Shown here piece by piece: positions 1 to 38,026 of a DNA stretch of 38,026 nt. Each line of letters starts with the position of its first letter. Positions within the stretch are counted from its first letter, which is position 1. The stretch lies in the IMG/VR virus record IMGVR_UViG_3300026367_000093, positions 1 to 38,026 of that record. The stretch is one strand, 5' to 3'. The translations under genes and the position numbers were made by a program. Under the pieces are notes generated by a model, which saw only the letters and a list, made by a program, of their open reading frames with translations, ran no database searches and was not told the origin of the DNA. The DNA comes from a virus.

Positions 1-771
1 TCAACCGTCGGATCCGCCGATGATCCAGTTGACCGGGCTGGCATTGAATTCCGTCGTGCAGTGCCGAAAGCTGTTCTCATCGAACAGGCCAGAGGTTGGG
101 CTGCTCGCTGCGAGACCCCAATTGCAATTGGCTCCATGGTTGTGGACAAAATCAACGTCCGATGCACCTCCGACCCAATACGCGATAGTTTTTGCGCGAG
201 GCTCATCATTAAGCAGTGTTCCCATAGAAGCATTGCCTTTCACGATCCCGCCAATACCTTGATCGGTGATCGATAGCCCAACTCCTTCGCCGTTGTCTGT
301 ACCCCGGAAATCGCGAATTGTGTTGCCCATGGCTGTCGGCGCAACTCCGGACATTTCGAGGCCCATGCAATACTGGTTAGGCGTGAAGGTCGACCCGTAT
401 ACGCTCCGGATCAGGCTGTTTCGGACGACAGCACTATTGCCTTCTATCTTTATTCCCCGCATGAGCGCGTCGGGGATGCATAGGTTGTCCACCGTGACAT
501 TGTCGCAGTTGTCCGCGCGCAGACCAAACCCGAACCCCCGAATGTGCCCGCCCATGCCGAGGACGGTTACCGCGTTGCTATTGCTCAAGCGAATGCCGGC
601 GTTCTGTCTGCCCGTAGAAAATGCGGCAGGGCAAATGAGGCGGGAGTATAGCAAGATAATGACGTTATGGACGCCCGGTGCAACAACCACCGCATCGTCG
701 GTCGGGCTGGATGCTGTGTAGTCTGCCGTAATCGCGTAATAGCCGGAAACCGTGATGTTCAGAAGCGGCAT
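1..771 (-). CDS. Tail spike/fibre-like protein with right-handed beta-helix character
   Basis: A 256-residue protein and the last gene of the late tail operon seen here. Many short runs of the type N-x-V-T-V-x-x and G-x-I-x-G recur through residues about 30-200 (for example NSNAVTVLGMGG and NCDNVTVDNLCI), as in parallel beta-helix (PbH1) proteins found in phage spikes and polysaccharide-active enzymes. I see no catalytic motif, so receptor binding is inferred from fold type and position. ATG at 771 overlaps the stop of the upstream gene (TGATG); a GTG one codon earlier is possible. The stop codon is at bases 1-3, so the gene is complete. Confidence 0.7.
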   Translation of the reverse strand: MPLLNITVSGYYAITADYTASSPTDDAVVVAPGVHNVIILLYSRLICPAAFSTGRQNAGIRLSNSNAVTVLGMGGHIRGFGFGLRADNCDNVTVDNLCIPDALMRGIKIEGNSAVVRNSLIRSVYGSTFTPNQYCMGLEMSGVAPTAMGNTIRDFRGTDNGEGVGLSITDQGIGGIVKGNASMGTLLNDEPRAKTIAYWVGGASDVDFVHNHGANCNWGLAASSPTSGLFDENSFRHCTTEFNASPVNWIIGGSDG

Positions 772-986
772 CACTCATCTCCTTTAGCTTTTTGATCACC
801 AATCTCGATGACCTGGGCAGCCTCGAACCAGTCGTCGGGTACGATCATCAAACCGTCACGGTAGACCAGTCGTGGCTTGTCCTGGCGGTCGAATACTTCA
901 CCGCCGAGAAGATCAAGCAAGGCGGCCGCAAAGGCCGATGCCTGATCAATCGGGACGGGAATTTCATGTAATTTTGTCTTTGCCAT
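771..986 (-). CDS. Small hypothetical protein of the tail-fibre region
   Basis: A 71-residue protein with no recognised domain, between two fibre-like genes. It is largely soluble in character, with one hydrophobic helix-like stretch (AFAAALLDLLGG, about residues 18-29) and an acidic C-terminus. Its stop overlaps the start of the beta-helix gene downstream, and it begins 2 bp after the DUF2793 fibre gene, so it belongs to the same operon. Position suggests a fibre-assembly chaperone or small attachment protein, but nothing in the sequence proves this. Confidence 0.6.
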   Translation of the reverse strand: MAKTKLHEIPVPIDQASAFAAALLDLLGGEVFDRQDKPRLVYRDGLMIVPDDWFEAAQVIEIGDQKAKGDE

Positions 987-988
987 CG

Positions 989-1978
989 TCAGGCTCCAAT
1001 CCTCATCGCTTCGATGGACCCACCGTCAAAAGTACGGTTCGTCCCTGTCGATTGAAATGCTCTGAAATCGACCGTGTCGCCCGCCGAGAGGCGGAAGGTG
1101 AAGAAATCGGGAAGCGCCCATGTGCCGACAACCCCCGGGATGTAGGCTGAAGAAAACGGCGCGGCGACACCATTACGGGCAAATGAGGCCCGCAAGACTC
1201 CACTCGCTGCAGCCGCGACAACTGCCATTGCGGCCTTGCCCTGGAAACTCCACACGCCAGCGTCTGCCGCGCCGCATGTGAACACGCCAGCAACATAAGA
1301 CGAACCAGGGTTGAAGAAGCTGGTTGAAATCGCGAAGTGCGTAAGGACCGTGTCGACGTTTGCGGGCACATTGGTCGTTCCTCCCGAAGTTGCGACAAAG
1401 AATGGACGTCGCCGTGCCTTTAGCGCGTCGGCGGTCACCACACCCCCGGCTGCCCCGCTTTCAATCTCAGCTATCGTCGCAAGCTTCACAGGACCATAGA
1501 TCGTGCTGGATGAGATCCACTGCACCCATGCCGGCACCCCGATCGTGTGATCCCAGCGCCAATCCGTCCGGTCGGCAAAGCCGACGTGCATCCAGGGCTT
1601 CGGTGCAATGAAGGTCCACGCTCCGAGCCAGAGCGCGATCTTGTTCTCATGGCCAACCCAGGCACCGGTCGGCACTGCGCCGACGATATACCGGTCACCG
1701 ATCGCCGGGCCGGCTGGCGGATCATTCCGCTGATCGGTGACGCTGAAATAACCGTCGGCCATCTGGCTGAACCTGATCGACCGCCAGAGCAGCGACCAGT
1801 CACCGACATCAAGCGCCAACCCGGCCTCCTCGATCACCTTGAGGATGTTCTCCTGGACGGCATTGAGCCAATTGTCGGTGACCTCGGTGCCTTCAGTACC
1901 CGATGGCAGATCCTCGCTTCGGAAACCGCGCCGGCCGCCACCGATGTCAACAGTTCCGGCTCCATTGATACGATCCAT
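989..1978 (-). CDS. Tail fibre protein with DUF2793-like segment
   Basis: A 329-residue protein directly after the gp48-like baseplate gene, where Mu carries its tail fibre. Residues about 80-135 (NDPPAGPAIGDRYIV through WLGAWTFIAPKPW) match the pattern of DUF2793, common in fibre proteins of alphaproteobacterial phages. The C-terminal ~130 residues are Ala/Gly/Ser-rich beta-strand material ending in a possible C1q/TNF-like jelly roll (GDTVDFRAFQSTG near the end), typical of fibre tips. ATG at 1978 overlaps the upstream TGA. A longer in-frame extension upstream exists but runs through the gp48 gene and was not used. Confidence 0.75.
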   Translation of the reverse strand: MDRINGAGTVDIGGGRRGFRSEDLPSGTEGTEVTDNWLNAVQENILKVIEEAGLALDVGDWSLLWRSIRFSQMADGYFSVTDQRNDPPAGPAIGDRYIVGAVPTGAWVGHENKIALWLGAWTFIAPKPWMHVGFADRTDWRWDHTIGVPAWVQWISSSTIYGPVKLATIAEIESGAAGGVVTADALKARRRPFFVATSGGTTNVPANVDTVLTHFAISTSFFNPGSSYVAGVFTCGAADAGVWSFQGKAAMAVVAAAASGVLRASFARNGVAAPFSSAYIPGVVGTWALPDFFTFRLSAGDTVDFRAFQSTGTNRTFDGGSIEAMRIGA

Positions 1979-2577
1979 CAGGCTTCTCCATAAGCAAAGA
2001 CGACATGGGTGTGGGCGGGTTTGATGCGCCGCAATTCGCATTCGATCGCGGACAGCACGAAAGTGCCAAGCAGGTGACCGGCGCGGCTGACGCCGGCGCG
2101 GAACCGGACGACAGTGATCAGCCCCGGAATATTGACACGCCAGACGAACTGGCTGCCTTCAGGCCGGAGCCGTTGGCCGGCATGCAGCACCCCGGCTCTC
2201 GAAGGCCAGAATTCCTCGATTGTGATATCGACGCCAAGACTGGCGGCAATCCGGATCATGTAGGGGATCGACTGACCGCCGGTCGCGATCCAGCGCTGAT
2301 GCGCCAGGCGCTGGCGCTGCTCGACCGTCTGAAGATCGAGATCCCGCCCGCACGGGTCCGGCCCAAGACACCGCTCAAAATCCGGCAGCAGCTTCTGCGC
2401 GGTGCGCGGATCGGTTTCAAGCATCAGGGCTTCGGCATCGGCCTCTGTCTGTGCAATGGCGCTGGCACCAGCCTCCAGGACGATATCCAGCGTTCCACCG
2501 CGAAGGCCGAGCGCCCATCCATTGGGCAGCTTTTGAACAAGGCTCTCAAGGATTGCTGCAACGGTGCGGGCCATCAT
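1978..2577 (-). CDS. Baseplate protein, Mu gp48-like (DUF2313/YmfQ family)
   Basis: A 199-residue protein in the slot after baseplate J. The N-terminus LVQKLPNGWALG, the central motif DFERCLGPDP (about residues 66-75) and the following QRQRLAHQRWIATGGQSIPYMIRIAASLG block are characteristic of DUF2313 (YmfQ), the Mu gp48 counterpart thought to link the baseplate wedge to the fibres. Two adjacent ATGs (2577 and 2574) are possible; both overlap the end of the baseplate J gene. Operon position supports the call strongly. Confidence 0.85.
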   Translation of the reverse strand: MMARTVAAILESLVQKLPNGWALGLRGGTLDIVLEAGASAIAQTEADAEALMLETDPRTAQKLLPDFERCLGPDPCGRDLDLQTVEQRQRLAHQRWIATGGQSIPYMIRIAASLGVDITIEEFWPSRAGVLHAGQRLRPEGSQFVWRVNIPGLITVVRFRAGVSRAGHLLGTFVLSAIECELRRIKPAHTHVVFAYGEA

Positions 2578-3716
2578 GCAGCCTCGAACGTGATTGTACC
2601 GGCAATCGGATACTGTGTTGCGGTCAGCGTGTAGGGAGCGGCAGGCACGATCAGATCATGGGCATATTCGCCGGCGGCGGCCGAGATGGCTTCGCCGATC
2701 CGGGAGAGCTCGATCGTCGCGCCGATCGGCGATGTGTTGACCGTGTCCTCATCATCGCCAATCGTTGCAATGAAGCGCGCGAATGCTTCGGTCACCGCCG
2801 TGCGGGTCAATACCGTATCTGGTCTCAGACGGATCGTCAGCGGCACTTCGATCAGCTCACCGGCGACCACGACAACCCTCGCTGTCGTAGGCTTGACGCC
2901 GGTCTGGCTTGATGGCTGGCCGAGATGATCCTGGATGGTGGCCAGTTCCTCAACAGTCGGCACGCGCGGCGTGCCATCGCTGTTCTTCATGACGACGACG
3001 ACCCCGACAGAGCCACGGCCGATCCAGTCGGGAACGACCGCCACGGCCTTGACCGAGGCAACTTCCGCCACCCAGACTGGATAGTCAAAACCTGCCCCGC
3101 CATGGGCGGGCTGGCGGATGCGCTGAAGATAGCTGGCCTTGATCTCGTCAGGCTCTTGCGCGTCCGCTCCGCCGGCGAATGCGGTGGCGACGGTCACCCT
3201 GGAGATCTCCGGATAGGGCTCCACTGTTGCCAGTTGCACCCCGCTCGGCAGGTTGCCGTCGCTGCCGGCAACACTGGCAATCGCGGCAACGGTTACCGTG
3301 CCTCCTATGTCGATCACTGCGGCTGCGGTTGTCGCGTAGATGATCGCATTGCTCGCCGACATCTCGATGCCCTCTGGCAGAGGCGTGCCCGGCACTCCCT
3401 CGATTTCCACCGCGCCAACGGCAATGATGGCTGCCCGTTGTCCTGTGCCCCAGATGTTGGCATGGCGCAGGATCATCGCCTCGTCATCGGCGCTGTCGGG
3501 CATGTATTGACGGCCCCACCATGCCTGATGATCATGGACTTCGCGCAGCTCGGCCGAGAAGGATGCGGCCATGTTTGCAAAGACGCCACGTGGTGAACGG
3601 ACTGACCGCGAGACGGCGCGCGGATCGAGGTCAGGCCGGATGCGCAGGATGAATATTTCCAGCGATGCGGCGAACTTGGCGGCAATGGATTTTGCGGATG
3701 GGATCGGCCAGACCAT
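2574..3716 (-). CDS. Baseplate J-like protein, Mu gp47 homologue
   Basis: A 380-residue structural protein of the contractile-tail baseplate. It has the Baseplate_J pattern: a helical N-terminal part (residues 1-90), then small-residue beta-rich repeats including PLPEGIEMSASNAIIYATT, VAGSDGNLPSGVQL and GGADAQEPDEIKASYLQRIRQPAHGG. The last of these is the hallmark 'GG.D.E.D...R.R....' segment of the family. ATG at 3716 lies 1 bp after the gp46 stop. An upstream in-frame extension runs antisense-like through gp46 and was rejected. Order gp46-gp47-gp48 is as in Mu. Confidence 0.9.
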   Translation of the reverse strand: MVWPIPSAKSIAAKFAASLEIFILRIRPDLDPRAVSRSVRSPRGVFANMAASFSAELREVHDHQAWWGRQYMPDSADDEAMILRHANIWGTGQRAAIIAVGAVEIEGVPGTPLPEGIEMSASNAIIYATTAAAVIDIGGTVTVAAIASVAGSDGNLPSGVQLATVEPYPEISRVTVATAFAGGADAQEPDEIKASYLQRIRQPAHGGAGFDYPVWVAEVASVKAVAVVPDWIGRGSVGVVVVMKNSDGTPRVPTVEELATIQDHLGQPSSQTGVKPTTARVVVVAGELIEVPLTIRLRPDTVLTRTAVTEAFARFIATIGDDEDTVNTSPIGATIELSRIGEAISAAAGEYAHDLIVPAAPYTLTATQYPIAGTITFEAA

Positions 3717-3717
3717 G

Positions 3718-4179
3718 TCAGCCCTCCACCTTTCTGGACAGCGAGACGCTGCTGTCGGCGACCATGATCCGGTAGCCCAACACGCCGCGACGAAGCCATT
3801 CAACGCTGATCTCGGCAGGCGCTCCGGTCTCTGGCTCGGCCCAGGCCAAGGCTTCAGCCAGCCAGAACTCGCACATCAGCCTGGTGGTCTCGGTGTGCTT
3901 GGCGCGGTTGAGCAGCCAGAGCTTGGAGCCGGTCCGTTCGCCAGCAGGGTTCAGTCCATCGGCAATCGCGCCACGGCGCTCGGAGAAGCTGGATGGCGTC
4001 AGAAACTGCGTGCGGCCGTCCGGCAACGGATCATCAGGTGCGGCGCGGCGGTCAAGTCCGATTGACAGCAGGATGGCGGGAATGGGCGTTTCATCGATCA
4101 CCAGATCGCCATCATCACCTATGACCAGGTCGCACCGGCGCAGCTTGTTGTCATAGTGAAGGGCGAGATCGAAGAACAT
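3718..4179 (-). CDS. Baseplate protein, Mu gp46 family
   Basis: A 153-residue protein of the GP46 family, a small baseplate wedge component. The diagnostic N-terminal pattern is present: D-L-V-I-G-D-D-G-D-L-V-I-D-E then AILLSIGLDRRA (about residues 18-46), followed by a Trp/Glu-rich C-terminal half. It is the first gene of a predicted late transcript. The -10-like TAGCTT is at 4186-4191, and six bases later comes the ATG at 4179, so the mRNA may start at the A of the initiator codon (leaderless). No Shine-Dalgarno sequence could fit in such a message. Confidence 0.85.
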   Translation of the reverse strand: MFFDLALHYDNKLRRCDLVIGDDGDLVIDETPIPAILLSIGLDRRAAPDDPLPDGRTQFLTPSSFSERRGAIADGLNPAGERTGSKLWLLNRAKHTETTRLMCEFWLAEALAWAEPETGAPAEISVEWLRRGVLGYRIMVADSSVSLSRKVEG

Positions 4180-4185
4180 GTCGCG

Positions 4186-4231
4186 AAGCTATCGCGCGCG
4201 CGCAATGCTGTTCATGCCCGCCAGCGCGGGC
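4186..4231 (-). promoter_or_regulatory. Predicted late promoter upstream of gp46 (activator dyad plus -10)
   Basis: On the minus strand: dyad GCCCGC-GCTG-GCGGGC at 4216-4231, then ATGA (4212-4215), 20 nt, and -10-like TAGCTT at 4186-4191; predicted +1 at 4179. A C/G-alternating stretch just before the -10 (GCGCGCGCGC) also occurs in the tape-measure copy. There is no recognisable -35, as expected for a promoter needing a Mor/C-type activator. Same spacing as three other sites in the late region. Confidence 0.75.
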
Positions 4232-4232
4232 G

Positions 4233-4769
4233 TCAGTCCATAATAGGGTTCGGCGGAGCGGCGGCACCAGGATGATCATGTGTGTTGTACCTGTCGCGCA
4301 TTTCCTGCATCGAGCCGTTTTGGTCCGAGATATTGCCGGTTGCGGTGATGTCTCCGGTGACGGCGACGACCGTGCATTCGATAAACACGCCGGTGTCGGT
4401 TTTGATCGTGATGTTCGCGCCGGTCTTGATGTCGAGTGACCCTCCAGCCGTCATCACCGCCTTGTCGCCGTGCTCATTGTACATGCCGACTTCACCGGAT
4501 TTCAGGCCACCCATGCGTTTGGACGGGTTGCCGATCGGCATGACGACCAGGTCGCCCTCATCGCCGCCGACGGCAAAGACCATGGCAAGCGCACCATCCT
4601 CTGGCACATGGCTGGCAAAGCCATAAGGTTGCGAAATCTCGACATCATCACGCCAGACCCCGTCTGCAACCTCGACCGAGGCAGTCTGGGTTTCGCCGTC
4701 ATCCTTGACGTTCTTCAGGGTCACCCGGCGCACCATGCCGCGCACCTTGTCGGCAACATCCTTTTCCAT
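4233..4769 (-). CDS. Baseplate spike protein, Mu gp45/gpV-like
   Basis: A 178-residue central spike protein. The N-terminal ~90 residues form the OB-fold-like baseplate assembly domain (QPYGFASHVPEDGALAMVF, then GDEGDLVVMPIGN), followed by a repetitive beta-strand spike (DIKTGANITIKTDTGVFIEC and onward). Near the C-terminus is T-H-D-H-P (His164 and His166). In Mu and P2 spikes an H-x-H motif binds iron at the membrane-piercing tip, so the same is expected here. ATG at 4769 overlaps the gp44 stop. The predicted gp46 promoter dyad starts immediately downstream of the stop. Confidence 0.9.
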   Translation of the reverse strand: MEKDVADKVRGMVRRVTLKNVKDDGETQTASVEVADGVWRDDVEISQPYGFASHVPEDGALAMVFAVGGDEGDLVVMPIGNPSKRMGGLKSGEVGMYNEHGDKAVMTAGGSLDIKTGANITIKTDTGVFIECTVVAVTGDITATGNISDQNGSMQEMRDRYNTHDHPGAAAPPNPIMD

Positions 4770-5974
4770 CACAAAGCCTCCGCTGTGCCGTCGAGACTGC
4801 CCGAGCTTTTTGGGCTCTTCTTGCCTGATTTGTTGCGGCGGCGGTTGCCGGTCGGCCCCTTGTCAAAGGCTTCCGGACTGATGATCGTGAGTTCACTGAT
4901 CCTGCCGCCGTCGTCCTCACGATACGCCACCTTCGAGATCAGCATGTCGCGCTCGATATCGAGAAAAGCATCCGAGACCATGGCCATCTGGTTGATCTGC
5001 CAGAGCTTGCCATCGACATCGAAGCCCTTGACCGTATGGGTGACCTCTTCGCTTTCGGCGCGCGCCGTGCGCATCCGCCAGTCCGCTTCATCCGCCGCCG
5101 ACACATTGTCCGCCTTGGACCGGGCAAGATGCACCACCGGGCGGTGCCGGGTGATCTCGCTATCCCTGGACCGGCCGGTGGCCACGGTTCCCTTGCGCTC
5201 TTTCTCGGTGGCCGATCCATCGCCGTCTGTGCGGTCCACCGGCGCCAGCGGTTCGGCCGTGACATCGAGGCTGGCGGATCCGCGTGCCTTTCCGGCTTTC
5301 TCTCCCTGGCCGCGCACGATTGTTTCGCTATGGCGGTCCTTGTGGCTGAAGGCTGCGCGTGAGGTCAGGACATTGCCCGGCAAGCTCAGATCGGCAGGCG
5401 CGCGTGACTTGCCGGTTCGGGTGATGACAATGCCGCCAACGCCGTCGGAGAGGATCAGGGCATGGCGGGATCGGGCACCCTTCTCGATAGCCGAGAACCC
5501 GGTCTCGGCCAGGTCAAGCGAATAGCGCTGGAACGGATCTCCGGTATCGATTTCCGTGCGGACAGTGAGGCCGTAGGGTGCCGCGATCCGTTTGGCGGCT
5601 TCCTCCAGCTTGACGTTCCTGAATTCGGCCGGCCCGTCCGTCATGGCAGCACAATCGATAAGGTCGCCGGTCTTGTCACGGCCGGAGATCGTGACACTCG
5701 CCTGGCGATCACCGATATCGACATCGACATTTTCAATGGAGCCCTTGAGAACCGGTTGACCGTTGATCAGGATCTCGACCGCCGGTCCCGGCCTGAGTTT
5801 GTAATGAGCCCCCTGAGATGCATATCGAAGCGCCTTTGCCGAGCGGTACCGGTCGCGAAACGTGAAGTTGAAGCTGCCGGAAAAGTCCTTCAGGTCGCGG
5901 CTGACCTCGGCGCTCAGCCATTGATCATAGAGGACGCCTTCGATCAGCAGCGTGATGCCCTTTGACCTGGCCAT
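4769..5974 (-). CDS. Baseplate hub protein, Mu gp44/gpP-like
   Basis: A 401-residue hub protein, equivalent to T4 gp27 and P2 gpD, forming the ring from which the spike projects. Family-typical features are the N-terminal half with SRDLKDFSGSFNFTF and GPAVEILINGQPVLKG (about residues 26-75), the SVTISGRDKTGDLIDCA segment (about 92-110), and the later LWQINQMAMVSD. The C-terminal ~30 residues are Lys/Arg/Ser-rich and probably disordered. It sits between gp43-like and gp45-like genes exactly as in Mu, with overlapping ends. Confidence 0.9.
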   Translation of the reverse strand: MARSKGITLLIEGVLYDQWLSAEVSRDLKDFSGSFNFTFRDRYRSAKALRYASQGAHYKLRPGPAVEILINGQPVLKGSIENVDVDIGDRQASVTISGRDKTGDLIDCAAMTDGPAEFRNVKLEEAAKRIAAPYGLTVRTEIDTGDPFQRYSLDLAETGFSAIEKGARSRHALILSDGVGGIVITRTGKSRAPADLSLPGNVLTSRAAFSHKDRHSETIVRGQGEKAGKARGSASLDVTAEPLAPVDRTDGDGSATEKERKGTVATGRSRDSEITRHRPVVHLARSKADNVSAADEADWRMRTARAESEEVTHTVKGFDVDGKLWQINQMAMVSDAFLDIERDMLISKVAYREDDGGRISELTIISPEAFDKGPTGNRRRNKSGKKSPKSSGSLDGTAEAL

Positions 5975-7221
5975 CAGATCAGTTCCGCGACTTCGATTGC
6001 GCCTGCCTCGATGGCCGATGGATGACGTGGGTCATTGCGGGCAACGATGTCGCGATAGGCCTCCTCGATGTGTGACGGCGTGTCGCCGGCCACATGCAGC
6101 GCCAGTTGCCAGGCATCAAGGCTGCGCGACGGACGGAAGACCAGAACATCGGGCAAGCGGCCGATCACTTCGTTGATGTCGCTGACAATCGCCGCCTGAA
6201 GATCGCGGGCTGCACTGACCAGCGCCGATGTCTCCGCCTGAAACAGCGTGCCGCCAAACCCTTCGAGGGTGTCAATCAGCCGATCGGTGGTATCCAGAGC
6301 CGCCGTCCGGTAATCAAGCGCCTCCCGTCTTGAGGGAAAGGACACATAGGCCGTCTGCACCGCGCCCTGGGCAAGCAATTGCGCCGCAGCGGCAACAAGA
6401 AGCGCGCGGTCACCGTCCGATGGTGCTTCGATAGCCGATGCGATCAGGCTTGATCCGAGCGCCTGGCTGATGGTCAGCAGGCTTTCGGGCGAAGGGTCTT
6501 GTGCCGCCACCGCCTCGGCAGCAGGCGCGACGGCCGGCGTGAATGAAGCCTCGGCAAACATCGATGCCGCCGTCGCGATCCATTGGCCATACTCGGTGGG
6601 CGTTCCTGGTGTGGCTTTGAGGATGGTTGATCTCAGAGCAGGCATGAATGCTGCGGAACCGGTCGGCGATGTCTGGGCTGCAATCGCAGCCGTGACGATG
6701 CGGACCGAGCGCGTCACCGCAGCCGAACGGGATGCCGAAATGACGCGGGTTCCCACGGATGACGACAACTGCGAAGCCAGAGCAATGATCGACCCGATGA
6801 CCGAGGCAATCGAAAACAGGCTCAACCCGACAGGGCTACTCGCCGCCACCTTCTTGAAGCGGGCGCTGATGCGCACCACCCGCAGCTCCTGCGTCGAAAA
6901 CGAGAGCAGCGCCGGCTCATCCATGATGACCGTCATCGGGCCGAGCCATGGATGCATCAGGGTTGCAGGTCCGGCCGTCTCGAAGGCGCGTTGAAGCTGG
7001 GCAGCTTTGACCTTGTAGTCATCGCCGATGATCAGAGCCTCGATGCTGATCAGGTTCGGCAGAACGCCGAAATCATCGTAGGCCGCGGCATCGACGCCAG
7101 GAAACAGATATTCGAGCACCCTGCGGCCGGGCTCGCTGGCCGTGTCCAGGACATGAAACCCGATGCCACGATAGGACGCCGGCAGCAGACCGGGCAATGT
7201 ATCGAGACTGTCAAACCGCAT
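5974..7221 (-). CDS. DNA circularisation protein N family, Mu gp43-like
   Basis: A 415-residue tail/baseplate protein of the 'DNA circularisation N-terminus' family. The N-terminal signature is clear: LLPASYRGIGFHVLDTAS, GRRVLEYLFPG, then a Y-D-D-F-G block and GPATLMHPWLGPM (residues about 12-96). The remainder is Ala-rich and helical. Despite the family name, the Mu protein is injected with, or attached to, the DNA end and is also a tail component. It lies between tape measure and hub genes, 3 bp from the tape-measure stop. Confidence 0.88.
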   Translation of the reverse strand: MRFDSLDTLPGLLPASYRGIGFHVLDTASEPGRRVLEYLFPGVDAAAYDDFGVLPNLISIEALIIGDDYKVKAAQLQRAFETAGPATLMHPWLGPMTVIMDEPALLSFSTQELRVVRISARFKKVAASSPVGLSLFSIASVIGSIIALASQLSSSVGTRVISASRSAAVTRSVRIVTAAIAAQTSPTGSAAFMPALRSTILKATPGTPTEYGQWIATAASMFAEASFTPAVAPAAEAVAAQDPSPESLLTISQALGSSLIASAIEAPSDGDRALLVAAAAQLLAQGAVQTAYVSFPSRREALDYRTAALDTTDRLIDTLEGFGGTLFQAETSALVSAARDLQAAIVSDINEVIGRLPDVLVFRPSRSLDAWQLALHVAGDTPSHIEEAYRDIVARNDPRHPSAIEAGAIEVAELI

Positions 7222-7224
7222 GAT

Positions 7225-9789
7225 CTAGACCCTCCCGACGATGCGGCCATTGTTACCGACCTTGACCGCCTTGTTGTCAGACGTCGCCGAGGTCACCTTG
7301 CCGGGTCCGTCAACCTTGATGGTGACGGCGACATTGGCTTTCGATTGACCGTTGAGCGCGCCTTGAGCCGGCAGCATGTTGTTGTTGGCCGGCAGCAGAG
7401 GCGGCCGCGGCGAATTGCCCAGGCCCGCCGTTCCACTGGTTCCACCGGGTGCTTCCGGTCCTTCTCCGCTGCCGGGTAGGAATTTGAATGCCCACGCGGG
7501 CAAGACACTGGAGAGGTCAATTGTGCCGATAGCTTCGAGAATGCGCCCCGGCAACCCACTGAACCAAGCTATCAGCTCGTCAAACTTCGACTTGATGCCG
7601 TCGATCATGCGCTGTCCGACATCGAGGCCGATGACATACATCTCACCCGGAAGCGCCTTGGCGCGAGCAATCAACGCATCGATGCCGGCCGATGCATCAT
7701 CCCACATCTGCAGCGCATCTTTTGGCACCAGTGACTTCCATTCGATCTTCCCTTCAGCCAGATCAGCAAGCGTTTCGACAAAGTGCGCCGTTGCATCTGC
7801 ACCGGCAGCAATGGCTGATGTGAACAACTCCAGGCCGCCGCCGTAGAGACTTCCCAGTCGCTTGAAAAAACCGTCGAAGCTAGAGGTATCGATATCGATC
7901 ATGCTGAAAAATGCTTTGGCCAATCGGCCCATGGCATCAGCGTAGCGGGCAAGCGAGTTGACCGACGAACCTATGTTTTCGCCGATCTGACCAAGCGATG
8001 GTGCAAAACCGGTGCCGAAGTCCTTCAGCGCCTCCCAACCTGTCTTGATGCCTTTGAGCGCGATCTCAAGCGCCTGGAATGCGGCCACTTTGGCATCATC
8101 GATCGTCAACGCGGACAGATCGAAGTCGAATTCAAAGCCCTTCGCAAAGCCCTTGAAGAGGCTTTGAAGATTGTTCCAGCCGCCCTTTATGTCCGCCCAG
8201 GCAGAGTTCAAACCGCTTCGAATGGTAGGCCCATATCGATCCGCCATTTCGCGGCCGGCAGAGATGATCCGTTTGCCGCCATCGCGCACGCCATCGGCCA
8301 GATCAAAGAAACCGCGTCTGGCGCGGTCCCACAGGCGCGACAGGCGGGGTCCGTAGGTGGCCCAGTTCTTGTAGATATGAACCGCGCCCGCCGCGATCCC
8401 GGCGAACACCAGTCCGACCGGACTGATCAGGGCAAGCAGCGCGGCAAAACCGACCCCGATGATCGGCAGGACAACACCCAGCACACCAAGGCCGGTGGCG
8501 ACCAGGACGGCGGCACCCGCAAAACTGAGCGCCTGGCGCACCATGCCACCCGTGCTGTCATCAAGCTCGCGCATCCATATGAGCGCGGACTTGAGGTTGT
8601 CGCTGATCATCGGCAACCAGGAGCCAAACGCAAAGCCAACTTCGCGCGCGGCTTGGGTTCCAATCTCCTTGAAGATGATCAGTTGCGCAGTGAGCCCTTT
8701 CATTTTGGTCTCGAAATCCTCATCGATGATGCCCGCTGTGGCTTTGGCCACTTCTTCCTTTATGCGCTTATATTCCTCGACATTGCCGAGGAACGGGATC
8801 AGGAAATCCATGACCTGGACGTCCTGGAACAACTCGCCCAGCGCGCCGGCGCCATGGATCTTCTCCAGCTGCTCGCGGACATGACCAAGCGCATCAGCGC
8901 CTTCGAGACCGTTGTCCTTGGCGGCTTTCATCAGTTTCTCGATCTCGCCGCCTGAAACGCCAGAGAGCTTGGCGATTTTCTGCATGACGGCTTCGACCGG
9001 GTTGATGCCCTTGGTCGCCGCATCGCGCATGACGGCCTCGATGTCGACGCCGGCCTCGGCGAACTTCTTGACAGTCATCGGAGCAAGGATCTTCGACAGG
9101 AAGTTCTTCAAATTGTTGGCGGCCTCGGCCGGCTCCGACGTGCCCTTGCGGGCGATCTGCAAGGCCGCACCGAGGAAGTTGACCGCCTCACGTCCGGTCA
9201 CCCCGAACTTTGCCATCTGGCTGGTCAGCGTCGGAAAATACCGCGCCATGTCCTTGAGCTCGAATGCTCCCTCCTTGCCCGCAACGACCAGGCCGCCAAG
9301 CGCATCTTCGAGCTGATCTGCCGGCAGCTTGAGGGTCTGCAGCAGCGACGTGGCTACATTTGCCATGTCTGCCATAGCAGCACCGGATGCTGTCGCAGAG
9401 CGGCCGATGGTGCCGATCGAGGCGTCGACCAGGTCCTGGTTGACACCGGCAGCAATCATCTGTCCTGCCGAGGCGGCGATGTCAGCTGAAGATTGCGCCA
9501 CACTGAGCGCCAGATCCTCATATTGCCGCTTGGCCACATCAACAAAATCAAAGGCCGCTTGCCCGGATAGGTTCTGTGTCGCGGCGATGTCTAGCAGCTG
9601 TTGCTGGAATGCCGCCGCTTCCTTGATAGGCCCCATGAAGGAGATGGCAGCAATTGCCGTTCCGACCAAGCCGATGCTGCGGGCAACATTGCCGATTGAC
9701 CTCAGCCCTGCCGTCAACCGGCGGAGCGGGCTCGACAGCATGTCCTTCATGCGAACGATGACGTCGAGGGTCATATTGCGATTGGACAT
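7225..9789 (-). CDS. Tape measure protein, Mu gp42-like
   Basis: An 854-residue protein that sets tail length. Residues about 30-400 match the phage tail tape measure pattern for TP901-type proteins (AAFQQQLLDIAATQNLSG, ASAGQMIAAGVNQ, GKEGAFELKDMARYFPTLTSQMAKFG). A hydrophobic stretch follows at about residues 420-475 (AAVLVATGLGVLGVVLPIIG and after), which is the usual membrane-interacting part. The C-terminus ends in short beta-like repeats. The predicted late promoter at 9823-9868 gives a leader of about 27 nt with a purine-rich AGCGGGA before the ATG. Confidence 0.92.
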   Translation of the reverse strand: MSNRNMTLDVIVRMKDMLSSPLRRLTAGLRSIGNVARSIGLVGTAIAAISFMGPIKEAAAFQQQLLDIAATQNLSGQAAFDFVDVAKRQYEDLALSVAQSSADIAASAGQMIAAGVNQDLVDASIGTIGRSATASGAAMADMANVATSLLQTLKLPADQLEDALGGLVVAGKEGAFELKDMARYFPTLTSQMAKFGVTGREAVNFLGAALQIARKGTSEPAEAANNLKNFLSKILAPMTVKKFAEAGVDIEAVMRDAATKGINPVEAVMQKIAKLSGVSGGEIEKLMKAAKDNGLEGADALGHVREQLEKIHGAGALGELFQDVQVMDFLIPFLGNVEEYKRIKEEVAKATAGIIDEDFETKMKGLTAQLIIFKEIGTQAAREVGFAFGSWLPMISDNLKSALIWMRELDDSTGGMVRQALSFAGAAVLVATGLGVLGVVLPIIGVGFAALLALISPVGLVFAGIAAGAVHIYKNWATYGPRLSRLWDRARRGFFDLADGVRDGGKRIISAGREMADRYGPTIRSGLNSAWADIKGGWNNLQSLFKGFAKGFEFDFDLSALTIDDAKVAAFQALEIALKGIKTGWEALKDFGTGFAPSLGQIGENIGSSVNSLARYADAMGRLAKAFFSMIDIDTSSFDGFFKRLGSLYGGGLELFTSAIAAGADATAHFVETLADLAEGKIEWKSLVPKDALQMWDDASAGIDALIARAKALPGEMYVIGLDVGQRMIDGIKSKFDELIAWFSGLPGRILEAIGTIDLSSVLPAWAFKFLPGSGEGPEAPGGTSGTAGLGNSPRPPLLPANNNMLPAQGALNGQSKANVAVTIKVDGPGKVTSATSDNKAVKVGNNGRIVGRV

Positions 9790-9822
9790 GGGTTCCCGCT
9801 GCGCATGGGTTCAGGGTGGCCC

Positions 9823-9868
9823 AAATTATCGCGCGCGCGAAACCGTGATCATGCCCGCCACGGCGGGC
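9823..9868 (-). promoter_or_regulatory. Predicted late promoter upstream of the tape measure gene
   Basis: Dyad GCCCGC-CGTG-GCGGGC at 9853-9868 (extendable to seven pairs with a two-base centre), ATGA at 9849-9852, 20 nt ending in GCGCGCGCGCGA, -10-like TAATTT at 9823-9828, predicted +1 at 9816. It lies in the gap between the frameshifted end of the tail chaperone (9874) and the tape measure start (9789). Spacing from dyad to -10 is identical to the other three copies. Confidence 0.75.
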
Positions 9869-9873
9869 GGGCA

Positions 9874-10031
9874 TCAGGTTTTGGTTGTGTTTTCTGCGCG
9901 CCAGGCCATGACGCAGTTCCACCAGAAGATGGCCCGAGAGGCGTCGAAGCTTTCAATCTCCGACGCCGTAAAACCGGTGCCGTCAGCCAGCGCGCCGAGG
10001 ATTATCGGCCAGTTCTCGGGCCACTGCTTAA
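9874..10031 (-). CDS. Frameshift extension of the tail assembly chaperone
   Basis: A reading frame without its own start that continues the chaperone after a -1 shift. It encodes 51 residues (KQWPENWPIILGAL, ADGTGFTASEIESFDASRAI, FWWNCVMAWRAEN) before a TGA at 9874-9876. The Trp-rich FWWN...W composition and position are those of tail chaperone C-terminal extensions that recruit the tape measure. With the shift the fusion would be about 204 residues. Without it this ~130-bp stretch is unexplained. Confidence 0.82.
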
Positions 10032-10487
10032 AAAATGGTTCAGCACCTGGCCGGCGTTCTTGATGTCTGCCGCATCGAGCCGGTCAAACAGCGCGTTCAT
10101 CACCGCCTGGTTGATCCGCGTCGCACGGGCAAACGACACGACGGCCATGTCCTTGTCCTCTGCGGCGGCGATGGCGCGCTGGTCCGCACCGACCAGCCGA
10201 TGGAAAGTCAGATCCTTGAACACCCGTTCGCGGATCTTGTCATTCTTTTTGGTCCGCAACGTCACTGACGCATAAAGCGGAAGAGTGACAGATCCGTCGT
10301 CGTTTTTGATCGCATGCTTGGGCAGCTTGTCGAGAGGATCTACATCTTCGTCGATCACGCCGTCATCGCCGTCCTCACCATCATTGATGGCAAGCGGGCC
10401 ATCTTCGTTGATGATCGCGCCAGCCTCGGACGAAGAGGTGTCCTCGTCGAGATCGATCTCGATATCCTTGCCGGTCTTGCCGCTCAT
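10002..10487 (-). CDS. Tail assembly chaperone, Mu gp41-like
   Basis: A 161-residue protein between tail tube and tape measure. The first ~55 residues are very acidic (DGEDGDDGVIDEDVDP). The rest carries the Phage_TAC/gp41 pattern (VTLPLYASVTLRTKK, RVFKDLTFHRLVGADQ). It chaperones the tape measure during tail assembly and is absent from the mature particle. A slippery heptamer near its 3' end allows a -1 shift into a conserved-looking extension. ATG at 10487 overlaps the tube gene stop by 4 bp. Confidence 0.88.
   Translation of the reverse strand: MSGKTGKDIEIDLDEDTSSSEAGAIINEDGPLAINDGEDGDDGVIDEDVDPLDKLPKHAIKNDDGSVTLPLYASVTLRTKKNDKIRERVFKDLTFHRLVGADQRAIAAAEDKDMAVVSFARATRINQAVMNALFDRLDAADIKNAGQVLNHFLSSGPRTGR
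10029..10035 (-). other. Programmed -1 ribosomal frameshift site (T TTT TTA)
   Basis: On the minus strand the zero-frame codons CAT TTT TTA contain the canonical X XXY YYZ heptamer T TTT TTA. A -1 slip here moves ribosomes from the frame that stops at 10002 to one that stays open to 9874 and encodes a Trp-rich chaperone extension. Mu itself uses a -2 shift at the equivalent place; many other tailed phages use -1. I did not identify a clear downstream pseudoknot. Confidence 0.82.
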
Positions 10488-10849
10488 GACAGGATCTCCT
10501 CAGGCGCAGATGCCGCCCATTTGAGTTCGATCTTGCCGCCTTCGCCGCCGGTGATTTCCGGAATGTCGCCATCAAGGAAAGCGTCATACATGACGAAGGT
10601 CTGGCCAGTGTCGCAGACCACCTGCAACTCTCCTTCGCCGGGGTCCCAGGTGTTGCCCCAGCGCTGCCCGGCTTCGAGTTCCGTGGTGGCCATGACTTCG
10701 GAGCCCTGGAACTCCTGCGCCCGGCCGACCTTGCGGCCATAGGTGACCGCGTTGTTCTTGATACCGCCGACGCGGATCTTCGCGCCTTTCTCGACGGGGA
10801 TGTTGCGCCCCCGCCAGACGATATCGACGAGACCTAAAACTTGTGTCAT
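10484..10849 (-). CDS. Tail tube protein, Mu gpM-like
   Basis: A 121-residue tube protein of the Mu/FluMu family. It starts with a short hydrophobic segment (VLGLVDIVWRGRNIPVEKGAKI), then GRAQEFQGSEVMATTELEAG and LQVVCDTGQTFVMYDAFL, and ends in a beta-hairpin region (GGEGGKIELKWAA). It sits between sheath and tail chaperone, as in Mu. Overlap of the stop with the chaperone ATG indicates coupled translation. Confidence 0.9.
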   Translation of the reverse strand: MTQVLGLVDIVWRGRNIPVEKGAKIRVGGIKNNAVTYGRKVGRAQEFQGSEVMATTELEAGQRWGNTWDPGEGELQVVCDTGQTFVMYDAFLDGDIPEITGGEGGKIELKWAASAPEEILS

Positions 10850-10863
10850 CGGTTAGTCCTTTC

Positions 10864-12351
10864 TCAGACCTGGAATTCGAGCGAGCCGGCAAAGACCATG
10901 AGGTTGCCGACAATCTGGACCTGCTGGCGGCTTTCCATCCGGTTGCGATCATCAACGGAGCGGGTGAAGACGCTTTCCTTGATGGTACGGCTGACATCCT
11001 CGATCCAGACCCTCTCGCCATAGAGGTTGCAGCGGGCCGCCCAGGAGGCAAGCATGCGCTTGGGCGTCACCACGGCCGTGCCGGGATCTTCGTCATTGTC
11101 ATGCCGGGTGGCAAAGGAAGCCGCGCTGTCGTCATCGACCAGCTTGGAGCGCGGATACATCAGCGAGATATAGGCGCTCCAGTCGTAGCGGATGCGGCTC
11201 ATCGTGGCCGGAACCATGATGTCGAGCCAGGCCCGATCGGCAATGCCGAGATTGCTGGTCTTGTAGGTGGTGATCATGCGGCTGATCGTGACCGTGCCAT
11301 CCGAAAGACAATCGAACGTCGAGATGCCGGTGCGCAGCAGCAGATCGTTCTCCTCATCGATAAACCGGTCGGCCGTGTCGGGTGCCTCCACGCCGGGCAT
11401 GACAAGAGACCGGAGCTGGCGTGCCGGATCGTTGTTGAGATGAAACGCTGCCAGACCGCAGGCGACGGCCGCGATTGCCCAGGCACTGGTCGGGCTCTTG
11501 TTCAGTCCGCCGGCGGTCAGAAAGGCGTTGTTGGTCAGATCGCCAAAGGTACCGAGCTGGCCGTAGGTGCCGCCCTTGAAGACGAAGCCATGGCAATCGA
11601 GCTTCGCGGTCGCCAGATACCGCACCCGGAGGAACTCGGCGGTCGCCGCTATGTTGGTGGCATCGTTCCAGGGATGGGTGATCTTGGTGAACCAGGTGCT
11701 GGTCATCAGATCGAGCGCGTCCTGAACATCCGGATTGCCGGCACCGCCAGACATGGCGGCGATTGCCACGGCCAATCCAGACGGCAACGGCTGCGCCTTG
11801 GTGTCGACGCGCAAGTTGATCTCGTTGCCAACCTCGCCGCCATTGCGCGCGGTTACCGTAACTACGCCGAGTGCTGATCCGGCTGTGGCCACCATGTCGA
11901 GATCCGCAGTAATGGCCGCCGCCAGCTTTGTGGCGAGCGTGGTGACGGTGTCGGTAGTCAGCGCAGTCAGGCGCACCTGACGTCCGCCGACCTTGAAGCG
12001 CAGCACGGTCGCGGCTGACACGGCACCGGTGAAGGTGAAAGTGCCGGTGGCCTTGACCGCACCACCGTCATCGGCAAGTGCAGTCACGAACAGAGGCGTG
12101 TTGCGGTTGGCGCCCTTGAAGAAGGCGACCTGTTCGGCACCGATCGAGCCACGGCCAAACAGCGCGATGGCTTCCTGGGCACGGGTGATTTCGACTATGT
12201 CGCCAGGGGCCAGCGTGCCCGTGGCAAGCTTCTGGCCAATGATGCAGACCTTTTCCGGGTAAGGAAGCACGCCGACATTGCGATAGTTCGGCTTGATTTC
12301 AAGCAGGGTTGCCGGTTCGAGGCGGTCAACGGGGATTTCGTCGAAGTCCAT
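10864..12351 (-). CDS. Contractile tail sheath protein, Mu gpL-like
   Basis: A 495-residue sheath protein, showing that the phage has a contractile tail. Family features include an N-terminal PGDIVEITRAQEAIALFGRG-type segment (about residues 50-75), a variable middle domain with repeated small-residue beta strands (about 95-195), a central NDPARQLRSLVMPGVEAP block, and a C-terminal domain with CNLYGERVWIEDV and a final beta strand (VGNLMVFAGSLEFQV). Gene order and size match Mu L. Confidence 0.93.
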   Translation of the reverse strand: MDFDEIPVDRLEPATLLEIKPNYRNVGVLPYPEKVCIIGQKLATGTLAPGDIVEITRAQEAIALFGRGSIGAEQVAFFKGANRNTPLFVTALADDGGAVKATGTFTFTGAVSAATVLRFKVGGRQVRLTALTTDTVTTLATKLAAAITADLDMVATAGSALGVVTVTARNGGEVGNEINLRVDTKAQPLPSGLAVAIAAMSGGAGNPDVQDALDLMTSTWFTKITHPWNDATNIAATAEFLRVRYLATAKLDCHGFVFKGGTYGQLGTFGDLTNNAFLTAGGLNKSPTSAWAIAAVACGLAAFHLNNDPARQLRSLVMPGVEAPDTADRFIDEENDLLLRTGISTFDCLSDGTVTISRMITTYKTSNLGIADRAWLDIMVPATMSRIRYDWSAYISLMYPRSKLVDDDSAASFATRHDNDEDPGTAVVTPKRMLASWAARCNLYGERVWIEDVSRTIKESVFTRSVDDRNRMESRQQVQIVGNLMVFAGSLEFQV

Positions 12352-12570
12352 TTACTTGTCTCCTTCAGAGGCATTGGCCGAGCCATGAGCCGAACCTTCG
12401 TTCGTCTTCTTCGACGAAGCCCTCGGCTTTGTGATCAGGTCGCCGTCGGCAATCCGGCGGCGGGTGAACAGCGTGCCCGGATCTTCCAGGCCGTCCTCCG
12501 GCCAGGGCGCGCCATCGGCTTGATGGACGGTGCGGCCCTCCGCCGGAACAAGAGTGTCTTTCTTCGCCAT
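12352..12570 (-). CDS. DUF2635 protein, Mu gp38-like
   Basis: A 72-residue protein with the DUF2635 pattern: LVPAEGRTVHQ at the start and TRRRIADGDLITK in the middle, followed by a low-complexity Ser/Asn/Gly-rich tail (about residues 50-72). The family always sits just before the Mu-type sheath gene and its function is unknown. The stop codon abuts the start of the sheath gene, with no spacer. Confidence 0.82.
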   Translation of the reverse strand: MAKKDTLVPAEGRTVHQADGAPWPEDGLEDPGTLFTRRRIADGDLITKPRASSKKTNEGSAHGSANASEGDK

Positions 12571-12573
12571 GCG

Positions 12574-13173
12574 TCAGGTCTCCTGTGGCGGGGTGAGTTC
12601 GTCGGTGAGCGTGACGCCCACCATGTTGGCGTCCGGATCTTCCGATGACACCTCCCAGGTGATGCCGAGCGCGGTGAAGTCATCGACGCTCATCAGCCCG
12701 AGTGGGGCCGGTGTCGTGGCAAACGAGAAGGTGAAATCCACTTGTGCAATGGCGATGTTGTCATCGCTCCAGCCGTCGGCGATCACCGAATTGGCGAGCG
12801 TGACGGCCGTATGGCCCTGGCCCTTGAAATCGACACCCTGCAAAAGCACCATCGCGACATCGATCATCGCATCCAGACCGAGGCCCTTGGTGTCACCCTT
12901 GAAGCGGGCTTCAAGGGTGTTTGAAGCCTTGTAGATCAGCACAAGCCGCCATTGCATGACGCCCTTCAGCATCCGCCCACTGGCGGCATCCGGTCGCATG
13001 CCGGTCCATGCCAGGCCGATGAACGGCGTTGTCTGGGCGCAGCGGTTGAACTCCTTGATACTGAGCACCTGGGGAATGCGCTCGATCGCAAAGGTCTTGG
13101 CCGGGAAGGCCAGACGCAGCCGGTCGATGATCAACGGCTCCTGACTTCGGATCGGGGTGAGCGAGATGTCCAT
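12574..13173 (-). CDS. Mu gp37-like tail terminator/completion protein (DUF1834)
   Basis: A 199-residue protein of the gp37/DUF1834 family. Residues 1-45 carry the IRSQEPLIIDRLRLAFPA opening. A central block FIGLAWTGMRPDA is followed by QWRLVLIYKASN and GQGHTAVTLANSVIADGW, then a beta-rich C-terminal part. By position between gp36 and sheath it probably helps finish or attach the tail. Start overlaps the gp36 stop by one base. Confidence 0.83.
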   Translation of the reverse strand: MDISLTPIRSQEPLIIDRLRLAFPAKTFAIERIPQVLSIKEFNRCAQTTPFIGLAWTGMRPDAASGRMLKGVMQWRLVLIYKASNTLEARFKGDTKGLGLDAMIDVAMVLLQGVDFKGQGHTAVTLANSVIADGWSDDNIAIAQVDFTFSFATTPAPLGLMSVDDFTALGITWEVSSEDPDANMVGVTLTDELTPPQET

Positions 13174-13607
13174 CAGAAGCCTCGCAGACTGTGACGTGAC
13201 ATGATGCGCTCGCGGTCGGACATACGCGGACCTGAACCGACGGCGGCCCCTGCGGGCAATGCCGCAGGCACGTCGAGGTTGATCAGTTCCTTCGCGATGT
13301 TCTCAAGCCAGGTGATGACATCCTTGCGCGACTTGGCCATCTCCTCGCTCGGATCAGTCGCTTCGCCCTGGGCAAGGTCGTATCGTGCCAGGATGCAGGC
13401 GGCGCGAACGATCTCTTTGGGAGGTGCCGCGATCGGCACCAGGTAACGGCCGCGCACATAACCGTCGATGACCGCAGTCGCATCTGTGAGCGCCGTGCCG
13501 ACCTTGACCTCGTCAATGGTTTCGGCCGTGCGGTCTTCAGGCCGCGACAGCCGGAGCAATTGCGTCTCGCCAAATCGTGCGGTCATGTCGGCGACGGTTG
13601 CGTACAA
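13173..13607 (-). CDS. Mu gp36-like head-tail connector protein (DUF1320)
   Basis: A 144-residue protein with the DUF1320 pattern: MYATVADMTARFGETQLLRL at the N-terminus, then ALTDATAVIDGYVRGRYLVPI and ILARYDLAQGE (residues about 40-95), and an Arg/Ser-rich tail. The family is thought to form part of the neck. It follows an intergenic hairpin (13632-13654). Confidence 0.87.
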   Translation of the reverse strand: MYATVADMTARFGETQLLRLSRPEDRTAETIDEVKVGTALTDATAVIDGYVRGRYLVPIAAPPKEIVRAACILARYDLAQGEATDPSEEMAKSRKDVITWLENIAKELINLDVPAALPAGAAVGSGPRMSDRERIMSRHSLRGF

Positions 13608-13631
13608 GAGATTTTCCTGAGGTGGTTGGTG

Positions 13632-13654
13632 CGGCCGGCCCGGTGAGCCGGCCG
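13632..13654 (-). terminator. Intergenic GC-rich hairpin without U-tract
   Basis: Perfect 8-bp inverted repeat CGGCCGGC / GCCGGCCG around a 7-base loop, between the small membrane gene and the gp36-like gene. There is no T-run after it on the minus strand, so a classical intrinsic terminator is doubtful. An RNA-stabilising or pausing structure is equally likely. Confidence 0.4.
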
Positions 13655-13678
13655 AGAATTCAAGCTGGCTTCAGAGCG

Positions 13679-13924
13679 TCAACAGCTCCGCCAATGCGGA
13701 TCGAGTGACTGGCCATCGGTCTGCCAACTGTTCAGATAGATTGGCTTGAGTTTGCCGATCAGACGAACGGCGATCAGTTTCACTTTCTCGGTTGCCCGCC
13801 ACATGTATGGCGACACAGCATCGAAGACATTCTTGAATGTATTGATGACGAAACCGATGACGCCAACGGCGACGTGTCCGATCATGAGGCCGATGGCGGT
13901 ATAGAAACTTCGGAAAAGGCGCAT
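13679..13924 (-). CDS. Small hypothetical protein with one hydrophobic segment
   Basis: An 81-residue protein with a hydrophobic stretch at about residues 9-30 (AIGLMIGHVAVGVIGFVINTF), then a Lys/Arg-rich part. I recognise no family. It is flanked on both sides by GC-rich hairpins, unlike the tightly packed genes around it, so it may be a later insertion. ATG at 13924 is preferred because AAGGA lies about 6 nt upstream; an ATG two codons earlier is too close to that site. Confidence 0.5.
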   Translation of the reverse strand: MRLFRSFYTAIGLMIGHVAVGVIGFVINTFKNVFDAVSPYMWRATEKVKLIAVRLIGKLKPIYLNSWQTDGQSLDPHWRSC

Positions 13925-13950
13925 TCTCATTCCTTCAGTTTGGCTTGGCT

Positions 13951-13976
13951 GGCGGCGGGCTGGATTGCCCGCCGCC
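13951..13976 (-). terminator. Perfect 10-bp intergenic hairpin after gp35-like gene
   Basis: GGCGGCGGGC (13951-13960) pairs exactly with GCCCGCCGCC (13967-13976) around a six-base loop. It lies between the gp35-like stop and the next small gene. No T-run follows on the minus strand. It could slow polymerase or protect the 3' end of the capsid-region mRNA. Confidence 0.45.
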
Positions 13977-13996
13977 CGTGCCTTCGCTCGGGGGGG

Positions 13997-14413
13997 TTAT
14001 TTCTTGGCGGCGGCCGCCTTCTTGTCAGCCGGCTTTTCAAGCTCGGCGATCTTGTCGGTGGCGGCCTTCAGCTCCTTGCCCAGATCCTCGACCGCCTTGT
14101 CGGCATCTGCCTTGATCGAAGTGGTCTTCTCGGTGACCGCATCCTTGACTGCCTGATCGAAGCTCGCCTGAAGCTCTGTGGCCTTCGCCTTCATCTGCCG
14201 GGCGACTTCCGCCTCGACAGCCACGTTGAAATCCGTGTCCGTCTTCACGTTCTCCATCGCGTCATCGACACGGCGAACGGTGAAGGCGGGATCCGCGTCA
14301 AAGGCTGCCAGTTCGCTATTGCTCCAGCGGTCTTCCTCATAGAAGGCGCTGGCCGGGTGGGAGATGCCGTTGCGGCGAATGCCGGGAGAGCTGCAAATGA
14401 TCTGAATTTTCAT
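13997..14413 (-). CDS. Mu gp35-like / HI1506-related protein
   Basis: A 138-residue protein directly after the major capsid gene. The N-terminal half carries the HI1506-related pattern (GIRRNGISHPAS..., then WSNSELAAFDADPAFTVRRV). The C-terminal half is a Lys/Glu/Ala-rich coiled coil ending in KKAAAAKK. The family is a minor head protein of unknown role next to gpT. Start ATG at 14413 follows a GGAAAG-type ribosome site. Confidence 0.78.
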   Translation of the reverse strand: MKIQIICSSPGIRRNGISHPASAFYEEDRWSNSELAAFDADPAFTVRRVDDAMENVKTDTDFNVAVEAEVARQMKAKATELQASFDQAVKDAVTEKTTSIKADADKAVEDLGKELKAATDKIAELEKPADKKAAAAKK

Positions 14414-14460
14414 CGGGTCTTTCCTTCGGGGTTTGCCGGAGCCGCCTGATGGCGGTTCGG

Positions 14461-14490
14461 GAAAACCCCGCCCGGGCCGAACCGGGCGGG
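14461..14490 (-). terminator. Probable intrinsic terminator/attenuator after the major capsid gene
   Basis: On the minus strand, CCCGCCCGG and CCGGGCGGG (9 bp, 14467-14490) form a perfect stem with a six-base loop, followed by G and four T (14462-14465). It lies 18 bp past the capsid stop codon. A partial terminator here would make capsid protein more abundant than the downstream neck and tail proteins. Confidence 0.65.
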
Positions 14491-14507
14491 ACCATTCAAG
14501 GCTGAAC

Positions 14508-15401
14508 TCAGCCGAGATACGGGATGACAACCACTTCGGCGGTCTTGGCCCAGACGTTGCTCTCGCCGCCATTGACCAGTTCGGCATTGACGATCTTGCG
14601 CGCAGCCCCTTCGAGCGATGGTGGCACCAGCAGCTTGGTCGGGCGGATGTTGATGATCGTGCCATCGCGCTTGCGGATGTTCTGCATTGCGGCACGGGCG
14701 GCTGCATAGCTTGTGGCGTCCAGTGTCGCCTTCGACATATGGGCCAGCTGCCAGAGACCGAAGCCCGCATTGCAGCGGCCATCGACGCCCCAGAGGAACT
14801 TGCTCTGGAAGAAGACGTTCGCATCATTCTCGTTCTGCATCGACACCAGCTTGAAGGCCTTGCGAGGCTGCCAGACCATCGGCTTCATCACCTGGGTGTC
14901 GTCGACCAGGTACCAGGGCGCCGCAGCGCCGGCAGTAAAGTTCGACACCGAAGTCGGGTCTCCGGCCGCATCATAGCCAGGATGATCGGTGTCGAAGAAA
15001 TACTGGCCGTCGTAACACTTCGTGGTGTTTCCGAGCTTGAACAGCGGCCAGACCAGCTGGTCAGGGAACTCGGCCGCATCCTGGCCGATCTGCGAGGCTA
15101 CAGGCGCGAAGATGCCGAGCTGGTCATCCTCGATCTGGCTGCGCTTGATGCCGATGGTCTTTTCAAATTCGCGGTTGCGGATCTGATAGGTCGATGCCGA
15201 CAGATCGTGCACCAGGCGGTCACCGATCCATTCGCGAATGCCCGGCATGTCATCAAGGCGCGGATACTCATTCATCGCCGTGGTCGAGGGCACCGTCATG
15301 GCAACCGTGGAATAGAAAGTCCCTGCGGAAGCGAACCGGGCATTGAACGCGGTCGAGAGCCCGGTATAGATCCCGCGAAGGGTATTGACGTTGATATCCA
15401 T
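14508..15401 (-). CDS. Major capsid protein, Mu gpT-like
   Basis: A 297-residue major head subunit. The family signature is strong: MDINVNTLRGIYTGLSTAFN at the start, then REWIGDRLVHDLSASTYQIRNREFEKTIGI (residues about 55-90), FDTDHPGYD, and WQLAHMSKA in the second half. It lies downstream of the protease/scaffold gene and a small decoration-like gene, as in Mu-like phages. A terminator-like hairpin follows. Confidence 0.93.
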   Translation of the reverse strand: MDINVNTLRGIYTGLSTAFNARFASAGTFYSTVAMTVPSTTAMNEYPRLDDMPGIREWIGDRLVHDLSASTYQIRNREFEKTIGIKRSQIEDDQLGIFAPVASQIGQDAAEFPDQLVWPLFKLGNTTKCYDGQYFFDTDHPGYDAAGDPTSVSNFTAGAAAPWYLVDDTQVMKPMVWQPRKAFKLVSMQNENDANVFFQSKFLWGVDGRCNAGFGLWQLAHMSKATLDATSYAAARAAMQNIRKRDGTIINIRPTKLLVPPSLEGAARKIVNAELVNGGESNVWAKTAEVVVIPYLG

Positions 15402-15410
15402 GTCAGCTCC

Positions 15411-15800
15411 TCAAAGCGTTTTCAGCCAAACGCCGTCAGCGTCAATGGCGTCGATGATGCCAATCTGAAGCAGCGCACCAGCCGTCAGAGTGAAAGTGTC
15501 GTCGGCGCTGGCATAAACCGGATCGCCGATATTGGCGGCGGTAGCGCCGGCAAGGGTGATGTCGAAGATGCCCTTCTTGGCATTAGCCATCTGGTCGCCG
15601 GTGGCACCTGCGCTGTTGTCGATGCGCTCCTCGGCAATCCCGATCAGCGCGACGGCGCTGACATGGCCGGCCGGAACGGCGGCGAGCGCGGCCGTGATGC
15701 CGATAGCGGTCCCGCCATAGATGATGACGCCAGCCAGAACCGGATAGCCGTAGCGGTCGCCGGAGCGTTCCCGGCGGCGAATGTCGTTGGTGGCTGCCAT
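15411..15800 (-). CDS. Possible capsid decoration/cement protein
   Basis: A 129-residue Ala/Gly-rich protein between protease and major capsid. The beta-rich segments VSAVALIGIAEERIDNSAGATGD and ANIGDPVYASADDTFTL resemble DUF2190-type cement proteins, which also sit at this position in many Mu-like phages. I cannot confirm the family by eye. It begins 1 bp after the protease stop, so translation is probably coupled. Confidence 0.65.
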   Translation of the reverse strand: MAATNDIRRRERSGDRYGYPVLAGVIIYGGTAIGITAALAAVPAGHVSAVALIGIAEERIDNSAGATGDQMANAKKGIFDITLAGATAANIGDPVYASADDTFTLTAGALLQIGIIDAIDADGVWLKTL

Positions 15801-15801
15801 G

Positions 15802-16839
15802 TCAGGCCTCCTTTCCGAAGAGGGATTTGGCGGTGGCGTCGTAGGCCACCGCGTCGACGCCCATCATGGCGAGGATCTTGTCATCCTCATCCGTGCGGAC
15901 AGCTTCTCCCGACTTCGGCGCGGGCCGCTTGCCCAGACCACCCGCATGGAGCGACGGCATCAGGGCAAGTTCGCTTTCGACGTCGGCCGGGTTCTTCATG
16001 TGACGCGCAATCATATGCTCGCGCAGCGCCGGCACGACCTTGCCGCCCTCAATCGCCGCCTCGATCACATTCACGGCCTTGTCCTTGGCTGTCGACGTTG
16101 CAAGGGTGGTCAGCTGGCTTTGCAGCGAAGTGATCTGGGTGACCAGCTGCGCCTTGTCGGAATCATCACCGCTGGCAACTGCTTTCGCCTGGACGGCGGT
16201 GACCAGGGCATCGCCCCCGGCATCCGCACCGACGCCAGCGGCTTCCGCTACGCGGGCCATCAGGGCTGTGTGGACGGTGTTGGCCGCATGGGCTGATGTG
16301 ACTGCCGCAATCACGGCTGCCTCGTCAGCGGTTTCGGGAAGGCCAAGCGCCTTCCGAAGCTCTTCAAGCATCGTTTGTTCCTCTTGTGAGTGGAGCGATT
16401 TCAGGGAAGCAAGGTTGGGTTCGTTGGTCAGCGCCACGCGCAGGACCTTGTCGACCCGGTAGGGTTTTGCGGCCGTGTGCAGCAGCACGGGAGAGAGGTA
16501 GCCATAGGCCTTGCCCTCGACGAGAGCCTTGCCTTCTGCTGTCCATTCGACCCGGCCCCAGACGCCATCCGCGCGGGCCTGCATCTCAACGATCCAGCCG
16601 CGTGCCGGTGATGGATGGCCGGACTTGCCGGCCAGATCAATCGAATGGTTTTCGTCGACCGGGATCTTGGTGCCGGTCGAGTTGAACTGAGCCACAAGTG
16701 CTTCGCGATCCTCGACCACGTAAGGGCCGCGGCCATCGACGCCGCCGAACGACTTCTCAGCGGGCAGCAGGTGCAGCCACTCGGGCGCACCGGCAGCAGC
16801 ATTCATCGAGACAACAAGGGAACTGGTTGTTTTGTTCAT
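15802..16839 (-). CDS. Head maturation protease with scaffold region, Mu gpI-like
   Basis: A 345-residue protein of the Mu-like prophage protease family. The N-terminal ~150 residues carry the protease part (WLHLLPAEKSFGGVDGRGPY, IPVDENHSIDL, AYGYLSPVLLH); the last of these is typical of gpI. The C-terminal part is helical and Ala/Thr-rich and probably gives the scaffold (Z-like) product by internal start. Preferred ATG is 16839: six bases before it ends a -10-like CAATTT, so the mRNA may be leaderless. A longer in-frame start at 16875 would lie upstream of the predicted transcription start. Confidence 0.88.
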   Translation of the reverse strand: MNKTTSSLVVSMNAAAGAPEWLHLLPAEKSFGGVDGRGPYVVEDREALVAQFNSTGTKIPVDENHSIDLAGKSGHPSPARGWIVEMQARADGVWGRVEWTAEGKALVEGKAYGYLSPVLLHTAAKPYRVDKVLRVALTNEPNLASLKSLHSQEEQTMLEELRKALGLPETADEAAVIAAVTSAHAANTVHTALMARVAEAAGVGADAGGDALVTAVQAKAVASGDDSDKAQLVTQITSLQSQLTTLATSTAKDKAVNVIEAAIEGGKVVPALREHMIARHMKNPADVESELALMPSLHAGGLGKRPAPKSGEAVRTDEDDKILAMMGVDAVAYDATAKSLFGKEA

Positions 16840-16845
16840 GGCGGG

Positions 16846-16891
16846 AAATTGCCATGACGGTTGCGATGACGTCATGCCCGCAAGCGCGGGC
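16846..16891 (-). promoter_or_regulatory. Predicted late promoter upstream of the protease gene
   Basis: Dyad GCCCGC-GCTT-GCGGGC at 16876-16891, ATGA at 16872-16875, 20 nt, -10-like CAATTT at 16846-16851, predicted +1 at 16839, which is the A of the protease ATG. Mu has its P-I promoter at this place. The GC-alternating spacer of two other copies is absent here, but the distances are identical. Confidence 0.72.
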
Positions 16892-16914
16892 GGGTCGTCG
16901 GGATATGATGGGGA

Positions 16915-17421
16915 TCAGCGGCGGGCGGAGTATCTATCCAGAAAACCGAACACGGTTTCCGAAATCATCACCTCGTCTTCGGCAGATATACCGAGGAAGG
17001 GCCGAGCCGACAAGGTGACCTTGTCGACCTTGATCAGACTGCCGCCAATCCGGAACCAGAGATGGGTGGCAGACTTCGGAACGATGTCGCCACCGAACTG
17101 GTGAATGCCGGCATAGATGACGTTGGTGCCGACGAGAACTTCATCATTTCCCGGCCGGGAGTTGATGCTGTCGCGAAGCCTGCCGCTCTCGCTGAGGATG
17201 CGCGAATTGCGCTTGCCGGCGGCATAGGCCGTATTTAGCGCAGCCCAGGCTTGACCTTCCGGGTCTGTCTGGGTGACGAACCGCATATGGGTGGAGCCAA
17301 CGAGACCGGTCCCGATCGCCGCCATCACCGGGGTGGTGTTGCCCATCATCCGTTCAAGCTGCCGGAAACCGCGCCGCACCGCCGCGTCCCGAACCTGCAT
17401 GGTGATCGAGACGCCGCTCAT
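16915..17421 (-). CDS. Virion morphogenesis protein, Mu gpG-like
   Basis: A 168-residue protein of the phage virion morphogenesis family (Mu G, tail completion). Motifs include STHMRFVTQTDPEGQAWAAL (about residues 43-62), SGRLRDSIN, the NVIYAGIHQFGG signature (about 100-111) and RPFLGISAEDE. The C-terminal Arg-rich end runs to the edge of the predicted protease promoter. Start overlaps the gpF-like stop by 4 bp. Confidence 0.9.
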   Translation of the reverse strand: MSGVSITMQVRDAAVRRGFRQLERMMGNTTPVMAAIGTGLVGSTHMRFVTQTDPEGQAWAALNTAYAAGKRNSRILSESGRLRDSINSRPGNDEVLVGTNVIYAGIHQFGGDIVPKSATHLWFRIGGSLIKVDKVTLSARPFLGISAEDEVMISETVFGFLDRYSARR

Positions 17422-18482
17422 GGCTTCTTCGCCATGCTCTTGAGCGAGGTCACCCGGATATCAGTGCCTTTGTCGTCGCGGATAACGTCCATCGCCATGC
17501 GCCAGGACTGGCCGTCGATATCACCGGTGATGATGTGTTGTGCGCCATCGCCTTTGACCACGCGGCCGGACTTTACCAATTGCCGGGGAATGGTTCCGTA
17601 GGCAGCAGGTGTTGCATCCAGCTGGTTGGCCAGGCTTCTGATCGTGCCGGCAGACAGACGGATCTCGGTGCCGGCCTTGATCTCAAGGCCTGCCGCCGCC
17701 TCTTCTCCAGCAACGGCCACCGGCGTCCAGCTTCCGTCCGGCCATCTGCCCTTCAGCGACGAATTGACGAAGGCTGCCACCTGCGCCTCATCCGCCGAAA
17801 TCGCCACCGGTCCCGGTGCTGTCTGCTCCAGCCAAGCCTTGCCGGGATTGTAGGCAAACGACGGATCGACGCCGCGTGGTTGATCAGTGCCGAGCTGGTC
17901 AAGATCCGGCGAGGCGTCGGGCCCGGATTTTCCCAGGCGGCGAAGACCAGGCTGGGACACCGGAGAGGCAAAGCAGCCGCAGCGGAAACCGTTCGGCGGA
18001 TAGTTGGTTGTCCAGAAGGGATCGTCGGCCGACAGACACAGGTCATCCCAGTCCTTGTGATCAACGCGCGGATGCACAGCGCCGGAGTGATTGTATTGCC
18101 AGTAGGGAAAGGCCGCGAGCGTGTCGGGCGCGCTCATCTGGGCGTAGCGGCCGGCGGCATAAGCGGTTCTCAAATTGGTTTCAAAGATGGTTTGAGTGCG
18201 CCAGCCGCGCTCGCCCTTGTAGGACCAGCCGTGCCGTTTGACGATTGCGTCGAAGTCTTCGCGGAATGTAGCGAGCGTCGTGCCCTGTTCCAGCGCCTTG
18301 GAGATCGAAGCCTGGAAGTCCTCGACGATGGCGCGGCTGTTGGCGCCCGCCACCATGAACATCTTCGAATGCGCCCCATTCCAGACATCGCGCCAGCTTT
18401 CCGTCGGGATCGCTGTCTTCTGCCTCAGAAACGCAATCGCCTCATCAAACGGAAGATCCAGCGCCTGAGCCGTAGTCGTCAT
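17418..18482 (-). CDS. Head morphogenesis protein, Mu gpF-like
   Basis: A 354-residue minor head protein of the Mu F/SPP1 gp7 family, attached to the portal. Diagnostic segments are RTQTIFETNLRTAYAAGRYAQM (about residues 103-123), the HPRVDHKDWD..CLSADDPFW block, and YPPNGFRCGCFASPVS, with the conserved Cys pair. The start at 18482 has no obvious Shine-Dalgarno sequence, and an in-frame stop lies about 13 codons upstream. A 118-bp gap separates it from the portal gene. Confidence 0.9.
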   Translation of the reverse strand: MTTTAQALDLPFDEAIAFLRQKTAIPTESWRDVWNGAHSKMFMVAGANSRAIVEDFQASISKALEQGTTLATFREDFDAIVKRHGWSYKGERGWRTQTIFETNLRTAYAAGRYAQMSAPDTLAAFPYWQYNHSGAVHPRVDHKDWDDLCLSADDPFWTTNYPPNGFRCGCFASPVSQPGLRRLGKSGPDASPDLDQLGTDQPRGVDPSFAYNPGKAWLEQTAPGPVAISADEAQVAAFVNSSLKGRWPDGSWTPVAVAGEEAAAGLEIKAGTEIRLSAGTIRSLANQLDATPAAYGTIPRQLVKSGRVVKGDGAQHIITGDIDGQSWRMAMDVIRDDKGTDIRVTSLKSMAKKP

Positions 18483-18600
18483 GCCCGGTCGCCGATCTGG
18501 ATCAAAATCAAAGCGTCCTCAAAGGCCGTGGGCGCGTTTTGCGAGCCAGCGCCGGGGTTCGTGGCCCGGAGACTGTCAGCGGGCCTCTGTGGCCCCTTTC
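18483..18600. other. 118-bp gap between portal and gpF-like genes
   Basis: Longer than the other packaging-gene junctions, which mostly overlap. It holds a short GGGCC/GGCCC inverted repeat near 18583-18598 and no clear ribosome site for the gpF-like gene. I see neither a promoter resembling the late set nor a convincing small gene. Confidence 0.4.
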
Positions 18601-20181
18601 TCATGACCGTGCTTTCAGGCTGTCGATCAGGGTTGCCTGACCTGCCAGATGGGCAAGCGCCATCCCCCGCGCCATGGCCTCGGTCAGTTGATCCGGATCG
18701 AGATCGAGACGGGACAGGCGCTCGGCCGCATCGCGAAGATCGCTCGCCTGGCTCAACGCCAGACGCACCTCTTCAAGCATGCCGTTCATGGCGCCTGCCG
18801 CATCCTGTTCAAGCCGTTCCGTCAGGGCGTCAACCAGATCAGTCTGGTTCGTGGTCGCAAACAGCGAGGTCAGCGCCTGCCTTGACGTCTGGTCCTGTTT
18901 GCCAGCTTCCGGCTTGCCGGGCTCGGGCACTGGCGTCACCGGTGCCCGGCCGCCGATCAGGATGGCGTTCGGCTTCGGAGCCGGAATGCCGAGACGGTCG
19001 CGCAGATAACTCTCGTCTGCGGTGAGACCGTGGGTCGCCAGCTTGTCGAAGGCGCTGGCAAATTCCTCAAGCGGTACTTCATCCGGCCGGCCGATCCTGA
19101 TTTTGGGATAAAGCTCCTGAGGCCCGAAATTGAAGGCAACAATGTTTGGGATCAGCTGGGCATTGAGCGTCGACGAAATCGACAACGCGTCGGAACGCTC
19201 GATGTCCTCCTGGACAAGACGGTGTTCCTTGCTGACTGCATGTCCGCCGGAGATCGCATCCGTCGACGTCGTCTGGCCAAGCACGAGTTTCGACACCTGC
19301 TGATCAAGCCAGTTAGCGCGCCGCTCGTACATATCCGTCGAGCTCGACTTCGATCCGACCTCATGAAACTCGATCAGCATGTCGCGCGGAACGATCGCCG
19401 CGCAGTCGCCGGCTATGCCAGAGACCGCCCGCCAAAGAACATCCTTCTCGGCCTCGGTTGCGCCGCGTCCATATTTGCCGATGCGGATCGGCTGGCCATA
19501 GTTCTGGCAGAAGATGGCCCAGTCCTTCACGGTGAAGGATTTGAACATCCACGCCCACAATGCGGTGCGGGCAATGCCGGACCGGATCGTCAGGCCCGAT
19601 TTTGTCTTGTGGCGGTGAACGACGAACTTGTGGGCGGTCAGCGCAACATTGGTCACGCCCTCGCGCAGCAGCAGGGTCTCGCCATCCTCGCGGTCAAAGG
19701 TGAACCAGCGCTGGGTGCGCCAGGTCAACTCGCGCGGGCAGAGATGACCGGCATGATATTTCCAGTCGATCTCCATGATCGAGATGCCCTTGCCGATCGC
19801 GTCGAGCATGTCGAACAGCGATGCCCTGAGGATCTCGTCATTTACCCAGGACTGGATCAGCTCGGCGTGCTTCTTGTGATCAGCACTGTCAGACGCGGCA
19901 GCGACCGTGATCGGCAGTTGCGCCACCGATCGCTTCCGGGTTGCCATCACGGCGGCATAGTGGAGATCCCGCTCCTCGATGTCCTCAGCAAGCTCGAAAT
20001 AGGCTTCAGGTTCGCCCTCCGCTGCGGCCCGCAGGATGTTGGCGAGCCGCTGCGGCGTGAGCCCGTCGGCCGGGTGGCCGGAGATCGGCTGCCTGACGCC
20101 GCCGACCTGGGCTCCGGCCATTTCTCCGGTAAGGGACTTGCCGGGGATGACGCGGTTCAGCCAGTCGCGAAGCGATGCCAT
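18601..20181 (-). CDS. Portal protein, Mu gp29-like (DUF935)
   Basis: A 526-residue portal protein forming the DNA entry ring. Family features: an N-terminal LRDWLNRVIPG-type start, QRLANILRAAAEGEPEAYFEL, ERDLHYAAVMATRKRSVAQLP (about residues 70-90), GKGISIMEIDWKY, WAIFCQNYGQPIRIGKYG (about 225-242), and a conserved LGQTTSTDA stretch with SKEHRLVQEDI after it. ATG at 20181 overlaps the terminase stop. A GTG one codon earlier is possible. Confidence 0.93.
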   Translation of the reverse strand: MASLRDWLNRVIPGKSLTGEMAGAQVGGVRQPISGHPADGLTPQRLANILRAAAEGEPEAYFELAEDIEERDLHYAAVMATRKRSVAQLPITVAAASDSADHKKHAELIQSWVNDEILRASLFDMLDAIGKGISIMEIDWKYHAGHLCPRELTWRTQRWFTFDREDGETLLLREGVTNVALTAHKFVVHRHKTKSGLTIRSGIARTALWAWMFKSFTVKDWAIFCQNYGQPIRIGKYGRGATEAEKDVLWRAVSGIAGDCAAIVPRDMLIEFHEVGSKSSSTDMYERRANWLDQQVSKLVLGQTTSTDAISGGHAVSKEHRLVQEDIERSDALSISSTLNAQLIPNIVAFNFGPQELYPKIRIGRPDEVPLEEFASAFDKLATHGLTADESYLRDRLGIPAPKPNAILIGGRAPVTPVPEPGKPEAGKQDQTSRQALTSLFATTNQTDLVDALTERLEQDAAGAMNGMLEEVRLALSQASDLRDAAERLSRLDLDPDQLTEAMARGMALAHLAGQATLIDSLKARS

Positions 20182-21839
20182 CACAATGATCCTCTCAATT
20201 GAACATCGACCGAACGCGGCCGGTCATCGCCGTGCCGGGCGCGGCGCACCTGATCAGCTGCCACAACCGGCCGGTTGGTCTCGTAGTCATAGGCGATGTA
20301 GTCCTGGCAACTGGCGAAGAAGGCCAGCGCGCCCGCCGGCGCGGTGTCGCCGTGCCGGTCATACCCGTCAACACCCTTGGTCGAGTGACCGTCAGGAACC
20401 TTGATGATGCCGCCGACATAGGCGAGCGCCTGATGATCGGCGAGGATGTCGGCATCGTTTGGATAGAGAATGGTCTTGTCGCTGAAGGCCTCGGTGTAGG
20501 CCGGCATGTTTATGCTGTACCATTTCTGGGAGAGCATCACTTCGACGATGCATTCGCCGTAGCGTTGTCGCGCCTTCTCGGCGAGGAACGCGCCGTTGCC
20601 GGTGGCATCAAGCGCACCGCCCATGAGACGCGGGATCAGGTCGACAACGTAAAACAGAATGTCGCGTTGCTGGTCGAATGGAATGTTCTTCAGCTCCAGG
20701 ACGAAGCGTGCCCGGCGCACGAGATCCGCGCCGATCTCCAGGATGATGATCGCGGTCTTGTCGCCCTTGCGGGCAAAGTCCTCACCAAAGCAATGTTCGC
20801 GTTCCGGGTCGAGCGCATCGAGCAGCGGTTTCAGAATGGTCTCGCAGAATTCCAGCGCCTCGGTTTCGCGCGCATCGTCGCTGAGTTCCTTGAACGCGTC
20901 CGGCCGGTCCCAGCGCACCACCGACGGCAGGTCGACCGACATGCAGCTTTCGATCAGCACGCGGGTGAGCGCAGCACCTTCCGCCTCGGCCGGGATCGCA
21001 TCGAGCTCCTGTTTCATCTTGGCGGTACGCGTACCATAGGAGGCGCGGATCTGGGTTTCCCAGGCAGTTTCCTTTTCGGAAGACCATTCCTCGCCCTTGA
21101 TCAGGCAGACGCGCTTGTAGAGCCCGTTCCTGACGGCGAGTCCGAACGAATAAGTATGGACAGAGAAAGGAACCTTGCCGGCGTCGGCTTCGCGGATCAG
21201 CTCGTTGAACGGGTTCTGGATGCCGTTGTGCGAACTGATCACGCGGATCTTGCCACCCCAGATCAGCAGCGCGTTGACGGCATCAAGCACGTCGCGGACG
21301 TTCTTGTGGAACGCCGCCTCGTCAATCACCACGGTGCCCTGAAGGCCACGGATGTTCTCTGGACGCGACGACAGCGCTTCGACACGAAAGCCCGATGCAA
21401 ACGAGATCCGGTAGCCGGAAATGAATTTGGTGGTTCCGTCCTCGCGCTCGTCAACAAAGACACTGTCCTCGATCGTCAGCAGCTCCTTGGCGACCGTCTT
21501 GGCGAAATGCGCCACATAGCCGATGAACTCACGGCCCTTGTCCTTGGTATCGCCGATGTAGAACACGTTCTGCCCGCCCGCCGACCGCTTGGCGGCGGCG
21601 ATCAAAGTGCAGTCGAGCGCCTCGGCGAATGTGATGCCGGTGCGCCGTCCCTTGGCGCAGATCTTCAGATCGCTCTTGTCGCCGATCCACTCTGCCTGGT
21701 GTGCCATCAAGACGCCGTCGGCCAGCGGATCAAGATCCTCGGGGATCTCGGCACCTTGAGGCAACGTATCGGGCAGCGCAGCAGTCTCACGCGCCATCAC
21801 GGGCGGATCGATCCATTCGGTTGCGGGCAAGACGCTCAC
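20181..21839 (-). CDS. Terminase large subunit, Mu gp28-like
   Basis: A 552-residue packaging motor. The ATPase domain shows a Walker A-like AKGRRTGIT (about residues 62-70) and Walker B VVIDEAAFH (about 170-178). The nuclease domain shows acidic residues in GEDFARKGDKTAII and GGALDATGNGAFLAEKARQRYG. It uses a GTG start overlapping the small upstream gene (GTGA). It would package phage DNA together with adjacent host DNA by headful cutting, as in Mu. Confidence 0.93.
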   Translation of the reverse strand: MSVLPATEWIDPPVMARETAALPDTLPQGAEIPEDLDPLADGVLMAHQAEWIGDKSDLKICAKGRRTGITFAEALDCTLIAAAKRSAGGQNVFYIGDTKDKGREFIGYVAHFAKTVAKELLTIEDSVFVDEREDGTTKFISGYRISFASGFRVEALSSRPENIRGLQGTVVIDEAAFHKNVRDVLDAVNALLIWGGKIRVISSHNGIQNPFNELIREADAGKVPFSVHTYSFGLAVRNGLYKRVCLIKGEEWSSEKETAWETQIRASYGTRTAKMKQELDAIPAEAEGAALTRVLIESCMSVDLPSVVRWDRPDAFKELSDDARETEALEFCETILKPLLDALDPEREHCFGEDFARKGDKTAIIILEIGADLVRRARFVLELKNIPFDQQRDILFYVVDLIPRLMGGALDATGNGAFLAEKARQRYGECIVEVMLSQKWYSINMPAYTEAFSDKTILYPNDADILADHQALAYVGGIIKVPDGHSTKGVDGYDRHGDTAPAGALAFFASCQDYIAYDYETNRPVVAADQVRRARHGDDRPRSVDVQLRGSL

Positions 21840-22042
21840 TGCTCTGGTCGCTCCACAGTTTCAGCCTGAACAACAGTCAGGTCCTCACATCTTGCATCGC
21901 GCCAAAACGTGACCGGAGCCATACGGTCTACCCCTGGGCTCAAGGTGATATGCATATCCGGCGCGAGGCCCATCAATTCGATTTGCAGGATCAGTTTTCC
22001 AAAGATGTTCTGACGGAAGCGGTGTCGGCCTGTCTGCTTCAT
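21836..22042 (-). CDS. Small hypothetical protein between terminase subunits
   Basis: A 68-residue protein with no recognised family. It has an excellent ribosome site (AGGAGG, 8 nt before the ATG at 22042) and starts 3 bp after the gp27-like stop, while its own stop overlaps the terminase GTG. The middle part is beta-like and hydrophobic (KLILQIELMGLAPDMHITL). In Mu gp27 and gp28 are adjacent, so this is an extra gene of unknown role. Confidence 0.65.
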   Translation of the reverse strand: MKQTGRHRFRQNIFGKLILQIELMGLAPDMHITLSPGVDRMAPVTFWRDARCEDLTVVQAETVERPEQ

Positions 22043-22045
22043 CAC

Positions 22046-22669
22046 CTATTCCTCCTGTGGTTTCGGGCGCACGCCGAGGAAGTCGCGGCGCAACTGGCTG
22101 ATGCGATCCGCCGAGATCCCGCCTTCCTTGGCAACCGTGTCAAATACCTTGTCGGCCTTCGCAGCAAACTCCGCCTCGACACGCTCTGCCTTCTTCTCCG
22201 CTTCGACCTTCTGCCGCCGGTTGGTCGATGAAACCTGGGCAGCGTTGGCGGCGCGCAGCGCGTTGGCCAGTTCCATCGCGCCCTTTGGAGAAAGGCCGGC
22301 ATCGCCGCCCTGCTGCAGCAGTTCAAAGATCAGGGTCTTGATAGCCTCGGCCGCAATCAGTGTGAGATCGTCAGAAGCCGATGCGTCCATTCGTTGGGAA
22401 ATCGTGGCGGCAATCTCGCGGGTTTGCTCCAGCCGCCGCGTCATCTGTGAAAGCCGAACCGAATATCGGTTGAACGCCGAGAACGACGGGATATCGAAGC
22501 CTAGGCCGGTCTCGCCCTGGAGCGCGATCAGCTTGTTCTTCCACTCGGCATAGATGTCGAGCTGCGTCCGGTTGCGATCTGCCAACTCCTGAGCCGCCCA
22601 GGCGATGGCATCGCTGCATTCCTCCGGCAACAGATCAATAGCTGACAGCCATTCACGCCCTCTCGCCAT
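22046..22669 (-). CDS. Mu gp27-like protein (DUF3486), probable terminase small subunit
   Basis: A 207-residue protein of DUF3486. The N-terminal half carries the expected pattern (MARGREWLSAIDLLPEE, then FDIPSFSAFNRYSVRLSQM at about residues 60-78), which suggests an HTH-type DNA-binding region. The C-terminal half is a long charged helix (RRQKVEAEKKAERVEAEFAA). Next to gp28 it is taken as the small terminase or DNA recognition subunit. Confidence 0.85.
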   Translation of the reverse strand: MARGREWLSAIDLLPEECSDAIAWAAQELADRNRTQLDIYAEWKNKLIALQGETGLGFDIPSFSAFNRYSVRLSQMTRRLEQTREIAATISQRMDASASDDLTLIAAEAIKTLIFELLQQGGDAGLSPKGAMELANALRAANAAQVSSTNRRQKVEAEKKAERVEAEFAAKADKVFDTVAKEGGISADRISQLRRDFLGVRPKPQEE

Positions 22670-22671
22670 GG

Positions 22672-22986
22672 TCAGGCGCTCCTGGACGGGCTGGGCCTCT
22701 TGACACCCTCAAGCACGCGGCGGCGCTCGACGTGATCAATGCCTGGCTCAGTCAGCTCGGCAATCAGGGCGGTGCCGGCTTCTGTTAGCTTCACCGCGCC
22801 GACGCTGTGCTCAAGCCAGCGCAGCTGATTGCGCACATACTCGCGGCCGCGCTTGATGGCGAAGGCTTCGAGCATCGTGGTCAGCATGCTGTCGGACAGC
22901 CGGTAATCTGTCTCGCCTGCCAGCGCCTTCAGGATTACCAGCCGGGCCTCGGTGTCATAGTGTTCGGCATAGCCCTCAAACATCAT
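22672..22986 (-). CDS. Mu gp26-like protein (VpaChn25_0724 type)
   Basis: A 104-residue protein with the pattern RLVILKALAGETDYRLSDSMLTTMLE and RGREYVRNQLRWLEHSVGAVKLTEAG, which reads as a winged-helix-like fold with a final beta hairpin. Such proteins occupy the gp26 slot between gp25 and gp27 in Mu-like phages. Two adjacent ATGs (22986, 22983) overlap the upstream stop. Function unknown. Confidence 0.78.
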   Translation of the reverse strand: MMFEGYAEHYDTEARLVILKALAGETDYRLSDSMLTTMLEAFAIKRGREYVRNQLRWLEHSVGAVKLTEAGTALIAELTEPGIDHVERRRVLEGVKRPSPSRSA

Positions 22987-23384
22987 TTGCCCTTTCCAGA
23001 GAGTGAGATCAGAAAGTTCTCGATCCGGGAAACTGCGGCCCCGGTTGCATTCGTCGTGCCGTTCAAGGCGATCATCCGTTCGTCCATGCGGGCGAAACCT
23101 GTCTCCAGCTTGTGCATGTCCTGCCGGGTCGGCCGTGAGACGAGATCATGTTCGATGTCGCCGATCCGCTTATCGAAGCTGCCCAGACGTTCGTTGATGG
23201 AACGAAGTTCAGTCATGACCTCACCGCCAGCCTCCGGACTTTGTTCGCTTTCCTTTGTTTGCGGACTGAACCCCAGCCAACCCTTTGCCTTGGCGATCAC
23301 AGCGCCGGCGGCGAGGATCGCAACGCCGAGCGCCGCGCCCAATGGCCCGGCCTGCTCGATCAGCTTGTTACCCAGTTCATCCAT
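22983..23384 (-). CDS. Membrane-anchored coiled-coil protein, Mu gp25-like (DUF2730-type)
   Basis: A 133-residue protein with an N-terminal membrane segment (about residues 14-34, LGAALGVAILAAGAVIAKAKG) and a heptad-rich region (about 58-105, ELRSINERLGSFDKRIGDIEHDL onwards). This layout and position match the gp25/DUF2730 proteins before gp26-gp27. It could equally be a spanin-like or holin-associated protein, but no lipobox is present. Confidence 0.68.
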   Translation of the reverse strand: MDELGNKLIEQAGPLGAALGVAILAAGAVIAKAKGWLGFSPQTKESEQSPEAGGEVMTELRSINERLGSFDKRIGDIEHDLVSRPTRQDMHKLETGFARMDERMIALNGTTNATGAAVSRIENFLISLSGKGK

Positions 23385-23597
23385 TCATCTGTCCAGTTCG
23401 CAGGCTGTCTGACACTCTATGCAACGCTCCGCGAAGGGTGCGGCGCGGCGGCGTTCTTCCGGGATCGCGCGTCCGCAATCCCGGCAGTCTGTTCGCCCGA
23501 ACCCGGCCACCAGTCTGGTCGCCTGTTCAAGCTTGAGGTCGCGCTCGCGCGCGACCCTGGCTTCTGCCTGTTCGATCATGAAATCCGAGGCGCTCAC
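23385..23597 (-). CDS. TraR/DksA-type zinc finger protein
   Basis: A 70-residue protein with a four-cysteine zinc finger (C-R-D-C-G at about residues 38-42 and C-I-E-C about 17 residues later) after an N-terminal helix. This is the size and layout of TraR-like proteins, which bind in the RNA polymerase secondary channel and mimic DksA with ppGpp. The GTG start overlaps the stop of the 3-TM holin-like gene. It may tune host or late transcription; Mu-like phages often carry one here. Confidence 0.82.
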   Translation of the reverse strand: MSASDFMIEQAEARVARERDLKLEQATRLVAGFGRTDCRDCGRAIPEERRRAAPFAERCIECQTACELDR

Positions 23598-24136
23598 GGC
23601 TTGCCCCGCTTGAGCACCGCGTCGATGACATTCCGGCCGAGATCCTTGACGGTGTGGCCGCCCATGTAGAGCGCCATGAACCACGAGGTGAGCGTCATCA
23701 GGGTCGCGACATCGATCATGCCGATCTCGACGCCGCCGACGCTTCCAATGCGCTGGTTGGCGATCGGGCCAACGATGATGCGCCAGATCCAGAAGATGGC
23801 GAGCAGATACATCCAGCCGTAGCGCCAGAAAGACTGCCAGAAGCCTTCCTTGGTTTCGGCCTGGAGCAGCGCGAACTGGCCTTCAAGCCCGGCGGCATAG
23901 AGCGCGATCAGCTCGGGCATCTCGGCTTCGGTCGCATTGACTGCATCTTCAAGCTCAGTGCGTTCGATGGCTGGAAGTTCCGCTGGCTCAACGCCCGCCC
24001 TTTCGGCAACTGTCTTGATGACGGTCTCGACAAGTGCCCCACCGGTTTTGCCGATCTTGGGTTCAAGGATCTTCTTGATCAGCGGCAATCCGAGATCCGT
24101 GGCGATGCCGAGGATTATGCCAGCCAGTGCGCTCAT
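23594..24136 (-). CDS. Three-TM holin-like protein (gene-transfer-agent type)
   Basis: A 180-residue protein with an N-terminal hydrophobic start (MSALAGIILGIATDLGLPLI), a Glu-rich cytoplasmic-type helix (about residues 47-85), and then two membrane segments: YLLAIFWIWRIIVGPI (about 110-128) and ATLMTLTSWFMALYMGG (about 142-160). This resembles the GTA_holin_3TM family. It lies just after the lysozyme and a small two-TM protein, forming a lysis cassette. ATG at 24136 overlaps the upstream stop. Confidence 0.75.
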   Translation of the reverse strand: MSALAGIILGIATDLGLPLIKKILEPKIGKTGGALVETVIKTVAERAGVEPAELPAIERTELEDAVNATEAEMPELIALYAAGLEGQFALLQAETKEGFWQSFWRYGWMYLLAIFWIWRIIVGPIANQRIGSVGGVEIGMIDVATLMTLTSWFMALYMGGHTVKDLGRNVIDAVLKRGKP

Positions 24137-24315
24137 TTGAAAACCTCTCCGAGAGTGAGAACCAGAAGCCCGGTCCAAACCAGGGCTACGATCAGCCAGG
24201 CAGCAGCCCGCGTTCCTTTTCCTCCAAGCAGACAAAGGAACGCGAGACCTGACGAACCCAGGGTGAAGACGATCAGCATGACGACGATGACGCTGGCGCC
24301 GAGAAAGCCGATCAT
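24133..24315 (-). CDS. Two-TM small membrane protein, candidate holin
   Basis: A 60-residue protein composed almost wholly of two membrane segments (about residues 5-28 and 37-57) joined by a short basic GGKGTRA turn. The size and layout are those of class II holins. With a second membrane protein following, one may be the holin and the other an antiholin or regulator; sequence alone cannot assign them. Start overlaps the lysozyme stop by 4 bp. Confidence 0.68.
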   Translation of the reverse strand: MIGFLGASVIVVMLIVFTLGSSGLAFLCLLGGKGTRAAAWLIVALVWTGLLVLTLGEVFK

Positions 24316-25295
24316 GCCCGACCACCCTTGCGGAGCGTTCCCTCACCCTTGATGGCGATTGCCAGCTCGTCTCGGTAACGCCAGGCGAGATAGATCCCAC
24401 CGACAACCAGGACAGCGACACTGCCGTAGAGGATCCAGTCGCCATATCCGCTGACTGCCGCGACCTGGTCTGCAACCCCGGTGGCAGCTCCTGCCGAAGC
24501 GCTCGTGCCGGTCTTGACGGTTTTGGTCTTGAGATCGATCACTCGCTGCAGCTGATCAAGCGTGCCGCGTCCGAGCACACCGTCGTTGTCAAGCTGCGGA
24601 TGCTGCGCCTGGAAGCGGCGCGTTGCCGATTCGATCAGATCCTTGTCCGAGCGAGATGACGCAGCCAGATAGTCAAGCTGGATCAGCCAATCGACAGCCT
24701 GGCCGAAGTCATCGGCTCCAAGCCGCCAGGACGGCATGACCGCCTTGATCTCATTCGGCGCAGTTGTTGCCGGTGCTTTCACCCAGGCAGGCCAACGATT
24801 GAACTCCATGATTGTGGAAGCTTCGGCGCGGCGGCGCACGAGGCCCGGAAGCCGCCGTCCCCTGGCCGTGGTCGCGGTGACCTTCAGACGCCGCGCCGCG
24901 TCCTTGATGTCTCCGCGCACGAGAGCGGCGAACCACGTCCATTTGGCAGCGCCCAGGCCGCAATTGAACAACATGTCGGAAGCCGCCGCCTTGGCATGTG
25001 GTGTGGCGTTCGGTGCGCGCTTCATGACCGGAACGGCATACTCCGCGTCGATCAACGCCTTGAGCAGAAAGAACGCATCAGCTTCAGCGATCGTTTCACC
25101 AAGCTTGAGCTTGGAGCCTTTGTTGATCAGCCACCACTCCCGGAAGATTTTCGATCCCCAGGTGAAACCGAAACCGATGGTGATGACGCCAGCCGGACAG
25201 CGGTAGGCCCGCAGCACCTTGCCTTCATGTTGGCCGGTGAAAGGAATGAGGCGCGGGTCATAGCCAAACTGCGCCGTAGAGAGTTCGGATTTCAT
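24312..25295 (-). CDS. Lysozyme (GH24-like) with peptidoglycan-binding domain and C-terminal TM
   Basis: A 327-residue endolysin. Residues 18-45 carry the T4-lysozyme-type triad pattern Glu24, Cys33 and Thr39 (E-x8-C-x5-T, in HEGKVLRAYRCPAGVITIGFG), followed by NCGLGAAKW in the helical part. A PG-binding-1 repeat lies at about 195-262 (LDNDGVLGRGTLDQLQRVIDL). At about residues 285-308 is a hydrophobic segment (WILYGSVAVLVVGGIYLAW) followed by basic residues, so the protein may be tail-anchored. It is the first late gene, behind a predicted activator-dependent promoter. Confidence 0.88.
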   Translation of the reverse strand: MKSELSTAQFGYDPRLIPFTGQHEGKVLRAYRCPAGVITIGFGFTWGSKIFREWWLINKGSKLKLGETIAEADAFFLLKALIDAEYAVPVMKRAPNATPHAKAAASDMLFNCGLGAAKWTWFAALVRGDIKDAARRLKVTATTARGRRLPGLVRRRAEASTIMEFNRWPAWVKAPATTAPNEIKAVMPSWRLGADDFGQAVDWLIQLDYLAASSRSDKDLIESATRRFQAQHPQLDNDGVLGRGTLDQLQRVIDLKTKTVKTGTSASAGAATGVADQVAAVSGYGDWILYGSVAVLVVGGIYLAWRYRDELAIAIKGEGTLRKGGRA

Positions 25296-25324
25296 AAGCC
25301 TGATCCCGGTTTGATGTCACGGGC

Positions 25325-25370
25325 AAGCTACGGAACGCGGGCAAATCCAGTCATGCCCGCTAAGGCAGGC
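25325..25370 (-). promoter_or_regulatory. Predicted late promoter upstream of lysozyme (Plys equivalent)
   Basis: Dyad GCCTGC-CTTA-GCGGGC at 25355-25370; the one T in the left arm would make a G-U pair in RNA but is an imperfect DNA dyad. ATGA at 25351-25354, 20 nt, -10-like TAGCTT at 25325-25330, predicted +1 at 25318, giving a leader of about 23 nt. The dyad starts 9 bp past the stop codon of the Mor-like gene. Mu has Plys at the equivalent position. Confidence 0.75.
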
Positions 25371-25379
25371 TGTCAGTAT

Positions 25380-25730
25380 TCAGAGGAGGGAAAGCTGCTG
25401 GTCGTCGCTGGCCTTGCGCACCCTCTTGAAGAGGCGCTCGACACCACTCTCGGTGATGCCCAACCGGCGGGCGATCTCCGCATTGGAGAGACCACGGCCT
25501 TTGTAGTGACGCGCGCGAAGCTCGCGGTCAAGAGGGACCTTGAGGTACTCGCCACCATAGGCGCTTGCGAGTTTGCCCGCCGGATCGTCTCCGATATGGC
25601 CTGGAAGATCTGACAGCGTGGCTGTCTTTGGCACGTAGAGCCGCGTGCCGCCATAATGCTCGACCAGGGCAAGATAGGCTCGGTCGCCGATCAGTGCCGT
25701 CAAGGTTTCCGCAATAGGTGGGCCGGCCAT
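25380..25730 (-). CDS. Mor/C-family late transcription activator
   Basis: A 116-residue activator closing the early operon. The N-terminal part (to about residue 70) includes the GGTRLYVPK and AYGGEYLKVPLDRELRARHYKG blocks typical of Mor, which forms the dimer. A C-terminal HTH follows at about residues 80-103 (GLSNAEIARRLGITESGVER). Mor and C in Mu bind a dyad near -43.5 and recruit RNA polymerase. ATG at 25730 sits 2 bp after the ASCH stop; GTG starts at 25751, 25748 or 25736 are possible. It is the only such gene in the window, so it may serve all late promoters. Confidence 0.9.
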   Translation of the reverse strand: MAGPPIAETLTALIGDRAYLALVEHYGGTRLYVPKTATLSDLPGHIGDDPAGKLASAYGGEYLKVPLDRELRARHYKGRGLSNAEIARRLGITESGVERLFKRVRKASDDQQLSLL

Positions 25731-25732
25731 GC

Positions 25733-26170
25733 TCACGATGACGCCCACCACTTGATAATGACGCCCTGGAAGCTGGTGCCGGGGTTTTCCGCTGCCCAGA
25801 AGCGGCCCATGGTTTCCCGCGCGGTTTTCCCGATCAGCTTTGGCGGCGCCAGCCCTTGCAGGCGCTGCGGATCGAAGCCGTCGGAAATCGCGAACGCCTC
25901 GATCTCGTCCCGGTTCAATGGCCGGCCGTCGATCTCGATATAAGCAAGACCCGGCTCGATCAGGTCAGACGACATGATCAGGATCGGCAGCACGGCGATG
26001 CAGACGGGATCAGCGATGATCTTGCGACAACTCCGGGTGCGCATCCCGGTGAACAGCTGCACCGGCTCGCCGACATGGGCATGCCGGCGCCGGTGCCCGC
26101 GAATGGTGTGGCGCTTCCCACCGTCCTCGATCTGAGGGGCGAAATAGGTCTTGAACGAATAGGCGACCAT
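25733..26170 (-). CDS. ASCH/PUA-like domain protein
   Basis: A 145-residue protein opening with VAYSFKTYFAPQIEDGGKRHTIRG, a pattern of ASCH-type small beta-barrels (S-F-x12-K-x-x-T-I-R), followed by HVGEPVQLFTGMRT. The family binds RNA or modified bases. The C-terminal half (DGFDPQRLQGLAPP...) is not assigned. It is translationally coupled with the methyltransferase upstream and the Mor-like gene downstream, suggesting shared timing; a link to DNA modification is inference. Confidence 0.68.
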   Translation of the reverse strand: MVAYSFKTYFAPQIEDGGKRHTIRGHRRRHAHVGEPVQLFTGMRTRSCRKIIADPVCIAVLPILIMSSDLIEPGLAYIEIDGRPLNRDEIEAFAISDGFDPQRLQGLAPPKLIGKTARETMGRFWAAENPGTSFQGVIIKWWASS

Positions 26171-26901
26171 CACGCACCCGCCTTTACCGCCTGGCGGCGC
26201 TTCTCTTCTGCTTTACGTTCGGCCAGACGGCGCTTGGCCTCTCCGGGCGTGGCGAGCACCAGGTCGGCCGTCACGGTGTAAGTCGACTGCATACCAGGCC
26301 GCAGCCAGATCGGCGGCTGTGGCGCATGTCCGGCGATCCAGACAAGCCAGACATAGTCTGTGGCGGTTGAAGCTTCGGGATCCCACACACCCTCGATCAG
26401 CGCTACCCGCTCGGCGAAGTGGATGACGAAGGTCGGCTTGTTGTCACGATAGATCTGATTGTAGCGCTTCTGGCCGGACAGCCAGCTCACTCGCACGAAG
26501 AACGCGAATCCGATCTGGGCAATGGCCAGTGAGCGATCGAAAAACACATCACCGATGTTGAAGGGCGGGTTGCAGAAAACCCAATCGGGCTGTGTCAGAC
26601 CGTCTGCCTCAAGCGTCTTGACGGTCTCGAAGGTGAAGTCCCGGATTGGCGGGTTGATCCCCCAATCGTGCACATCAGAGAAATCGACTCGGCCGAAGAC
26701 CTCCCGAAGTGGCGCGACCATGTGCCCGCCGCCGACACATGGGTCGAGTGCGGTCAACTCCGAGAGGGGAGCCCAGAACGTGAGAGGCAACAACACCTCG
26801 TGCAGCAGAGCCCGCGTCGCCCAGGGCGGCGTCGGGAAGTAGTCCAGGCTCTCTGCGGCTTGATGGCGTTCGTTCATGACTGACGTCGGGAGAACGTTCA
26901 T
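26170..26901 (-). CDS. SAM-dependent DNA methyltransferase (N6-adenine/N4-cytosine type)
   Basis: A 243-residue class I methyltransferase. Motif I-like LDPCVGGGHM lies at about residues 53-62, and the catalytic motif IV WVFCNPPFN at about 107-115. N-P-P-F indicates amino-group methylation rather than C5. No target-recognition domain is obvious. It could protect phage DNA from host restriction, playing the role Mom plays in Mu, though it is unrelated and lies in the early operon. ATG 26901 (overlapping the upstream stop) is preferred over 26913. Confidence 0.75.
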   Translation of the reverse strand: MNVLPTSVMNERHQAAESLDYFPTPPWATRALLHEVLLPLTFWAPLSELTALDPCVGGGHMVAPLREVFGRVDFSDVHDWGINPPIRDFTFETVKTLEADGLTQPDWVFCNPPFNIGDVFFDRSLAIAQIGFAFFVRVSWLSGQKRYNQIYRDNKPTFVIHFAERVALIEGVWDPEASTATDYVWLVWIAGHAPQPPIWLRPGMQSTYTVTADLVLATPGEAKRRLAERKAEEKRRQAVKAGA

Positions 26902-27104
26902 TCGCGCCCCCATTTAGGCAGAGCTTTCGCAGATTGAGGATCGAACATCCATTCACTCATGGTGCTCATTCGCCCCATCCAGAACCAGACATTGGCGATG
27001 GCGATGAGGATTCCCGGCGCGAAAGTTCCGGGAATAACCGCGACCACGACACACATCAGGAGCGTGTAAACGAGAGCGTAAACGCTAATTTCTTTGCGGC
27101 TCAT
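26898..27104 (-). CDS. Small membrane protein
   Basis: A 68-residue protein with two hydrophobic segments: VYALVYTLLMCVVVAVIPG (about residues 7-25) and GILIAIANVWFWMGRM (about 30-45), then a soluble tail. No family recognised. It lies between GemA-like and methyltransferase genes with overlapping ends on both sides, so it is a genuine operon member. A role in superinfection exclusion is a possibility only. Confidence 0.65.
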   Translation of the reverse strand: MSRKEISVYALVYTLLMCVVVAVIPGTFAPGILIAIANVWFWMGRMSTMSEWMFDPQSAKALPKWGRE

Positions 27105-27733
27105 CACGCACCGCCCTTCGTGGCGCGGATCAGCGCGCCCATCTTGTTCATGACGTCGATCCATGACGCGTCGGTCATCAGCGATGCATGACCAAAAGCG
27201 TTTTCCTCGAGCCAGCTTTGAAAGCCTCTACCCATGAACCCGGCACGCTGGCAGAGCTTTCGATACTGCGCCCTGGCAATCCGGTAGCCGTTCGCTTGCG
27301 CCCAGTCCGGCAGGAATCGGTCCTTCGTCCAGTCGACACCGCCGTCGCGCTCCAGCCAGCCCTTCAGCGCTTGGATCGCTTTGTCGGCATCGCTGTGGTA
27401 GCGCAGGAATCTGGTGTGATCGATTCGTGTCTGGCGCTTGACGAAGGCGAGCAGCGCCGCGTCATCCCGGTTCCGGATCAGACCGAGATTGTAACCGGCG
27501 ATCCAGAGCGCTTGCAGCTTCGGAGCATACTTGCCCTCAAGGCCTTTTCGAGAGCCGTTTGAAACCGGCTTAAAGCCCTGTTGCTTGAGGACGTCGAGCA
27601 CGCGGCCGCGCTCGCCATCGTTCATATCCTTCGACGATCGCTTGCCGGTTTCACGCTCCAGCAGATCACGCCAGGTGTCGTCGTCGAGGCCGAGCTGTTT
27701 CTTGGCAATGTGCAGTTTTGCGAGCGCGCTCAT
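27104..27733 (-). CDS. GemA-like regulatory protein (Mu gp16)
   Basis: A 209-residue protein of the GemA family. The N-terminal half is diagnostic: ALAKLHIAKKQLGLDDDTWRDLL (residues 3-25), GERGRVLDVLKQQGFKP, and KLQALWIAGYNLGLI. The C-terminal half (DWAQANGYRIARAQYRKLCQ) is also typical. In Mu, GemA affects host gene expression and DNA supercoiling during early growth. ATG at 27733 overlaps the upstream stop; a longer open frame upstream was rejected. Confidence 0.87.
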   Translation of the reverse strand: MSALAKLHIAKKQLGLDDDTWRDLLERETGKRSSKDMNDGERGRVLDVLKQQGFKPVSNGSRKGLEGKYAPKLQALWIAGYNLGLIRNRDDAALLAFVKRQTRIDHTRFLRYHSDADKAIQALKGWLERDGGVDWTKDRFLPDWAQANGYRIARAQYRKLCQRAGFMGRGFQSWLEENAFGHASLMTDASWIDVMNKMGALIRATKGGA

Positions 27734-28209
27734 TGACCTGCTTCCTCCAGCAGCTCGGCCGCACGGTTGGCTATCTCCGGTTGGAAGAAACCGAGCCGGA
27801 TATCCAGCGGCGATGAGAAGCCACCGCATTCGTCGCGACCGGAGAACAGTGCGGTGTCGATGCATTCAGCCAGACAGTCTGCCAGGCGCTTCTCAAGCGG
27901 CTCAACCTGCGGAATATCGAGACCCATCTCGGCATCGATCGCCCGATCAAGATCCTCACCACCCAAAATGACGTTGCTTGGTATCCGGCCAGCAAACACG
28001 CCACCCACTGCGATGTCGATTGGTCTGATTTGCCGGGCGCGCAGATGCCGGTACCGAGCCGCGTCTCGGTCGTGCGCCGCCTGCAGCCGGTCTTGGCAAA
28101 AGCTGCACAGATCGTCATCGGCCCAGCACAGGATTTCACCGCCGATTTCGATTCCGGGCTCGATGTCGGTAATCCCGCATTCGCGGCATTCATGAATTAC
28201 TTGGATCAC
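27730..28209 (-). CDS. Hypothetical protein with N-terminal zinc-ribbon motif
   Basis: A 159-residue protein with C-R-E-C at about residues 8-11 and C-S-F-C at about 33-36, a two-knuckle layout suggesting a zinc ribbon. The remainder has no recognised motif, though a long acidic segment precedes the C-terminus. GTG start at 28209 overlaps the stop of the gene before it (GTGA). Function unknown; probably an early regulator or nucleic-acid-binding protein. Confidence 0.65.
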   Translation of the reverse strand: MIQVIHECRECGITDIEPGIEIGGEILCWADDDLCSFCQDRLQAAHDRDAARYRHLRARQIRPIDIAVGGVFAGRIPSNVILGGEDLDRAIDAEMGLDIPQVEPLEKRLADCLAECIDTALFSGRDECGGFSSPLDIRLGFFQPEIANRAAELLEEAGQ

Positions 28210-28397
28210 GTTCTCGTCTCCAGTTTCAGCGCCTCGGTGGTCAGCTGCCGCAATTCGGCCTGCAGCTCGATCCTTCGCCAGGCATTGGGTTTGAGTTTCT
28301 CGATGCGCCGGGCAAGCTCCTGCCGCCTGGCCTCGATGTCGCGAGCGGCCCGCCACCGAAACAGATCAACCGGTTCGGGTGCTGCGGGCCGGGCCAT
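28206..28397 (-). CDS. Small helical hypothetical protein
   Basis: A 63-residue basic protein that is almost all helix-forming (ARRQELARRIEKLKPNAWRRIELQAELRQLT), with no family recognised. It begins 1 bp after the upstream stop and its own stop overlaps the next GTG. It is probably a small DNA- or protein-binding early factor, which the sequence alone does not show. Confidence 0.6.
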   Translation of the reverse strand: MARPAAPEPVDLFRWRAARDIEARRQELARRIEKLKPNAWRRIELQAELRQLTTEALKLETRT

Positions 28398-28398
28398 G

Positions 28399-28581
28399 TC
28401 AGCCTCCCTGGGACTCGTCGACGGCGACGGTTACCTTGAACCGCACCTCATCAATCTCGAATGCCCATGTCGCGACCGCGCCCGGAAGGACGGCTTGCAC
28501 AGGCATCAGTCGATCAGCCATTTCGATGATCTTTGCACCGATCCGAGAGGCACCTTCGATATCGTCCGAAACCTCACCCAT
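28399..28581 (-). CDS. Small hypothetical early protein
   Basis: A 60-residue acidic protein beginning MGEVSDDIEGASRIGAKI and ending in a beta-rich segment (TWAFEIDEVRFKVTVAV). I recognise no family. ATG at 28581 overlaps the TGA of the DUF3164 gene, and the downstream gene follows after one base. The much longer open frame extending upstream overlaps that gene out of frame and was rejected. Confidence 0.6.
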   Translation of the reverse strand: MGEVSDDIEGASRIGAKIIEMADRLMPVQAVLPGAVATWAFEIDEVRFKVTVAVDESQGG

Positions 28582-29252
28582 CACGCACCTGCCTTCGCCA
28601 GATCGATGGTTACTGCTGACCACGGATCGGCTATGTGGCTGCGCTGATAGAACCGGACATACTGCTTTGACCCCGTCACTCGCATCGCGTCTTTGATGGC
28701 TTCCATTGCCTTCAGCCAGCGCTCGTCCTCGATCTGCAGGCGTAACAACATGAAGATTTCGGAGCGGTTGATCTGACCTTCTCTGTCGGTATTGAAGGCG
28801 CGGGTGACGATCGCGCGGATCTCCGGACCGCTGTCGGCAGCCCATTCGTTCAGGCATTCGTCGACCAGGGTCTTGGCGATCTGCAACTGCGGGCCGAAGT
28901 CGACAAAGTCAGCGACGGATACCGAGACCTTCATCAGGCCGTCGAATGTCTGATAGGTGCAGTTCCCCTTCTTGCCGCCCTTCTTGGTCCCGTACTCTTG
29001 GTCGAGCAACGCATCGAACTCGCCAAGGTCCGTCATCGTATGCCCGCGAAACCGGGCGATCCGGGCGGATAGATCATTGGCAAAATCCATGATCTTGCGG
29101 ACAATCTCGTCTTCAAGTTTGTCGGCCGGCTTGACCAGTTCGAGCGGCACCAGCGCACCCTTGGCATCCGCCATGTAGGGTTTGCCCGCAACATCGATGA
29201 CGCCCATTGTGATGCCCTCATCAGGGCGCGTTTCGTGAATGAGTGCTTCCAT
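28581..29252 (-). CDS. DUF3164 family protein
   Basis: A 223-residue protein with the DUF3164 pattern: KLEDEIVRKIMDFANDLSARIARFRGHTM (about residues 45-73), YGTKKGGKKGNCTYQTFDGLMKVSVSVAD (about 87-115) and FNTDREGQINRSEIFMLLRLQIEDERW in the C-terminal half. This family is widespread in the early operon of Mu-like phages; its role is unknown, although links to transposition or replication have been considered. It lies between small early genes in the expected order. Confidence 0.85.
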   Translation of the reverse strand: MEALIHETRPDEGITMGVIDVAGKPYMADAKGALVPLELVKPADKLEDEIVRKIMDFANDLSARIARFRGHTMTDLGEFDALLDQEYGTKKGGKKGNCTYQTFDGLMKVSVSVADFVDFGPQLQIAKTLVDECLNEWAADSGPEIRAIVTRAFNTDREGQINRSEIFMLLRLQIEDERWLKAMEAIKDAMRVTGSKQYVRFYQRSHIADPWSAVTIDLAKAGA

Positions 29253-29253
29253 T

Positions 29254-29628
29254 TCAATGTCCTCTCATGATTGATCGATAGTCCCGAAAAGCCTTGCGCA
29301 GTTCAGCGATGGCCTCGTCTTGCTTCTCGCGCGCCATCCGTTCGCCCGGACTGAACTGAACCTCCTCAAGCTTCATGCTGGAGGTGACCAGTTTGGCGAC
29401 CGCCGCAACCAGATCGCGAGACGGCAGACGCGGCGAGTGTTTCATTTGCTGAAGATTTTGAATGCGCGCTCTTTCATCTTCAATTTGTGCCCATTGGTCG
29501 GCCAGTTCTTGCCCGACCTCTTGCGTCACAGCCGCCCGCACAGTGTGGTGCAGCCTTTCCATCACCTCTTCCGTGACGGTGCGAGCCATCCTGTCGATAT
29601 CCAGCGTGGTGCGGTCGTGAACGCTCAT
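29254..29628 (-). CDS. Hypothetical coiled-coil early protein
   Basis: A 124-residue mostly helical protein. Residues about 15-65 form a charged coiled-coil-like stretch (VMERLHHTVRAAVTQEVGQEL, then DERARIQNLQQM), and the C-terminal part is basic (REKQDEAIAELRKAFRDY). No family recognised. It overlaps the upstream gene by 4 bp and is separated from DUF3164 by 1 bp. Confidence 0.62.
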   Translation of the reverse strand: MSVHDRTTLDIDRMARTVTEEVMERLHHTVRAAVTQEVGQELADQWAQIEDERARIQNLQQMKHSPRLPSRDLVAAVAKLVTSSMKLEEVQFSPGERMAREKQDEAIAELRKAFRDYRSIMRGH

Positions 29629-29909
29629 GCCGCGCTACCTCCTCCGGATGGATGCCGGGGAACACCCCGGCGGACGGCCTCAAGCGAAACCACATTGCCA
29701 GCCTCGGCAAAGATGGTCTCCCGACGCGCGGCATCGTTCCATTGATGCCGCGACAGCTCGTTTTCCTGAGACAGCGCCAAGGCGACCAGCTCATCAAAAC
29801 GTGCGACCAGACCGATGATCTCGTCAGACGAGAACATCTTGCCGCCATGGACATGGCCCTTGAGCGCGTCACGGGTTGCCTTCAAATGATCGGACAGGAA
29901 ATCACGCAT
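29625..29909 (-). CDS. Hypothetical early protein
   Basis: A 94-residue protein starting MRDFLSDHLKATRDALKG, helical in its first two thirds (IIGLVARFDELVALALSQENELSRH), with a small Gly/Ser/Ala tail. No recognised domain. ATG at 29909 is preferred because it gives an 8-bp overlap with the upstream HTH gene. Upstream in-frame codons lie inside that gene. Confidence 0.6.
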   Translation of the reverse strand: MRDFLSDHLKATRDALKGHVHGGKMFSSDEIIGLVARFDELVALALSQENELSRHQWNDAARRETIFAEAGNVVSLEAVRRGVPRHPSGGGSAA

Positions 29910-30297
29910 CGTCCGATCCTCCGGCAAGCCTGCTGTGTGGGCAGCCAGAACGGCAAGCCTGATACATCGCCACCGCATTGCTGCTCGCTGTCGAGAACGG
30001 GCGTCTCTGCCAGGTCTGGCAGACGTTGCGGCTCGTCTCGCCGAGCCGTGGGCAGATCACGGTCTCCGCCATAAGAACGCCGCGAACTACTTGCTCGAAG
30101 CTTTCCATGTCTCCACCATAGCTGTTTGACAGCACCTGACTGACAGTTGGACCTGAATAGCGGAGCCGCCTGCCAACTGCAGTCTGGTTCTCCATGTTGC
30201 AGGCTTCGGCCAGCACCAGCACCCAATCGGGTGGTGTGCCCCATGCCTCCTGTGCCCTGGCTACATTGTTGTTTCTCTGTTTTGCCGGAGTGCTCAT
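29902..30297 (-). CDS. HTH protein with C-terminal cysteine cluster
   Basis: A 131-residue protein. Residues about 23-55 read as a helix-turn-helix (VLVLAEACNMENQTAVGRRL, YSGPTVSQVLSN), and the C-terminal third has four spaced cysteines (C-P-R-L, V-C-Q-T, A-C-R-S-G-C) with RRPFS between them, probably a metal site. Similar proteins occur next to the B gene in other Mu-like phages. ATG at 30297 overlaps the upstream stop (ATGA). A competing frame at 29882-30385 has implausible composition. Confidence 0.7.
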   Translation of the reverse strand: MSTPAKQRNNNVARAQEAWGTPPDWVLVLAEACNMENQTAVGRRLRYSGPTVSQVLSNSYGGDMESFEQVVRGVLMAETVICPRLGETSRNVCQTWQRRPFSTASSNAVAMYQACRSGCPHSRLAGGSDDA

Positions 30298-30911
30298 GAT
30301 TGCTCCTCCTCGGCCAGCACTTCGCCGACCATTTGTTGTCTGTTGGGGTCGTAGACCATCCGGCTCTTGAGCACCTTTGGCGCATCGGGACCGGTCATCA
30401 TGTGAGGCAGAAGCCGCCATTCCGGGGGCCTGTGTTTGCCACCCTTTTGCCGCAACACCAGATATCCCGCGTCATCCAGCCGCTTGATGTAGCGCTTCGC
30501 GCAATCGACACTGATCTTGACCTCATCCGTCGAGGCCTTTTGGACAAGATCATCGGCAGAGAACCCTGAACGGCCGACAGGTCCACGCATCAGGTTCCAC
30601 ATCGCCTGATTGCGCCCGACACCCTCGATCACACTGCCGTCAGGCCGCACCCTCGGCGTGGCCGCCTGCTTCTTGATCACGCGATAAGAGACTGGATTTT
30701 CACCCGTGCTTTCAACATAGCCCGCGAGCGTCAGGCATTTGAGAAAAGCGCGAATATCGCCGCTGTCGGGCACGTTGGATTTGCCGAAAACGTCACGCGC
30801 GATGAACGTCTCCTCGCGCATGGCGAAATCCATGATCACGGACCAGTAATGGTCGCGGCCGCGCAGCACTGGACAGGATTTTCCTATCATCAATTGCAGA
30901 ATGACTGACAT
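30294..30911 (-). CDS. Hypothetical winged-helix-like early protein
   Basis: A 205-residue protein directly after the B ATPase. Residues about 20-75 and 105-160 each look like winged-helix units: ARDVFGKSNVPDSGDIRAFL with AGYVES, and FSADDLVQKASTDEV with RLDDAGYLVLRQKGG. The second ends in a typical beta-wing. It is probably a DNA-binding early regulator. ATG at 30911 overlaps the B stop (TGATG). No specific family recognised. Confidence 0.68.
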   Translation of the reverse strand: MSVILQLMIGKSCPVLRGRDHYWSVIMDFAMREETFIARDVFGKSNVPDSGDIRAFLKCLTLAGYVESTGENPVSYRVIKKQAATPRVRPDGSVIEGVGRNQAMWNLMRGPVGRSGFSADDLVQKASTDEVKISVDCAKRYIKRLDDAGYLVLRQKGGKHRPPEWRLLPHMMTGPDAPKVLKSRMVYDPNRQQMVGEVLAEEEQS

Positions 30912-31681
30912 CACGCGGCCTCCTGCCGGGTCGGTAACTTGCCTTCCGAAAACCGTCCTTCGAAAGTGCCGAGATCGATTTCAGTCAGGCCGCGCAAGGC
31001 CGCGAAATTACCGATTGCATGCAGGCTGTTACCTATCCGGCGCACGCGGCCATCGGCTTTTTGCCGTGCCTGGTCGAGCAGATCGTCGCTCATCGTGAGC
31101 GATGGATAGAACGACTGCGCCAGCGTGCGCGTGTCCTCCAGATCACATTTCTGCGCATAGCCGGTCACCAGCACCAGGTCGCGGAACCGGTCCCCGGCGC
31201 GCTCCAGCTTATTGGGGAAGTGCTCTTCACCGATCAGAAGCACCGGCGCCTGGCTTTTTTTGGCGATCATCCGCACAAGTTCGATCATGTTCTTGTCGAC
31301 CAGCTTGTCGGCTTCGTCGATCAGCAGCGGTCGTCTGGGGTCGCGCGCCAACAACCCGATGATCTCATCTTCGAGATCCGACAACGTGCCGCGCGGCTGA
31401 TATTGGCCGAGCTCGGTCAGGATCGCGGTCATCAGCTTTTTGCGCGTCCAGGTGTCGGACACCTCGACATAGGCTGCACCGGTCTTGTTCTGGGAGTAGA
31501 GCGCGGCAACCGATTTCCCGTAACCGGAAAAGCCCGCGAAAACGCCGAGATTGTTCTGATGCGGCTGGCGGTCCTGGAGCGTGCGCACAAGCCCCAGGCA
31601 TGCGGCCACGTTCTTGATCGGAGCGGTGTCGCCCTGTCGCTGATCGCCGTTGCGATTGACTTTTTCGATTGATTTGGTCAT
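30911..31681 (-). CDS. Transposition target-capture ATPase, MuB-like
   Basis: A 256-residue AAA+ ATPase. Walker A is GFSGYGKS (about residues 50-57) and Walker B is LLIDEAD (about 120-126). KKSQAPVLLIGEEHFPNKLER and RIGNSLHAIGNFAAL match the TniB/MuB group. In Mu, B coats target DNA and delivers it to the transpososome, giving near-random insertion and target immunity. It follows the A gene after a 66-bp gap and has a good AGAGGA ribosome site. Confidence 0.92.
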   Translation of the reverse strand: MTKSIEKVNRNGDQRQGDTAPIKNVAACLGLVRTLQDRQPHQNNLGVFAGFSGYGKSVAALYSQNKTGAAYVEVSDTWTRKKLMTAILTELGQYQPRGTLSDLEDEIIGLLARDPRRPLLIDEADKLVDKNMIELVRMIAKKSQAPVLLIGEEHFPNKLERAGDRFRDLVLVTGYAQKCDLEDTRTLAQSFYPSLTMSDDLLDQARQKADGRVRRIGNSLHAIGNFAALRGLTEIDLGTFEGRFSEGKLPTRQEAA

Positions 31682-31703
31682 GTATTCCTCTGCTCTTGAT
31701 TAC

Positions 31704-31732
31704 GGCCCCTTGGCAGAGGGGCCTTTTCTTTT
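31704..31732 (+). terminator. Plus-strand intrinsic terminator between A and B
   Basis: GGCCCCT (31704-31710) pairs with AGGGGCC (31717-31723) around a six-base loop, followed on the plus strand by TTTTCTTTT (31724-31732). This is a full intrinsic terminator facing against the early operon. On the minus strand no T-run follows the stem, so early transcripts should pass. It would stop antisense RNA before it enters the transposase gene. Confidence 0.7.
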
Positions 31733-31747
31733 GGTTCGACCGGGTCT

Positions 31748-33964
31748 TCAGAGAAGCTTGATGGCCCGGTCGAGACCAAATTCCTCACTCAGGTCAGTAC
31801 CGGTCTGGTATTCTGGGGATCTCTGATATCCCTTCAGCCAGACCAACTCCGCCGTCTCGATTTCCGCTTCGCGCCCGGCCGCAATCACGAACTCCAGTGT
31901 CATCGCGCGCTTGAACCGCACGCCGCCGGGCTTGAGCGACTGGTTTTCGCGGATCGGAACCACATTCTTCAGGGCCTCCTCGCGCTGGATCATGGCGTGG
32001 ATTTCCGCGATTTCCGGTTCCAGTGGCGTGGGGTCGAATGTCCTTGTGGCAGCTTCCGCTGCATCGAGCGCGGCGGCGATCTGGGGCGTCGAGTGTTCCT
32101 CTGTGCGCTTGGGCAGCGCCACGACGTTGGGCACGTCACGACGCGCCACGTCGAGTGTACGTTCGATCAGCGACGGCCCCTTGATCAGCTTGCCGATCTC
32201 GCGCTTGATCGGAGCAACCCGCTCCTTCAGAAGCTCGGCATTGAGCTGTTTGCGCGCCTTCTCGAATGTCTCGGGATGTATGCCGCGCAGCTCCGGGCAA
32301 GTGGCAGTGCCCAGATACTCGTCCCTGTCGAGCGAGAAGATGCGCGCCAGCCCCTTGTCGTTCGGGTCCATCCGCACAAACACGTCGAGGCCCGGCATCA
32401 TCCAGCCTTCGCGGTAGTGGTTGCCGTCGACGCGGACGCCGAATTTCGTGACGCGCCGCGTGCCGTTGCCGCCTGCCGCCGGCATCAGCAGCACATCGAG
32501 CGCACGTTCATCCACGGTCCGCATGTTGTCAGCCGAAGCCGCTGCCGCCTGAAACGGCGAACGGCCATCAAGCCCGGTGTGCGGCTGGTGGTCATAGAGC
32601 TTCTCGCACCACTCGTCCGACAGAGCCTGCAGCTCCGCTCCCGAAAGCGAAACATTAAATGCCTCGGCAGTGTCCTGGCCGAGCCGGGCGGCAAAGCTCT
32701 TGCGGTCCTCGATCGCCTTCCGATCGCTCACACTGTGCCCGACATAGCCCTGCACAAGCTGCACGAACTGATGCTGGTAGGTCTTGATTGCGCGCTCGAC
32801 ATGGCCCTTCTGCGCCGGGCTGTAGGCGTCGGACAGGTCCATCTCGATGCCGAGCGCCGCAAACAGCCGCTTGGTTTCCTGCGCCGTAAAATCCGATCCG
32901 TTGTCCGTCTTGATCGTGTCGGGCACGCCCCAGGCGAGAATGCACTTGCGGATCAATAACCCAACCGCCGATGCGCGCGGTGTCTTCGAAATGTAGGTCA
33001 TGAAACGCCGCGTCGCGATATCCACACACACATAGACTGAATGCCGCCCGTCGGTGCAAAGCGCATCCACCGGCGAGGCGTCGATCTGCCAGAGCGCGTT
33101 CGGCTCTGTGATGTGCTTGAGCGTACCGGTGCCCGAAGGCAGCATCGTCGAGCGGTATCTGTCGGGATTGGTGAGCTTCATCAGCTCGACCTTGTGATCT
33201 TCCTTCAGTCCCTTCAGAAAATGCTGAAAGGTTCGCACCGGAGGCATTTTCAAAGGCTGTTCAACACCCTTTGAAACCACCTTCACCGTGTCGCCGAATT
33301 CCGATCGGCACAGCGTCGCCACCTGTTTGCCCGAAAGGTGCGGCTGATGCGCTATCAGTCCAAGAATGAACGACCTGACGGCCCCGCCATTGGCCGTCTC
33401 CAGAGCACCCGAACCCTTGCGGCCTTTCGATCTGTCCACTGCCAGCCGGTTGGTGTTCTTCTTGACAGCCGAGCGCCAGCGCATGATTGTCCTGGGTGAG
33501 ATCGACGGGACAATTTCCCGGATCCAGTCCGCCGCCTGCAGTGAGCGGTTGTTATACTTCATCGAAAACAGAAAGAGCGCCGTCGACGGCGCACGCCCAT
33601 TGGCGCGCAGCCCGCGCAGGAAATCATCATAGGCCGCGAGGATGGCCAACCGCGCGTCGCGCTCCTTACGTGCGTGGCTCGGCAGGCCTTCGCCTGAGAG
33701 CCAGACACTTGCCTGCGTCACCAGATCAGCAGGAGGCCCGCCTGCGCCGATCAGCCGGTGTTTCTGCACATAGGCAACCTGCGCCAGCGACGGCAGGATC
33801 ATGTACTTGTATTCCATACCGCCGCCACGGCCCTGCCTTGGCCGCGCATAAGGATGATCGTTCCATCCAAGGCGCTCGGCGGACAGTTGAACTCCCCGTT
33901 CGGTATCCGGCATGTCCGGCAGGTTCTCGGCGGCGATTTCCCGCGCTGTCAGCCACTCCTTCAT
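31748..33964 (-). CDS. Transposase, MuA-like
   Basis: A 738-residue DDE transposase. The N-terminal part (residues 1-180) includes a Mu-type DNA-binding domain beginning MKEWLTAREIAAENLPDMP. The catalytic core shows Asp295 (LWQIDASPVD), Asp354 (IKTDNGSDF) and Glu390 (KGHVERAIK), a D-D-(35)-E arrangement. The mu-transpos C-terminal domain follows (FGVRVDGNHYREGW). It joins phage ends to target DNA and replicates by transposition. ATG at 33964 has GGAGG upstream. A longer frame to 34126 would have no ribosome site. Confidence 0.95.
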   Translation of the reverse strand: MKEWLTAREIAAENLPDMPDTERGVQLSAERLGWNDHPYARPRQGRGGGMEYKYMILPSLAQVAYVQKHRLIGAGGPPADLVTQASVWLSGEGLPSHARKERDARLAILAAYDDFLRGLRANGRAPSTALFLFSMKYNNRSLQAADWIREIVPSISPRTIMRWRSAVKKNTNRLAVDRSKGRKGSGALETANGGAVRSFILGLIAHQPHLSGKQVATLCRSEFGDTVKVVSKGVEQPLKMPPVRTFQHFLKGLKEDHKVELMKLTNPDRYRSTMLPSGTGTLKHITEPNALWQIDASPVDALCTDGRHSVYVCVDIATRRFMTYISKTPRASAVGLLIRKCILAWGVPDTIKTDNGSDFTAQETKRLFAALGIEMDLSDAYSPAQKGHVERAIKTYQHQFVQLVQGYVGHSVSDRKAIEDRKSFAARLGQDTAEAFNVSLSGAELQALSDEWCEKLYDHQPHTGLDGRSPFQAAAASADNMRTVDERALDVLLMPAAGGNGTRRVTKFGVRVDGNHYREGWMMPGLDVFVRMDPNDKGLARIFSLDRDEYLGTATCPELRGIHPETFEKARKQLNAELLKERVAPIKREIGKLIKGPSLIERTLDVARRDVPNVVALPKRTEEHSTPQIAAALDAAEAATRTFDPTPLEPEIAEIHAMIQREEALKNVVPIRENQSLKPGGVRFKRAMTLEFVIAAGREAEIETAELVWLKGYQRSPEYQTGTDLSEEFGLDRAIKLL

Positions 33965-34077
33965 GACCGGCCTCCGGTGCGCGTTGCGGCGCGAGTGAGA
34001 CTCATGCCAAGGTTGCGGTGCCGCGAAGCGCAGCAACGCTCCACGGCACCTGTCATCACCACGCCGAGGAAATCGCA

Positions 34078-34287
34078 GTGACGAAAGAAAAACTCTTTGA
34101 ACTTGCCGTAAGCCTGGTTGCGGCAAATATCAGCGCCGGGCAGTTCAACGACGGCATGCACTTCGGAACCATTATCTATGAAGACACTCAGACTGCCTGC
34201 GACCGGTTGGAAAAGCTTTGGGGCGAGTTTTCCGGAGACGTTGATGACGGCTTGCCGGATGAACCGAAAGGCGATCTGAGCCACTAG
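34078..34287 (+). CDS. Small plus-strand gene opposing the early operon
   Basis: A 69-residue protein (KEKLFELAVSLVAANISAG, DRLEKLWGEFSGDVDDG) with no recognised family. The GTG start at 34078 has a good AGGA 7-8 nt upstream (GAGGAAATCGCA). It ends tail-to-tail with the minus-strand gene on a shared CTAG: plus TAG at 34285-34287, minus TAG at 34284-34286. The competing minus frame 33961-34284 has odd composition and no ribosome site. It might regulate transposase expression, but this is inference. Confidence 0.55.
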   Translation: MTKEKLFELAVSLVAANISAGQFNDGMHFGTIIYEDTQTACDRLEKLWGEFSGDVDDGLPDEPKGDLSH

Positions 34288-34610
34288 CGCGCCCTCTTCA
34301 AGGGAACGTAGACCCTGCCGTGTCCGGGCACACGGACGTACCTGCCGCCTTTGTCTTTCTGTTCCTCAGCTATCTTCATCGCCTCCTCCATCAGAGGGTC
34401 TGCGATTTTCGCTACGATCATCGCGCGGATGAAGCTCTCGTGTTCCTTCAGAAACACCAAGCTCTCCCGCACCGCCTGGATGCGCTGCATCAGAAGGTCG
34501 GCTTCGGCCTGACGCATTTTCCCCTTGCGCATCTGCTCCGGGTAAACCCGCTGTCGCATCGCGATTTCGCGGTCGACCTCTGCGATCTGTCCAATCAGTG
34601 AAACCTTCAT
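34284..34610 (-). CDS. Helical hypothetical early protein
   Basis: A 108-residue protein. Residues 1-50 form a charged helix pair (IGQIAEVDREIAMRQRVYPEQM, RQAEADLLMQRIQAVRESL) and the C-terminus is basic (GRYVRVPGHGRVYVPLKRAR). Similar helical proteins precede the transposase gene in related prophages. It overlaps the upstream gene by 4 bp. Function unknown. Confidence 0.68.
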   Translation of the reverse strand: MKVSLIGQIAEVDREIAMRQRVYPEQMRKGKMRQAEADLLMQRIQAVRESLVFLKEHESFIRAMIVAKIADPLMEEAMKIAEEQKDKGGRYVRVPGHGRVYVPLKRAR

Positions 34611-35071
34611 CGCCTTGCCCTCACGCGTGCTTCCAGCGCCTGTCGTTTGGAAACGACATCGCGTTCATGTTCTTCAATCAGGTGGAGTTCGATCAGGTCG
34701 CTGTACCGCTCGGGTACAGCCACCAAACCGAAGCTGGAGACAACCAGGCTCACCAGATCATGAGCTTGGGTCGCGTCGATCAACGCCACAAAGGCGTCAA
34801 GCGTGATCCGGTTGCTGTCCGCTGCCTCCGAGGCCCACTTGTTCAGCATGTCTTCGGAGATTGGTCTGCCCAGATAATCGCTCATGGATTGGGCGATCTG
34901 GCTGCGTTTGACGTTGCGAACCTTTACTTCCTTGAGCGCCTGCGAAACAGCCCGAGCGATTCGGTTGTCGAGCGCGCCGCGCCCGGTCACATCTTCCCCG
35001 TAACCGACAACCACTTTCGGCGGCTGCCAGTCGAACAGGTCGGAAGTGAGTGTGTCGCGGCGCTTGCTCAT
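34607..35071 (-). CDS. Hypothetical DNA-binding-like early protein
   Basis: A 154-residue protein. Residues about 50-95 (KVRNVKRSQIAQSMSDYLGRPISEDMLNKWASEA) have a helix-turn-helix feel, followed by a helical C-terminal region ending in VRARR. ATG at 35071 overlaps the ParB-like stop by one base. No family assigned with certainty. Its companions on either side recur with it in related phages, so it may work with the ParB-like protein. Confidence 0.65.
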   Translation of the reverse strand: MSKRRDTLTSDLFDWQPPKVVVGYGEDVTGRGALDNRIARAVSQALKEVKVRNVKRSQIAQSMSDYLGRPISEDMLNKWASEAADSNRITLDAFVALIDATQAHDLVSLVVSSFGLVAVPERYSDLIELHLIEEHERDVVSKRQALEARVRARR

Positions 35072-35913
35072 CAGGCGGCTTGCCTCTCGGCCATCAGCGT
35101 TTCGATAAAGTCCCAATTCTCTTCTATGAACCGGCGCTTTGCGGTCTCCGGCAGCTTGCCGAAATTATCCGACAGCTTTGCCCATGGCTCCGACTTGGCT
35201 TGTGGCGGGACACGATCAAGAACGGCGATCGCGTCAGAGATGCTGTGAGCAGCAGGTGGATCGGAAAGCAGCAGCCCGGCTATGGCCGATTGGCGCTCGG
35301 CGGGCTCGGCGCTGAGCGCAAGCAGTTCTGACTGGTTTTCGGCCACCCGGTGCAGCGAGATTCGGATGCGCACCGCATCGTCAATCCTGGCGATCCGCAG
35401 ATAGCGCTTCATTGCCTCTTTATTCATCCCGAGCGCGGCCTGTGCCGCTTCCGAGAACGTTGCCGCGAACAGCTCCGCCTGCGCGTCAAGCGCCTCATTC
35501 GAATTAGGGTCAGATTTGACCCTAATTGGTTTCTTGCCCGGTTTGATAGCGCCTGCGGCCTGCTCGTATGCCTCACGCCAGCGGGCAACATCCCGTGCCT
35601 TGTCCAGCACACTGAGCCCGCGCGTCATGAAGTTCGCGGCGATTTCCCGAAGTGTAGCCTCGGTATCGGTCGCGACCTCGGCTGCGGTCTTGATTCTAGC
35701 GGTCACGTGAATCTCGCCGCGAATGGCGCGGGCATTGAGGCGGTGCAGCCCGTCGATCAGCCGGAAGCGGTCTCCGGCCTCAACCACCTCGATCGGGTTG
35801 ATCTGGCCGTTGCGGACCATGTCGGCGGCAAGCGCCTCGGCCCATTTCGGGTCCGCGACACGCCGGCCCTGGGTGATGTCGATCAGATCGATTTCGATAT
35901 CTTCAATACGCAT
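35071..35913 (-). CDS. ParB/sulfiredoxin-fold nuclease-domain protein
   Basis: A 280-residue protein. The N-terminal ParB domain (residues 1-75) includes WAEALAADMVRNGQINPI and the active-site-like LIDGLHRLNA (about 52-61). A helical middle (about 85-190) contains the segment encoded by an 11-bp inverted repeat, and a C-terminal domain follows. In other systems such proteins bind DNA using CTP; here the role may be in early transcription or DNA handling. The ribosome site AAAGG lies within a small inverted repeat (35920-35932). Confidence 0.82.
   Translation of the reverse strand: MRIEDIEIDLIDITQGRRVADPKWAEALAADMVRNGQINPIEVVEAGDRFRLIDGLHRLNARAIRGEIHVTARIKTAAEVATDTEATLREIAANFMTRGLSVLDKARDVARWREAYEQAAGAIKPGKKPIRVKSDPNSNEALDAQAELFAATFSEAAQAALGMNKEAMKRYLRIARIDDAVRIRISLHRVAENQSELLALSAEPAERQSAIAGLLLSDPPAAHSISDAIAVLDRVPPQAKSEPWAKLSDNFGKLPETAKRRFIEENWDFIETLMAERQAA
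35502..35527. repeat. Perfect 11-bp inverted repeat inside the ParB-like gene
   Basis: AATTAGGGTCA and TGACCCTAATT around a four-base centre, perfect over 11 bp. It is more AT-rich than the coding sequence around it, which codes for IRVKSDPNSN. It could be a binding site for the ParB-like protein (parS-like or autoregulatory) or an RNA hairpin. Confidence 0.55.
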
Positions 35914-35919
35914 TGAAAC

Positions 35920-35932
35920 ACCTTTGAAAGGT
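35920..35932 (-). promoter_or_regulatory. Inverted repeat covering the ParB-like ribosome site
   Basis: ACCTTT-C-AAAGGT on the minus strand, six paired bases. The right arm is the Shine-Dalgarno sequence of the ParB-like gene, about 6 nt before its ATG. The RNA could fold to mask the site or the DNA could bind a protein. Confidence 0.4.
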
Positions 35933-36180
35933 TAGTGAAGACTGGTCGGCCAGTTGCGGCGCGCCCCGATGACGACCGCGCCCACAACGCAAGCGACGCC
36001 GAAGACGACACCGATCGAGAAAGCGGCCCAGAATGCTCCTGGCATCTTTGAGACGATCAGCATCGCCGTCACTGTTGCGGCCAGCGCCGCCAGGATGACG
36101 CCTGCGATCAGGGCCAGCGTCATCGCTTCGCCGGCAGCGGCTTTGGCGACCGGTGGTGAAAAGGAGTGCTGGTTGGTCAT
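35932..36180 (-). CDS. Small two-TM membrane protein
   Basis: An 82-residue protein with two membrane segments (AMTLALIAGVILAALAATVTAMLIV at about residues 19-43 and FWAAFSIGVVFGVACVVGAVVIG at about 50-72) and a short basic end. No family recognised. ATG at 36180 follows the Ner-like stop after 1 bp. A longer open frame upstream overlaps the Ner-like gene and is not used. It is the second gene of the early operon; superinfection exclusion is conceivable but not shown. Confidence 0.65.
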   Translation of the reverse strand: MTNQHSFSPPVAKAAAGEAMTLALIAGVILAALAATVTAMLIVSKMPGAFWAAFSIGVVFGVACVVGAVVIGARRNWPTSLH

Positions 36181-36181
36181 C

Positions 36182-36481
36182 TCAGGCAGCCCGTTCGTCC
36201 ACAGAGCCACCGTCTTTTTGACTCGCCTTGCGCTTGGTGTTGCTGGTAGTCTTCGAGGCATCGTGACGGCCAAGCGTGTAGCTGTCGGGAAAGAGTTCAC
36301 GGAACGGAACGCCAAGTGCCTCAGCAATAGCTTCGGCTCCTGGTCGGCTCGCTCCGATAATTCCCGCACGGCAGGCGCTGTCGTAAAGGCCGGCATCGCG
36401 GGCTATTCCGGTAAGGGTTTTTCCCTGCCGCAAAAGCTCCGCCTTGATGGCCGAGCGATCCCATTTTTTGGTGATCGTCAT
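36182..36481 (-). CDS. ner: Ner-like DNA-binding regulator
   Basis: A 99-residue protein of the Nlp/Ner (SfsB) family. Residues 5-70 match the family: KKWDRSAIKAELLRQGKTLT, GIARDAGLYDSACRAGIIG, and ALGVPFRELFPDSY. The C-terminal ~30 residues are Lys/Ser-rich. In Mu, Ner represses the early and repressor promoters after infection. Preferred ATG at 36481 has AGGGAG about 5 nt upstream. It is the first gene of the early operon. Confidence 0.88.
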   Translation of the reverse strand: MTITKKWDRSAIKAELLRQGKTLTGIARDAGLYDSACRAGIIGASRPGAEAIAEALGVPFRELFPDSYTLGRHDASKTTSNTKRKASQKDGGSVDERAA

Positions 36482-36557
36482 GGTTGCTCCCTTTTCTCTG
36501 ACCTCTGCGAAAGGTCGGTTGGGTTGGGGGTATTGGTTCAAACAATGTCGCAACCGG

Positions 36558-36585
36558 ATAATAGCAATATCTTGCCATTTAACAA
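36558..36585 (-). promoter_or_regulatory. Predicted early promoter (Pe)
   Basis: On the minus strand TTGTTA (-35, 36580-36585), 16-bp spacer, TATTAT (-10, 36558-36563). It would give an early transcript with a leader of about 70 nt before the Ner-like ATG. The -35 abuts one copy of a 20-bp repeated element (36585-36604), as expected if repressor or Ner blocks RNA polymerase. Confidence 0.6.
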
Positions 36586-36604
36586 GACAGATATTGCCGA
36601 TATT
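36585..36604 (+). promoter_or_regulatory. Operator-like repeat, copy 1
   Basis: AGACAGATATTGCCGATATT; matches 18 of 20 bases of the reverse complement of 36661-36680. It lies next to the -35 of the predicted early promoter in the AT-rich divergent region. Confidence 0.6.
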
Positions 36605-36607
36605 CCA

Positions 36608-36617
36608 GTTCGGAGTT
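36608..36617 (+). promoter_or_regulatory. Second operator-type half-site (GTTCGGAGTT)
   Basis: GTTCGGAGTT here is repeated exactly at 36711-36720, with a 9-of-10 inverted copy at 36698-36707. The three half-sites lie between the early promoter and the repressor start. Confidence 0.5.
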
Positions 36618-36660
36618 TCTGAGTCCCAATAATTGCTGATATCATGCCTAATTTGCTGAT

Positions 36661-36680
36661 AATATTGGCATTATCTGTCT
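36661..36680 (-). promoter_or_regulatory. Operator-like repeat, copy 2 (inverted)
   Basis: On the minus strand AGACAGATAATGCCAATATT, 18/20 identical to 36585-36604. The copies face each other with 56 bp between them, which could allow cooperative binding by the repressor or Ner. Confidence 0.6.
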
Positions 36681-36696
36681 GTTAATGGGGTTTCAG

Positions 36697-36721
36697 GAAC
36701 TCCGAAGAGAGTTCGGAGTTC
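36697..36721. promoter_or_regulatory. Inverted repeat over the repressor ribosome site
   Basis: GAACTCCGAA (36697-36706) pairs perfectly with TTCGGAGTTC (36712-36721). The right arm contains GGAG, the likely ribosome site of the repressor ATG at 36726. It may be an autoregulatory operator or a translation-blocking hairpin. Confidence 0.55.
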
Positions 36722-36725
36722 ATGG

Positions 36726-37433
36726 ATGAGCGGTGAAACCATTGCCGACCGAATTGCAAAACACGTGCCGGATCGGAAAAAGTCCGAATCAGCAAGAAAA
36801 TGCGGAATGTCCCCTAAAACATTCGCCTCTTATCTTGACGGCGTTGAGCCTTCAGCCAGCAATCTAGCCAAAATCGCCAAGGGCTTGGGGCTGGGGCTGG
36901 AGTGGCTGATTACCGGAGAAGGGCCAGAACTGCAGGAGGTGGCATCCGCGTCTGCCGCTGCATCGAGTGGCAGCAAAGGCGGCATGTTGATGATCGATAT
37001 GGCCGGTTCAACCGTCGAGGGATTCGCCCTTGTCCCGCGCCTCGATATTCAGGCGTCAGCAGGCAATGGGCGTGTCGCGATCAGCGAGGAACCCTTGGAA
37101 TACCTGGCCTTTCAGGCTTCCTGGCTGCGCGGGCGTGGCATCAACCCGGCGAGCGCCAGGATCCTGACGGCGCGCGGCGATTCGATGGAAGAGACCATAC
37201 GCGACGGCGACGTTCTCCTCGTCGACACGTCTATAGGCCGCTTCAGGGATAACTCGATTTATGTGGTCGTTCTTGGCGACATGGTGCTGGTAAAGCGCAT
37301 TCACGGCCGCATCAACGGCTCGCTTCAGCTTATCAGTGACAACCCGCGCTATCCGGCAGAGGAAGTGGCGAAGGCTGAGGTTGATCAGCTTCACGTGGCC
37401 GGACGCGTCGCTTGGTACGGGCGCAACATCTGA
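36726..37433 (+). CDS. LexA-like (S24) phage repressor
   Basis: A 235-residue CI-type repressor. The N-terminal HTH lies at about residues 16-65 (ARKCGMSPKTFASYLDG), a linker rich in Ser/Ala at about 72-86, and the C-terminal S24 peptidase domain carries Ser153 (GDSMEETI) and Lys190 (MVLVKRI). An Ala112-Gly113 pair in QASAGNG is the likely self-cleavage site. Mu's own repressor is of a different type, so this phage should be SOS-inducible through RecA. It is transcribed toward the phage end, as c is in Mu. Confidence 0.92.
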   Translation: MSGETIADRIAKHVPDRKKSESARKCGMSPKTFASYLDGVEPSASNLAKIAKGLGLGLEWLITGEGPELQEVASASAAASSGSKGGMLMIDMAGSTVEGFALVPRLDIQASAGNGRVAISEEPLEYLAFQASWLRGRGINPASARILTARGDSMEETIRDGDVLLVDTSIGRFRDNSIYVVVLGDMVLVKRIHGRINGSLQLISDNPRYPAEEVAKAEVDQLHVAGRVAWYGRNI

Positions 37434-37442
37434 CCGCCACCC

Positions 37443-37461
37443 GATCTTGCGCGCCACCTCC
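37443..37461 (-). promoter_or_regulatory. Putative transposase binding site L3
   Basis: On the minus strand GGAGGTGGCGCGCAAGATC, resembling the L1 and L2 sites (AGGTG...GCAA). It lies about 154-172 bp from the phage end, where Mu has L3. Confidence 0.5.
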
Positions 37462-37484
37462 GGTCAACCACCTCTAGGCCAAGT

Positions 37485-37501
37485 GATGTTGCGCACCTGT
37501 T
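37485..37501 (-). promoter_or_regulatory. Putative transposase binding site L2
   Basis: On the minus strand AACAGGTGCGCAACATC, sharing AACAGGTG and GCAAC with L1. It lies about 114-130 bp from the phage end, where Mu has L2. GCGCAACATC also occurs in the opposite orientation at 37421-37430, at the end of the repressor gene. Confidence 0.6.
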
Positions 37502-37586
37502 TTTTCCGGACAACCCGTCCGCTTCTATCAAACCATTGTTTTTATAGAGGATTGGCCCGAAATGTCAGGCTTTCCCACGCTTTCCC

Positions 37587-37602
37587 GTAGTTGCCACCTG
37601 TT
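37587..37602 (-). promoter_or_regulatory. Putative transposase binding site L1
   Basis: On the minus strand AACAGGTGGCAACTAC, about 13-28 bp from the predicted end. It is very similar to L2 and placed as L1 is in Mu. Confidence 0.6.
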
Positions 37603-37615
37603 CTTGCGTCTTACA

Positions 37616-37620
37616 ATAGC
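37616..37620. repeat. Candidate 5-bp target site duplication (left copy)
   Basis: ATAGC immediately outside the predicted end. Mu-like insertion duplicates 5 bp; the second copy would lie beyond the missing right end, so this is only predicted. Confidence 0.4.
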
Positions 37621-38026
37621 GCTCGACATAGTCGAGTTGCTCAACGGCATTCATCAATGCCAGCCGGCTGGTGGTCGTCCCCAGATCCCTGGCGGTTGCC
37701 GGCATGAACTGGATCAAACCGGTGGCGCCGGATCCGGCACGATTGGTGATCGACGGATCGAAGCTGCGACTGGTCTCGAACGCCATGATCGCCATCAGAT
37801 GGCTGGGATCCATGTTCAACCGGCGGGAGATAGTGATGGTCTTGCGTTTGAAATCATCTGTCACCTTGGCGCCCCAGGCGATCTTGGCCTCAGGTTTGGC
37901 AACAACGGGCTGCGCGTATGGCTGATCTGCCGCGCTCGTGGGGGCGGGAGAGGGGGCTTGGGCAAAAGACGCGGTCCGCCGCGTCAACCACGATAATAGT
38001 GATGTGAAAAAGGAAAACTGAGCCAT

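Follow-up and report, generated by a model that had tools for sequence, protein, structure and literature searches.

Predicted fixed-geometry late promoters of a Mu-like phage and the phage-specific dyads through which a single Mor/C-family activator very probably controls them

In the literature that we searched, late control by Mor and C is known in molecular detail from phage Mu. Mu employs a cascade of two activators, Mor and then C, with a middle operon, and the C operator has the form TTAT-N6-ATAA. At the Mor-dependent promoter, Mor binds a 16 bp dyad extending from -51 to -36, centered at -43.5; the promoter has a -10 hexamer and no -35, and Mor contacts the C-terminal domains of the polymerase alpha and sigma subunits (PMC4287176). 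C activates lys, I, P, and mom (PMC4461284). As we read the Mu sequence, Plys, PI, and Pmom each carry the right half-site, ATAA, 24 nt ahead of the -10.

The DNA analyzed here, the window, is a complete IMG/VR virus record (38,026 bases). It is a Mu-like phage, and profile matches show that it carries Mu-like genes. An element of the form GCCYGC-N4-GCGGGC-ATGA-N20-hexamer occurs four times in the window, always on the minus (late) strand. The original prediction had described four identically built late promoters; the dyads are found where it placed them, and ATGA, a spacer of exactly 20 nt, and a -10-like hexamer (TAGCTT, CAATTT, TAATTT, and TAGCTT) are indeed present at all four sites. The identity is imperfect in one respect, as three of the dyads are perfect, whereas in that at 25355–25370, GCCTGC-N4-GCGGGC, the left arm has a single mismatch. 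The pattern GCCNGCNNNNGCGGGCATGA has four matches in the window, on the late strand only, and none in 100 dinucleotide shuffles. Because the dyad alone, with two mismatches allowed, shows no excess over background in the window (10 found, 9.2 expected), the signal consists of the tight dyad together with ATGA and the spacing. The layout of the region is as follows.

25380–25751, minus strand: gene of the Mor/C-family activator; GTG start, with an ATG at 25730 also possible; recognition helix ITESGVERLFKRV
25325–25370, minus strand: predicted late promoter 1 (lysozyme); dyad 25355–25370, ATGA 25351–25354, spacer 25331–25350, -10-like TAGCTT 25325–25330
near 25318, minus strand: predicted +1 of late promoter 1; leader of about 23 nt to the lysozyme ATG at 25295
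24312–25295, minus strand: lysozyme, first gene of late unit 1; PF00959
16846–16891, minus strand: predicted late promoter 2 (protease); dyad 16876–16891, ATGA 16872–16875, -10-like CAATTT 16846–16851
16839, minus strand: predicted +1 of late promoter 2, the A of the protease ATG (leaderless)
15802–16839, minus strand: Mu-like protease (gpI type); PF10123; relatives begin at the equivalent downstream ATG
9823–9868, minus strand: predicted late promoter 3 (tape measure); dyad 9853–9868, ATGA 9849–9852, -10-like TAATTT 9823–9828
9830–9839, minus strand: (CG)n tract adjoining the -10 of the tape-measure promoter
near 9816, minus strand: predicted +1 of late promoter 3; leader of about 27 nt to the tape-measure ATG at 9789
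7225–9789, minus strand: tape measure protein; PF10145
4186–4231, minus strand: predicted late promoter 4 (gp46); dyad 4216–4231, ATGA 4212–4215, -10-like TAGCTT 4186–4191
4193–4203, minus strand: (GC)n tract adjoining the -10 of the gp46 promoter
4179, minus strand: predicted +1 of late promoter 4, the A of the gp46 ATG (leaderless)
3718–4179, minus strand: gp46 baseplate protein; PF07409

The genes downstream of the four dyads are identified by their profiles as lysozyme (PF00959), Mu-like_Pro (PF10123), PhageMin_Tail (PF10145), and GP46 (PF07409), in agreement with the earlier assignment. The proposed geometry also holds: the dyad center lies 32 bp before the hexamer, i.e., at about -44.5, and a consensus scan of positions 1–20000, which covers three of the sites, found no sigma-70-type two-hexamer promoter at any of them. 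A longer protease ORF, reaching to 16875, begins at the ATG within the operator's ATGA. Among non-redundant relatives, a spacer run of (CG)3 or longer is present at 13 of 14 gp46 sites, 3 of 4 tape-measure sites, 4 of 18 protease sites, and none of 3 lysozyme sites.

Like the C promoters of Mu, these elements stand before late lys and protease (I) units, place a dyad before a -10 with a poor or absent -35, and go with an activator that is homologous by profile. They differ in operator sequence, as GCCCGC-N4-GCGGGC has no match to TTAT-N6-ATAA, and in spacing, the window's hexamer lying 1 bp further away (center +32, versus +31 at Plys, PI, and Pmom by our ATAA anchoring). The expected correspondence with the Mu promoter places extends to lys and I, whereas tape measure and gp46 units replace P and mom, and the protease and gp46 messages, unlike those of Mu, are predicted to be leaderless. 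Mu Pm, the Mor target, likewise has a 16 bp dyad and no -35, with the center at -43.5 as compared with about -44.5 in the window. Pm drives the C gene, whereas the window's one Mor-like protein would drive the late genes directly.

That protein is encoded by the only Mor-like ORF in the window, 25380–25751, located immediately before the lysozyme gene at the early/late junction; neither a second Mor/C-like activator nor a separate middle operon was found within the window, in contrast to Mu's Mor-then-C cascade. The product matches PF08765, the Mor/C transcription activator family (29.5 bits, cut-off 24.9), and phrog_836, "late transcriptional activator" (E 3e-23). PF08765 is also matched at E<=0.01 by 18 of 23 relatives of the protein, and hhalign aligns a profile of these 23 with a Mu Mor/Mu C/B3 Mor profile (prob 90, E 1.5e-6). 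In the Mu Mor crystal structure, a dimerization domain is combined with an HTH at the C-terminus. An AlphaFold2 model of the window's protein (pLDDT 89.7) has a C-terminal HTH. A PDB fold search with the model retrieved generic HTH domains only and not the Mor crystal structure, which a PDB sequence search did not find either.

An exact 20-mer scan of viral contigs finds the motif in at least 118 stretches. Many exact matches are due to chance or are REP-like, so the scan was not taken as proof, and loci were re-collected by protease and Mor homology. The REP-like matches raise the question of whether the phage sites are themselves chromosomal palindromes carried into the phage. The exact 20-mer is dispersed in some alphaproteobacterial genomes, with, e.g., 16–19 copies in G384 and G424, but a hexamer stands at +40 in only 1 of 45 look-alikes from non-Mu contigs, as against 55 of 84 sites in Mu-like contigs, and the non-Mu look-alikes have a different left flank (GGAT). 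In the phages, moreover, every site lies on the late strand and ahead of the same genes, and many different dyad sequences are found at such sites. A REP-like origin is thus strongly disfavored on these comparisons, and we give it next to no chance. The chromosomal palindromes in G384 and G424 mostly have the loops CTGC, TTTC, or CTTC.

In Mu-like contigs among the matches listed, the distance from dyad to gene is mostly 49–62 nt for the protease, mostly 50–54 nt for gp46, 72–74 nt for the tape measure, and mostly 75–78 nt for lysozyme, and it stays constant even where the downstream protein is only 30–50% identical. A relaxed pattern, applied to 50 Mu-like records, typically finds three or four late-strand sites per full-length phage; the reversed control pattern has no match in those records. 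Conservation was also examined blind to the motif, using 80 viral loci collected by protease homology alone, which gave 56 non-redundant upstream regions, scored for any 6-N4-6 dyad before any [TC]A...T hexamer. Dyads stand at the 24-nt spacing in 25 of the 56 loci, versus 0–3 at each other spacing and at most 3 in coding-region controls. Thus, the predicted recurrence of the motif, with its fixed spacing and before the same genes, is seen in dozens of related phages. The lysozyme, protease, and gp46 sites make up the core of the predicted four-site set, whereas the tape-measure site is present in only part of the relatives. A universal tape-measure site was rejected, as only L158 and L160 have one among the variant phages. 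The Rhodoplanes relatives, found by Mor (45–49% identity), gave a first impression of being motif-free, which was overturned: they carry a variant, ACCCGCCGCGGCGGGCGTG, with an unchanged 20-nt spacer and the hexamer TAGTGT, and GCCCGC-N4-TCGGGC before the protease.

Outside the GCCCGC group, the same places are occupied by other palindromes. Agreement within each phage was assessed with 91 loci having both a Mor-like gene and a protease, represented by 48 below 80% Mor identity. For 28 non-canonical phages, the lysozyme and protease dyads match at a mean of 15.9 of 20 positions within a phage and 11.0 between phages; this was equaled in none of 20,000 permutations, and none of 48 coding controls reaches 16. 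No shared lysozyme/protease dyad was found in about 15 of the 48 representatives. In L129, L132, L134, L138, and L044 the lysozyme site is degenerate with its geometry kept. An operator defined from the lysozyme and protease sites only was then sought upstream of gp46. The phage's own operator matched there at 16–20 of 20 positions in 14 of 19 phages and failed in 5; the means were 16.95 for the own operator and 12.55 for those of other phages (0 of 5,000 permutations). Distant sites thus agree within a phage and diverge between phages, and therefore a phage-specific, trans-acting reader is needed.

This agreement bears on whether the dyads might be intrinsic terminators of the upstream genes, the -10-like hexamers then being incidental or constitutive promoters. 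The GC-rich stems do directly follow upstream stop codons, and in RcapMu and RR1-B a T-rich sequence follows the dyad (TTTTGCTTT and ATTTTCTTTTT), so that these sites may also terminate. In the window and most relatives, however, the stem is followed by ATGA and not by a T run, and the hexamer spacing is fixed. Neither terminators nor chance would be expected to make the distant stems of one phage alike and those of different phages unlike, and we regard the terminator explanation as extremely unlikely. The dyads are better understood as activator operators, and, judged by sequence, the window's specificity is one of at least 15. It had been put forward as a new specificity, which stands in that it is unlike the Mu C site; it is not the single novelty.

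Several named phages have the same organization. Rhizobium phage RR1-B and Rhodobacter phages RC1 and RcapMu, like the window and other relatives, have the Mor-like gene next to lysozyme and a phage-specific dyad at lysozyme and protease. In RR1-B, TGACCGGAACCGAGTTCCGGTCA occurs four times, upstream of lysozyme, protease, tape measure, and a baseplate gene. In RcapMu, CCCCCGGACCTGTGTCCGGGGG is found twice, ahead of lysozyme and of protease, and the corresponding two genes of RC1 are preceded by CCACAA-N4-TTGTGG-type sites whose hexamers lie at center +32. Their dyads are unlike the window's: GACCGGAACC..GTTCCGGTC in RR1-B, CCACAA..TTGTGG in RC1, and CCCCCGGAC..GTCCGGGGG in RcapMu. Phages close to RC1 have been said to be without Mor (PMC5488378); in contrast, the RC1 RefSeq record itself annotates a late transcriptional activator. 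In Pseudomonas phage B3, too, a dyad (TTTTCGG..CCGAAAA) recurs upstream of lysis, protease, and tape-measure genes, but mor lies in a divergent early region. No repeated dyad was found in FoX1, and Mwe-Yong1 has one dyad pair only, not at the lys gene. We found no description of these dyads as operators in the open-access literature searched.

Which protein reads the dyads is suggested by co-variation. In a set of 33 phages, the distance between operators rises with that between Mor proteins (r 0.69), and the correlation holds when controlled for each of six other genes (partial 0.57–0.68, p<0.001, p-values that overstate independence, as these tests use related sequences). Given Mor, the partial correlation of the operator is near 0 with protease, portal, gpF, and small terminase (-0.02 for the last), -0.17 with gpG, and 0.21 with TerL. 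In informative loci, the Mor-like gene abuts the lysozyme site. Of the 18 phages with E at position 3 and E or D at position 7 of the recognition helix, 15 have a GCGG[GAT]C core, versus 2 of the 15 others, and the near-identical helixes with N instead of E/D at position 7 (L300, L319, and L332) go with changed cores in three of three cases. We offer this position 3/7 rule as a hypothesis, post hoc and drawn from related sequences; Glu at position 3 alone fails to separate the classes (p 0.17). Among the relatives, a different recognition helix is accompanied by a different dyad.

The dyads could instead be read by another protein, whether some other regulator of the phage or a host factor. 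The case for a Mor-like reader is built on sequence comparison, and the phages do encode more DNA-binding proteins (small terminase, a repressor, and a Ner-like protein). But, among Mor and the six other genes compared, operator distance tracks Mor rather than small terminase, portal, or protease, the L300, L319, and L332 cores change with helix position 7, and a conserved host factor would not explain operators that vary between phages. Another reader is very unlikely in our view, and the Mor-like protein is the most likely one.

At the window's protease and gp46 genes, 6 nt separate the hexamer from the ATG, which places the predicted +1 at the start codon. In non-redundant relatives, the hexamer-to-ATG gap is 6–8 nt at 16 of 18 protease sites and 5–8 nt at 13 of 14 gp46 sites; therefore, the +1 would lie at or within 1–2 bases of the start codon there as well. 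The protease and gp46 messages are thus predicted to be leaderless, an arrangement that the original prediction missed.

The proposed mechanism addresses the sequence pattern, its conservation and fixed geometry, its coherence within phages, and its co-variation with the activator. The four elements are very probably late promoters switched on by the single Mor/C-family activator encoded at 25380–25751, which, bound at a phage-specific dyad at about -44.5, would recruit host polymerase with no need of a -35. By analogy with Mu Mor and C, an activator dimer would bind the palindrome TCATGCCCGC-N4-GCGGGCATGA, centered about 44.5 bp upstream of the +1, and would recruit or activate host polymerase at a -10 that lacks a -35. 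Late transcription units would then begin at lysozyme, protease, tape measure, and gp46, the protease and gp46 transcripts starting at the A of the ATG. Because the activator gene directly precedes the first late gene, the early phase would lead straight into the late one, with no counterpart of Mu's middle operon. The mechanism follows that of Mu Mor/C; what would be new are the operator sequences, the single-activator wiring, and the activator–operator co-variation.

Across transposable phages, and here our confidence is somewhat below even, there may be a diversified set of mutually insulated activator–operator pairs on one rigid promoter scaffold, whose specificity would depend on a small number of residues in the recognition helix (at position 7, E/D would accompany GCGGGC, and N altered cores). 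The divergence could have been driven by selection against cross-activation of co-resident prophages. Leaderless late mRNAs are predicted for the capsid protease and the baseplate gene. More than 30 natural activator–operator pairs are available for testing a DNA-recognition rule, and the isolated phages RC1, RcapMu, and RR1-B have such pairs. The motif of one window thus leads to a general rule for Mu-like phages, mostly alphaproteobacterial going by the named relatives: locate the Mor-like gene, read the adjoining palindrome, and predict the remaining late promoters.

The longest open reading frame for the protease in the window starts at 16875, at an ATG that lies within the ATGA of the operator (GCCYGC-N4-GCGGGC, then ATGA). 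This is a false start, and one that automatic annotation would pick. In Pseudomonas phage B3 (L398 19835–19880), the annotated protease start, 19857, overlaps a predicted operator. A further ATG, preceded by CACTCT, is found downstream of 19857; translation of the B3 protease appears to begin there in truth, on a leaderless message.

Two of the predicted late promoters carry a (CG)n tract beside the -10, as follows.

4193–4203, minus strand: (CG)n tract immediately 5′ of the -10, gp46 promoter
9830–9839, minus strand: (CG)n tract immediately 5′ of the -10, tape-measure promoter

At both promoters, the tract is retained also where the phage dyad differs, and B3 has it as well. For comparison, Mu Plys and Pmom have a T6 run. 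The (CG)n tract is possibly an element controlling spacer structure or melting.

In one subgroup of the viral loci compared (L044, L129, L132, L134, and L138), the lys operator, downstream of the Mor-like gene, is degenerate. There, the -10 is TAAAAC. The leader after it contains a long inverted repeat, CGTAAAAC...GTTTTCGCGGAGGG, and this repeat may form a structure that covers the lysis gene's ribosome-binding site.

Several alphaproteobacterial chromosomes (G234, G381, G384, G424, G139, and G325) contain a dispersed REP-like palindrome, GCCCGC-CTGC/TTTC/CTTC-GCGGGCATGA, almost the same in sequence as the phage operator.

The lysis cassette includes the following gene.

23385–23684, minus strand: DksA-like zinc-finger gene (phrog_54)

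Its product would be a protein that binds the host polymerase and is produced early in the late phase, and such a protein could have a bearing on late transcription.
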